From Magnolia sinica (lineage: Eukaryota > Streptophyta > Magnoliopsida > Magnoliales > Magnoliaceae): a DNA stretch of 64,000 bases. A program made the translations under genes and the position numbers. This document shows positions 1 through 64,000 of this stretch, piece after piece (position 1 is the stretch's first letter; each line of letters begins with the position of its first letter). The notes under the pieces are model-generated. The model was not told the origin of the DNA. It saw only the letters and a program-made list of their open reading frames with translations, and did not search any database. The stretch lies in assembly GCF_029962835.1 (NCBI RefSeq), contig NC_080582.1, forward strand, positions 15,942,032 through 16,006,031, given 5' to 3'.

Positions 1-1600
1 TACAAAATACATCAAAGTAGGCCTCATAACATGGGCCTCCTATTCATTAAGGTGGGCCCCACTGGACGGGCCACAATAAATCAAGATGGGCCCCCCTCAC
101 ATGGTCATACGTACATTAAATGGGCCACACCAAATAAAAGTGGTGATAATGATTTCCACCATTTAAGTTCCTAATGTCCACCATAATATATGTTTCCCAT
201 CCAACATGTTCATAAATTAAAGTAATGATAGATGAAGTGGAACAAATATCAGCTTAATAGGAAACTCCCATGACCCCTTAGAAATTTTAAAAGGTGGAAG
301 TCATTGTCCCCTACCTTGAATGGTGGGGTCCACTTAAACTTTAGATCTGACTTATTTATTTATTTTTATTTTTATTTTTTGTCTCAAGCCTGTTAAGACA
401 AGCTTGCTAAATGGTTGGACGGTTTGGATGCAACACATGCATCAAGGGCGGGGTCCACATGAGCTATGGATCTGACTCATTATTTAGCTCACGCCATGAA
501 ATGAGCTTTTAAGATGGACGGACAGCTTGGATGCAACACATGCATTATGGTGGGTCCCATGAAGGCCCACAATCATGTACATATACTATAATATAATATA
601 AAATCTATATATAATATATATAATATATACAATATAATATATATATACACACACACGCGCGCGCACACATCAGCCCCACACGTGGGGTGGTCCCATCGTC
701 CAGATGTGGACGGTGTAAGTAAAACACATACATCACTGGTGGGTTCCACATGGGGCCCACCATAATGTTTAAATGTCGTCCAACCTGTTAATAGGGTCGC
801 GTGATCATGGGACCCACTACAATATTTACTTGCATCCAATCTGTTGATAAAGTCACATGGGCCAGGGGCCCACTGCAATGTTTACTTGCCATACAACCTG
901 TTTATAAGGTCACGTGCGCCTGGGCCCACCGTGATATTTATTTCCCACCCAATCAGGTCACATGGATAGGGAGCCCACTGTGGTGTGGTTCACTAATCCA
1001 GTCCACCCATTATCTGTGTCCCACCTGGCTGAGGGTCCAGACCAAGTTTCAGCCTCATCCAAATTTCAGGTAGGCCCCACCAAATATTTTTAGATGTTTT
1101 AGGCATGTCTTCACATGATTTTAGATGATATGGCCCACCTGAGTTCCGTATACGGCTGATTTTTGGGTAGGCCATAGCTGGGAGGAAGACCCACCAAATG
1201 CACGGTTCTGATGTTCACACACATCACGGTGGGACCCACGGCTGGGACCCGTGGTCCTTGCCCGTCTGGCGTTCAAATCTTTTTATTTTTTTTTTATTCC
1301 TGTGGTTTTTCATATATAGGGCCCGGATTTGAAAAATCCAACCCGTCTATTGGGTTCTACGGCCCCAAATCAACCTAATGAGACCAATATAGGACCTATT
1401 TTTGATGCATAAAAGAATCACGGTAGGTTTTAACTGCAATACCACTATTTCCAATGGTATGGCCCGCTTGATTATCGGATCGGTCTCAAATTTCGGCTTA
1501 ATGCTTAAATAGGCTATGGAATGGGATGGACAGTGTAGATTAGTTCTATGCATCAAGGTGGGGCCTGTATGAGTGACCCACCCTAAACTTTAAAAAGCAA
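1..1600. repeat. Degenerate foldback-MITE DNA, no gene
   Basis: No coding region is supported here. The stretch is made of diverged pieces of the family that fills the window's intergenic DNA: recurring phrases meaning roughly 'gtgggcccca', 'gatggacggtttggatgcaa', 'cacatgcatcaagg' in both orientations, with runs of T near 360 and 1285. Short open frames in it contain no recognisable domain. Limits of individual copies cannot be set by eye. Confidence 0.6.
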
Positions 1601-1601
1601 A

Positions 1602-1603
<2 letters not shown>

Positions 1604-1655
<52 letters not shown>
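1604..1655. repeat. (AT)n microsatellite
   Basis: Nearly pure AT dinucleotide run of about 52 bp, ending in an A-interrupted tail and a T tract. Confidence 0.97.
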
Positions 1656-1658
<3 letters not shown>

Positions 1659-1659
1659 T

Positions 1660-2580
1660 ATTTTTTTTACTGATAGTACACACCCATGCCAGTACACACT
1701 TCACGTTAGCCACCCTCACGTCCAGCGTCCCTGGACGCTAGACGGCATGCATAAACACAGTGGTGGGTCCCACGCCGATGTGGCCATATTTCATCAAAGT
1801 GGGTCCTCACATGAATGAGGCCCACCTGATTTAAATCAAACCGATACTTGTGTGTTTCCACCGCCATAAGGTAGGGCCCACATGACTTGGACGGTTGGGA
1901 TAAAACATACCTCAAGGTAGGGTTCATCCAAGTGGGCCACACAACACACAAGAAAAAAGAAAAATGAGAAGGAGAGAGAGAGAGAGAAGCACCCACATGA
2001 TCTTCTCCTTCTTCTTTTTCCCATGAGTTAATAAGCCTTCCAGGACTCCTTCCAATGGTGGAGATGGGCTTCTAAGGGTTAGATTAGGAGGGATCTAAAG
2101 GTAAGAGGGTTGGAAATGGAGCTTGCTTAGGACGTCTATGGCTAGCAATGGAAGTGAAGAAGAAGAGAGAGAGTGAGAGGATAGAGAGAGTGAAAGGATG
2201 GGTTGTAAGAGGTGTAATAATGAGTTTTGAAAAAAGAGAGAGCATTTATAGGGTAGGCTAGGTAAGGGGGATAAGTTAGGTTGTAGAATAGGGTGATGTC
2301 ATCCCTAGGATGACATCATCTTCATTATGATTATGGGAAAACGTGTACACCATGGCCCGCAACGTGCGGTCCACCGCTATGATCGTACACGGGTCATATC
2401 TTGGGATTTAGACGTCGGATTGACGCACTAGACGCGGCATTGGAATCGTAGCAACGACATGGTCGCAATGACATAGGTCTCGGGTCGAACCGACTTGGGT
2501 GTATAGGGTGTGACTCGCGGTCAAGCGCAAATGAAATCTACAGGTCGTGGATTGCCAGAATTTGACCAGGAGGATAGTAT
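1660..2580. other. Gene-free spacer
   Basis: Nothing recognisable as a gene. It starts with further MITE-like phrases (to about 1940), then purine-rich GA-containing DNA (1970-2240). It ends just before the first readable copia gag codons. A 5' LTR for that copia element was looked for here and not found. Confidence 0.5.
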
Positions 2581-2828
2581 AAAATGGAGAAGTTCACCAG
2601 AAGAAATAAGTGTAAACTATTGAAGGTTAAGATGAGAGGCATCCTAATTCAGTAAGAATTGCAACACGCTCTCCTTGACAAGACAAAACATCGTGCATTT
2701 ATGACTGATGAAGAGTGTGATTAACTAAACGAGGGGCTTACAACCTCAATATAATTGTTCCTAGTAGACAATGTCCTTGGCCCACACACCTCAACCTCAC
2801 GGGAGCTTATCGTGATGTCGAGCGCATA

Positions 2829-2831
<3 letters not shown>

Positions 2832-2922
<91 letters not shown>
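2832..2922. repeat. (TA)n microsatellite 1
   Basis: About 90 bp of pure TA inside the copia gag relic. Translations rich in Tyr-Ile across it are artefacts. Confidence 0.97.
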
Positions 2923-2923
<1 letters not shown>

Positions 2924-2943
2924 TAATTTGTATATGAAGAAAT

Positions 2944-2946
<3 letters not shown>

Positions 2947-3001
<55 letters not shown>
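2947..3001. repeat. (TA)n microsatellite 2
   Basis: About 55 bp of pure TA, 24 bp after the previous run. The two were probably one tract with an inserted or mutated spacer. Confidence 0.97.
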
Positions 3002-3005
<4 letters not shown>

Positions 3006-3689
3006 GTGGACTCTTGCCACGGAAGTTTCATTAAACATGAACATTTACAAACATTCGGGAGGGATCCAACAAAAAGGCTCTGGACCACACTTATCATAAG
3101 CCACAAGCTATATTTTGGGCCTTATAGCTTGAGGATGGAACTAAGAAAATTAAAAAGAAATTCTATAATCTTAAAATGACAGAGGGGCCTGACATTAATG
3201 AACATGAACACTTTTAGCAAATTTTTATATAAACTAACAAATGTGGATGTTAAGATCAAAGAGAAAGATCTTGCCTTGAATATTTTGAATTTGCTTCCAC
3301 TATATTTCGCGCGAGAATATGGGAGACACGCTGATCCACGATATGGATACCATCGATGTAAGGACTATCATCTTAACCTTTCATGAGAAGCACTTAAGAT
3401 AGAAGGACAACAATAGAGGTACCTCTATGGATGCATTGGTTATTAGGAGAATGAATACTAAAAGGCAGAAGTGTAATTCTCAATCGCGATCCAAATTGAA
3501 AGGGAAGGATAAGAAGAAGTACTGGAATTGTGCAATGACATGGCATATGACGGAGGACTACGGGAACCTTAAACCTCAAAAGGAAAAAAAAAATCAAAGA
3601 ATATGCTAAAAGAGGCCAACACAATGCAATCATGCGAGGAGGTGGATGGAGGTGATGTCTTGATCGCATCCAAATTCGGTTAGTTTAGT

Positions 3690-4509
3690 AACGACTGGAT
3701 TTTGGATTCGATGGCCTCATACCACACGATTTCTCACACGGATTGGTTCACCACATACAATGAGTACAATTGTAGACATGTTTTTATGGGAAATGATAAT
3801 GTTTGTAAAGTTATTGGAATCAGTTCAATGCACATCAGAATGTTCGATGGGATGAACCATATTTTAAAAGATGTTCAACACGTTCTGGAGCTTCCAGTGG
3901 GGCGTAAAGCGATCGGTTATAAGTATATTTACAATAAGAAGTGGGATAGATACAAGGCAAGTTTAGTTGCAAAAGGGTATACGTAAAAGGAGAATGTCGA
4001 CTTTAGTGAGATTTTCACACCTGTAGTCAAGCAGGTGTCTATCATATTTGTATTGGAGATACTTGTCCAATACAACCTGGAATAAGAACAGATGGATGTG
4101 AGAGCTACTTTCCTACGTGGGGAGTTGGAGAAACACATTTACATAAAGCAACTAGAAGAGTTCAAAGTGAAGGGGATAAGAATAAATTTTGTAGGTTGAG
4201 AAAGTTGTTATATGGCCTGAAATAGTCACATAAGCAGTGGTATAAAAGATTTTTTTACTTTCATGATAGGTTATCGATTTACCAAAAGTGAATATGATTA
4301 TTGTTTTTATTATAAGACATTAAATGATGGAAAGTTCATCGTACGAGTATTGTACGTAGATGACATGCTCATTGCCAGCCATAACATATCTGATATCGAA
4401 ATGTTGAAGACTTAGTTGTCAAAGATATTTGATATGAAAGATTTGGGGGCTGCAAAGAAGATTCTCGGCATATATATTTATATAGACAGACAAAGGAGCA
4501 GGCTACGGT
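3690..4509 (+). pseudogene. Copia protease joined in frame to reverse transcriptase
   Basis: The first part reads MDSMASYHTISHTDWF, the copia protease active-site region with D-S-G-A altered to D-S-M-A, followed by FDGMNHILKDVQHV. Immediately after, in the same frame, comes LELPVGRKAIGYKYIYNKKW, the start of the copia reverse transcriptase, then LVAKGYT and SEIFTPVV. The GAG-pre-integrase and whole integrase domain that normally lie between are absent. The catalytic motif LYVDDMLIA is at about 4348-4377. Stops occur after 3986 (CAA to TAA in 'YTQKE') and later. The piece ends at the E1 target site (4510-4514). Confidence 0.8.
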
Positions 4510-4514
4510 TATCA
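4510..4514 (+). repeat. Target-site duplication of E1, left copy
   Basis: TATCA immediately before the LTR start TGATG. The same 5 bp follows the 3' LTR at 13780-13784. A 5-bp duplication is standard for gypsy integrases. Confidence 0.9.
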
Positions 4515-6697
4515 TGATGAGTATCGAATGTTGCATCTCAGACCCCAGTAATTGCCTGATTTTACGTACATGATAAGGTTTAATGCCATATTTTAATCGT
4601 GTTTTTATTACAAGATGAAATCAGGAGTGTGTACTGAAAGATGATGTTAAGAACATAGATTTGGCGCTCCAAAATTACCAGAGCACGGGATGGACTCCAG
4701 AAAACCAATAGTGAAGATTTTACACGCCTGAGATTGAGGAAAGCAAGGCAAAGGGGCTCGAAAAGGGTCTAGAATGCAAGATCACATGTTTCCCGCCATC
4801 CGATCAACTCGAAACTTCATACACGTGATGGGGACCATAAATTAACCGTACATATTAAATTTCAGCCATTAAAGATCTCGGGAAGTGGTCTAACGGCCAG
4901 ATCAGCCCCTTAATTCATTAAGTGGGGCCCGCTGGATATCTGGATATACATCAATTTTGGTCCTAACGGTGGAAATAATATGAGAAAAAGGATGGACGGT
5001 GCAGATTTCTCAAAAACATTACAGTGGGCCCTGTGTATCAGAGTGTGCATCGTGCACACTTGCACCAGCTGTGCACCGTACGGGTCAGCAACGCTGACCC
5101 GAACTCTTTCTTAAAAATGAAAAATTTTCGTTTCCAGCGCTCCGCGAACCGAACCGCGGTCGTCGGTTGTGGGGCCCACCTAGTGTCCAAATGGACAATC
5201 CAAACCGTCCATCCGCTTCCTGGGGCAGTTATAACCATCGCCTAGATGTCCGTTTGGTTCCATGCATGTGTACAGACGTTGATCGCTGAAAAACGCAAAA
5301 CGGACGGTGAGTTCAAAACTCTGTGGGCCACCGCAACTCTAACTCGAAATTGGGCATTCCTAGCCATTTTTTTCATCCTCCATGCAATGGACGGAGTGGA
5401 TTATTGAAATAATTATCAAAATGAGTCCCACCATTGCCACGGAAGTTGGTTTGGCGTCCGCGAAACGCACGGACGCTGCCAGTTTTTGCAGAAATTAGTG
5501 GGCCCCGTACGTCACCCGTACGGCCTATCCGATCCGTCCATCGTGTAGAGGGCTTCGAGAGCTTCAAAACCATGTTGATATTCCTCGCCCATGCGTACAC
5601 ACGTGTGCGGTATAGAGGCCAAAAGTAGACTGCCCCGAAACGTTCAAAACTGAGTTTTTTGAGATTTCTTCTGTGGGCCGCGCTAATGGACCTTCAAAAC
5701 CACCCATTCTTGACTGAAATTTCGTTCTGAATCCAATGGAAGGGGTGGATTTTCCAGAAAATACCTCTGTGGGGCCCACCGATCACGGCTGCAAAAATTT
5801 GTACTCCGAGTCCTTCTACGACTCTGCCACCGACCCCAGCCATCCAGCAGCTATAAAAGAGGAGTTTTGGACGTGGGAAAGACATTCAGAACCAGGGAAT
5901 TCCAGATCTGGAGCAAGGGAGAGAAGAAAGAGAAGAAAGAAGAGAGAGAGAGAGATTGTTTGGTTTGACGTTTCTTTTATGAATTTTATTTAATATTTTT
6001 TTATAGATTTTATGGGTCACTAATCTCTCAGCTAGGGCTGAGATGAAGCCCCTAATTTGATTAGCTCTTGTATTGGTTGATTTACTTTGAATTTCAATTA
6101 ATTTGTTTCTTTCTTTAAGTGGGCTTTATGGGTTTAAATTCTATACTTCTCCATCTATGAACTTGATTAAAGTATATATATGGATGTTGTTTGGATGCTT
6201 ATTATAGGTGCTTGTGTCTGATCAAGAACAAGTTTCCTATAGAGGAAGAAACAGGGTGCTTTAATGAATGTACATTCCATGTACCCGACTAAGGATATGG
6301 GATATGTCATTCATGGCATTGCTTAAAGGAATTAGACAGTTTGTATGCCCGATTAAGGACACAGATTGTGCTTTCTCTGTATAAGTGGTATCAATCTAGA
6401 TCAAGGTGAATCAACAGACAAAACAAGGGTTAGGATAATTAGGGGTGGATTCGAAAGTCCTAGTGCTCTCTATCTGATTGAATTTTCTTCCCTGTTCTTA
6501 ATTAATTGTTTTTCATAAAATTGTGCTTAGTAATTCATTCCATTATTTGTTGGATTAGTTAAGGAGAATCATAGATTTGAATTGTGACGACCAGTCCTCG
6601 TGGGAACGATCTCGTAATACATACCGTATCTGCATCTGATTCGTATACTTGCGAGTTTAAAAATCATTTAAATCGTGTTGGTTTAAATAAAACATTA
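4515..6697 (+). repeat. E1 5' LTR
   Basis: Starts at TGATGAGTATC and ends at AACATTA, six bases before the primer site. It contains the promoter TATA at 5852 and a GA-rich segment at 5920-5955. Two patches (about 5078-5155 and 5512-5540) differ strongly from the 3' LTR while neighbouring DNA is almost identical. Confidence 0.93.
5851..5859 (+). promoter_or_regulatory. LTR TATA box (E1 5' LTR)
   Basis: CTATAAAAG, preceded by a C-rich stretch (CGACCCCAGCCATCC) and followed about 30 bp later by a purine-rich leader. Conserved in the 3' LTR at 12936-12944. Probable core promoter that drives element RNA; the start site is inferred. Confidence 0.7.
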
Positions 6698-6703
6698 AGT
6701 TTT

Positions 6704-6720
6704 TGGCGCCGTTGCTGGGG
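6704..6720 (+). other. Primer-binding site, tRNA-Asp (E1)
   Basis: TGGCGCCGTTGCTGGGG pairs with the 3' end of plant tRNA-Asp(GTC) except for one T where C is expected. It lies 6 bp after the LTR end. This primer choice is typical of the Athila branch of Ty3/gypsy. Confidence 0.9.
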
Positions 6721-7397
6721 ACTGTTTCGGTCCAATTGGATTTAAGATTCTCTCTTATCATAATTCATAGTCTTAGGTTTTTTACTACCTTTAGGTTAAA
6801 TTTTTTTAGAAACTAACCTATTTCCTGTTTTGTAGGGACCTGACATAAACTACTAATTTGGTAATCTATTTCCAAATTTTCTATTTTTTTTCTAATTTCT
6901 ATTTTTAGAATTAAGGTTTTATTTTTTTAGAAAGTTTCTATTTCTAGGCTATTTTATTTTATTTTTAGAAATTTCCTATTTTCTAATTCTAGATTCTGAT
7001 TCTTCTTTCAAGTAACTTTCTATTTTCTAGTTTTAGAAATTTTTTCCCTTTTTAGAAACTTAGTTTTTATTTCTAAGATTATAAACTTTCTTTTTTAGAA
7101 ATTAACCGTTGCTTAGGAATTTTTTTTTCTAGCATTATTTTAGTAAATTTAATTTATTTTTGTTTTCTTTTTGTTTACAGGAATTAAGGAAGGAAGCTGC
7201 TAAATAACATTGTCTTCAAAAGGAGGAGCTCTCAAATCTTCAGACATTCATCATCTCCTTTTCTCGGGTTCTTCTTTCCAATTCTCATTTACATAGCTTT
7301 CTCTTGTTTTTAGGAATTCATAACTTTTTCCTTTAGTTTTATTCATCTTAGGTTGCATCTTAGTTTAGTTTTCTTTCTTATATTGATAACATAGTTT
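6721..7397 (+). other. E1 untranslated leader
   Basis: No ORF. Pyrimidine-rich DNA dominated by repeats of the TTTCTA / TTTTTAGAAA type (about 6830-7120). The same composition, in reverse complement, is found in the leader of E2 (51300-51850), so it is a feature shared by both elements rather than random drift. Confidence 0.6.
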
Positions 7398-9251
7398 ATG
7401 CTAGGACGTAGATCTCTGAATATAGAACTAGCACCGTTTGATCCTGAGATTGAAAGAACAATTCGTGAAAGATTGAGAAATAATCCTGTTGAAATGGCGA
7501 ATGAGACTGAAGTTAAAGCTCTTAAAGATTATTCAGCTCCTGTCCAATTTAATGCGCCTTCATGCATAGTGTTGCCAACCACTACGGTAGCACACTTTGA
7601 ACTTAAACCTGGAGTCATACAATTGTTGCCATCCTTTTATGGATTGGATAAGGAGGACCCATATCATCATGTGAAAGAATTCTTAAACATTTGCTCCACC
7701 TTTAAGTTCCAAAACTTCTCAGACGATTCGATCCGCCTACGCCTGTTTCCTTTTTCTTTGAAGGATAAGGCGAAAGCATGGTTGAATTCTCTAGAAGTTG
7801 GATCTATCACTACATGGGACCAACTGTCTAAGAAGTTCTTAAACAAGTTCTTCCCCGTTCACAAAACCAATGCCCTCCGTAGAGAAATTACTAACTTCAC
7901 ACAAAAAGAGGGCGAGCACTTTCATGAATGTTGGGAAAGATGGAAGGACTTGCTTCTTAAATGTTCTCACCATGGTTTTGAGAAGTGGCAACAAGTTCAA
8001 TACTTCTATGACGGTTTGACACCACAGAACCGTCGCATGGTTGATGCCACCAGTGGAGGGTCATTTATGACCAAAAGTGATGTCGAAGCGTGGAACTTCT
8101 TTGAAACCTTGTGCGAAAATTCCCAGCAATGGGATTATTCAAATAGAGGTGACAGAAGTCCCCAACCACAAAAGAGAGGTGGTATATATGAGATAGGAGT
8201 CATGCCAGAGCTGAGCGCCAAGCTTGATAACCTGACAAAGAAAGTTGATGCTCTGGTATTAAATAATGGACCACCACAAACAGCTCAAGTCGAAGCATAT
8301 GCCACATGTTCTAGTCCTGCCCATCCTATGCAGTCTTGTCCATCTGGTGCAGCATTCCCAGAACTTCTCTCTGAACAAGTTCATGCTATGAACACTTTTC
8401 AAAAATCTGGGAATGATCCTTACTCAAACACATACAACCCAGGGTGGGCTAGACATCCAAATTTCTCTTGGGCAAAAGGACCACAACAAGGAGGACCATC
8501 TGGAAATCCTCCCATGCAACCGCACCTCCAAGTTGGCAGTCAACAACCTCAACAGTTTCCACAATATCAACAACTGCCTACACAATCAAGGAAACCATCT
8601 CTTGAGGATACACTCCATCTTTTCATGCAGAGTTCTCTCCAATTCCAAAAAGACACCCAACAAACCTTACTGGCCAACCAGCAAAGCTTACATGCAAATG
8701 CACAATCCATTGCCAAGCTGGAAGTACAAATGGGTCAACTAGCTGCCACATTGAGTGAGAGAGAGAAGGGCAAGTTCCCTAGCCAACCTGAGGCTAATCC
8801 AAAGGGACAGTATGAGATTGGCTCTAATTCCAACCAAGGGCAATATCATGAACAGGCCAAATCGATCACTACCCTTAGGTCAGGCAAGCAGATTGATAAC
8901 AGAATAGAGATACCTGGGGATGACTCAAATTCTAAAACAGAAGATCAAGATGAAGCAGAGAGTCATACCAATGCATCCAAAGTCCAAAAGCTCTCTGACT
9001 CTCCAAGAGCCACTAATGTGCCACCTTATGTGCCTAAAGCACCCTTTCCTCAACGTCTGGCACCAATAAAGAAAAGAAATAACTTTGATGAAATCTTGGA
9101 TGTGTTTCAAAAAGTGCAAGTCAACATCCCGTTGCTTGACGCTATCAAGCAAGTCCCTGCTTACGCTAAGTTTCTTAAAGATTTATGCACTCAAAAGCGT
9201 AAGCAGAATGTTCATAAGAAAGTCTTCCTTGCAGAGCGCTCAGCTCCATGA
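7398..9251 (+). CDS. Athila-type gag polyprotein
   Basis: A 617-codon frame with a retrotransposon gag domain at about residues 60-230: PSCIVLPTT, FELKPGVIQLLPSFYGLD, KAKAWLNSL, WDQLSKKFLNKFFP and FHECWERWKDLL are the usual signatures. The middle is Gln/Pro-rich and low complexity (residues 330-440), with a C-terminal pre-protease segment (IPLLDAIKQVPAYAKFLKDL). No CCHC zinc knuckle is seen. Gag would form the particle that packages element RNA in the cytoplasm. The stop codon overlaps the next ATG (ATGA at 9248-9251), and the protease lies in the -1 frame. In related elements gag and protease are usually one frame, so this is either a one-base indel near 9240 or a frameshift/reinitiation site. 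The first good ATG at 7398 is chosen as start. Confidence 0.88.
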   Translation: MLGRRSLNIELAPFDPEIERTIRERLRNNPVEMANETEVKALKDYSAPVQFNAPSCIVLPTTTVAHFELKPGVIQLLPSFYGLDKEDPYHHVKEFLNICSTFKFQNFSDDSIRLRLFPFSLKDKAKAWLNSLEVGSITTWDQLSKKFLNKFFPVHKTNALRREITNFTQKEGEHFHECWERWKDLLLKCSHHGFEKWQQVQYFYDGLTPQNRRMVDATSGGSFMTKSDVEAWNFFETLCENSQQWDYSNRGDRSPQPQKRGGIYEIGVMPELSAKLDNLTKKVDALVLNNGPPQTAQVEAYATCSSPAHPMQSCPSGAAFPELLSEQVHAMNTFQKSGNDPYSNTYNPGWARHPNFSWAKGPQQGGPSGNPPMQPHLQVGSQQPQQFPQYQQLPTQSRKPSLEDTLHLFMQSSLQFQKDTQQTLLANQQSLHANAQSIAKLEVQMGQLAATLSEREKGKFPSQPEANPKGQYEIGSNSNQGQYHEQAKSITTLRSGKQIDNRIEIPGDDSNSKTEDQDEAESHTNASKVQKLSDSPRATNVPPYVPKAPFPQRLAPIKKRNNFDEILDVFQKVQVNIPLLDAIKQVPAYAKFLKDLCTQKRKQNVHKKVFLAERSAP

Positions 9252-10216
9252 TTCAACATAACACCCCTCCTAAATTTAGGGATCCAGGAGCTCCCACCAT
9301 TTCTTGCGGCATAGGAGATCATAAGATCGGGAAGGCATTACTTGATTTAGGGGCGAGTGTCAATTTGTTACCATATTCGGTTTATGAGCAGCTAGGACTT
9401 GGTGAGTTGAAACCGACTAAGGTAACATTACAACTAGCTGATAGATCTGTCAAGGTGCCCCGGGGTGTTATTGAAGATGTGTTAATCCAGGTTGATAAAT
9501 TTTATTTTCCAGTAGATTTCATAGTTATAGATACTCAGCCTGTCCAGAATCTTCATAGTCAGATCCCAGTCATTTTGGGTCGTCCATTTTTGGCCACATC
9601 TAATGCTATTATCAATTGCAGGAATGGAGTTATGAAATTGTCCTTTGGTAACATGAATATTAAACTCAATGTTTTTAATGCAGGACAACAACCCTCAGAT
9701 TTGGATGACATATTTGAAGTGGACATGATCGAGAGCATTGTGCAGGACTCCTTCCATACATCTTTTGAAGATCCTCTTGAGACCTGCTTAGCACAATCGG
9801 GCATGGATTTTGACATTGATAGTCCCATCCATGAAGTCAATGCGTTGCTCGACTCTACTCCTATATTGGAGACTAAAAAATGGAGAGCGAAAGTGGAACC
9901 TCTTCATCCCTCTGAGACTCTTCCTGACAGCACAGTTTGTAACTCTGAGAAGACAAAGGCGAGCAGGCTGCTTAATGTTCTTAGAGCATATAAGGCAGCA
10001 ATTGAACGGAAGATAGAAAAAATCCAGGGAGTATGCCCCACTGTATGGATGGATCATGCTGTGGTAATATCGCATAACATGCAAAGGAAGCGTGATCCTA
10101 ACATAGAAGAAGTCGTTCGAGCAGAAGTCCTTAAATTATTTAACGACAGTGTCAGTTGCCTTATTTCAGATAGCACAGTTCATGGGAACTCACATCACTT
10201 GTTTGGGATCGGTTAA
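9248..10216 (+). CDS. Athila-type retropepsin (aspartic protease)
   Basis: A 322-codon frame with the gypsy protease core: DPGAPTISCGIG, then KALLDLGASVNLLPYSVYEQ, in which D-L-G-A takes the place of the usual D-S/T-G-A catalytic loop, as in Athila proteins. LGLGELKPTKVTLQLADRS and VILGRPFLATSNAIINC complete the fold (ILG-R motif). The last 110 residues do not continue into reverse transcriptase; the frame stops at 10216. The product would cleave gag. It may be made by reinitiation or frameshifting because it overlaps the gag stop by four bases. Function is inferred from family; catalytic competence is unknown. Confidence 0.85.
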   Translation: MIQHNTPPKFRDPGAPTISCGIGDHKIGKALLDLGASVNLLPYSVYEQLGLGELKPTKVTLQLADRSVKVPRGVIEDVLIQVDKFYFPVDFIVIDTQPVQNLHSQIPVILGRPFLATSNAIINCRNGVMKLSFGNMNIKLNVFNAGQQPSDLDDIFEVDMIESIVQDSFHTSFEDPLETCLAQSGMDFDIDSPIHEVNALLDSTPILETKKWRAKVEPLHPSETLPDSTVCNSEKTKASRLLNVLRAYKAAIERKIEKIQGVCPTVWMDHAVVISHNMQRKRDPNIEEVVRAEVLKLFNDSVSCLISDSTVHGNSHHLFGIG

Positions 10217-11092
10217 TGAAAGTGTTGAGGTAATTTCTTTGGCGGACCCTGGTTATAAAGATTATTTCATTCATGGTCCGTTCTTGTCTGGCTGAAGACG
10301 TTAAACTTAGCGCTCATGGGAGGCAACCCAGCCTTTTGCTTTATTGTATTGCTTTTTATTTCATTCATTTTCATTTTTCTTAGTTAGTTACTTCAATGTT
10401 TGTGGGTAACATTACTGCAAACCCTCACGAGACTACAACTCGTCCACTAGGGGTAACCTAGGGGTTTAAAGGCTTGTTGCATGCGCTAAATGCAATCGAG
10501 AGCACCTGCGAAAGTGGTATAGGTAGGATCTTCTTTTGTTTTTCTTTTTGTTATTTTTGCTTATGTTGATTTCTCTCTTGTGCTAACTCGCTTTTACGTT
10601 GAAATTTTTCACAAATTTTGAGAAAGCTTCTTGATTCTCCATCCAGGTATTATCTTTTCATCACTCCTCTTTTATTCTCATTGTCCCATGTGCATTGCTT
10701 GTTTATTTCTTTTACATTGAGGACAATGTAGATTTTAGGTTGGGGGTGGGAGATTAGGGTACCTAATCAGTAATTGCTTGGTCTTGAGCAAAATCTGTGA
10801 AAATTTTAAAAAAAATTTTGAATTTCTATTGAATTCAAAGTAATTTTGAAGGATAGTTGTGATTTTAACATTATAAGATACATGATGTTGGTAACTAATG
10901 ACTATTGGATTTGGCCATCTGCTTGATTTCACAGTCAATTTTGAATTGTTAATCCATGATTAGACGTTGTAAACATTGATTGAGTCATGATTTCACATAT
11001 CACATCTCGCTTGCACATTAAGTTTTGGTTCGATAACTGAATGATTAACTTAGTAAAAAGAAGAATTAAAAGGCTAAGTCACATAATCTTCA

Positions 11093-11195
11093 CCATAGGT
11101 TTGCTCCCTATAGGTGTAGATTTGATTCTCCATAGTTGACTTATAAAAAAATTGAGGCGACGAGTTTTCACCATAGGTTTGCTCCCTATAGATGA
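11093..11195 (+). repeat. Paired 3' repeat of E1 (78-bp spacing)
   Basis: CCATAGGTTTGCTCCCTATA occurs at 11093 and again at 11171, 78 bp apart. The same pair, same spacing, is present in reverse complement in E2 at about 48513-48535 and 48591-48613. Confidence 0.85.
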
Positions 11196-11566
11196 GGATT
11201 TGATTCCCTTCCTTGGCGTACTGTTCATAAAGAAAATCAAAAATATGAAGGCTGAAAGGTTAAGCTACAATTCTATTGTTAATTACCAATTTTAGCATGA
11301 AATTGACAAATTGGATCTTTTAATGATTGTAAGCTGAGATGATACTATACACTCATGGAACTCAATGTTTACAATTGTTCTAATTAATGGATTACTATGT
11401 TGAACTTGATTATGAAGTTTACTGTGAGCTTGATTTCAAGAGAAAATTCTACTTACCATTCATGAATCTTAGAATTTTCACATCTCAGCTATCTGTTCAC
11501 AAGTCACTTGAGTTTACAGGAATCGTCTTTTATTTCTAAAATTATTTTTCGCATGTTTTGCTCGGG

Positions 11567-11592
11567 ACTAGCAAAATGCTAGTTGGGGGTTG
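11567..11592 (+). promoter_or_regulatory. Stem-loop and polypurine tract of E1
   Basis: ACTAGCA-AAA-TGCTAGT (11567-11583) can form a 7-bp stem and runs into TGGGGGTTG just before the 3' LTR. The G-run is the likely plus-strand primer. E2 has the counterpart at 48089-48114. Confidence 0.7.
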
Positions 11593-13779
11593 TGATGAGT
11601 ATCGAATGTTGCATCTCAGACCCCAGTAATTGCCTGATTTTACGTACATGATAAGGTTTAATGCCATATTTTAATCGTGTTTTTATTACAGGATGAAATC
11701 AGGAGTGTGTACTGAAAGATGATGTTAAGAACATGGATTTGGCGCTCCAAAATTACCAGAGCACGGGATGGACTCCAGAAAACCAATAGTGAAGATTTTA
11801 CACGCCTGGGATTGAGGAAAGCAAGGCAAAGGGGCTCGAAAAGGGTCTAGAATGCAAGATCACATGTTTCCCGCCATCCGATCAACTCGAAACTTCATAC
11901 ACGTGATGGGGACCATAAATTAACCGTACATATTAAATTTCAGCCATTGAAGATCTCGGGAAGTGGTCTAACGGCCAGATCAGCCCCTTAATTCATTAAG
12001 TGGGGCCCGCTGGATATCTGGATATACATCAATTTTGGTCCTGACGGTGGAAATAATATGAGAAAAAGGATGGACGGTGCGGATTTCTCGAAATCATCAC
12101 AGTGGACCTATATATGCAGAGTGTGCATCGTGCACACTTGCACCAGCTGTGCACCGTACCCGTATCTCGGTCAGCGCCAGCGCTGACTCGCGGTTCTTCG
12201 TCGAAAACGGCAGAGCCGTCCAGCGTCTCCGCAAGCCGACCGCGGTCGTCGGTTGTGGGGCCCACCTAGTGTCCAAATGGACAATCCAAACCGTCCATCC
12301 GCTTCCTGGGGCAGTTATAACCATCGCCTAGATGTCCGTTTGGTTCCATGCATGTGTACGGACGTTGATCGCTGAAAAACGCAAAACGGACGGTGAGTTC
12401 AAAACTCTGTGGGCCACCGCAACTCTAACTCGAAATTGGGCATTCCTAGCCGTTTTTTCATCCTCCATGCAATGGACGGAGTGGATTATTGAAATAATTA
12501 TCAAAATGGGTCCCACCATTGCCACGGAAGTTGGTTTGGCGTCCGCGAAACGCACGGACGCTGCCAGTTTTTGCAGAAATTAGTGGGCCCCACTCGTCAA
12601 CCTTCCGGAAGATCTGATCCGTCCATCGTGTAGAGGGCTTCGAGAGCTTCAAAACCATGTTGATATTCCTCGCCCATGCGTACACACGTGTGCGGTACAG
12701 AGGCCAAAAGTAGACTGCCCCGGGACGTTCAAAACTGAGTTTTTTGAGATTTCTTCTGTGGGCCGCGCTAATGGACCTTCAAAACCACCTATTCTTAACT
12801 AAAATTTCGTTCTGAATCCAATGGACGGGGTGGATTTTCCAGAAAATACCTCTGTGGGGCCCACCGATCACGGCTGCGAAAATTTGTACTCCGAGTCCTT
12901 CTACGACTCTGCCACCGACCCCAGCCATCCAGCAGCTATAAAAGGGGAGTTTTGGACGTGGGAAAGGCATTCAGAACCAGGGGATTCCAGATCTGGAGCA
13001 AGGGAGAGAAGAAAGAGAAGAAAGAAGAGAGAGAGAGATTGTTTGGTTTGACGTTTCTTTTATGAATTTTATTTAATATTTTTTATGGATTTTATGGGTC
13101 ACTAATCTCTCAGCTAGGGCTGAGATGAAGCCCCTAATTTGATTAGCTCTTGTATTGGTTGATTTACTTTGAATTTCAATTAATTTGTTTCTTTCTCTAA
13201 GTGGGCTTTATGGGTTTAAATTCTATACTTCTCCATCTATGAACTTGATTAAAGTATATATATGGATGTTGTTTGGATGCTTATTATAGGTGCTTATGTC
13301 GGATCAAGAACAAGTTTCCTATAGAGGAAGAAACAGGGTGCTTTAATGAATGTACATTCCATGTACCCGACCAAGGATATGGGATATGTCATTCATGGCA
13401 TTGCTTAAAGGAATTAGACAGTTTGTATGCCCGATTAAGGACACAGATTGTGCTTTCTCTGTATAAGTGGTATCAATCTAGATCAAGGTGAATCAACAGA
13501 CAAAACAAGGGTTAGGATAATTAGGGGTGGATTCGAAAGTCCTAGTGCTCTCTCTCTGATTGAATTTTCTTACCTGTTCTTAATTAATTGTTTTTCATAA
13601 AATTGTGCTTAGTAATTCATTCCATTATTTGTTGGATTAGTTAAGGAGAATCATAGATTTGAATTGTGACGACCGGTCCTCGTGGGAACGATCTCGTAAT
13701 ACATACCGTATCTGCATCTGATTCGTATACTTGCGAGTTTAAAAATCATTTAAATCGTGTTGGTTTAAATAAAACATCA
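11593..13779 (+). repeat. E1 3' LTR
   Basis: Begins TGATGAGTATC, ends AAAACATCA, followed by the target duplication TATCA (13780-13784). TATA at 12936-12944. See the 5' LTR for the mosaic patches (matching 12160-12240 and 12588-12620 here). Confidence 0.93.
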
Positions 13780-13784
13780 TATCA

Positions 13785-14582
13785 CAGGTATAATACCTTG
13801 AGAATGTATTTATTAAGTTCGGTATGGACATGGTGAAACCAGTTAGCACACCCTATGCTGTCACTTTAAGAGTTCTTAGGAACAATGTCCTACTACAGAT
13901 GAAAAAAATTCGGTGATATCTCGTGTGCCCTATTCGAGTATTGTTGGTAGTCTGATATATGCCATGGTTTCTATGAGACCTGATATTTCATATGTAGTAG
14001 GTGTTGTGAGCAGATACATGTCTAACCCCAGTAAACAATACTTGGAGGTAGTTAAATGGTTACTTAAGTATTACAGTAGACTACGTTTTGACATTTGAAA
14101 AGTCTGAGGATAAGTTGGTAGGCTATATACGAGGATGCCGATTATACAAGTAATGTTGATAACAAGAGATCGACTTCCATATACTCGTTTGTACTAGCAG
14201 GAGTGGATCGATCAATTGAATGTTGAAACTTCAGTCTATGGTAACTCTTTCCACAAAATTATAGTATATGACGGTGATGGAAGCTTTCTAAGAAGGTGTT
14301 TGCTAGAGAGGGATGATAAATCAGTTTGGGCTTCAGAAGATATCTGTGCCAATAAATTGTGACTACGAAAGCATGATCAATTTGGTGAAGAACTCGATTT
14401 ACCATCCTCGTACTAAATATATTGATGTTTATCATTATTTTATACGACATGTGGTTAAGGAAAGCGAAGTGACTCTTAAGAAGATCCACACAAGCTTGAA
14501 TCCAGCAGACATGCATACAAAGGTGGTTCCCACAAAGAAGTTCAAGTTCTATGCGACTTCTCTCAGTTTCGCGAAGACTTGA
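13785..14582 (+). pseudogene. Copia reverse transcriptase end and RNase H, resumed after E1
   Basis: Continues the copia frame cut at 4509: VFIKFGMDMVKPVSTP, then SSIVGSLIYAMVSMRPDISY and VGVVSRYMSNPSKQ (connection domain), and further on CDYESMINLVKNSIYHPRTK, IDVYHYFIRH and LNPADMHTKVV from the RNase H end. Several stops and frame changes separate the parts. Dead. Confidence 0.82.
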
Positions 14583-14691
14583 CGAAGACAGAGTGTGCAT
14601 GAGAAGCAACGACAATATTGGAATTATGATGGAGCAACTAGAGATAGAGCTTGAAGCTATAGTTTGTCATTATTGAAGACATGATGGAGAT

Positions 14692-15160
14692 TGTTATTAG
14701 ATGTTTTCAATCTATCTGTAATTAGGTTTGTCGATGACATTGACAGACCACTCGATCCCATTGAGAATTTGTCAATCCCTTTAAATTTCATATTTTGGCC
14801 TTTGCTCGCTAGGTAGTTTTTGGGTCCAAATCGATCTAATCGAAGATGGCTTCAATCTCATCAATGAGTCATCGATGACACTCGATCTGATCGAGGCTCT
14901 CATTAACTGACTTGCACAGTTTTGTGGAATTGCATGTTTTGTTTCCTAATTCGATTTTAATCTTATTTAAGAATTTATAATCGAGGATTAGGGTTTTGAA
15001 AAACCTGTTTAAAGCTTTTTTGAGCAAAGAGAAATCTATGCTAGGATTTTTTTTGTAAGGTTTTCGAGGTTTATTCTCACATCAGTAGGCTCTTTCATCC
15101 TTTGTAACATTGATTATCATGGTGGATTCTTTATCACTTTGTGCTATTGTTTTTTCTCAT
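14692..15160 (+). repeat. Probable copia 3' LTR
   Basis: Follows the purine run GATGGAGAT directly. It begins TGTTATTAGATG and holds CTCGATC/GATCGA phrases seen in many copia LTRs, then TTTGTAACATTGATTATCATGG-like text near 15100. The right end is not certain and no 5' partner was found, so length is approximate. Confidence 0.55.
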
Positions 15161-15284
15161 GACAAATTTTTCAGGCAAAACTTTGTATTATCGGTGGGGT
15201 TGGTTTATTTAACCTCTTATTGTTTGATTCTAATTCAGGGTTGCTTCCGTGCATTCCCCCAGCATGCACAAGACAATTATAATT

Positions 15285-15670
15285 CTCGGATGCATCCACC
15301 AGAGTCGATAGAGCTTTAATCTTATTGCTGTTTACACCCACAATAGAATGAAAAGTGGCCAAGTTCACTATTGGTTTCCAAGCTTGATTGGTAGGTGTGG
15401 GGCCGTGGCTAGTCTATCTAAGCCATTGATATGACGTTCCCAATCATGTATGGACCATTCCCAGTATATCTTCTCAATTGGTCAACTCTAATCTTCTCTC
15501 TGTTAGCATGCAAATACATGGTTAAAAGAAATGAACAAACAAACCACATTCACTGGAGGAAACACGAAAGATTTGATGGCAAGGATCTTCCACTTTGAGA
15601 GTTTTTGAGGGAATTTTCCTTCCATGATAAGGGCCAACAGATCAATGGCTTGGATAGATCAACTATGAAT
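15285..15670 (+). repeat. Diverged copy of the NLR-flank block (beta type)
   Basis: Clearly similar to 40495-40875 and 58960-59335: shared text includes TCGATAGAGCTTT/GCTAGAGCTTT, GTTTACACC, GGCTAGTCTATC(T/C)AAGCCATTGAT, ATGGACCATTCCCAGTATAT, and CACTGGAGGAAA. It lies 5 kb before NLR copy A, so this DNA travelled with, or spread independently of, the NLR duplications. No coding potential seen. Confidence 0.75.
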
Positions 15671-16845
15671 CCCACGTCTATAAACTAATTCCTAACCGGG
15701 AACTCAGGCCTCAATTAAAACACACTCTGGCTTCTTCTACGGTTAAGAGTGCCAAAATTGCTTTTGATTGTGAAAGAGATTCCTCTCTTCCATAGGACAT
15801 CCCTTTCTCTCTCATGGAAGGAAGCATCTACCTTTCTCTTTTCCTTTCCCTTTCATGCAAGAAGGAAGCATCCACTTCTTCATTGCCTTCACATCTATCT
15901 CTGCGTAGCATATATAAACATATGCAGTATGAAGCTTTCCAGCTTAATGTAGCACTTAATGCCTTGTTAATTTTAATTGAGTAGCTACTGGAAAGTCACC
16001 AAGGAGCCAAATTTCAGGTATGTACATCTACTGAAAAATTCCTCTTTTCTCATATTAAGAGATTTTTTTCACCATGCATTCTCATAAGGTGTGCGAGTGA
16101 GATGATCTAGTTGTGTAGGGTTGAGGTGAGCTCCGGAGCCCAACCGGTTAATTATCAGAAATGATTATTTACAGGCACCCGCACCACTCCTTATGGTATA
16201 GGATATTTTTAGCCATTGAATGCATTAAATTTATTTTATTTTTCCATCACAGCCATTCAATGCATCCAATGACTGAAAACGCCCTGTACGATGAGGTGTG
16301 GTGCAGCCCCCTGCCTGCAGATAAACAGTTCCCTTGTATAAGTGGGTCTGAGTTTCAACCTCGGACCCAATCCACCAGCGTATGGGTTGGATCTGGATCG
16401 GTTCCAAGTCCAAATAAGGTGGGTGTGTACAGTTTTGAGTACGGTTAGAATTTAGATAATTTTATTAAATTGAGATATTTTCTTTTCTTAAGAAGTGAAT
16501 CCGTTAAAATCTTTACCAATCCCTACGTATCTCCTATCTTTTGTGTTAATAAAATAAAGGGATTTTTATAAAATAAAACTTGTTAATATAATATTTTTAC
16601 ATCCCCATACCTTTTGAAACTAAGTTTTCATAGAGCCATTTCAGTAGTTGAGTTATTTGTGAAACAGGTACCTTCCCTTAGTTTTCTCTAACTTCACTTT
16701 CAAGTATGATTTTTTCTAAAATAATGAAAATGCATGTGAATATAATTAATTGGGTTTTATTATAAAAGAAAATTCCTAAGAGATGAAAATAAAAAAAAAA
16801 CAGAGCTTTCTCTTGACCCCATTCAATGGTTGTAAGAATGTGGCT
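15671..16845. other. Gene-free spacer with a short repeat
   Basis: No gene recognised. TC-rich DNA at 15780-15900; a TATA-like TATATAAACATATG near 15910 without a gene behind it. The stretch 16165-16400 (GTACGATGAGGTGTGGTGCA, GTATAAGTGGGTCTGAGTTT) recurs at 28117-28290 and partly at 27463-27540. Confidence 0.5.
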
Positions 16846-19800
16846 GCTGGTGGACCCACTATGATGTATTTGTTTTATCCACACGGTCCATCCAATTCTC
16901 CATGCCATATTAGGTCCTTGTTCCAAAAATCAGGTAGATCCAAATCTCAGGTGGAGCACGCCATAGGAAACAATGGTGATTAAACCCCACCATTAACAAC
17001 TTTCTAAGGCCCATTGTAATGCCCGCTATAACGTTTATTTTCCATTCAACCTGTTGATTCAGTCACACAGACCTGGATGGAGGGAAGAAACAAATATCAG
17101 CTTGATCCAAAACTTTTGTAGCACACAAAAAGTTTTTAATGGTGGGTGTTCATAACCACTCTTTCTAACGGTATGGTGCACTAAAGATGTGGATCTGCCG
17201 TAATCTAGCAAAATAGATGAACGGTGTGGATTAAACACATACATCACAGTGGGCCCCACAAAGCTTAGTGAGATCAACACACATAGGAGATAGGTGGTCT
17301 CTAGCACACCACAATATCCATTTCCCCAATTTACTCTTTCCTTGGTAGATTGCCCGCTCCTTAACAAAACTTATAACATTTGAAACTTCTCTGACCCCAC
17401 CATGATTTATGTGTTAGGTCTGCAAGCGTCCAACAGTTTTACTAGAATGATCCCAAAATTAGGCATATTCAAAGCTCAAGTAGGCCACAAGACAGAAAGC
17501 AGCGGGGATTGAACAGGTACCGTTGAAACATTCTTATGGTCCTTAGTAAGGTTTACTTGCCATCTAACTTGTGGGTGAGGTTACCTAATAAAGGGAAAAC
17601 ACAAATACAAACTTGATCCTAAAGCCTTTTGTGGCCCCAAAAATTTTCAACCCTGTTTTTAGATCTGACACATACATCATAATGGGCTAACGGAAGTTCT
17701 ATATATCAACTCGGTTTGCTTCTCTCCTTGGAATGTACGTCAAAAGTTACAGAATTTCTTATGTGTACCCCTCTATGATGTTTTTCTTAGATCCACACTG
17801 ATACAACATTTTTTTTTTCAAATTATTCTGAAATATGAGCCTAAAAACAAGGCAAATCCATAGCTCAAAGGGCCCACACCAGAAGAAGCAATATGAATTG
17901 GATGTTTACTATTGAAAACTTCTCGAGGCCACGAAAGGCTCTGATCAAGCTGATATTTGTTTTTTAATTTCATCTGGTCGGTGTGACATTATAAATAGGT
18001 TAGATGGCAAATAAACATCTCGTTTAGCCCTAGGAAGGTTTCAACTTAGTTCAACCTCCACTGCTTCTACTGCAGTCCAATTGAACTTTGGATGCAGTCC
18101 GATTGAACTTTGGATGCGTCTCATTTTTGGGCTCATTTTCTATAATGATCTGAAAAATTGATGGACAGTGTGAATCTAAAACATAAATCATGGTGTGGCT
18201 GTAAAGAATTTGATATGTTTAAAGTTGAATAGGACACAATCTACACAAATGGGGAAAATCGCCATCTTTTGTGAGCTAGAACCAGGAGTGGATCATCGTG
18301 GGGCTCAGTTGATATTTGTATTTTGCATCCATGTTGTCCATCCATTTTTTTAGATCATTTTAGGGAATGGGGAGCAGATTCAATTATCAGTAGAAACAGT
18401 GTCGATTGAATGCCCTACCTTAAAAAACTAATTTGGGCGCAACTTAATGCTTCATGTACCATTTATTTGACATCTATTCTGTTGACAAGGTCACATAGGT
18501 CTGGACAAAGGAAACTAACAAATTTCATCTTGATCCAAAACTTTTGTAACCCATTAATGGTCAATCACCACTGTTTCCTATAATATGGTTCACTTGATAA
18601 TTGGTGGATCTGCTTCATTTTTTGGGAGAATGCTCTAAAATGATCCGCTGAATGATGGATAAAGTTGATGTAGAATACATATATTAAGGTGGGCCCCATT
18701 GCCTTGGGTGAGCCTAAGGTCTCAACTAATCCACTCCCCTATTGTCATCGGCACTTGTGTGTACCAATGAGAAGCTTCGTGGTGGGTGGGATCCCTGACT
18801 ATGGGGCCACCTTGATGCATGTTCCTTAAATCCCCGGCCGTCCAATCACCTTGACAGCTCATTTTAGGGCACAATCCGAAAATTGAAGCATATCCAAATC
18901 AATCAGTGGACCATACCATAGGAAACAGTGGTGATTGGCTGTTAAAAACTATTAGTGGGCACAAAAGTCTTTAAAGTCTTTGATGAAGTTGATATTTGTA
19001 TGCCCCTCATCTAGGTCCTGATAACTTTATATAAAGGTTGGATGGCAAATAAATGGACATGGATTAAGTCCAGGTCATATCTTTAAGCGTCCAATCAAAT
19101 CTATGTGAGAGCCCATCCTGATTAATTATCTATTTCTTGATGCTGTCCATCCATTTTCTAAGATCATATCAAGGTATGAGGTATATCTAATGTTCTACTG
19201 GACCACACCAAATGGTAAGCTGGACACAGATTTTGTCTGACCCTAGTCAAACTTTTAAGCTTTCGACCAGATCTGTGTGGGCCCACCGTGATGTATCCAT
19301 TTATCCACACCGTCCATCACTTTTCTAAGATCATATCTTGAGGCATTGGCTTAAAAATAAGGTAGATCCAACGCTCTAGTGGATTGCACCAGAGATGACT
19401 CTTACATTTAATGCAACTTGTCGATTAGTGGCTTTTGTGCATTTAATGCAACCCAAGTTTAAACATGATCTTAGAAAAGAAATGGATGGTGTAGATAAGC
19501 ATAAATTCATGGTGGCCCCATGTAGATCTGGTCAGACGCTTAAATGTCCGACCAGACTCAAATAAACATTTCGGTAGCCACCAAGATGTTTTTAATGGCG
19601 GAGATTCAATCAACATTGTTTCTATAATGTGATACAACTAATATTTGAATCTGTTTCAATTTTGGAATAAGTTTTGGATGAATATGATATTTGCTTTTCC
19701 TCATCATCAGGTCAGTGTGACCTTATGAAAAGATTTGATAGAAAATAAATGTTACGATGGGCCTTACGAATATTTTGGGGTAAAAATCATTTTTGAGCTC

Positions 19801-20000
19801 ATAATCTAAAATTATCTAGCAAAATAGATGAACAGTGTGGATATAATAAATACATCAGGCCCACGAAACTTTTAATATCCTTTTAACCGTTCGTATAACC
19901 TGAGTTTGAAGATCGTCGGTGCTCATCTCGTCACGACATATACCCACACCAGCCAATCCATTTCCACAAATCAATGGTATATGCTAGGTTGGTTGTGGGT
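16846..20000. repeat. Nest of foldback MITEs
   Basis: At least five partial or whole copies of a roughly 450-bp family, about 16850-17260, 17395-17700, 17760-18230, 18290-18715 and 18780-19530. Each copy reads GTGG(A/G)CCCACTATGATGTAT... in its first half, then the reverse complement, ACATACATCACAGTGGGCCC, at its end. Internal landmarks are 'atccaaaacttttgtggccc' and 'catccaacctgttgataagg'. No coding capacity; probably mobilised by a transposase elsewhere. Confidence 0.75.
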
Positions 20001-20105
20001 CAAGTTAAAATGACTTGAGCACAAACACAGCTTGGAAAAGTGTACGTTTCCATTATAGACCGGACGGACTACCCACGTTATTTTACGCGACCCGAAAAAA
20101 ACCTT

Positions 20106-20505
20106 ATGGCATGTTTGGACGGGCCCATCCCATGGGATTTGATTGTATTAGGGTGGATGGCAGCTATTTCAAGGTAACGATGGCTGCGTCAGTGCATTGC
20201 TGGGGATTGTTATATTCAGGGATTTTAACCACCGAGTCTGTTTGGCATGCTTGGCCAATGCCAATCCGTCCAACGAAACACGTCCCAGGCAAAATAGACG
20301 GGATTAGGAGGGATTGGGTGGATTTCAAGGTAATGATGGTGATGTCAGTGGATTGCTGGCAATGCCATGGGATTGCCCCAATTCAAGCAGAAGTTCAATG
20401 TGCCTGCTTGGCATGCCTAGCCAATCCTAGGATTGCTCCTTCCAATCCCTTCCAATACAATCTAATCCCATCCAGTCTGCCTGGCCAAACAGGTGGTAAT
20501 TAGAC
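20106..20505. mobile_element. MITE-like element with imperfect terminal repeats
   Basis: Left end GGCATGTTTGGACGGGC and right end GCCTGGCCAAACAGGTG are imperfect inverted repeats, with CCATGGGATT and AATCCCATCC just inside. Internal GATTGG/CCAATCC phrases repeat. An open frame of 162 codons crosses it but has no protein features. The superfamily is not determined because no convincing target duplication was seen. Confidence 0.45.
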
Positions 20506-20764
20506 TATTAGTTGTACGGACGAACCTAGAAAGACAAAAATACCTCTACTTTTTCATTAAAAAAAAAACTAACGTCCGTGACTTAAAAATCACTTTTGGT
20601 CAGATAAGTTTCCAGGCGAAGGAAAAACAAAGGGCATTGTACGGACTTGTCTACAATGCTAATTTTTTCCTTGGAAAATTGATGAGGGGGTGTTGCCCGG
20701 TTCATTGCCACCGTTACTTATGAGACAAGGAATTCAAATTTTGCAGAGAGAACCAGTGTAGACA

Positions 20765-23548
20765 ATGGCAGCTTCTTGGGATGATGATGATCGACGGCGC
20801 AAAGGAGGAAGAGGAGAGATTGTGAGCCCTTTGTCACAACGCATGAGGCAACAAATATGGGATTGCTTGAGAGATGACAAGATTTCGGTATTCTCAGTAT
20901 GGGGGTGGCAGGGGGTAGGGAAGTCACGGATTGTGAGACAGGTGGTCGCGGAAATGGAGGAATCTGAAGAATCTAGCCGACTGTTTGATGTGATCATACG
21001 AGTAAAAGCACCAAGGATCGAGAGTCTTGGAGAAAAGATGCTGGAGAAATTCAGAGAAGAATTCGACCATTTGCAGGACCAGATTACAAGATATGGCAGA
21101 CTAATATTTAAGCTTGAAATTGAGCTTTATAAGAAGATACGGGTTTTAAAGATGTTGGATGCAAAGGGAAGAAGGAATCGATTAATGGAGGTGCAGATGG
21201 AAATCAAGGAGGCATTGGATATCCCAGAGTCCATACAATTCTCTACAGCTGCTAAGCGTATCAAGGATAAGTTAAGCGGCCAAAGGTTCCTCCTCATCTT
21301 TGAAGATGTTTGGGAAAGCTTTGACTTGCAAGAGATGGGAGTTCCAATCACAGCCCCTACCACCACCATTGGCAGCAAAGTCGTCATCACCACTCAATCC
21401 CATGAAGTTTGTTCCAAAATGGGAGCCCAATTAAAAATCATGTTGGAGGAGTGGTCTAAAGAAGATGCCTGGGATTTTTTACAGGAAGAGACAGCTGATG
21501 TAGCTGCCCGCATTGGTTTCTCAACTGGAGACATGGTCTTGAATTGCTTTTCTTACGTCTCCTTGTTCTGTCGAAATGGATGCTCAATCGATCGAGATTC
21601 CTTGATAGAAGAGTATTGGAGGTCAGAGGGTTTTTTAGATGGGTCGTTCAATGAAGAGGAGAATAAAGAAGCAGCTTTCAAGAAAATGGGGAATCTACTG
21701 CTCAAAGAGCTGGCAGAGAGATGCATGGTGTTATTGTCCCTGGCGTCATCAAACCCAAATTACCTAACTCTCTTTCTAGAGCAGTCTTTAGAAAATTTAG
21801 CGCCTTGGGACTCTCATCCTAAGGAAGCGGAATTTAACGTCTGGCTACAAAAGCAGTTTACATTGGAGGAATCTTCAGGAGGACCATGTCATGTGGATAT
21901 GAATTCTCATGTGAGGCAAGTGATTGATTCTCAAAAGTTACTAGTGAAATACAACTTGGACGGGGAAGAATCATGCCAATGGATCTCATTATCCCACAAT
22001 CAGGTAGAAACACTCCAATTCAGCTCTCCCAATTGCCCTTTTATGTCGACGTTGTTGCTCAACGATAACGATCGTTTGCAAGAAATCCCAGACAGTTTTT
22101 TCAAGAATATGACCAGACTCCGAGTTCTCGACCTTTCTTCTACAAGCATCACTTCCCTGCCATCGTCCATGTCCTGTCTTCATGAATTACGGTTATTGAA
22201 GCTTCGAAGCTGCTGCAAGCTAGAGTCTCTTCCAGCCGCATTCTTAAAGGATATGCAGAAGCTTGAGATCCTCGATCTCCATCAAACTCCCCTGACAAAG
22301 ATGGTGGAAGTATCCTTCCACAACATGCATAGCCTCCGAAGTCTCGATATCTCTGGTGCCTGCAACCTTAGTCGGCTCTCGCTCAAGGGTTGTCGCTCTC
22401 TATTGAGACTGGTCAGCCCAGATAAACTTTCAAAACTTGAGTCGCTTGATCTTTCAGGCACAAGAATTGAAGAGCTTCCACACGGAATTTTCAATATTAC
22501 TAACATGCGGTGCTTGGACCTATTGGGAATGGAGCATCTCAAGAGGGTTGACTAGAGAAAGGTAGATAGGCTTCCAAAAAAATTAAATTGGGATCGATGG
22601 GGCTTGGACTTGCTGCGTGAACAGCTCCAATACAGCAGCATATATCGCATCTCGGTTAGTGATGCTAGTGTTTTTGAGACTTTGGACCAAAGCTCAAAAT
22701 TATGGAAATCCTGCTTTCTAAAATTTTATTTCTTGGTCTGTCCCTGTGAGGGAGGGCCCAAGGATATATTTGCTTGTTTTAAAAGAAACCGATTTCTCTA
22801 CCAGCATATTTATACTCGATTTGAGCAGTCTTTGAGTTATGAAAGATGGCTGGAGGTTTGCGGTGGTAAGAATTCCCTAGACGGTATTAGAGGATTGCTC
22901 TCGGTGATTGAATTCCTTCGTTTGTATGGTAATGTGTTCATTAAGGCATTGTCTAATCTAGGCATGAAGATGGACCACCTTAAAGAATGTTGGATTGAGA
23001 AATGCCATCAGTTGGAGTATCTGTTCGTAGGAGGGACGTCTGATGATGCGGCAATCTGTTTAGAAAATCTAAGGGTGTCGGATCTTGCCAAATTAAGGAA
23101 AGTGTGCCGAGGGGAGTTAGGAAGAGGGAGCTTCGCATGTTTAAAGAATATATATTTAGAATGTTGCCCGAAGCTCATCAACTTCTTCTCTTCTAGTATT
23201 CGGTTACAGAATCTTGAATTACTTGAAATAAAATTCTGTTGTAGACTGGAGAAGGTTTTTGAAGAAGACAGCGTGGAGGGGCAAAATGCATTTCCACAAC
23301 TAGTCGATTTACGTCTTTAGGATCCACGCAAACTCAAAAGCATTTGCGGTGGGCACTTGCCGATGCTGAAGAAGTTGAAGATTCGAGAATGCCCTTTGCT
23401 AGAGAAGCTTCCTCTTCATAACACAAATGCTTCTACATCAGAAGTCGAGATCCAAGGTGAGCTGACATGGTGGGAAAGCATTAAATGGGAGGGCAACATC
23501 AAGCCAAGCAACATCCATTTCAAAGAATGGTGTCCATCAAATGAGTGA
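20765..23548 (+). pseudogene. NLR copy A: NB-ARC-LRR gene with two TAG stops
   Basis: One uninterrupted frame of 928 codons except for TAG at 22553-22555 and 23318-23320. Both stand where copy B has TGG (Trp). It starts MAASWDDDDRRR, aligned with the start chosen for copy B. Motifs: P-loop GWQGVGKS; kinase-2 FLLIFEDVWE; RNBS-B SKVVITTQS; RNBS-D-like NCFSYVSLFCRNGCS, then EYWRSEGF; the MHD position reads MNS; then LRRs (RLRVLDLSSTSITSLPSS onward) and a C-terminal CNL-style region ending in WWESIKWEG. As in B, the GLPLA part of the ARC1 subdomain and any CC or TIR domain are missing. If translated, the first stop would give a 596-residue protein that keeps the nucleotide-binding part and the first LRRs. 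No intron is evident. Most likely a recently lost gene, as both changes are single G-to-A transitions. Confidence 0.88.
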
Positions 23549-23639
23549 TTCTTCTCTGCTTAAACTATCTCTCTTTTATTTGGAACTTCATTTTTTTGTA
23601 TCATGCACTAATATGCGCTTTCAATATGAATGGACGACG

Positions 23640-24295
23640 TGTATACAGTCACCTACATAACAGTCGGCACCACACTCCGGGGTCTCACCAATCCGGGTTC
23701 TCACGCAATCAGCTTCCCCTTTGATGTCGGTTGCCAATCATGCGACGCCCACCTTGGAAGTGGTTCGTCTATCATGTGTGGCCATCTTAATGTGGAATGC
23801 TCATCATGCGGGCCCAATTTCAAAGTGGTCCTACATTATTCGGTGCTTGCATTATATGTGGGTCATTCATCATTAGGGGCTGATCTTTGATGTCAACTGT
23901 CCTCATGTGGCCGAACTTGATATGCGTTCCATTATGTGGGGTTCACCATCAATGTTATTATCCATCATGTGGGGCTCACCTTCAATCTCCACCGTCCATC
24001 ATGTGGATCCCACCTTTGATGTGGACCATCCAAGTGTGGACCCTACCTTTGATGTGGATCATCCATCATGTGGTGCCTGCATTGGATATGAACCATTCAT
24101 CATTAGAGGCCGACCTTTGATGTGGTATGCCCCTTATGTGGGCCCGCTTTGATATGGGTCACCTATCATGTGGCCCACCATTAATATTATATGTCTATCA
24201 TGTGGACTTCATATTTAATATGGATCATCCATCATGTGGGCCTCACTATGGATCTGGGTCACCATCATGCGGGGCACCTTTTATATGGAGTGTCC
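23640..24295. repeat. Degenerate minisatellite downstream of copy A
   Basis: Tandem, irregular units built from CATCATGTGG and (C)CACCTTTGATGTGG, roughly 40-50 bp each, about a dozen of them. The ORFs that cross it simply translate the repeat. It starts shortly after the NLR 3' end. Confidence 0.75.
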
Positions 24296-24329
24296 AATTC
24301 TGAGGAGTTGGTCCCTCAATCCCACACTG

Positions 24330-24663
24330 TGTGGCCCACCTTTAAGGCTATAATAAGTTTTTAATTGTCAAAAACCATAGTTTCCTGTGGTGTGGTTTAC
24401 CTGAGATTTGGATTTGCTTTGTTTATTGGAATGTGCCATGAAATGATGCGTCAAAATAGATGGACACAGTAGATGTATACTGTGGGTTCCACCATCAGGG
24501 ATCCACCCAATCCATGCTGGAAGGGGAGTAGAAAAGTAAAAAGTTCAAAAAAAATTAAAATTAAAATTAAAATTCTGATGGTGATGATTAAAGCAACTTC
24601 AAAAATAACTTTTTTATTGCTACAAGTTACAAAAGAGAAAAAACTATATAAAAAAAATATACA

Positions 24664-24668
<5 letters not shown>
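24330..24668. repeat. Half MITE and A-rich spacer
   Basis: 24330-24500 is the second half of the common foldback family (CCTGTGGTGTGGTTTACCTGAG, then GGATGGACACAGTAGATG-like text). After it comes A-rich DNA leading to a GA run. Confidence 0.5.

Positions 24669-24727
<59 letters not shown>
24669..24727. repeat. (AG)n microsatellite
   Basis: About 59 bp of pure AG. The apparent Arg-Glu peptide is an artefact of it. Confidence 0.97.
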
Positions 24728-24731
<4 letters not shown>

Positions 24732-24814
24732 TAACATAGTGGGTACATACGAATTTAGGACAACCTAGCCTAAGCCGGCTTGAAAATTGGTAGGGGGAAG
24801 TTTCAAGGCCATGC

Positions 24815-24970
24815 CTACCCCATGCGCTCATTTCCACCCTTACAAAACAAGAAATTTGAATTTTGCAGAAAGAGATGGTGCGGAGTCAGCCTCCAAAGAC
24901 GATCAACGGAGTAGAGGAGTGATTGTGAGCGCTTCGTCAGGACACACGAAGAGACAAATATCAGGTATCA
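24815..24970 (+). pseudogene. NLR copy D: 5' remnant
   Basis: Matches the leader and first about 30 codons of copies A and B: CATTTCCACCCTTAC, GAATTTTGCAGAAAGAGATG, then GACGATCAACGGAGTAGAGG and GATTGTGAGCGC. Similarity stops around ACAAATATCAGG, before the P-loop, where unrelated DNA begins. The upstream phrase 'aagccggcttgaaaattgg' (near 24772) also matches the copy B promoter side. It shows that a further NLR copy once stood here. Confidence 0.75.
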
Positions 24971-24980
24971 ACGGCAATTA

Positions 24981-25057
24981 ATTTTTCTATCTTTTCACGA
25001 ATTTAAAGATTTTCTATCTGGTCCGCGTTAATTTGTATACAGCATAGCGAATCCGCT
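24981..25057. other. Short unannotated spacer
   Basis: No feature seen between the NLR remnant and the next MITE. Confidence 0.3.
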
Positions 25058-25650
25058 GGGACGCGGATTTCCTGCTAAAGCCTTTCCCACCAAGTTCCTG
25101 AGCAGGGAACGTAGGTGGGGCCCACCATGATGTTTGTAAGAAATCTACACCGTTCATCCATTTTGTGAGATCATTTTAGGATATTAAGCAAGAAATGAGA
25201 AGGATCATACTCAAGTAGGCCCAAAAGGTGAGAATTGAATGCCTACAATTGAAATATTGGTGGGGCCACATAAGCTTTGAATCAGGCTAATATTTGTGTT
25301 TTCAATTCATAACATTAGGAATGAAGGTATGAACGGTATGGATGTCATGTAAACATCACTGTCGACACAGGAGGTTTAACTATGGTAATTTCCGTACCCA
25401 CCTTCTCCTATGGTGACGTCCAATTCAAGCTTGAATCCGACTTAATTTTGTTTCAAGTTTAAATTCCACTAGCGTGAGTGTGTGGGGGAGTGTGTGCGCG
25501 TGTGTAATAAAATAAAAAATAAAAATAAAAAAATAAAAAAACCTCACAAGACGGATGGAAGGATGGATTTCACATAAATATCACGATGCCCCCACCTAGG
25601 TTTCCACCAGCGTCACTTTGAAAGGTTTTTGCAGGAAATCCGCCCCTGGA
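25058..25650. mobile_element. MULE-type foldback MITE (degenerate copy)
   Basis: Left end GGGACGCGGATTTCCTGC and right end GCAGGAAATCCGCCCCTGG are inverted repeats, the same ends as the well-preserved copy at 55773-56300. The inner halves are diverged and include an A-rich insertion near 25508-25540. No clear 9-bp duplication could be matched. Confidence 0.65.
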
Positions 25651-25799
25651 TATTGGATGGTGTACGGCACACCAGCGATCTGGCCGGTGTGGGTACATTT
25701 CGTGCGAAGGCGAGTGCTGCCGCTGCATGAGCTGCTCCAAGTAATACGAACGGTTCTGAGTAGATCAAAGTTAAAATGGGCTCTAAAATGATATATTTA

Positions 25800-28060
25800 T
25801 TGTATTCATACCACAATAATTCTCACAATTAAAACATACCGCCCGTTATAGTGTTTATTTAAAAGGTTACACAGACTTGGATGAGAAAGGTGACCCCTGG
25901 AAGGTTTCAATGATAGACCTTTTTTTAAAAAAAAATTAATCCTCAAAGCATTCTGCAGACGAGCTTGCCGTATAAAGGGACAGTTGGAATATAGCACATG
26001 CCTTATGATAGGACCCACAGAGCTTGGTGACGTCAACACACCAGCTTGGTGATGTCAACACACCAGCAAGATGGATGGTGTGCGGTACACCAACCAATCC
26101 GCTTGCTACCTTTCGAACGGTGTGGGAAACGGATTCACCTTGGTGATGCGTGGGCTCCAAAATAATGTATGTGTCTGTCTATTACTTTCATCCATTTTTT
26201 CATATAATTTTATGACATGAACCTAAAACTTTGTTTTTTTCCAAGCCTATGTGACTTAATCCACAGGCTGGATGTCAAATAAACATAATAGTGGGCCCCA
26301 GGAGGTTTTTAATGGTAGACATTCAATCACTGCTATTTTCCCTAGTAACGTCCAACTGAGACTTTGATTTGCCTCATTTATGGCTGAAGTATTAAAATGA
26401 GGTGTAAAATTAGATGGATGATGTGGATAGAACATGTAGATCATGATGGGCGTACACAGCACGTACAGAGCACCGACCACTAGACACCGTGACGGTGGCA
26501 GCGTCACTGGTCAAACTGCGTCTGCGAAAGTGGGACGACGGATTTCCTGCTAAGGAGAAGGACTTTCGCAGGAAGGTTAGGGTCCATCGCGATGTTTGTG
26601 AGAAATCCATCCCTATCATCCGTTTTGTGAACTTATTTTAATAAATGTCACAAAAATGAGCTTACGGTACCTAAGTTGACTTAAGTTGGCCGAAAATGTA
26701 AGGATTATATGTCCACAGTTGAAATATTCTTGGGGCCATGGAAGTTTCGAATCAGGGTAATATTTGTGTTGTCAGTTCATCCCAGTAGGAATGGCGTAAT
26801 GAATGATATAGATGGCATTTAAAGATCACTACCGACCGAAGGAGGTTTTAGGAATTTCCCCAACCACCTTTCCCTCTAGTGAGGCCCACTTGAGTCTTGG
26901 ATCCTTTTAACTTTTGGTCTCTAAGTCTCAAAATGAGCACACAAAACTGATCAGTGTTGGGTGCTTTGTTGACCCCACCACAATGTATGTGTCTCATCCA
27001 CACGGTCCATCCATTTTTCAAGATAATTTTAAAGAATGAAATCAAAACTGAGGTAGATCAAAATCTAAGTGAACCACGCAGTATTGATTAATTGAACTCT
27101 CACCATTAAAAACTTCTAGGGGTTACAAAAGTTTTGGCCGAAGCTGATATTTGTTTTTCACCTTCATTGAAGTCTGCGTGACCTAATCTACCAGTTGGAT
27201 GTCAAATAATTGTTAGTGTGCTTTAGGAGGTTTTTAACGGTAGACATTCAATTATTACTTTCCCATGGTGTGGTCCACCTGAGATTTTGATTTGTCTAAT
27301 TTATGGGATAAATGATTAAAATAATGTATAAAAATGAATGGTGCCAATAAAATACATAGATCATGGTGGGGCCCACATAGCACCTACCATAATCCAGGGC
27401 TAGTGGCAGCGTCACTAGCCAAATATGATTTACCTACGCTGCCATTAGCCAAATATGATTACCTACAGGCAGGCGCCTGCACCACTCTCTCCTTGTGGTA
27501 TATGACATTTCAAACCGTTTGATGCATTAAATATTCATTTATTTTAGTTTTTTGCTTTTCTATCACGAACTTGGATTATGTACGGAGTAACTCTACCCTT
27601 AAAAACAAAAAAGAAAAAAAAGAGCAAACTCTATTGGGCCATCGTGAATGTATGTAGTTTATCCATTCTGTTCATCTGTTTTTCCAGATCATTTTAAGGG
27701 TTGAGCCCAAAATTGAAACTTATCCAAAGCTCAAGTGAACCACACCACAAGAAACAGTAGGATTAATGATTTACACGGTTGAAACCATCCTAACGGTGAT
27801 GTTTATTTGTCATCCAACTTGATCATAAGATCACAGGGACATGGCTGAAGAGAAAACAAAGATATCAGCTTGATCCAAAACTTTTGTGGCCCCAAGAATA
27901 TTTCAAAGGTAGATGTTAAATTCACACTGTTGCTTATGGCGTGGTCCACTTGAGCTTTGTATATGCTTTATTTTTGGTTTCAAGCCCTAAATTTTTCTGA
28001 TAAAAACGGAGTGGATAAAATACATAAATCATGGTGGGTCCCAATGCGTTTAATCAGTAC
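25800..28060. repeat. Nest of foldback MITEs
   Basis: Copies and half copies at about 25800-26040, 26130-26460, 26520-26960 (with GACGGATTTCCTGCTAAGG at its left side), 26970-27390 and 27630-28050. At 26030-26070 there is a short direct repeat of GGTGA(C/T)GTCAACACACCAGC. No gene. Confidence 0.7.
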
Positions 28061-28116
28061 GCTTAGCTTACTTGACTTAGTACGCAATCTGCTTCCTTCT
28101 ATCATACCTATTTAAC

Positions 28117-28290
28117 CCATCCAATGGCTGAAAATGATCTGTACGATACGGTGTGGTGTGGGCCCACCGTAAGTGATTAGTTCTCCTTGATAAGTGGGTC
28201 TGCGGGCATCCAATGGCTGAAAATGATCTGTACGACATGGTGTGGAGCGGGCCCATTGTAGGTGATTAGTTCCCCTTGATAAGTGGGTAT
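28117..28290. repeat. Two tandem copies of an about 90-bp unit
   Basis: CATCCAATGGCTGAAAATGA starts at 28117 and again at 28208. Both units continue through CTGTACGA, GGTGTGG, GGGCCCA and TTGATAAGTGGGT. A third, more diverged copy is at about 16258-16350. Confidence 0.8.
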
Positions 28291-28399
28291 AAGTTTCAGC
28301 CCGGAACCAATCCACTGACCTGTAGATTGGATGACCTGGGTCATAGATTGAATGATCTGAGTCGGTTCTCTTTGTGGGCAGTTCAAACAAACAGGGCTT

Positions 28400-29186
28400 T
28401 CAGGTACTGTTTTGATAAGAAACAAATGCATTGAATTGGTTGAAATTCATTTACTCAATGGTCAACAAGAGAATAATAGGGAGAATAATCACACTATTCA
28501 TTTATTCCGAATTCGTTTACATCTTTTATGTCATTTGATTCTAAAGTAAAATATTTATATAATTCAATATTAATATCAAATGTTTAATATTAATTCCTGT
28601 CGTATTTCAAATCCCATTGTAAATCTTCAGCATAGAAAAATTTGATATTCTGAGATGACATCCATTCCTATTGATTCCATGCTTATGAGAAGATTCTTTG
28701 ATCTGTCAACCCAGACAAAGGTCTTCGATTAATCCCTTCGTGATTGTACAGTCATCCAAATGTCCACGTAGTAGACTCATTGTGAGACTCATTGTGCGCG
28801 CAATGAGTGTTGTGCGGATTGCTTATGCAGGCCACTGGTTGTGCTCACCCCCCCTTTGGTTGTGCGGTTAATAGCAGGCGGTTTAATGTCTAACCGTTGA
28901 AAATATAGCCGGTTTTTGGAAATACATTAAAAGTGGGAGGTGTTCGGTTCATAGCTGAAAAGCAAGCGGACATGAAAAGATTTTTTTATTTTTTATTTTT
29001 AATTTTATTTTTAATTTAATTTCCGTAAGTTAAAAAAAAAAGTTAGTTGTGGCCTTTCAACCGATCCCAAGGTTTAGCATATCATGTGACTAAAACAGGA
29101 TGCCCAAGCTTGTGTTTTTAAAAATATATAGGTGATATAAGGGATAGATATGAAGTCAGGTCGGGATGGATCGGTCTAAAATGACT
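28400..29186. other. Gene-free spacer
   Basis: AT-rich DNA without a recognisable gene. A short repeat of GAGACTCATTGTG occurs near 28780, and T/A tracts near 28980-29040. Confidence 0.4.
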
Positions 29187-29242
29187 TTAGCCCAACCCGG
29201 CTTGAGAATTGATCCCTCTCCATTTCCACCCTCATGAAACAT
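29187..29242 (+). repeat. Left 56-bp direct repeat (NLR B leader)
   Basis: Identical over 56 bp to 29915-29970 (begins TTAGCCCAACCCGGCTTGAG, ends CTCATGAAACAT). The right copy leads into the copy B coding region, so the left one is a duplicate of the gene's leader. Confidence 0.95.
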
Positions 29243-29914
29243 ATTCCGAATCCACGGAACTTCTCTGGACTCCTCACAGAGACTTCTCGAATCCACGAGG
29301 AAAGAAAGCAGAGAATAGAAATAAATTCTAATAAAATCGAAATTGATTGATGAATTAATAAAATCGAGTTCACAACCCTTTAAATAAGGGTATCAAGCAA
29401 TGGGAAAGAAATCATAATCAAACTACAACTCAAACTCTCAGAATCCGCGACTTATCATAAATAGTAAACTTACTATTTATAGACGGTCGTGATGTCTACT
29501 AGTGCACAAGGTTTTCGGCCAAAAATAGTAAGTGTCTTATTTGGCTTCACCAAACCGTTCTCGTAATTATTCTAAGCTCTTTTCACGTTGGGCGCAACTC
29601 CTAAAGCCCAACGGATGAAGAGTTATAATCAAACTAAAACTTACTATTTATAGTAAAAACGAAATTAAAACAGGGAAACGACCGTCAATCAAGGGGTTTT
29701 TCGCAATTCCGGGCGGCGCAACCCGGCGTAGCTGGGTTGGTTGGCTAAAGTAGCTCGTTCTACCCCAAAATCATATATTTTACGTCAGCTAACTCATTCC
29801 GGATTGCGAGATACGCCCGATCTAAGGTCCGATGGTCCGGATCACTTCTGTCGTCGACCGGGCCTTTTCTGATCCATCTTAGCCATGAAACTGTCCGCGA
29901 CCTGCTCTACATCA
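29243..29914. mobile_element. 672-bp insertion in the copy B leader
   Basis: Sits precisely between the two 56-bp repeats. It has no ORF. It contains several ACTTACTATTTATAG/TAGTAA phrases and a GC-rich block (GGGCGGCGCAACCCGGCGTA, near 29713), somewhat LTR-like, but has no visible terminal inverted repeats or partner LTR. Origin undetermined. Confidence 0.6.
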
Positions 29915-29970
29915 TTAGCCCAACCCGGCTTGAGAATTGATCCCTCTCCATTTCCACCCTCATGAAACAT
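29915..29970 (+). repeat. Right 56-bp direct repeat, proximal leader of copy B
   Basis: Second identical copy, ending 38 bp before the chosen ATG. It restores the original leader next to the gene after the insertion. Confidence 0.95.
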
Positions 29971-30008
29971 GGAATTCAAATATTGCAGAAAGGGATCGCG
30001 CGGAGGCG

Positions 30009-32744
30009 ATGGCAGACTCCAGGGATGATGATGATCGACGGCTCAGAGGAGGAGGAGAGATTGTGAACGATTGGTCACGATGCATGAGGCAACAGATTTG
30101 GGATTGCTTGAGAGATGAAAAGATTTCAGTGTTCTCCGTATGGGGATGGCAGGGAGTGGGCAAGACAAGGATCATGAGACAAGTGGTTGCAGCGGTGGTG
30201 GAGGAATCCAGAGAATCTAGTCGTCTGTTTGATGTAATCATTCGAGTAAGAGCATCGGGGGTCGAGTGTCTTGCAGAGAAGATGCAGGCGAGAATCAGAG
30301 GAGAATTGGACAATTTGTCGAGTTTAAGGAGACGACTTTTAATGGCGTTGGATGCAAAGGGAAGAAGGAATCGGTTGATGGAGGTACAGATGGGAATCAA
30401 GGAGGCGTTGGAGATCCCAAAGTCCATGCACTTCTCTGCAGCTGCTAAACTAATCTCGGCTAAGCTAAGCGGCCAGCGTTTCCTCCTTGTCTTGGAAGAT
30501 GTTTGGGAAAGCATCAACTTGGAAGAGATGGGAGTTCCCCCAGTCATGGCATCTGCTATCACCAGCAGCAGCAAAGTCGTCATCACGACTCGATCCCATG
30601 AAGTTTGTAAGGAAATGGGAGCCCAAGTAAACATCATGATGGGGGGGTGGTCTAAAGAAGACGCCTGGGATTTTTTGAAGGAAGAGGCAGCCGATGTGGC
30701 CACCAGCATTGGTTTCTCAACAACAGGAGACATGGTCTTGAAATGCTTCTCTTACGTCTCCTTGTTCTGTCGAAACGGATGCTCCATTGATGGGGATTCC
30801 TTGATAGATGAATACTGGAGGTCGGAGGGCTTTTTAAATGGATCCTTCAATGAGGAGGAGAATAAAGAAGCGGCTTTCAAGAGACTTGGGAATGTACTGC
30901 TCAAAGAGTTAGCAGAGAGATGCATGGTGCTACTGTCTCTGATGTCATCAAACCCAGATTACCTACACTTTTATCTAAACAAGTATGGAAAATATTTAGA
31001 TAGCACGTCAAAATTTCAAACTACTGAAGACGGATTTATGGATTGGCTACAAGAGCAATTTACAATGGATGAATCATCGGGAGGACGCTATCATGTGGAT
31101 ATGAATTCTCATGTGAGGCAAGTGATTGATTCTCAGACGTTCCTAGTGAAATACAACTTAGACGGGGAAGAAGCATGCCAATGGATCTCATTATCCCACA
31201 ATCAGGTAGAAACATTTCAATTCAGCTCTCCAAACTACTCTCTTCTCTCGACGTTGTTGCTCAATGATAACGATCGCTTGCAAGAAATCCCAGACAGTTT
31301 TTTCAAGAACATGACCAGACTCCGAGTCCTTGACCTTTCTTCTACGAGCATCTCTTCCCTGCCATCATCCATGTCCTGCCTTCACGAATTACGGTTGTTG
31401 AAGCTTCGAAGCTGGTGCAAGCTAGAGGTTGTTCCTGCATTCTTAAAGGATATGCAGAAGCTTGAGATCCTTGATCTCCATCAAACTCCCTTGATGAAAA
31501 CGATGGAGGTATCCTTCCACAACATGCAAAGCCTCCGACGTCTCGACATATCGGGTGCCTGCACCCTCAAAAGGCTCTCACTCAAGGGTTGTCATTCTCT
31601 ACTAACAGTGGTTAGTCTGCAGAAACTTTCAAAACTTGAGGCACTTGATCTTTCAGGCACGAAAATGGAAGAGCTCACAGATGAAATTTTCAATCTGACT
31701 AGCATGCGGTGCCTGGATCTGTTGGGAATGGAGCATCTGAAGACGATTGACTGGAGAAATATACATCGGCTTCCAGAAAAATTAAATTGGGATCGTTGTG
31801 GCTTGGACTTGATGCATGAAGTGCACCAAGACAGCAACAAATGTCGCATCTCGGTCAGTGATGCTGGTGTTTTCAAGTCTTTAGGCAAAAAATCCAGACT
31901 CTGGAAATCCTACTTTCTAAAATTCCATTTCTTGGTCTGTCCCTGCAAAGGAGGTCGCAAGGATATATGTGCTCCTTTAAAAAGAAACCAATTTCTCTAC
32001 CGGCGTATTTATTCAAGATTTGAGCCATCTTTGAGTTATGAAAGAATTCTGGAGGTTTGCGGGGGTAACAATTCCCTGGACGGTGTTATAGGGGTTCTCT
32101 CGATGACAGAATTCTTTCATTTGTACGGCAATGCATTCGTTAAGGCACTGTCCGATCTCGGCATGAAGATGGACAACCTTAAAGAATGTTGGATTGAGAA
32201 ATGCCATCAATTGGAGTATCTGGTTGTCGGAAGAACGGCAGACGTTGATGCAGTGGTCTGTTTAGAGAATCTAAGGGTGTCCGATCTTGCCAAATTAAGA
32301 ACAGTGTGTCGGGGGGAGTTGGGAAGAGGGAGCTTCGCATGTCTAAAGAATATATATTTGGAATGTTGCCCGAAGCTCATCTACTTCTTCTCTTCAAGCA
32401 TTCGGTTACAGAATCTCAAATTACTTGAAATAAAATTCTGTTGTAGACTGGAGAAGGTTTTTGAAGAAGACAATGTAGCAGGGCAAAATGCATTTCCACA
32501 GCTAGTTGATTTACGTCTTTGGGAGCTACGCAAGCTAAAATGCATTAGTGGTGGCCACTTGCCGATGCTGAAGAAGTTGAAGATTCGAGGATGCCCGATG
32601 CTGGAGAAGCTTCCTTTCAATAACACAAATGATTCTACAGCAGAAGTCGAGATCCAAGGTGAGCTGAAATGGTGGGAAAGCATAAAATTATGGGAGGGCA
32701 GCATCAAGCCATGCAACATCCATTTCGAAGAAAGGCGTCCATAA
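30009..32744 (+). CDS. NLR copy B: atypical NB-ARC-LRR protein (intact)
   Basis: An uninterrupted 911-codon frame. The ATG at 30009 (MADSRDDDDRR) is preferred because copy A begins at the equivalent codon; the upstream in-frame ATG at 29937 lies in leader DNA. Cytosolic NLRs bind ADP/ATP and trigger immunity after effector sensing. Motifs by residue: P-loop GWQGVGKT 46-53; kinase-2 LLVLEDVWE about 159; RNBS-B SKVVITTRS about 187; RNBS-D-like CFSYVSLFCRNGCS about 245, then EYWRSEGF; MHD position MNS about 365; LRRs from about 395 (RLRVLDLSSTSISSLPSS); C-terminal LRRs ending KWWESIKLWEG, as in RPS2/RPS5-type CNLs. Oddities: only about 40 residues before the P-loop (no CC, TIR or RPW8); about 35-40 extra residues between P-loop and kinase-2; no GLPLA, since RNBS-B and RNBS-D are only about 60 residues apart. 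Copy A shares all of these, so they were inherited. Single exon. Whether it signals is unknown. Confidence 0.9.
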   Translation: MADSRDDDDRRLRGGGEIVNDWSRCMRQQIWDCLRDEKISVFSVWGWQGVGKTRIMRQVVAAVVEESRESSRLFDVIIRVRASGVECLAEKMQARIRGELDNLSSLRRRLLMALDAKGRRNRLMEVQMGIKEALEIPKSMHFSAAAKLISAKLSGQRFLLVLEDVWESINLEEMGVPPVMASAITSSSKVVITTRSHEVCKEMGAQVNIMMGGWSKEDAWDFLKEEAADVATSIGFSTTGDMVLKCFSYVSLFCRNGCSIDGDSLIDEYWRSEGFLNGSFNEEENKEAAFKRLGNVLLKELAERCMVLLSLMSSNPDYLHFYLNKYGKYLDSTSKFQTTEDGFMDWLQEQFTMDESSGGRYHVDMNSHVRQVIDSQTFLVKYNLDGEEACQWISLSHNQVETFQFSSPNYSLLSTLLLNDNDRLQEIPDSFFKNMTRLRVLDLSSTSISSLPSSMSCLHELRLLKLRSWCKLEVVPAFLKDMQKLEILDLHQTPLMKTMEVSFHNMQSLRRLDISGACTLKRLSLKGCHSLLTVVSLQKLSKLEALDLSGTKMEELTDEIFNLTSMRCLDLLGMEHLKTIDWRNIHRLPEKLNWDRCGLDLMHEVHQDSNKCRISVSDAGVFKSLGKKSRLWKSYFLKFHFLVCPCKGGRKDICAPLKRNQFLYRRIYSRFEPSLSYERILEVCGGNNSLDGVIGVLSMTEFFHLYGNAFVKALSDLGMKMDNLKECWIEKCHQLEYLVVGRTADVDAVVCLENLRVSDLAKLRTVCRGELGRGSFACLKNIYLECCPKLIYFFSSSIRLQNLKLLEIKFCCRLEKVFEEDNVAGQNAFPQLVDLRLWELRKLKCISGGHLPMLKKLKIRGCPMLEKLPFNNTNDSTAEVEIQGELKWWESIKLWEGSIKPCNIHFEERRP

Positions 32745-33037
32745 CCAAGTGATTCTTCTCTGCTTGAACTCCCATTGTTTACTATGTTATTCTTCTCTTC
32801 TTGAACTATTCTAATTCTCTTCAATTATTTCTGTTATGATGTGGTAGAAAGAAGAGGGTGTTCCATTGCACTTAAATGATTTAATCTTAGTGGCTTCAAA
32901 TTATGAATTTCAGTAAGAAATTAGATGCATTACTCTTTTGCATGTATTTCGGAAAGGTAAACCAGTATCAGATTTTTTTTGGCAAATCATACTTCAGCAG
33001 TAAGCAAAACTCAGTTTTTCTATTTTTCTGTTATATC

Positions 33038-33043
33038 AATAAA
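33038..33043 (+). terminator. Candidate poly(A) signal of NLR B
   Basis: AATAAA in TATATCAATAAAATTATA, 294 bp after the stop. Conserved at 57764-57769 after copy C and in the relic flanks near 41867 and 59848. The cleavage site is not determined. Confidence 0.5.
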
Positions 33044-33243
33044 ATTATATACGGTAGTGCCCCAACAATTAAAAAGAAAGGAAAAAAAAAAGTATAAACT
33101 AATCACCTCACCCCAACCAATGGATAAGTCTGAAACTTGGGCCAGGCTCATCCCAATCGCGATTGATCCAACTCAATTGTTCCATGTTGGGGATGTTTAA
33201 TTCTTTATAATATCAATGCTCTTAATCATGTTTATCCAATCCA

Positions 33244-33276
33244 GAGAAACAGGCACGGTTGGATAATAGTTTGGGC
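33244..33276 (+). repeat. 33-bp target duplication, left
   Basis: Identical to 39506-39538 (begins GAGAAACAGGCACGGTTGG, ends GTTTGGGC). The undisrupted site is at 57988-58020, where one copy (one mismatch) runs straight on into GGGTTTTGGG-like DNA. Confidence 0.93.
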
Positions 33277-33333
33277 AAAATTAAGAAGAGTGCGGATCCT
33301 CTGCCTCCCGGAGGCAGGAACTCCCTGCCTCCG

Positions 33334-35250
33334 GCGTTTTCATCGGTCAACGTCACTATAAGTGCCACGTCATCAGATTTTTTAAATATATTAAAAAAAA
33401 ATACATGTATAACGGACGTTAAAGGGAAGCGGTTTGCGTGCTGAGTTACTCAGCAGGGTAAGCGTACTGAGTAAAGTCTGTGGAGCCCACCGTCGTCATT
33501 CGTGCATTGCTTCAACTCCATCCATCTCTTTTATCATCTAATTTCAGGGTTTTACAACAAAAATTAATCATATCCAAAGATCAAGTGGACCACACCACCT
33601 GAAACAGTGTGAATTGAATTCTACCGTTGAAAAGTTGTTGGGGGCCCACAGAAGTTTTGTATCAAGATGATATTTGTTTTTTTCCATTCATCCATGTCTT
33701 TGTGATCTTACGAACAGTTTAGATGAAAAATATATATATCATTGGGAGCTTAGAAACATTTCAATGGCGAAAATCAATACTTCTACTGTTTCCTTTGGTA
33801 TGGTCTACTGGAGCTTTTGATATACTTCAGTTTTGGGCTTAACCCCTAGAATGATTTGAAAAAACGGATGGATAGCGTGGATAAACCACATGAATTCACA
33901 GTGGGCCCAACAGAGTTTACTCAGTGCGATAAGACTGGTACGCAATCCAATTTCACGTGTCTAACGGGGGATGCGGATTTCCAGCCAAAGCCTTTTGCAG
34001 TAAGATCCTGCGCAAGGATTTTGGATGGGCCCACTGTGACATTTGTGATAAATCCAACCCGTTCATCCATTTTTAGATATCATTTTAAGATATAATACCA
34101 AAACTAAGATGTATACAAAACTCAAATGGGCCACACGAGAGGAAACAGTGGGGATTTAGTGTCCACTGTTGAAATATTTATATGGCCACAAAAGTTTTGC
34201 ATCGGTCTAATATTTTGGTATTTTCACTTCATCTTAGTAAAAATGACCTTATAAACAGTCTGGATGGCATATAAACATCAAGACGCCTAGGAAGGTTTCA
34301 ACTGTAGGAATTTCTTTCCCCACTGTTTCATCTTGTTAGGCTTAGTTGAGTTTTTGATCATCCTGTTTTTTGGTTACATGTCTTAAAATGAGCTCTAAAA
34401 ATGGATGAATGGATTGAAATTCTTACAAACATCATGGTGGATCCCACTATACAACCCGGTGCTAAAACTTCATACAAAAGGTTTTCCCCGGTGAATCCGT
34501 GTCCACGGTTTCCATTGGAAACGGACTAGCTACTCCCCTGCCACTCGGTACTATGTGAGCCCACCATGATGTATGTGTTTCATCCATGCCGTCCATTTAT
34601 TTTTCTAGATCATTTTATGGTCTAAGACCAAAAATGAGGTATAACTCAATCTCAAGTGGACCACATTACATGAAATAGTGTTGAATGAACATTGACCAGT
34701 AACAACCTTTTGGGGGCCATAAAAGTTTTGGATCAAGCTTTTCCCTTCATCTGGGTCTTTATGACCAAACCAACAGATTGGATGTCAAATAAACAGTACG
34801 GTGGGCCTTAGGAGGACTTTAATGATGGATATCCAATCACCATTGTTTTCCTGTGGTGTGGTCCATATGAGATTTATATCCCTCTCATTTTTGGGATCAA
34901 CCCCTAAAATTATATGTAAAAATAGATTAACGGAATGGATGAAACATATACATCATGGTGGGGCCCACAGAGTACCGACCACCACCACCACCGGGCTGAT
35001 GGTGGGGGGAGTAGCCAATCCGCTTTCATTTTCATTTCCATTTGAGATTCAGTGAAACAGACTCGCTACTTAAGTGATGTCATCTATTTATATGGGTCCC
35101 ACTATGATGTATGTTGTGTATCCATACCGTCCATCCATTTGGAGAGATCATTTTAGGGCATGAGCCAAAAAATGAATCAGATCCAAAACTCGAGTAGACC
35201 CCACCACAGAAAATAGTAAAGAGAGTCATGCCCACCATTTATTACGACTG
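33334..35250 (+). repeat. Left arm of the foldback
   Basis: Contains MITE units at about 33470-33925, 33960-34490 (with CGGATTTCCAGCCAAAGCC at its outer end), 34540-34990 and 35085 onward. Each is matched in reverse in the right arm. No gene. Confidence 0.8.
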
Positions 35251-35254
35251 AATC

Positions 35255-35720
35255 CAATCCAAACCTTGTTACTTTGTCTATTGAACCCCGTCACTTTGTA
35301 CTATGACCCCATCACTTTATCTACCGAACCCTATCACTTAGTGTTGCAACCTTGTCACTTTGTCTAGTGAACCCCGTCACTTTGTACTGCAACCCCGTCA
35401 CTTTATCTATTGAACTCCGTCACTTTGTCGCAACATCGTCACTTTGTCTGTACCCCATCACTTTGTGCTACAACCTCGTCACTTTGTCTACTATACCTCG
35501 TTACTTTGTGCTTCGACCTCGTCACTTTGTCTAGTGAACCCCGTCACTTTGTCGTAACCCCGTCACTTTGTCTCATCGAACCCCATTACTTTGTCAGTAA
35601 CCCGTCACTTTGTCTGCAACCTTATCACTTTGTCTACTCAACCCCATCACTTTGTCTACTGACCTGTTACTTTGTACTACACCTCGTCACTTTGTCTCTG
35701 AACTCGTCACTTTATGCTGC
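35255..35720 (+). repeat. Minisatellite, forward half
   Basis: About 22 copies of a 20-24-bp unit with core (C)GTCACTTTGT, alternating between linkers like CTACTGAACCC and GCTGCAACC. The 104-codon frame across it translates the repeat only. Confidence 0.93.
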
Positions 35721-37390
35721 ATAGACAAAGTGACGGCTTCTGACAAAGTGACGGGGTTCAAGACAAAGTGATAGGGTTGTAGTACAAAGTGACGGATGAG
35801 AGAAAGTGATGATGTTGCGTCTGAAAGTGACGGATTCAGAAACAAAGTGACGGGGTCAAAAAGTGACGGGGTTCAAAGACAACGATGGTCATGACAAAGT
35901 GACGGGGTATAGTAGACAAAGTGACGGGGTTGCTGTACAAAGTGACAGGGTACAGTATACAAAGTGACCGGGTACAATTAGGGGTGTACACAAACCGGAC
36001 TAGCCCGGTTAACTCACTCGACTCGGCCCGAAAAAGCCCGACTTGGCCCGAAACTCGACTCGACTCGTCCCGACTCGCCCTTTAGGGTATATATACCTTG
36101 TTTTAAGGAAAAAGAAAAAGAAAAAGCTTCTGAAACCCTTCTCTCTCAGGGTATGTCCGTTTTCTTTCTTTCCTTTCTGTAATTTCAGATTCAGAAATTT
36201 TATTTTTCTTCATTTTCTTTTCATGGCCTAGCTCTCGAGAGATGTTGTTACATCAAATAGATCTGCTATTTTAAGGGGATTTTAGGTATTTTTATCTTTT
36301 ATTTACGGTGTAGATCTTACTGTGGATGAGATTTCCATTACCTGTTTCTGATTTTCATGTTATGTGGTGGCATTATTGAATATGATCTTGAACCTACGAT
36401 CGGGATTTTAGCTGTTATATGTAGTCTTTTGAGTTGTTTATTTATTTATTGTGAATTTTGTTGTTTTTCTTATGTTATTGTTGTAGATCTTTAATCTACA
36501 ACAAGGTTTTATTTTATTGTATCTGATCTTGAATCTATGATCGGACTTACAGCGAAGTTTGTGGTTTTTTTCATGTTATTGTATTGAATCTTGTATCTAC
36601 GATCGAATTTCGAGCAGTTTTTGTTGAGGTTAGATCTGTGTAGAGATATGCGATCTGCTGATCCTGACTTTACGATTTGATTTTTAGTTATTTTTGTGGT
36701 TCGAGCGGACCTACTATTTTAAGGGGTTTTGGCTATTTCTTTTTGCTACTTCTGAATCAGATCTAGCCATGGATGACATCTCAAGCTGTTTTTTCTGATT
36801 TTCAAACTGATTGGTGATGGCGTTGGATTCGATCTTGGACGTACAATCCCATTTTCAGCTTTAAATTGTGGACGTTTTAAAGAGGGATTTAATTTTTTTT
36901 CTTACTCTTATGTTATTGTTGTAGGTTTTCAGCTATTTTCGGTTTTGTAGGTTTTCCCGACTTGGCCCGACTCATCCCGAAACTGGCCTGAACTCGAAGG
37001 TTCGAAACTGACCCGAACTCGCCCGATTGCTGACCGGGCCGGGTTCGGGCTAGACATGTTGGCCCGGTGATCGGGCCAGACCAGGTTCGGGCTGGGTGTG
37101 ACTGGTGACCGGGCTGGGCCGAGTTGAGCCCAGTTCGACTCGGATCGACTCGTGTACACCCCTAGGTGCAGTAGACAAAGTGACGGGGTTGCAGTACAAA
37201 GTGACGGGGTTCAGTAGACAAAGTGGCGGGGTTGCAGTACAAAGTGACGGGGTTCATTGGACAAAGTGACGAGGTTGCAGCACGAAGTGACGGGGAGCAG
37301 TAGACAAAGTGATGAGGTTGTAGCACAAAGTGACGGAGTACAGTAGACAAAGTGACGATGTTGCGTACAAAGTGACGAGGTACAGGGTCA
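35721..37390 (-). repeat. Minisatellite, inverted half (split by a hAT-like MITE)
   Basis: The same unit in reverse, ACAAAGTGACGGGG with linkers TTCAGTAG and TTGCAGT, about 12 copies at 35724-35970 and about 10 more at 37172-37385. Together about 22, equal to the forward half. Orientation flips at about 35720. Confidence 0.9.
35979..37164. mobile_element. hAT-like MITE with TIR TAGGGGTGTACAC (1186 bp)
   Basis: Ends TAGGGGTGTACAC and GTGTACACCCCTA are perfect inverted repeats. The flanks GGTACAAT (35971) and GGTGCAGT (37165) form an 8-bp duplication with two transitions, typical of hAT. CCCGACTCG/CGAGTCGGG-type repeats fill both ends. The centre (about 36110-36950) is T-rich and begins with CTTCTGAAACCCTTCTCTCTC, reminiscent of a host 5' UTR and intron, possibly captured. 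Confidence 0.8.
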
Positions 37391-39504
37391 AAAGAATGAG
37401 GTAGATCCAAAGTTGAAGTGAACCCCTCCATCGAAAATAGTTAGGAGAGTGACGTCCACTGTTGAAGCCTTCCTAAGGTCCACCATGATTTTTATTTGAG
37501 ATCTAACTTGTTCATAAGTTAACATAGATATTAAAGAAGCGAAGACACAAATATCAGCTTGATCGAAAACTTTTGTGACCCTTAGAAGTTTTTAATGGTG
37601 AGCGTACTCTCTTCACTGTCTTCCGTGGTGGGGTCCACTCGAGTTTTGGATCTGATTCATTCTTTGGCTCATGCCCTAAAATGATCTCTCCAAATGGATA
37701 GACAATGTGGATACAAAAGATACCTCATGATGGGACCACATAACTAGGTCACATCACTTTAGTAGCGAGTCTCACTACCCAATGTGGCACTGAATTCCAA
37801 ATGGAAATGAAAGCGGATTGGCTACTCCCCCACCACCAGCTCGGTAGTGGTAGTGGTCAGTACTCTGTGGGCCCCACCATGATGTATGTGTTTCATCCAT
37901 TATGTTAATCTATTTTTACAAATAATTTTAGGGGTTGATCCCAAAAATGAGAGGGATATAAATGTCATATGGACCACACCACAGGAAAACAATGGTGATT
38001 GGATATCCATCATTAAAGTCCTCCTAAGGCCCACCGTACTGTTTATTTGACATCCAATCTATTGGTTTGGTCATAAAGACCTAGATGAAGGGAAAAGCTT
38101 GATCCAAAACTTTTATAGCCCCCAAAAAGTTTTTAATGGTCAACGTTCATTCAACACTATTTCATGTAATGTGGTCCAGTCGAGATTGGGTTATACCTGA
38201 TTTTTGGTCTTAAATCATAAAATGATCTAGAAAATTAAATAAATGGACGGCATAGATGAAACACATACATTATAGTAGGCCCACATAGTACTGAGTGGCA
38301 GGGGAGTAACCAGTCCGTTTCCAATGGAAACCGTGGACGTGGATTCACCGGGGAAAGCCTTTTGCATGAAGTTCCAGCACTGGGATGTATAGTGGGGTCC
38401 ACCATGATGTTTATAAGAATTCCAATCCATTCATCCATTTTTAGAGCTCATTTTAAGACATGTAACCAAAAATTAGAATAATAAAAAACTCAACTAGGCC
38501 ATACAAGATGAAACAGTGGAAAAAGAAATTCCTACGGTTGAAGCCTTTCTAGGCGTCTTGATGTTTATATGCCATTCAAACTGTTTATAAGGTCATTTTC
38601 ACTAAGATGAAGTGAAACACCAAAATATTAGACCGATGCAAAACTTTTGTGGCCATATAAATATTTCAACAGTGGACACTAAATCCCCATTGTTTCCTCT
38701 CGTGTGGCCCATTTGAGTTTTGTATACACCTTAGTTTTGGTATTATATCCTAAAATGATATCTAAAAATGGATGAACGGGTTGGATTTATCACAAACGTC
38801 GCAGTGTGGCCCATCCAGAATCCTTGGGCAGGATCTTATTGCAAAAGGCTATTGCTGGAATTCCGCATCTCTAACGTGAAATCGGATTGTGTACCAGTCT
38901 TATCGTACTAAGTAAACTCTGTTGGGCCCACTATGAATTCTTGTGGTTTATCCACGCGGTCCATCTATTTTTTCAAATCATTTTAGCAATTGAGCCCAAA
39001 ACTGAAGTATATCAAAAGCTCAAGTAGACAATACCAAAGGAAACAGTGGAAGTATTGATTTTCACCATTGAAATGTTTCTAAGCCCCCAATGATGTTTAT
39101 TTTTCATCCAAATTGTTCATAAGATCATAAAGACATGGATGAATGGAAAAAACAAATATCATCTTGATATAAAACTTCTGTGGGCCCCCAACAACTTTTC
39201 AACGGTAAAATTCAATTCACACTGTTTCAGGTGGTGTGGTCCACTTGATCTTTGGATATGATTAATGTTTGTTGTAAAACCCTAAAATTAGATGATAAAA
39301 GAGATGGATGGAGTTAATACAATGCACGAATGATGACGGTGGGCTCCACAGACTTTACTCAGTACGCTTACCCTGCTGAGTTACTTAAGCACGCAAACCG
39401 ATTCCGTTTAACGTCTGTTATACTTCTTATTAAATGTATATTTTTAATATATTTAAAAACTCTGATGACGTGGCACTTATAGTAACATTGACCAATGAAA
39501 ACGC
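37391..39504 (-). repeat. Right arm of the foldback
   Basis: Mirror of the left arm. It also holds about 190 bp (37391-37580) with no counterpart on the left, where the left arm has lost the inner part of a MITE. Confidence 0.8.
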
Positions 39505-39505
39505 T

Positions 39506-39538
39506 GAGAAACAGGCACGGTTGGATAATAGTTTGGGC
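39506..39538 (+). repeat. 33-bp target duplication, right
   Basis: Second copy of 33244-33276. After it the flank continues as in the copy after NLR C. Confidence 0.93.
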
Positions 39539-40876
39539 TGGGTTACGGGAATATGCATCGGCTGAGTTGAGGTAAGTCTGGAAATCGGGTCCCATCATAT
39601 GGCCGATTTGTAGTCTTAAACAGGGAGTCATTGAAATACCCTTGGTATTTTCTACTTTTGGTAATCGTTTGCTATAGAAATCTCACATTTTAATTAGGGA
39701 TTTTTATCACAAATTAGGATTTACCAAATAATGCCCTTACCAACCAAAATGACAGAATGACAGTCCTTTTTTTTTTTTTAGCACTGAAATTACCATAATG
39801 CCCAAGGTGCACTTGTTTATTTTGAAAGTGAGAAAGTAGACATTCATAGGGCCCATTACATATTTTTATAATATTCAAGCTGTCCAATGGATATAATTCC
39901 CTATGATGTGGAGAGGAACAAAAAATTGGATCAATCTAAAAGGATGACGAGAAACACCATAAAAAATAATATACACCTCTTAAAAACATCAAATTATAAG
40001 TGCAGCCCATCCGGTGATTCTACCAGAAAGATTTTTTTTTCTTTTTATCATTCTGATTATTATATTTGGTTGCTAATGTCATACACAAACTGTGTGGGCT
40101 GCTGCAATTTTTTTTGACTTCATTACTTTCTAAAGAAAAAAAATACACGAGGGTACTTCGGTCATTTTCCTTCTCAAAAAGCATGAATTTAACTGGTTCA
40201 TTATTTAAATTCTAAAATATTTATTAATTTATAATAAAAATTTGTTTTAAGTGAGATTTTCGGTACACTATACTGAGAAATTAGGGAGAAAATGAGATTT
40301 GTCACTACAAAGACCTGTAAATAGCTAACGGCCAATCTTAGATGCACCGAAAATATGGTGACCGTCTGCCATCCAAAATGAGGATTGTAATCGAAACAGT
40401 TAGGAGCTACTTTCATCCCACTGTGTGGGAGGAACCATTTCTCTGAAATCCAAACGCACAAGACGGTTATTTTCCAGATGCGTGCATACGGGTCGCTAGA
40501 GCTTTGAATCTATCAGCACTAAAGCATCCAATACCTATCGTTGTTTACACCAAGATTAATAGAAGTTAAAGAAGCCGAGTTCCCTGTTGGTTTCGGAACC
40601 TGGTTGGCGTGGGGCCCATGGCTAGTCTATCCAAGCCATTGATAAGACATCCCCGATCATGGATGGACCATTCCCAGTATATCCTCCCAATCAGTCAACT
40701 GTAACCTTCCTATTGTTAAAAAGAAATGAACCAAGAAACAACACTCACTGGAGGAAAGGCCAAATATTTGATGACTAGGAGCCTAGGATCTTCCCATTTG
40801 GGAGATTTTGGGGGAATCGTCCATCCATGATGGCGGACTTAAGATGAATGGCTTGGAAAGATCAACCATGAAGCCT
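39539..40876 (+). repeat. Flank block beta, copy 1
   Basis: Very similar to 58021-59336; parts are also at 62930-63660 and 15285-15670. Landmarks: ATAATGCCCAAGGTGCACTT, GAGGGTACTTCGGTCATTTT, CTAACGGCCAATCTTAGATG, ATGGACCATTCCCAGTATAT. No protein-coding region recognised. Confidence 0.85.
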
Positions 40877-40973
40877 GTTTACTATGTTATTCGTCTGTTC
40901 TTGAACTATTGTAATTCTCTTTTAATTGTGTTATGATGTGGTAGAGTGGTAGAAAGAGGAGGGTGTGCCATTG

Positions 40974-41548
40974 TAGGGTTGTACACGAACCGAGTTAGCT
41001 CGCTTGACTCGACTTGAAAAAGCTCGATTCGAAATTGAGTTCGAGCCGAGTCGAGCTGAAAATTCGAGCAAATTTCGTACCGAGTTAGAGCTTAGCCGAG
41101 CTCGGCTCGACTTGGATCGAACCCCAACTCGAATCGAACCAGTTCAGTAGTGACTAGGTTAGCTCAATATCGATGTTGCTCACCAAGTGTTTGATGACAT
41201 GCCACAACAGTGTCGTTTGGTGGCAAGGAAGGTATGTATATGAAACAAATACCATTTTCTTGATTTTAATGTTGCCTACAAGGTGTTTGATGAAATACCT
41301 GTAAAATCGCTGCTGCTGTTTTACATACAGTAAGAAATTAAAAGTGCGCTCCATGTGTCTGTGAAAATGTTTCACAGGCTCGATCTTGGCTTGAACTTGG
41401 CTCGAACTGGCCCGAGCTGCTAACCAAACCGAGCCGAACTGGCCAGTCAGGCTCGAGGACTGAGTCGAGTTCGAGCTGGGGTCAGCTAGTGGCTGAGCTG
41501 AGTCGAGCTGTGCCAAGCTTGACTCGGTTCGACACGTGTACACCTCTA
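40974..41548. mobile_element. hAT-like MITE carrying PPR-like fragments (575 bp)
   Basis: Ends TAGGGTTGTACAC and GTGTACACCTCTA. Flanks GCCATTG (40967) and GCCAGTG (41549) fit a 7-8-bp duplication. The paralogous site at about 59504-59520 (GTGTGCCATTGGACTTGG) is empty, proving insertion. The ends are rich in CGAGC/GCTCG. The middle reads VAHQVFDDMPQQ (41175-41210) and, 80 bp on, DFNVAYKVFDEIPVKS (41256-41303). Both resemble the end of a plant pentatricopeptide repeat (vFDeMP). The element seems to have picked up and duplicated a gene piece. Not a functional gene. Confidence 0.7.
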
Positions 41549-42146
41549 GCCAGTGGACTTAGGTGATTTAGTTTTAATGGCTTTGAATTATGAATTTTAA
41601 GAAGAAATTGGATGTGTTGCTCTTTTGCATGTATTTTGGAAAGGTAAACTAGTACCGGATTTTCTTGGCAAATCATGCTTGTGGCAGTAAGCAGGACTTA
41701 TTTTTTATTTTTTTTCCTTTTATTTTCCTGATAGACTAGAATGGGTCCATTGGTCTTTCGTGTTAGATGATACTTGTTCCGGGCCTTGCTACTTTGTATG
41801 AGTTTGTTTGGTTTTTCAGGTTTCATTTATGTTCCACTAATGTAGATGTAATTTTCTATTATATCAATAAAATTACAGATGACAGTGATCCAACAATAAA
41901 AAAAACAAGGCATAAACTAATGACCTCAGCCCAACCCATGGATAAGGCTGAAACTTAGGCCAGGTTCATCCCAATCCCGACTGGTCCAACCCAATTGCTC
42001 CATGGTGGGGATCTTTAATTCTTTATCAACACTCTTAATCATGTTTATCCAATCCAAATAAACAGGCGTTGTTGGATAAATGTTTGGGTTGCCGAGTTGA
42101 GGTAGGTCTAGAAATTGGGTCCCAGTACATGCCCAATTTTCAATCC

Positions 42147-42236
42147 TAACCAGTGAGCTATGGAATTGAGCTTTGGTAGGCTCACTAGCCAAATAGTCAC
42201 CCCTCCAAAGGACTCTTATATTGAGCTTGGAGATCT
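42147..42236 (+). repeat. Long target duplication (about 91 bp), left
   Basis: TAACCAGTGAGCTATGGAAT through GCTTGGAGATCT recurs at 42868-42959 with about 12 differences. The empty paralogous site is at about 60136-60230. Confidence 0.85.
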
Positions 42237-42867
42237 CACAAGGAGGTCTCGTGTTCGAGACTCCTTACCAGGGGTGAGTAATGCGCATTTCACACCGGGC
42301 TCGAGTAGGGTAGCCCGTGGGATGTGGGGACACACTCAGGGTGGACGACCCATGTGATTTGGGGCCCACAAAGGGGGTTTGGCCGAGGTCCTAACCCATG
42401 AGATGTGGGGCCTGGGCTATGAGATAAAGGGATTAATTCACCATACTTTAACAGTTCGAGCTTTTAGAGCAAGTGGTTAATTGTCCTGCATCAAATTGGT
42501 ATCAAAGCGGGAGGTCTCGTGTTCGAGACTGCTCACCGGGGTAATTAATGCAGGCGCATTTTCACACTAGACTCGAGTGAGGTCGCCTGTTGGATGCAGG
42601 GGCATACTTGGGGTGGGTGACCCATGTGATTTGGGGCCCATGGGGGAGGTCTTGTATTCGAGACTCCTTGCTAGGGGTGATTAATGTGCATTTCACACCG
42701 GGCTCGAGTGGGGTAGCCCGTGGGATGCGGGGACACACTCGGGGTGGACGACCCATGTGATTTGGGGCCCACGAAGGGGGTTCGGCCGAGGTCCTAACCC
42801 ATGAGATGTGGGGCCTGGGCTATGAGATAAAGGGATTAATTCGCCATACTCTAACAGTTCGAGCTAT
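42237..42867 (+). mobile_element. SINE/TRIM-like tandem insertion
   Basis: Two about 222-bp units (42241-42464 and about 42644-42865) and a shorter middle unit (about 42508-42643). Each starts near GAGGTCTCGTGTTCGAGACT, which resembles a Pol III B box (GTTCGAGAC). The linker at 42465-42507 includes AGAGCAAGTGGTTAATTG, resembling an A box, and TTGGTATCAAAGC, resembling the initiator-tRNA-Met primer site of small LTR elements. A tRNA-derived SINE repeated in tandem or a TRIM element both fit. No ORF. Confidence 0.6.
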
Positions 42868-42959
42868 TAACCAGTGAGCTATGGAATCAAGCTTTGGTAG
42901 GCTCACAAGCCAAATACTCAGCCCACCAAAGCAGACTCATATACCGTGCTTGGAGATCT
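42868..42959 (+). repeat. Long target duplication (about 91 bp), right
   Basis: Second copy, after which the flank resumes (TGAGTGTGCTGGAAAA) as at 60231. Confidence 0.85.
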
Positions 42960-43242
42960 TGAGTGTGCTGGAAAATTCTACTACAAATACATTGCGAGGT
43001 TACAAACTGATGATCTACTGTTCTCAGCATAATGAATTATGCTATAACAGATCATTTTGTTTTCTAACTTCTTGTGTGGACCACAATGAGTCATCCAAAT
43101 AGGCCCTTTGTTTTGTTTTGTTTTGTTTTTTTTTTTTTTTATTATTTATTTTTTTAAAAAAACTTTTGGTAATCATTTGATGTAGAAATCTCACATTTTA
43201 ATAAACCGATTGGACAAATTTTCAAATGAAGTTCATTGCTCA
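42960..43242 (+). repeat. Flank block gamma, continuation
   Basis: Matches 60231-60470, with an extra T/A tract (43105-43160). Ends at TTCATTGCTCAG, where the LINE-like insertion starts. Confidence 0.7.
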
Positions 43243-43519
43243 GCTAGATGTATCTCCTTCACACATTTATGTGCAACCTGGACATTCATAAGGTGGCCTC
43301 AATGGAAAAACACCTTTTTAGCCCAAGAATCAAGCTGGTCCATTTATCAGGTGGCCATGGATGTCTTGGAAAATGACAACCAATGGTATAATTTTTACAT
43401 TGTGTTGTACTTAGCTAATCAGTGGGCTGCATGCCGGGGGACATGTCAAACTCATTTTTGGAAAATATCGGGCTGCTTGTGCTTGGGGTGAAAGCAGCTA
43501 TTGTTTGCTGAAACAAAGT

Positions 43520-43930
43520 GGCTGTTGTTAAATGGAGAAGACCATCCCCAGGCTGGGTTAAATTAAATGTTGATGGTTCTTCTCGCAGGAACCCAGGCAA
43601 AAGTGGAAGCAGAGGAGTCTGCAGAGACCACTTTAGGATGCCTGTTCTTTGCTTTTCACCAATCTTATGGTATCTCATCTAACACAGAAGCAGAGTAAAG
43701 GGCCATTTTGGACAGTATTAAGATATGTAAACAGTTTAACCTGTCAAATGTAAACATTGAATTAGATTCCCTAGTGGCAACAGAGGCCATTCTCAACCAT
43801 CATAGCATCCCCTGTAAGATCTGGTATATTGTGGGTGACATCAAGAAGGAGCTTGAATGCTTAGACTTCTCCATCTCACATGTTTATAGAGAGAGCAAAT
43901 GCAGCAGATGAGAGACTAGCTTGTCTATGA
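43520..43930 (+). pseudogene. Plant RNase H (RVT_3-type) relic
   Basis: Reads VKWRRPSPGWVKLNVDGSSR, NPGKSGSRGVCRDHF, a frameshift, then SNTEAE (with a stop at GAG to TAA/TAG position), DSIKICKQFNLSNVNIELDS, LVATEAILNH, IKKELECLDFSISHVYRES and a final AAD-like end. The acidic RNase H positions (first D in NVDGS, E in AE, D in ELDS) are recognisable. This domain occurs at the end of plant non-LTR retrotransposon proteins and in related host-like genes. Frameshifts and stops make it non-functional. Confidence 0.75.
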
Positions 43931-44460
43931 AGCCGTGGTGTGGTCGAGAAGTGATCTCCCTATGGAAGTTAGGGGTCTCTTAGAAATGGATGGCGTAGGG
44001 CTGGGCTGCATTAGAAGCAAAGGCTGATCCAATTGGCAGGAAGCATGTCTGTAAGGGCTGGGAAGTGTACAATGCCCTCAGATTCTGATTCTTTCCTACC
44101 TTGCAGACGCATCTGAGCTTCCCTTGTGTAAGACCTTCTGATGCAGGCTTAGAGGAATGGACTTATCTGCAGAGTATTGTATGTGCCTGCCAGGGCTGCA
44201 GGTTAGTTATGTAAAATATAAATATGGATGAATGGTTCTAGTAGTTGCCGCCGTTACAAGTTTACTGTTGGATGCGGCCTGTAGTCGAGCTCATCGCAGG
44301 CTAGGCTGTATGATGAATAAATGGAGTTGGTTTAGAGATAAGTTATTGTAGCCCTTTGTGAGGTGGTGGATGTGTCTGGCCTGCTTTGCAAGCTCAGTGG
44401 CCCTCATACTTCTCTCTTTCGAAATGTATATTGTGCTGCTCATGCTGTTAATAGAAGTCT

Positions 44461-44516
44461 TTGTGTGTGCGCGTGCATATGTGAGTGTGAGTGAGTGCGT
44501 GCATGCGTGTGTGTGT

Positions 44517-44563
<47 letters not shown>

Positions 44564-44659
44564 GATGTTGAAGAGGTGATTTGGGTGTGTTGTATAGTGT
44601 GTTAGTGGGCAGGGGAAGGGTATGTGCGAAATGGAGGTGTGTGTAATTGAGTGTTTTGT

Positions 44660-44711
<52 letters not shown>

Positions 44712-44815
44712 GAAGTTGAAGAGGTGATTTGGGTGTGTGTTGTATAGTGTGTTAGTGGGCAGGGGAAGGGTATGTGTGAAATCGAGGTGTGTGTAATTGA
44801 GTGTTTTGTGTCTAA
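44461..44815. repeat. TG/GA microsatellites with a 148-bp tandem duplication
   Basis: GA runs at 44519-44559 and 44663-44708, each followed by the same about 105-bp text (GATGCAGATGTTGAAGAGGT..., GTGTGTGTAATTGAGTG). The second copy has small differences. One unit was duplicated, probably by slippage or unequal exchange within GA. Confidence 0.9.
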
Positions 44816-45121
44816 ATGTAAATCAATGCAGCTGCTCCATTTGGATTGCTGTTGCTAGTTGATTACGGTAGTTGTTGCAGACGCCTCTGTTTGGACAGTT
44901 TTAGCTGATGTTGGTTGGAATGGGAAAGCTGTTCCTGCTGAAGTTTGGAGTGTGATCAGCTGCATATGGATGCAGCTCTTTCGGTTGGATTTGGATAAAT
45001 CTGGATTTGGGTTTTTAGCTGAAGCATTTTCTCTTCAAATCCAGGAGCTAGATGATGAAGTATTAATGGAGAATCAGAGTTAGAATGTGCTCGGTGTTGC
45101 CAAGTCGGAGTAAGGCTGTAG

Positions 45122-45496
45122 TGGTTATTCTCAGAGTTGTGTTCCGGTGAACCTGCTAGCAATTCTGGATGGTTCTGGGTCTGATCCTCTAAATTGCTCT
45201 GTTTGATCATCGTCCTCTGCTCCTGTTATGCTGTGAGGGTAGTTGCTGTTGCTATGCCTGTTTGCTTCAGCTGCTGCAGCTGCTTCTGGTTTTGCTAGAC
45301 ATCTTCATTCTTCAACCTCCTTGCCGCTGTCTTGAAGACTACAATTTTGTCTGTGACTTCGCCTATGACTTTTGCAAGGCCATTATATATAAAAATATTT
45401 TTGTAAATAAATATCTTTAAATTTAATTATATGTTCACATAACAAATAGTTCAGTATATATTTTGTGATGTTATCAGCATTGCTTGTCACACTGGT
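45122..45496 (+). repeat. Flank block delta, copy 1
   Basis: Matches 60463-60721 and then 62389-62508. In copy 2 the block is interrupted by the insertion at 60722-62388. Ends where gypsy element G begins. Confidence 0.8.
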
Positions 45497-45664
45497 TGTG
45501 ACTCATACTAACACAGCATGAAACAGAAAAAAGGATTAGACCAACGTCAAAATCCTACAAACCAGAGAGAAGATTCTCAAAAGGACAAGAGGTAAATTTT
45601 ATTAAATGAAAGATATCTCTGCTATTCAGATTACATCTTTATTTATAGAGGAACTGCTAGAATA
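45497..45664 (-). repeat. Probable 3' LTR part of G
   Basis: On the minus strand it reads CTATAAATAAAGATGTAATC (around 45630-45650) followed by a CT-rich segment, and ends in CA at the block delta junction. The LTR start is not defined. Confidence 0.5.
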
Positions 45665-45915
45665 CTAAAATAGGATTAATTGAGAAGGGAATGGAAACGG
45701 ACAGTAATCAAGCCTACAATCAAGGCATAGATTGATTCTGACTTATTTATTAACAAATAATACTTTTCTAAAAATAGAGACCCGGCTGTCTTCATCCGAG
45801 AATGGAACCTCCACACAATCAGGGCTCTTGATTTCTGCTAGTGCTTCCGTGCCTTTTGATTGGACCGTTGGCGTTCCAATAGCTCCATGAAGTCTTCTGC
45901 CATTTGTCCTACATC
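45665..45915 (-). repeat. 251-bp direct repeat, left of E2
   Basis: About 95% identical and exactly equal in length to 53870-54120. Both are G-derived (3' part after the integrase). The right copy is continuous with the G coding region; the left with the G LTR. Confidence 0.93.
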
Positions 45916-48088
45916 GGTGTAAGACCGAGGTCGAATCCACAGGGACTGAAACCTGTACGTTTCCTGAAACTAGGTAGAACTAGAACTGGTCTAAGATGCG
46001 ATCTAAAACAAATAGAATTTTAAGGAATAATTGTCTAAAACTTAAGTAATTCAGAGGAAGGAAACTAGGGATTCAGAGGATCCACTTGTAGAGATCAGGG
46101 AGAAATTATGCCTGCTTCAGAAATCATGGAATTTAACTAGACTTCCTTTGATATAGTTTTCAAGAGGTGAAGGGTATATGAATTAGAATGGATTCCATCA
46201 TCTAACCATGCCCAGGAGACAAAGCAAACAACAGGATTAAACTAATTACCGACCAATCAAATGTACATGAAAGTTAGGAAGGGTACTATCATCCTACCAT
46301 GCCCATGGAGCAATGATGAACAACAGGGCTTCCTGACTTCATAAACATAAAAAGGGGAAAGAAATATTCAAAGCCATTACAAACCCATTGTAATTTCAGT
46401 CACAACAGACCATTAAAGACTAAGAAAAATATTCCTTATAATAATCAACTAAATCAAATTCAGTTTATGAATTTTAAAGGCACAAAGTAGAATCTCCCAT
46501 CTCTCTACAGGCTTCACCTCTTAGCCCTAGCTAAGAGGTTTAGCCACACATGAATGGGCTAACTTAAAAATCAACAACAGAAGAAGGAGAAAGGAAAAAG
46601 GAAAACAACCAGGTCCAGGTCCAGCCCAAGCCTTCAGCAGCCCCTCCTTCTAATGCTTCCTCCACATGCTCATCTCCAAAACCGAGCTCACGTGCCGCCA
46701 TGCCTCAACTGAGCTCCCTCTCACCAAGCTCAGCTCACGCCCTGAAAAACCAAGCCAAGCTCCACACGATCTCAGCAACCCAAGCCACGTCCAGCCCTCA
46801 CGTTCCCTCCACACTCCCCGTTTCAGCCGCTGCTCCTCCTCTCTCCCTTTATAGAACTCGTCGGACCCGAATTTCCCCACTCTAGGCGGAAGTCTTCCGC
46901 ACAAGAGAACGTGTTGGAGTCGGAATAAGAAAACTTTCGTAGCAACAAGCGGAGGACCTGCGATCAACCCACGTTTGGCTTGAGATTTTGGACGACTGAT
47001 CGTCCAAGATCAGAATCGGACTTCTTGGAGGTGGTCACGGCTCCCTGTTGATGAGGATGAACGATTTGGATTGCTGATCCGATCACCGTCCTGATCACGG
47101 AACGGCCTGGAAGTCTCGGTTGCGCGTAACAGGGCTTGCGCGGCTCTTGCGCTGGGATGTTGGTGGAGGCCATGAACGATGTTGGAGAGGAAATCCACTC
47201 CGTCAGTTGGATTCGCCTCGGAATTCCGGTTGGAGATGGACGTTTTGGTTGTCCGTTGATGCAGCCCATTGAATTGTAACTCAGCCATCCATCCTGCATT
47301 TAAATAGAGACCCACGCATATATGCGTGTATGGGTTTGGAGAAATCCCTTTTGTACGGTCAGTTGGATCCTCTGGAATGACTGGACGGTTCGGATTGTCG
47401 AAATGAGGCGCGAGTGGGGCCCACATCGAGCGCCTGTCGAAACAGCGTCGGACGCTGTTTCCTTTTTAACAATGAACTTCGGGTCAGCCCGTTTTTTGAC
47501 CGGACTCTCCGTCCGGTGCATTGCTCGTGCACATGTACCCTATGTACATGCAATGTACATATAGGTTCATCGTAATGTTTGAGAGAAATCTGTGCCGTCC
47601 ATCCATTCTGTCATATCTTATAAACCATCCATACCAATTTTGAAGTATATCCAGATATCAGGCGGGCCCCACATAATGATTAAAGGGGCTGATCTGTCCG
47701 TTGGGCCACTTCCACAGTGATCCAGGAGCTGAAATTTTACGTGTACGGTTCATTTATGGTCCTCAGGCCACATATGGAGTTTCGAACTGATCGGATGGTG
47801 GGAACCCTATGATCTTACATTCTGGACACTTTTCAGGCCACTTGAGCTTCAATTCCTCGATTTTCTTGGATCCCTGGCGTGCAAATCTGTCAATCTTGGT
47901 CTCCTAGGGTCTGTCACTTGCCTGGGTGACTTTAGATTGTTAAATCCATGCTTTTAGTACCCTTTTCCAGTCCAAGCTCGTGAATACGCCCTGCATCACA
48001 AACATGATTAAATCAGGCCGTTAAACAATACTATGTTTGAAAATTCAGGCAATAACAGGGTCTGATATGCAATATTTGACCCTCAACA
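45916..48088 (-). repeat. E2 3' LTR (left on the map)
   Basis: Intact inner edge (CTCAACA at 48082-48088, i.e. TGTTGAG in element sense); outer edge clipped at TAAGACCGAGGTCG. Contains a TATA-like box on the minus strand. Confidence 0.88.
46847..46855 (-). promoter_or_regulatory. LTR TATA box (E2, left LTR)
   Basis: Minus strand CTATAAAGG within TTCTATAAAGGGAGAGAGG. The right LTR has unrelated sequence at this place. Confidence 0.5.
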
Positions 48089-48114
48089 CAACCCCCAACC
48101 AGCATCTTGCTAGT
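48089..48114 (-). promoter_or_regulatory. Polypurine tract and stem-loop of E2
   Basis: Minus strand ACTAGCAAGATGCTGGT (48098-48114) forms the same stem as in E1 with one G-T pair, followed by TGGGGGTTG and the LTR. Confidence 0.7.
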
Positions 48115-49457
48115 CCCGAGCAAGGTATGCGAAAAATAAATTGAGAATTACAGGACAATTTCTACAAACTCAAGAGATTTATGTAAAACAATTCAGATAC
48201 TCGAATTCTAAGATTCATGAATGTTGGCATTACTTTCTCCTGGAATTAAGCGCATGGTACTTCATAATCAAGCTCAAATATTAATCCATTAATTAGAATG
48301 ATTCTAAATATTGAATTCCATGGGTGTATCGTGTAATCTCGGCTTATCATTAAGGTTCATTTCTTAATTTCATGATATTATCGGTAAACACTAAGATAAT
48401 TCATGATAACCAACACCTAACTCAAAGCTTGATTCATTCTTCCAGCTTTTGATGATTTTCACACTATGTCAACTTGTTTAAAAGTACAGCCAAGGAGGAG
48501 AATAGAATCTACACCTATAGGGAGCAAACCTATGGTAAAGATCGGACGCCAAAAAGTTTATGAATGTCAACCTTGGGGAATCAAACCTTCACCCGTAGGG
48601 AGCAAACCTATGGTGAAAACCATTCGCCCAATCTTTTCAATTTCTTAAGTTGGTTCCTTTCAAGCTTAGTGATCACCAAATTAATCCTTCAATATCGAAT
48701 GAAACCTTAATGTGTAAGCGAGATGTGACATGTAAAATTAGGATTCAATCAGTGTTTAAAACTTCTAATCATGGATTAATAGTGCTAACTTAACTGTGAA
48801 ATCTAACAATAGTTGAATCCAAGAGTCATCAATTCCAACATCACTTATCTTGTAATTCTAAGTCCAAGATGGCTGTCAAAATCGCTTCGAATTCATACGA
48901 AAGTCTGAAAAATTAAAAAATTTCACAATTTTTGCTTAAGACCAAGAAGGAAACCTAATCTCCCACCCCCAACCAAAAATCTACATTGTCCTCAATGTAA
49001 AAGAAATAAGCATGCAATGCACATGGGACAAAATAAGTAAATGAGAAGTGATGGGAAGATAATACCTGAAAGAATCAAGAGGCTTTCCATAGCTATTTAC
49101 GTAAAAGGGGGTCAGTACAAGAGAGAAACCAACAAAAGTAAAGACAAAATCCTACCTATACCACTTTCGTAGGTGCTCTCAATTGCATTTAGCGTATGCA
49201 ACAAGCCTTTAAACCCCTAGGTTACCCCTAGTAGACGAGTTGTAGTCTCGTGAGGGTTTACGGATAAAGTACAAAGAACAAGGGACTTATGAAGCCCCGA
49301 ACTTGGCTGCGAAAAGATGTTGTGCGAAATTTACTGCGAAAACTAGAATAGTATGAAGCAAACTACCCTAATCCTATGAATGCAGGGAAAAACTACTCGA
49401 TCATACCGCAAGGTTCCTCTTCTGGCCAATATCTTGATAAGTTTCTTAGTAAGTTCC
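48115..49457 (-). other. E2 3' non-coding region
   Basis: No ORF. Carries the repeat pair at 48513-48535 and 48591-48613 (TAGGGAGCAAACCTATGG), 78 bp apart as in E1, and a C-rich block near 48962-48972. At 49200-49250 there is the phrase AAACCCCTAGGTTACCCCTA, matching 10450 in E1 in reverse. Confidence 0.75.
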
Positions 49458-51179
49458 TCAACAGATCATCCAAAAGCCCTTTTTGCAATAGGCTTGGACG
49501 CTCTGGAGTATGACTTTCCAGAGAAACTTATGTGCCTCATAAGAAATTTTCCGTTGAAGTGCTTGAGGTATCCATAGTATATACGATTCACCTGTGACAG
49601 AAGAGGTTTCAACGTTAGTATCCCATAGTGAATCAGAAACTACAGGTAGATAAAGTTTAGAAAACTTCACAAGAAGTAATGTAGTCTCAACACATTCCGA
49701 CGTGTCAGACTTCGGTTCAATTTTCAGCTCCTCCTCCCTTAATGGTAAACATTTAGGATCTGTGGAAGAAGGGGCTTCAAAGTAAGGGTTCTCTCGGTCA
49801 GTGATGACTACCGAGATGTTGTCTTGCAAGGCATTCACTATGTCTCTTATCATGGGATCATTTGAATCTGCAAAGTGTGCCAAACAATCATCAAAAGAGT
49901 TGGGACATTCAGCTAAGGGTGACTCATTTTCCACATTAAAGCTTGTGATGATCTGCCCAAGGAATCCATTGTCTTTAAAGGTAAACGGAGGTGTGCTCTC
50001 TTGCTCCAGCCCTACACAGATAGATTGAAAATCAATAGGGGAAGCATCGATGTGATCACTTTGTTCATTGAAACTACTCAATCGAGGTGTTGAATTGTCA
50101 AATGTGTACAGCTCAGATGGTGGCCTCAACTTAGTGGTTTCAATTTCCAAGGTCGTAGCGAGCAACTCGTCCTTCTCCCGAATCACATCATCATTTAATT
50201 CAGAGGAGTGGTCCAAACATGTTTCACAAGAGTTAGAAGGGTCGATTGTAAGGAGCTCATCCTCTACCTTAAAATCAGACATGTCAGGTGAGGGGAGTGG
50301 CTCATTATGACCGACCACTTCATGTACATCTTGATCATTGACCTGGACCAAACTTGAGATTGATTCTAGGGGACTTTGGGCTGTATATTCATGATCATCA
50401 TCCCAATAAGCATCATCGTCTAATTCCGTACAGTACACACTTGGGATGGGGTCGCTCTCCTCACATTCTACACCTAAGTTCGGTTGAGGTTTGAAAAAAC
50501 TAACCTCTACGTCATCATTGAGATCCTGTGTGTCATGTGAGGAAAGTGTGTCATCATCACTGTATTTGAAAGATACCCACGCATCTTGACCATTCCTTTG
50601 AACAGTCATTGAGATCAACTCATCGGGAAATTGAACCATATGCTCATTGATAGAATCCAACTCCTCATTTATAATTCCAGAGTTCTTCCAAAGCGAGTTA
50701 GGATCACTTTTCTCGCATTGTATTTCTGGAATGAATTGTGGTTGAGATAACCGAGCCTCCTCTATCTTATCAAGGCGCGAATTAAGCGCTTCCAACGATT
50801 TTCTCATTTCCGTGAGATAGGCCAGGCTACGCTGAACTAAATCCTCTTGGATTGTTTCTGGTTGGATATCAATGGTAGGGTATCCAAGAGGGTAATCATT
50901 ATAACATATAGTTGGTTCATCTTCCAAATTTTGATGTTTCCCCTGGTAATAGTCATACTGATCATACATGGGAGAATATGATGGTTGATAATAATCCTCG
51001 TTTCCATAATTACGATCATATACGGCCCTATTAACAGATGGAACATAACGTTTTAGTCGGTTCTCAATGTCTGTTCTTGATGGAGAAAAATCTTGAGGTA
51101 TACGTTGAATTCCACAACCCTCAGGCATTCCCCAATATCTCTTATCCATCTCGGCATATGCACGTACCCACGCTTCCAT
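49458..51179 (-). CDS. Acidic 573-aa protein of unknown function in E2
   Basis: An intact frame on the minus strand, starting MEAWVRAYAEMDKRYWGMPE and ending in TGA at 49458. No gag, zinc knuckle, protease, polymerase or integrase motif is visible. Residues about 75-105 are Tyr/Gln-rich (YYQPSYSPMYDQYDYYQG); a short helix-prone segment follows (AYLTEMRKSLEALNSRLDKI, about 120-140), which could be a coiled coil. The remainder is very acidic, rich in Asp, Glu and Ser with repeated themes such as ELDDDAYWDDDHE, (C/V)E(C/K)(E/S)SDP and SLESISS. The last 40 residues are more basic and hydrophobic. It is the only protein this element could make and has been kept open. Possible roles such as RNA or particle binding are speculation. 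Confidence 0.75.
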   Translation of the reverse strand: MEAWVRAYAEMDKRYWGMPEGCGIQRIPQDFSPSRTDIENRLKRYVPSVNRAVYDRNYGNEDYYQPSYSPMYDQYDYYQGKHQNLEDEPTICYNDYPLGYPTIDIQPETIQEDLVQRSLAYLTEMRKSLEALNSRLDKIEEARLSQPQFIPEIQCEKSDPNSLWKNSGIINEELDSINEHMVQFPDELISMTVQRNGQDAWVSFKYSDDDTLSSHDTQDLNDDVEVSFFKPQPNLGVECEESDPIPSVYCTELDDDAYWDDDHEYTAQSPLESISSLVQVNDQDVHEVVGHNEPLPSPDMSDFKVEDELLTIDPSNSCETCLDHSSELNDDVIREKDELLATTLEIETTKLRPPSELYTFDNSTPRLSSFNEQSDHIDASPIDFQSICVGLEQESTPPFTFKDNGFLGQIITSFNVENESPLAECPNSFDDCLAHFADSNDPMIRDIVNALQDNISVVITDRENPYFEAPSSTDPKCLPLREEELKIEPKSDTSECVETTLLLVKFSKLYLPVVSDSLWDTNVETSSVTGESYILWIPQALQRKISYEAHKFLWKVILQSVQAYCKKGFWMIC

Positions 51180-51858
51180 GGTAGAACCCTAACTCTGAGT
51201 CTAATCCTAGAAAAAAGAAGAATCCTACAGCAATACATAAAGTAAGAGGAGAAGTTAGAAAGATGTTACCAGACTAGAGATTCTTATATTAAGATCCTGC
51301 AAAAGAAAACAACAGAAATTAGTTTCTAAATCTAAGAATTCTAAAGTAATGTTAGTTTTTAAACAAAAAGTCTACAAGTAGAAAATTTCTAAAAATAAAT
51401 TAGGAAACAAAGTTAGATTCTAAAAGAGTTAGAATTAGAAAGTTAATAAAAATAGAAAGTTAGTTTCTAAAAAGGAAAGTTCCAGAATTAGAAAATTTCT
51501 AAAAATAAAGGAAAGATTAGTTAGTTTCTAAAATTAGAAAGAAACTCTAAAAAAGGAAATAACTAACCAAGTTTCTAAAAACAAAAGAGGAAAGTTTCTA
51601 AAAATAAACTAGTTCCTAAAAATAGAAAAATACTAGAAAATAGAAAATTTCTAAAACTCAAACAATAATTCTAAAAATAGAAAAAATAGAGGAATTAGAA
51701 AGGGATTACCAATTTAGAAGTTATTTCAGGATCCTACAAAACAGGAAAACAGGTTAGTTTATAAAAATAAAATAAAAACTTTTAACCTAAAGTTAGTAAA
51801 ATCCTAATCTTAACCTAATTCTAAAGCTAATTAATTTCAGAAAAACATAGCCATCAAT
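51180..51858 (-). other. E2 untranslated leader
   Basis: Runs of TTTCTA/TTTTTAG (in element sense) between the primer site and the ORF, as in E1. The composition continues for about 550 bp and has no ORF. Confidence 0.65.
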
Positions 51859-51875
51859 CCCCGGCAACGGCGCCA
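51859..51875 (-). other. Primer-binding site, tRNA-Asp (E2)
   Basis: CCCCGGCAACGGCGCCA on the plus strand, complement of the tRNA-Asp(GTC) 3' end, without mismatch. Six bases separate it from the LTR. Confidence 0.93.
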
Positions 51876-51881
51876 AAAACT

Positions 51882-53869
51882 TGTTCACTCCCCAAGTATA
51901 GGGTTGTGATGTAGTAATAAACTCGGTAAGACCGAGGTCGAATCCACAGGGACTGAAACCTGTACGTTTCCTGAAACTAGGTAGAAATAGAACTAGCCTA
52001 AGATGCGATCTAAATCAAATATAAATTGATGAATAATGGTGAAATAATTATCTAAAACTTAAGTAATTCAGAGGAAGGAAACTAGGGATTCAGAGGATCC
52101 ACTTGTAGAGATCAGGGAGAAATTATGCCTACTTCAGAAATCATGGAATTTAACTAGACTTCCTTTGATATAGTTTTCAAGAGGTGAAGGGTATATGAAT
52201 TAGAATGGATTCCATCATCTAACCATGCCCAGGAGACAAAGCAAACAACAGGATTAAACTAATTACCAACCAATCAACAATGTATGAGGATCAGGAAGGG
52301 TACTGTCATCCTACCATGCCCATGGAGCAATGATGAACAACAGGGCTTCCTGACTTCATAAACATAAAAAGGGGAAAGAAATATTCAAAGCCATTGCAAA
52401 CCCATTGTAATTTCAGTCACAACAGACCATTAAAGACTAAGAAAAATATTCCTTATAATAATCAACTAAATCAAATTCAGTTTATGAATTTTAAAGGCAC
52501 AAAGTAGAATCTCCCATCTCGCTACAGGCTTCACCTCTTAGCCCTAGCTAAGAGGTTTAGCCACACATGAATGGGCTAACTTAAAAATCAACAACAGAAG
52601 AAGGAGAAAGGAAAAAGGAAAACAACCAGGTCCAGGTCCAGCCCAAGCCTTCAGCAGCCCCTCCTTCTAATGCTTCCTCCACATGCTCATCTCCAAAACC
52701 AAGCTCACGTGCCGCCAGTGCCTCAACTGAGCTCCCTCTCACCAAGCTCAGCTCACGCCCTGAAAAACCAAGCCAAGCTCCACACGATCTAGCAACCCAA
52801 GCTTTCTTCCCCAAAGAATCTCCTTCACGTGTCTGCCTCCAGACGACCTCCGTTTGATGCTCCTTATCATTCTCTATCTCCTGTTAAAGCACTCACGACG
52901 GAGACGAATTACCGTCCTCCATGCGCAAGACTTACGCACCATATAGTGTTTTGGAGTCGGAATAAAACAGTTTCCGCAGCAACAGGCGGAGGACCCGCGA
53001 TCAACCCACGTTTGGCTTGAGATTTTGGACGACTGATCATCCAAAATCAAAATCGAACTTCTTGGTGGTGGTCACGGATCCCTGTTGATGAGAATGAACG
53101 ATTTGGATTGCTGATCCGATCACCGTCCTGATCACGGAACGGCCTCGAAGTCCCGGTTGTGCGTAACAGGGCTTGCGCAGTTCTTGCGCTGGGATGTTGG
53201 TGGAGGCCATGAACGATGCTGGAGAGGAAATCCACTCCGTCAGTTGGATTCGCCTCGGAATTCCGGTTGGAGATGGACGGTTTTGGTTGTCCGTTGATGC
53301 GGCCCATTGAATTGCAACTCAGCCGTCCATCCTGCATTTAAACAGAGACCCACGCACATATGCGTGTATGGGTTTGGAGAAACCCCTCTTGTACGGTTGG
53401 TTGGATCCTTTGGAATGACTGGACGGTCCGGATTATCGAAATGAGGCGCAAGTGGGGCCCACATCGAGCGCCTGTCGAAACAGCGTTGGTCGCTGTTTCC
53501 TTGTTAAGGACGGACTTCGGGTCAGCTCGATTTTTGACCGGACTCTCCGTCCGGTGCATTGCTTGTGCACATGTACCCTATGTACATGCAATGTACATAT
53601 GGGTCCATCGTAATGTTCGAGAGAAATCTGTGCCATCCATCCATTCTGTCATATCCTATAAACTGTCCATACCAATTTTGAAGTATATCTAGATATCAGC
53701 GGGCCCCACATAATGATTAAAGGGGCTGATCTGTCCGTTGGGCCACTTCCACAGTGATCTAGGAGCTGAAATTTTATGTGTACGGTTCATTTATGGTCCT
53801 CAGGCCACGTATGGAGTTTCGAACTGATCGGATGGTGGGAACCCTATGATCTTGCATTCTGGACACTTT
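51882..53869 (-). repeat. E2 5' LTR (right on the map)
   Basis: Begins TGTTCACTCC on the plus strand and is clipped at GGACACTTT. About 96% like the left LTR except for a block at 52803-52955 that does not align with 46797-46925. Confidence 0.88.
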
Positions 53870-54113
53870 CTAAAATAGGATTAATTGAGAAAGGAATGGA
53901 AACGGGCAGTAATCAAGCCTACAATCAAGGCATAAATTGATTCTGACTTATTTATTAACAAATAATACTTTTCTAAAAATAGAGACCCGACTGTCTTTAT
54001 CCAAGAATGGAACCTCCACACAATCAGGGTTCTTAATTTCTGGTAGTGCTTCCGTGCCTTTCGATTGGACCGTTGGCGTTCCAATAGTTCCATGAAGTCT
54101 TCTGTGATTTGTC

Positions 54114-54120
<7 letters not shown>
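53870..54120 (-). repeat. 251-bp direct repeat, right of E2
   Basis: See the left copy. It joins without a break to the G coding region at its right. Confidence 0.93.
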
Positions 54121-56429
<2,309 letters not shown>

Positions 56430-57515
56430 CAGGCACGAAAATGGAAGAGCTCCCGGATGAAATTTTCAATCTGACTAGCATGCGGTGCCTGGATCTGTTG
56501 GGAATGGAGCATCTGAAGACGATTGACCGGAGAAATATACATCGGCTTCCAGAAAAATTAAATTGGGATCGTTGTGGCTTGGACTTGATGCATGAACCGC
56601 ACCAAGACAGCAGCAGACGCTGCATCTCGGTCGGTGATGCTGGTGTTTTCAAGTCTTTGGGCAAAAAATCGAGACTTCGGAAATCCTTCTTTCTAAAATT
56701 CCATTTCTTGGTCTGTCCCTGCAAAGGAGGCCGCAAGGATATATATGCTCATTTAAAAAGAAACCGATTTCTCTACCGGCATATTTATTCTCAATTTGAG
56801 GTCTTTGAGTTATGAAAGACTTCTCGAGGTTTGCGGGGGTAAGAATTCCCTGGACGGTGTTATAGGGGTTCTCTCGGTGACAGAATTCTTTCATTTGTAC
56901 GGCAATGCATTTGTTAAGGCACTGTCCGATCTCGGCATGAAGATGGACAACCTTAAAGAATGTTGGATTGAGAAATGCCATCAATTGGAGTATCTGGTTG
57001 TCGGAAGAACGGCAGACATTGATGCAGTGGTCTGTTTAGAGAATCTAAGGGTGTCCGATCTTGCCAAATTAAGAACAGTGTGCCGGGGGGAGTTGGGAAG
57101 AGGGAGCTTCGCATGTCTAAAGAATATATATTTGGAATGTTGTCCGAAGCTCATCAACTTCTTCTCTTCAAGCATTCGGTTACAGAATCTCAAATTACTT
57201 GAAATAAAATTCTGTTGTAGACTGGAGAAGGTTTTTGAAGAAGACAATGTAGCAGGGCAAAATGCATTTCCACAGCTAGTTGATTTACGTCTTTGGGAGC
57301 TACGCAAGCTAAAATGCATTAGTGGTGGCCACTTGCCGATGCTGAAGAAGTTGAAGATTCGAGGATGCCCGATGCTGGAGAAGCTTCCTTTCAATAACAC
57401 AAATGATTCTACAGCAGAAGTCGAGATCCAAGGTGAGCTGAAATGGTGGGAAAGCATAAAATGGGAGGGCAGCATCAAGCCACGCAACATCCATTTCAAA
57501 GAAAGGCGTCCATAA
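56430..57515 (+). pseudogene. NLR copy C: 3' LRR part only
   Basis: Starts in the middle of an LRR (equivalent to 31654 in copy B) and runs to the same C-terminus: MEELPDEIFNLTSMRCLDLL, ..., WWESIKWEGSIKPRNIHFK and the stop. About 97% like B by eye. A 2-bp loss near 56804 (TTTGAGGTCTTTGAG against TTTGAGCCATCTTTGAG) shifts the frame; the rest is open. The Trp codon that is TAG in copy A is CGG here. There is no nucleotide-binding part, promoter or start; the left neighbour is reverse-strand gypsy DNA. A by-product of recombination. Confidence 0.9.
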
Positions 57516-58020
57516 CCAAGTGATTCTTCTCTGCTTAAACACCCATTGTTTACTATGTTATTCTTCTCTTCTTGAACTATTCTAATTCTCTTCAATTATT
57601 TCTGTTATGATGTGGTAGAAAGAAGAGGGTGTTCCATTGGACTTAAATGATTTAATCTTAGTGGCTTCAAATTATAAATTTCAGTAAGAAATTGGATGCA
57701 TTACTTGGCAAATCATACTTCAGCAGTAAGCAAAACTCAGTTTTTCTATTTTTCTGTTATATCAATAAAATTGTATACGGTACGGTAGTGCCCCAACAAT
57801 TTAAATTAAGGAAAAAAAAAAAAAAAACAAGGTATGTATAAGCTAATCACCTCAGCCCAACCAATGGATAGGTCTGCAACTTGGGCCAGGCTCATCCCAA
57901 TCCCGATTGATCCAACTCAATTGTTCCATGTTGGGGATGTTTAATTCTTTATAATATCAATGCTCTTAATCATGTTTATCCAATCCAGAGAAACAGGCAT
58001 GGTTGGATAATAGTTTGGGC
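57516..58020 (+). repeat. Flank block alpha, copy 2
   Basis: Corresponds to 32745-33276, with a small deletion near 57702 and a longer A tract near 57810. At 57988-58020 it holds the single, uninterrupted version of the 33-bp target. Poly(A) signal at 57764-57769. Confidence 0.85.
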
Positions 58021-59336
58021 TGGGTTTTGGGAAAATGCGTTGGCTGAGTTGAGGTAGGTCTGGAAATTGGGTCCCATCACATGGCCGATTTGTAGTCTTA
58101 AACAGGGAGTCATTGAAATACCCTGGGTATTTTCAACTTTCAGTAATCGTTTTCTGTAGAAATCTCACATTTTAATTAGGGAATTTTATCACAAATTAGG
58201 ATTTATCAAATAATGCCCTTACCAACTAAAATGACAGTCCTTTTTTTATTTTTTTAGCACTGAAATTACCATAATGCCCAAGGTGCACTTGTTTATTTTG
58301 AAAGTGAGAAAGTAGACATTCATGGGGCCCATTACATATTTTTATAATATTCAAGCCGTCCAAAAGAGATAATTCCGTATGATGTGGAGAAGAACAAAAA
58401 ATTTGATCAATCTAAAAGGATGACGAGAAACACCATAAAAAATAATATACACCTCTTAAAAACATCAAGTTATAAGTGCAGCGCATCTGGTGATTCTACC
58501 AGAAAGATTATTATTATTATTATTATTTTTTATCATTCTGATTATTATATTTGGTTGCTAATGTCACACTCAAACAGTGGGACGCTGCAATTTTTTTTTT
58601 TGTCTTCATTACATGAGGGTACTTCGGTCATTTTCCTTCTCAAAAAGCATGCATTTAACTGGTTCATTATTTAAATTCTAAAATATTTATTAATTTATAA
58701 TAAAAATTTGTTTTTAGTGAGATTTTCCGTACACTATCCTGAGAAATTAGGGAGAGAATGAGATTTGTCACTACAAAGACCTATAAATAGCTAACGGCCA
58801 ATGTTAGATGCACCAAAAATATGGTGACCGTCTGCCATGCAAAATGAGGATTGTAATCGAAACAGTTAGGAGCTACTTTCATCCCACTGTGTGGGAGGAA
58901 CCATTTCTCTAAAATCCAGATGCACAAGACAGTTATTTTCCAGATGCGTGCATACGGGTCGCTAGAGCTTTGAATCTATCAGCACTAAAGCATCCAATCC
59001 CTATCGTTGTTTACACCAAGATTAATAGAAGTCCAAGGTTCCCTGTTGGTTTCGGAACCTGGTTGGCGTGGGGCCCATGGCTAGTCTATCCAAGCCATTG
59101 ATAAGACATCCCCGATCATGGATGGACCATTCCCAGTATATCCTCCCAATCAGTCAACTGTAACCTTCCTATTGTTAAAAAGAAATGAACCAGGAAACAA
59201 CACTCACTGGAGGAAAGGCCAAATATTTGATGGCTAGGAGCCTAGGATCTTCCCATCTGGGAGATTTTGGGGGAATCGTCCATCCATGACGGCGGACTTA
59301 AGATGAATGGCTTGGAAAGATCAACCATGAAGCCTG
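58021..59336 (+). repeat. Flank block beta, copy 2
   Basis: Corresponds to 39539-40876. TATA-like CCTATAAATAGCTAACGG at about 58779-58798. A short ATT repeat near 58509-58530. No gene. Confidence 0.85.
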
Positions 59337-60462
59337 TTTTCTATGTTATTCTTCTGTTCTGAACTATTGTAATTCTCCAGTGGGGGTAGCTAACAGTGAA
59401 GTGTGATCTGACAGTGGGTGTACTAACAAGCTAAAAAAAAATTAAAAAAAAAAAAGAACTATTGTAATTCTCTTTTATTGTGTTATGATGTGGTAGAAAG
59501 AGGAGGGTGTGCCATTGGACTTGGGTGATTTTAGTCTCAGTGGCTTAATTTGAATTATGAATTTCAAGAAGAAATTGGATGTATTTTGGGAAGCTAAACT
59601 AGTACCGGATTTTCTTGGCAAATCATGCTTGCGGCAGCAAGCAGGACTCTTTTTCTTTTTCTTTTCTTTTTTTTTTAAAAAAAAAATAAATAAATTTATT
59701 TTCCCTTTTATTTTACTGATAGACTGGGTCCACTGGTCTTCCATGTTAGATAATTTTTTCTCTGGGGCCTTGCTACTTTGTATGAGTTTGTTGGGCTTTT
59801 CAGGTTTCATTTATGTTCCACTAATGCAGATGTAATTTTCTATTATATCAATAAAATTAATTACAGACGATAGTGATCCAGCAATCCAAAAACAAGGCAT
59901 AAGCTAATGAGCTCAGCCCCACCCATGGATAAGGCTGAAACTTGGGCCAGGCTCATCTCAATCCCGACTGGTCCAACCCAATTGCTCCATGGTGGGGATC
60001 TTTAATTCTGTATCAACACTCTTAATCATGTCTATCCAATCCAAAGAAACAGGTACTGTTGGATAAAAGTTTGGGTTGCTGAGTTGAGGTAGGTCTGGAA
60101 ATTATGTCCCAGCACATGCCCGATTTTCAATCTTAACTAGTGAGCTATGGAAATAAACTTTGGTAGGCTCACCAGCCAAATACTCACCCCACCAAAGCGG
60201 ACTCTTATATAGAGCTTGGAGATCTTGAGTGTGCTAGAAAAGTCTGCTACAAAGACATTGTGAGGTTACAAACTGATGACTCTACTGTTCTCAGCATAAT
60301 GAATTATGCTATAACAGATTATTTTGTTTTCTAACTTGTTGTGTGGACGACAATGAGTCATCCCCTTTGTTTTTGCTTTTTTCTACCTTTGGTAATCGTT
60401 TGATGTAGAAATCTCACATTTTAATCAACCGATTCGACAAATTTTCAAATGAAGTTCATTGG
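59337..60462 (+). repeat. Flank block gamma, copy 2
   Basis: Corresponds to 40877-43242 without the hAT-like MITE and the SINE-like insertion, but with a 78-bp retroposon of its own. Confidence 0.8.
59361..59472 (+). mobile_element. 78-bp poly(A) retroposon with 17-bp target duplication
   Basis: GAACTATTGTAATTCTC occurs at 59361-59377 and 59456-59472. Between them (59378-59455) is a short body starting CAGTGGGGGTAGCTAACAGT and ending in an A-rich tail. Copy 1 (about 40905) has a single target. The pattern is that of LINE-mediated insertion of a short RNA. The source RNA is not recognised. Confidence 0.85.
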
Positions 60463-60721
60463 TCAGAGTTGTGTTCTGGTGAACCTGCTAGATATTTTGG
60501 TGTTTCTGGGACTGATCCTCTAAAGTGCTCTGTTTGATCATCGTGCTCTGCTCCTGTTATGCTGTGAGGGTGGTTGCTATTGCTATGCCTGTTTGCTTCA
60601 GTCGCTGCAGGCGCTCCTGGTTTTGCAGGACATGTCTTTATCCTTCAACCTCCCTGCGCGCTTTCTTGAAGACTCCGCAATTTTATCTGTGCCTCCACCT
60701 CCGATTTTTGCAAAGTCATTA
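60463..60721 (+). repeat. Flank block delta, copy 2, first part
   Basis: Matches 45132-45385; continues at 62389. Confidence 0.8.
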
Positions 60722-61185
60722 TTATGATTGGGAAGGAAGGCGGTAAAGGCTATTGGAAAGGCAATCTACCACAGGTGACACAGAGAATTTCATATAGTGC
60801 CATGCAGCTGTTTGCTTATGAATCTTATAAATATTCAGTTTTTGATGTCCAAACATGTGAATGTGATCTCTCTTTTCCATCTTGGGATATAGAAAATTTT
60901 CAGAGGAAAGGATGGGGAGCTCTCTGTTGTTGGGTGACTTGTAGGGGCTTGAGCTGGGATGAAATCCACTTGCCACATATCCTTTAGATGTCTTGTGGCT
61001 AAGGCTATCAGTTGAAACTGGATCCATAACGATGTTCGAGGGTTGCACTGAACATGCTAAGAGATGGCATTGCTACCTTACCAGTGGGTCTTGGACCTTG
61101 TCTTCTTGTAATTGCACTGCACCTTACATTGCTGTGAACTATTGCATTTTCAACTTGTGAGCTTACCATTTCAGAAGTCCTTTTA
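60722..61185 (+). pseudogene. Carrier-protein pseudogene (thylakoid ADP/ATP carrier-like)
   Basis: 60724-60830 reads IGKEGGKGYWKGNLPQVTQR and ISYSAMQLFAYESYK, a mitochondrial-carrier-family segment close in memory to plant thylakoid adenine nucleotide carriers. After about 65 foreign or drifted bases, other frames give FRGKDGELSVVG, GA(C)AGM-like text, then VALNMLRDGIATL, VGLGPCLLVIA and NYCIFNL, all in the order of that protein. Several stops and frame changes; no start. No clear introns between these parts, so a processed copy is possible, though no poly(A) tail was identified. Confidence 0.75.
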
Positions 61186-62388
61186 TATTTACCAGGAAAA
61201 AAAAAGACCTATGCATTCAGGGTTTCATAACACCAAGTGTTACATGACCATTGTAACAAATATCACAGATCTTGAAAATCTTGTGCAACATTAATCAAAC
61301 AACATATTAATATCTTGAGATTTTCAAACACTGGCAGCATTTTAATTTTCGGTAATTGTATTGTAAAATTATATTGCTATATTAACACACAACATATCTA
61401 AAATTTTAAATAATTATTACATACGTACACATATAATAATTTTAAAATGATTTGTTAGTTTAACTTCTAAAATTTAAATTTTTAGCAAGATTTTTCCCAT
61501 GATAATTCAAGAAAATAAAAAAATAAAAAAGCTGAAAAACTCTGGGGAGCTTCTGGAACTGACAAATTGCCACGAATGATTAGATAGTTTTTGAAGGTTA
61601 ATAGATGAAGGATGATATCATCCATAAACTGCTACTTGTTAATCGATGAAGCTGGTTCTATTTGAAGGAAGCTTTCTCCACATTAGTTTGCAGTCTCTAT
61701 TCAAGCGGGCCACAACAGTACAACCTCCGATGGTCTTTAAAGAGCATCTGAACTCCCAGCAGAATTTGTACGTTCTCTGGAGATGTTCTGTTGTCTTGTT
61801 TTTTTTTTTTTTCAAATTTAATTTCTAGAGCGACTCAAAAGTAATCTTTTGAAAGTGTTAATGAAGAAAATGGCTTAGAATATTCATTTTTGTGGGATAT
61901 CGAAATGTTCATTACTTGTAGCAGAACATCTAAACCATTGATCTTGTTAGATCTTTCTATTAAAATCTTCAAAATGACGTTTCGCAGGCAGTTTCCAACT
62001 AGCTTTGACATTTTCTCATTAGATCTGATTGCAACCTGGACTAAAATGTCCAAGCCTAAATTTATCGGTAAGAGATGTACTAAAATATCCAAGCCTAACT
62101 TTATCAGTAAGAGAAGCTACTATAACATAGACAAGCATGATTGGGACCATTTGATTGGCAGAGTGGATGGGCCATATCCCCAAGGCCAGATCAACAGTGG
62201 GGACAAGTGACATTTTGAGCTAAAAACTTGTATTTGATACCATTTTCTGCCATTTACATGTTAAAGATCAAGGCCCATCAGCACTCGGTTGACACCATAG
62301 TGACAAACCCTGTTGTTGCAATTCGCCCAGAAATTTCTTGGGAGAATCAAAATTGTAGATTTTTCTAGGGATAGTTTGGAAAATCTCA
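61186..62388. other. Gene-free part of the insertion in block delta
   Basis: No gene recognised. AT-rich to about 61500; TATC-rich DNA near 61890-62100 with a short internal repeat (CTAAAAT(G/A)TCCAAGCCTAA at about 62040 and 62080). Absent from copy 1 of the flank. Confidence 0.5.
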
Positions 62389-62508
62389 TCAAATATAAAA
62401 ATATTTTTGTAAATAGATATCTTTAAATTTTAATATATTTTCACTTAACAAATAGTTCAGTATATACCTTGTGATGTTATCAGCAATGTTTGTCACACTG
62501 GTGGCAGT
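62389..62508 (+). repeat. Flank block delta, copy 2, second part
   Basis: ATATAAAAATATTTTTGTAA through GTTATCAGCAATG matches 45386-45490. Copy 1 is interrupted by G just beyond; copy 2 is not. Confidence 0.8.
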
Positions 62509-62929
62509 ATAATGGTTTCTGTAATATGTAGATATTAGATAATATGCGTAGAGAAGCATCCACAAGGATGTGACTTTTTCCTTATTGACTGCAGTTTCAA
62601 CACTATGTTTAGACAAATCCATTGTTTGAAGGGTCAGAATTCATGTAGTGTGAGATTCTGAAGCATGTATAAAGTTCTGGTTCTGATAGTGTAGCCGCAC
62701 CCTTGCAGAACAAAATCATAGGAAAAGGTGGACAATTGCAGTGAGTTTGTCAATGAGATTCCAAAAAGGCATAGATTTGGATTTGCTCAACAAACAGAGT
62801 ATTAGCAGTGTGACGAGGGTCTGTTATGTTGAAAATTCTCATTATGCTATTGTGGGAAATAAGATGAACAATATAATTGGGGAATTTTCAAAATATCGGC
62901 AATTTTAAGTCACTCATATTTTTTCTGGA
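62509..62929. other. Gene-free spacer
   Basis: No feature recognised. The copy 1 equivalent, if any, would lie beyond element G. Confidence 0.3.
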
Positions 62930-63660
62930 TAATAATGTAAAAATTTTCTGATGTAAGGAATTTTGACAAATTGGGATTTTACCAAATAAAGTCCCTGTGA
63001 ATGAAAGGGCGGAGAAGTGCTTTTTGAGTGGTGAAATTATCATAATACATACAGTGCACTTTTGCTTTAGAAAGTAGTAAAGTGAAATATTGTGGTACCC
63101 ATGTGGTAATTTTATGATATTCAATCCGTCCAATAGATGTAATCCGCTAAATATTGAGAAGAATAAAAAATTTGGTCAATCTAAATGGAAGATGAGCCAC
63201 ACTATAAAAACATCAAAATACATGTATAGCCCATTTGGTGATTCAATCAAAAATATTTTTGGTCCATGTGATCATTGATTGGTAGTAGATGTTTGGTAGA
63301 CTTGGATATCATATACATACAATGTGGGGCTACAAAATTTACTAACTGTATTTCCTTTTAAAAAACAACACACGAGGGTATTTGGGTAATTTCAATTATA
63401 AAAAAAGAACAAGATTAATAATATTTTTAAAAAATTTAGTAAGATTTTCACAATAATATCGTGAGACAACATCAAAATTCAAAAACCTCCCAGCCTAAAA
63501 TTTTTGGAGAATGAGGTTTGTCACTACGAAGAACTATAAATAACCCACGGCTAATCTTAAATGCACCCAAACGAAAAGATGGTGACCATCTTCTATTCAA
63601 AATGAGCATTGCAATGGTAAGAATGAGGATTGCCTACGAGGCTGTAACGGCTGGGAAGCT
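62930..63660 (+). repeat. Diverged third copy of flank block beta
   Basis: GAAATTATCATAATAC, GTGCACTTTTGCTTTAGAAA, ACACGAGGGTATTTGGGTAA, GAGGTTTGTCACTACGAAGA and CTATAAATAACCCACGGCTA follow the same order as 39700-40410 and 58200-58870, at clearly lower identity. Confidence 0.75.
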
Positions 63661-64000
63661 AGGTGGTCCCTCCGTGATATTTTTGAGAAATCCACCCGTC
63701 CAACCCTTTTTACCGATCATGTTAGAACCTGGGCCAAAAAATGACGCAAATCCAAAACTCAAGTATCATCCAGACCGAGCATTGAATGTCCACTGTTGAA
63801 AATTCATGGGGCCACTGAAGTTTTGGATCAGGCTAATTTTTTGTGATTTCAGTTCATCCAAAGTAGGAATGACATTACCAACAGTATGGATGACATACAA
63901 ACATCACGGTGGAGCAGTAAGGTTTCAATGGCAGGCATATACTTGAGTTTTCAATTTGCATCATTTCCCGGCCCATATCCTAATATGGTACGGCAAATGG
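63650..64000. repeat. Foldback MITE, cut by the window end
   Basis: First half of the common family: GGTGGTCCCTCCGTGATATT, AATCCAAAACTCAAGTATCA and AAGTTTTGGATCAGGCTAA. The other end is outside the window. Confidence 0.65.

Follow-up and report, generated by a model that had tools for sequence, protein, structure and literature searches.

The window, as we call the whole stretch of 64,000 nucleotides analysed here (C10:15942032-16006031 in a genome of 1.84 Gb), contains no N and is embedded in a cluster of NLR paralogs: 38 of 40 scored matches to a 301-bp query fall on C10 between 15.25 and 16.67 Mb. NB-ARC/LRR frames are present inside the window, and the one that adjoins the insertions treated below is listed in Table 1. 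For comparison we used three paralogous regions, designated R (C10:15725001-15735000), Q (C10:15462001-15482000) and P (C10:16070001-16110000, taken on the reverse strand); the window itself is abbreviated W where the comparisons are given. The paralogous region P lies about 100 kb away, in inverted orientation relative to the window.

Table 1. Features of the window, numbered from its first nucleotide
Feature	Position	Strand	Remark
Case 2, left 56-bp target copy	29187..29242	+	final part of 953 bp without mismatch to paralog R
Case 2, insert: solo-LTR fragment of an abundant LTR retrotransposon family	29243..29914	-	
Case 2, right 56-bp target copy	29915..29970	+	
NLR reading frame (NB-ARC + LRR)	29934..32744	+	open over 936 codons
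Case 1, left 33-bp target copy	33244..33276	+	end of 657 bp without mismatch to paralog Q
11 bp between target and foldback terminus	33277..33287	.	absent at this place in Q and P
Case 1, insert: MULE-type foldback element	33288..39505	.	
Case 1, right 33-bp target copy	39506..39538	+	
Case 3, left target copy (about 91 bp)	42147..42236	+	within 42000-42236
Case 3, insert: E2, a TRIM-like LTR element	42237..42864	+	
Case 3, right target copy	42865..42959	+	opens 918-bp run identical to paralog P
Paralog-P-like stretch between two clipped TEs	42865..45918	+	
Case 4, left target copy (251-254 bp)	45665..45918	+	3' LTR end of TE-Y; inside 532 bp without mismatch to P
Case 4, insert: Gypsy-like LTR element	45919..53869	-	
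Case 4, right target copy	53870..54123	+	

Four insertions between long direct repeats

Four inserts of transposable element (TE) DNA in the window are bounded by direct repeats of 33, 56, 90/92 and 251-254 bp, which we term cases 1, 2, 3 and 4, respectively. The pairs had been reported in a first-pass annotation of this DNA, and their alignment confirmed that all four are real. The two copies are identical in case 1 (33/33) and case 2 (56/56), whereas those of case 3 (42147-42236/42868-42959; 95-bp overlap by alignment) are separated by scattered mismatches and a 2-bp gap, and those of case 4 (45665-45915/53870-54120) differ at 13 of 251 positions, or at 14 of 254 if the copies are extended to 45918/54123.

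TE-free paralogs (not alleles) are available for every one of the four sites, each with one copy of the target, and these single targets indicate that the repeat pairs did not arise by chance. The 33-bp target is single in all seven paralogous loci cut from the genome (L002-L008; eight of the 40 matches were cut, the eighth being the window itself), including the flank of NLR C inside the window (L005). The 56-bp target is single in R (L055) and in P, the case 3 target in P (overlap 95), Q (overlap 93) and the NLR C flank (overlap 93), and the 254-bp target in P. When W is compared directly with its TE-free paralogs, the inserts are delimited at 29243-29914, 33277-39505, 42237-42864 and 45919-53869, and the flanks overlap by 56 bp (R, P), 33 bp (P, Q), 95/93 bp (P/Q) and 254 bp (P), respectively. 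The earlier claim that the flank following NLR C retains one uninterrupted target for the 33- and 91-bp cases also held, the respective overlaps being at 57988-58020 and 60133-60225. One copy in the empty locus and two around foreign DNA in the filled locus is the arrangement of a break-repair duplication, observed here between paralogs rather than alleles.

A scan for isolated direct-repeat pairs of 22-400 bp, whose filters rejected the 33- and 91-bp pairs and which is not used as an estimate of density, returned five pairs in the window: the 254-bp and 56-bp pairs, an internal repeat of E2, and pairs of 41 bp (93%) and 44 bp (89%). Applied to 20 kb of P and to 10 kb of Q, the same scan returned a single pair from each.

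The inserts are near-complete elements with eroded edges

All four inserts are near-complete elements from which one or both ends have been trimmed by 31-258 bp; they cover about 83-99% of the native element, the edges alone are missing, and the joins share 0-1 bp of sequence (by eye). Nearly whole elements with eroded edges are not what random fragments would look like. The clipping of E2 on both sides and of the foldback element on one, noticed in the first-pass annotation, was verified, and it extends to the LTR of case 2 (52 bp) and the Gypsy-like element of case 4 (44 and about 258 bp).

The insert of case 1 has the features of a Mutator-like foldback element: long terminal inverted repeats, with arms 90% identical over 1.9 kb, and, in its family, the 9-bp target-site duplications (TSDs) typical of Mutator-like elements, seen in five of the seven copies examined. 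The terminus is exact on the left; on the right about 46 bp are missing. The element is built of arms of ~530-bp subrepeats and a core of 43-bp minisatellite, and has many copies in the genome. A genome-wide search at up to two mismatches in 23 bp found no donor foldback joined to the same 11-bp flank that precedes the exact terminus. A 10/11 match to this flank, 986 bp upstream in the NLR gene, was judged to be within chance, the window containing five such one-mismatch matches, and was dropped as a candidate source.

In case 2, 672 of the 724 bp of an LTR are retained, with 52 bp missing at the left end (by eye) and a right end that coincides with the exact LTR terminus. The 29 listed copies of this LTR extend further left, by the 52 bp to the LTR start, and have right ends equivalent to 29914. 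Exact 5-bp TSDs flank 8 of the 12 copies classed as solo/other among L022-L050, L022 having been left out of this classing. The fragment in the window has 6 private differences in 672 bp, as against 0-4 in its 29 relatives, and for the 161-bp stretch containing them the best genome match is 97% (40 of 1627 candidates scored).

The E2 element of case 3 has the features of a TRIM: it is a very short LTR element (native length 754-755 bp) with a 5-bp TSD in three of four copies, and its sequence contains a primer-site-like TGGTATCAAAGC, presumably matching a tRNA. The copy in the window retains 628 of 755 bp, its left end being shortened by about 95-99 bp and its right end by 31 bp. Matches to this family are offset by about 404 bp at several places in the genome, and the family seems to form tandem arrays.

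The Gypsy-like element of case 4 has LTRs that are 92.5% identical (7.5% different). The losses follow from a related Gypsy in P, which went in with a 5-bp overlap and whose termini correspond to 51882 and 48090: measured against it, the window element is short of 44 bp in the 3' LTR and of about 258 bp in the 5' LTR. Its target lies in another element, TE-Y, which sits at the same place in P and whose matches on C2 and C9 are pairs about 4.9 kb apart. The left 251-bp copy has host flank on its left and ends a few bp past the TE-Y LTR end, while the right copy runs into the TE-Y interior. Two other readings of this repeat were rejected: the copies are not the two LTRs of TE-Y, since both are overlapping parts of its 3' LTR, and they do not belong to the Gypsy's own LTR, since they are not similar to the segment of the Gypsy's 3' LTR that would correspond to them.

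A probable patchwork of gene conversion

In the comparison of W with P, long zero-mismatch runs alternate with stretches differing by about 5-28% per 100 bp, and the window appears to be a patchwork of gene conversion with its paralogs. The mosaic formed by 39506-45918 and 53870-55758 relative to P suggests strong ectopic gene conversion. The P-like stretch between the two clipped TEs has long zero-mismatch runs at both its ends and some differences in the middle, partly in simple repeats.

At least one flank of each insert, target copy included, is identical up to the junction to a TE-free paralog for 532-953 bp, the best of P, Q and R being taken. The identity extends 953 bp to the left and 634 bp to the right of the LTR in case 2 (paralog R, 0 differences over 1531 bp), and 657 bp to the left and 247 bp to the right of the foldback element in case 1 (paralog Q). 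In cases 3 and 4 one flank alone is identical to P (runs of 915-918 and 532 bp) and the other is about 7-13% diverged from it, so that the left and right runs measure 12/918 and 532/22 bp. On the diverged side, 30 of 239 alignment columns differ from P in the 237 bp to the left of E2 (42000-42236), and in case 4 the divergence is about 7% across the right flank, 53870-55552. Beside the identical flank the TE had lost 31 bp in case 3 and 44 bp in case 4. The last differing position of the 251-254-bp copies, 45916/54121, is already of the P type on the left.

The two copies of the target thus have different relations in the two pairs of cases: they are identical in cases 1 and 2, and in cases 3 and 4 one is of the P type and the other is not. 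Their divergence in cases 3 and 4 therefore reflects paralog origin and is no clock. The earlier argument that differing divergence between the copies implies repeated events is not supported on this point, as the divergence in question is that between paralogs. More generally, the divergence of such copies cannot date the event where conversion is active.

Identical runs and overlaps at insertions

The association of long identical runs with the junctions is suggestive only. All run-length tests were post hoc and used paralogs P, Q and R only. The runs on the trimmed side (953, 247, 918 and 532 bp) gave a P value of 0.008 against random window positions when the pool was one-sided, and of 0.053 when it was the larger of two sides. 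The larger run of each case gave 0.014 (0.017 with 587 in place of 657), and with all eight junction sides pooled (0.067) the runs were not clearly longer than random. Furthermore, ordinary conversion bounded by heterology would produce trimmed-side runs to a TE-free paralog that look alike.

The overlaps of the four W inserts were set beside those of four collinear insertions specific to P (P 5905, 12833, 25592 and 34251), which have overlaps of 5-6 bp. Identical runs at these P insertions are 202/172, 43/16, 22/20 and 603/29 bp, the last of which changes to 595/530 if the measurement starts 8 bp further in. The insertion at P 34251, with its short overlap, therefore has runs as long as those of the window's scars, and those at the other three are 16-202 bp. 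Two kinds of row were left out of this comparison: 1) pairings of different tandem NLR units or of two LTRs (75-396, including W-R 196 and 214). 2) Rows with overlaps of 0-7, for example those at P 23497, 24222, 25030, 26708 and 32821, W 43806, and Q 9337 and 9707. Three other stretches of W have overlaps of 3-6 bp against one paralog (40974-41549, 43244-45130 and 61090-61839), and Q offers one clear 6-bp case (10798-13009). A further, full Gypsy element at 4515-13777, with 2.2-kb LTRs that are 96% identical, gag and protease frames and the 5-bp TSD TATCA, is a normal insertion in the same window as the four odd ones. Together with the three stretches at 3-6 bp it shows that the window is not uniformly odd.

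Origin of the long repeats

The four structures are very probably products of double-strand-break repair and not TSDs made by an integrase or transposase. This lends partial support to the first-pass annotation, which had proposed the repair of widely staggered breaks with captured TE DNA as filler: the joins of 0-1 bp and the trimmed ends speak for break repair by end joining, and inserts that preserve about 83-99% of the native element speak against random fragments as filler.

The specific path that we tentatively favour, at somewhat less than an even chance, is one-sided invasion of a TE-free paralog, copying past the insertion point, and end joining to a trimmed TE. It would comprise the following steps: 1) a TE would first have inserted normally at each site. 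2) A break would later have occurred at or near one TE end. 3) The free host flank would have invaded a near-identical, TE-free paralog of the cluster. 4) Repair synthesis would have passed the insertion point and continued for 33-254 bp beyond it. 5) The new end would have been joined, without homology, to the trimmed TE end. The overrun would then constitute the second target copy, and the lost TE edge the resected side. We infer both the order, with the TE first and the overrun later, and the placing of the break at a TE end.

This path accounts for the near-complete elements, for the single fresh flank in cases 3 and 4 and for the exact terminus in case 2, and inserts that are near-whole and trimmed at their edges are better matched by an eroded resident element than by random filler. 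Several further observations were counted in its favour. The TE of case 2 looks older than its flanks (6 private differences as against 0 to R), and its exact LTR terminus is as it would be after a normal insertion. In case 4, LTRs that are 7.5% different stand beside a 532-bp identical flank, and the four collinear P-specific insertions have overlaps of 5-6 bp. Cases 2 and 4 thus suggest that the elements are old and their flanks recently exchanged. The same impression would arise if a source copy had been lost or had not been scored, and the private differences of case 2 may stem from a source outside the 40 of 1627 candidates scored.

Other features fit one-sided copying past the insertion point less comfortably. 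If the junction opposite the trimmed one is the intact original, case 2 conforms; in case 1 the terminus is intact with 11 foreign bp added, and in cases 3 and 4 the opposite side is trimmed as well. The path is strained by these latter cases because both of their ends are trimmed, the second by about 95-99 and 258 bp, respectively, which calls for further loss. It is strained in case 1 because the longer run (657 bp) is on the untrimmed side and that on the trimmed side is 247 bp, and the 11 foreign bp before the exact foldback terminus suggest that the element arrived with some donor flank. Also against it are that both flanks of case 2 are identical to a TE-free paralog, that gene conversion stopped by the TE would likewise leave runs ending at the junction, and that the right flank of case 4 is nearer to the C9 copy of TE-Y (94.6%) than to the P locus (L010, 92.6%). 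An allele in which a normal TSD flanks the same TE was not found.

Nearly as likely is that staggered breaks, with opposed nicks 33-254 bp apart, were filled in and that trimmed extrachromosomal TE DNA, either cDNA or an excised element, was captured by end joining, with one of the copies in cases 3 and 4 later overwritten by conversion from a paralog. In this sharpened form of the first-pass proposal both copies should have a common local origin, which agrees with the identical copies of cases 1 and 2, whereas cases 3 and 4 require a separate gene conversion that halted within about 3 bp of the Gypsy. Capture is favoured by the trimmed ends with joins of 0-1 bp homology (by eye), by the fact that neither end is intact in cases 3 and 4, and by the 11 foreign bp next to the foldback terminus, which look like carried-over donor flank, and the passages of PMC8355091 that bear on the matter describe tandem duplications from opposed nicks. 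Capture of an LTR element would, however, need an additional LTR-LTR recombination to give the solo LTR, and it offers no reason for the fresh flanks. Nor was a close source present among the 40 candidates scored for each of three elements (best 98% for the LTR, 94% for the foldback and 95% for E2), though the flanks of cases 1 and 2 are identical to TE-free paralogs.

An artefact of assembly or of haplotype switching at the repeats is improbable. Four anomalies within one 25-kb stretch of a highly duplicated cluster, known from the assembly alone, are what might raise the suspicion; set against it are base-exact joins, different TE families and repeat lengths, the private variants of the LTR fragment and a window without N.

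We regard unequal exchange between TEs of the same family, at slightly offset positions in two paralogs, as very improbable. The differing paralog affinity of the two flanks in cases 3 and 4 is as it would predict, but in cases 1 and 2 both flanks match one TE-free paralog without a mismatch next to the junctions, no such TE is present in L002-L008 (case 1), R and P (case 2), P and Q (case 3) or P (case 4), and the trimmed ends would be left unexplained.

Least probable of all is an integrase or transposase making unusually long target duplications: the direct repeats do abut the inserts, but at 33-254 bp they are, in support of the first-pass annotation, far longer than the duplications in most examined copies of the same families (5 bp for the LTR in 8/12 and for E2 in 3/4, 9 bp for the MULE foldback in 5/7, and 5 bp for the Gypsy relative in P), and all four inserts lack at least one of the termini on which such enzymes act.

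Relation to known repair products

Tandem duplications arising from opposed nicks or staggered breaks were reportedly described in rice by Vaughn and Bennetzen in 2014. The structures in the window resemble them in that a short target is directly duplicated at a break, with end joining and no signature of a transposase, and differ from them in that the copies enclose a nearly whole TE and that, in two cases, one of them matches a different paralog exactly. One-sided invasion, in which homologous copying from one end is followed by non-homologous joining, is said to have been set out for plants by Puchta in 1998. It shares with the favoured path one homologous and one illegitimate junction and copying past the break; here, in contrast, a TE-occupied locus would have been broken and repaired from a TE-free paralog, the outcome being a false target-site duplication. 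That tandem duplications arise from nicked or staggered ends is also treated in PMC8355091, the relevant passages of which invoke fill-in by CST/Pol alpha and cite plant and human data. At the maize p1/p2 locus, filler DNA was reported along with a Mu-like element truncated after its insertion, the deletion breakpoint lying beside a 15-bp direct repeat (PMC2686159). As far as the passages of that study extend, it too concerns a cluster of tandem paralogs in which a Mu-like element is truncated, a direct repeat adjoins the breakpoint and break repair is the proposed cause, whereas the maize example is a single case with a short repeat, and these passages show no TE-free paralog as template. A literature search with partial coverage, by title and the start of the abstract, did not find long false target duplications produced by conversion running past a TE.

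More tentatively than for the path itself, we suggest that a TE in one copy of a cluster might make conversion from TE-free copies a recurrent accident. Overruns joined to trimmed TEs would leave false TSDs of tens to hundreds of bp that record failed ectopic conversions together with their donors, up to four of them in this window. If the path by one-sided copying is true, long repeats at truncated TEs would be readable marks of aborted gene conversion in NLR clusters, the donor paralog would be identifiable by sequence, and the scars could be counted genome-wide. In that case, TE catalogues may also misread such repeats as target-site duplications.

Insertions and the NLR reading frame

The open NLR frame has its first in-frame ATG at 30009, about 95 bp downstream of the case 2 LTR (by eye), and this scar may affect the promoter of the gene. 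Between the end of the right 56-bp copy and the same ATG the distance is 39 bp (by eye). In P, insertions of 5.9 and 8.7 kb (L052, L082, L083) are found at places matching window positions 31730 and 32709; both fall within the span of the window's NLR frame, and both have 5-bp overlaps.
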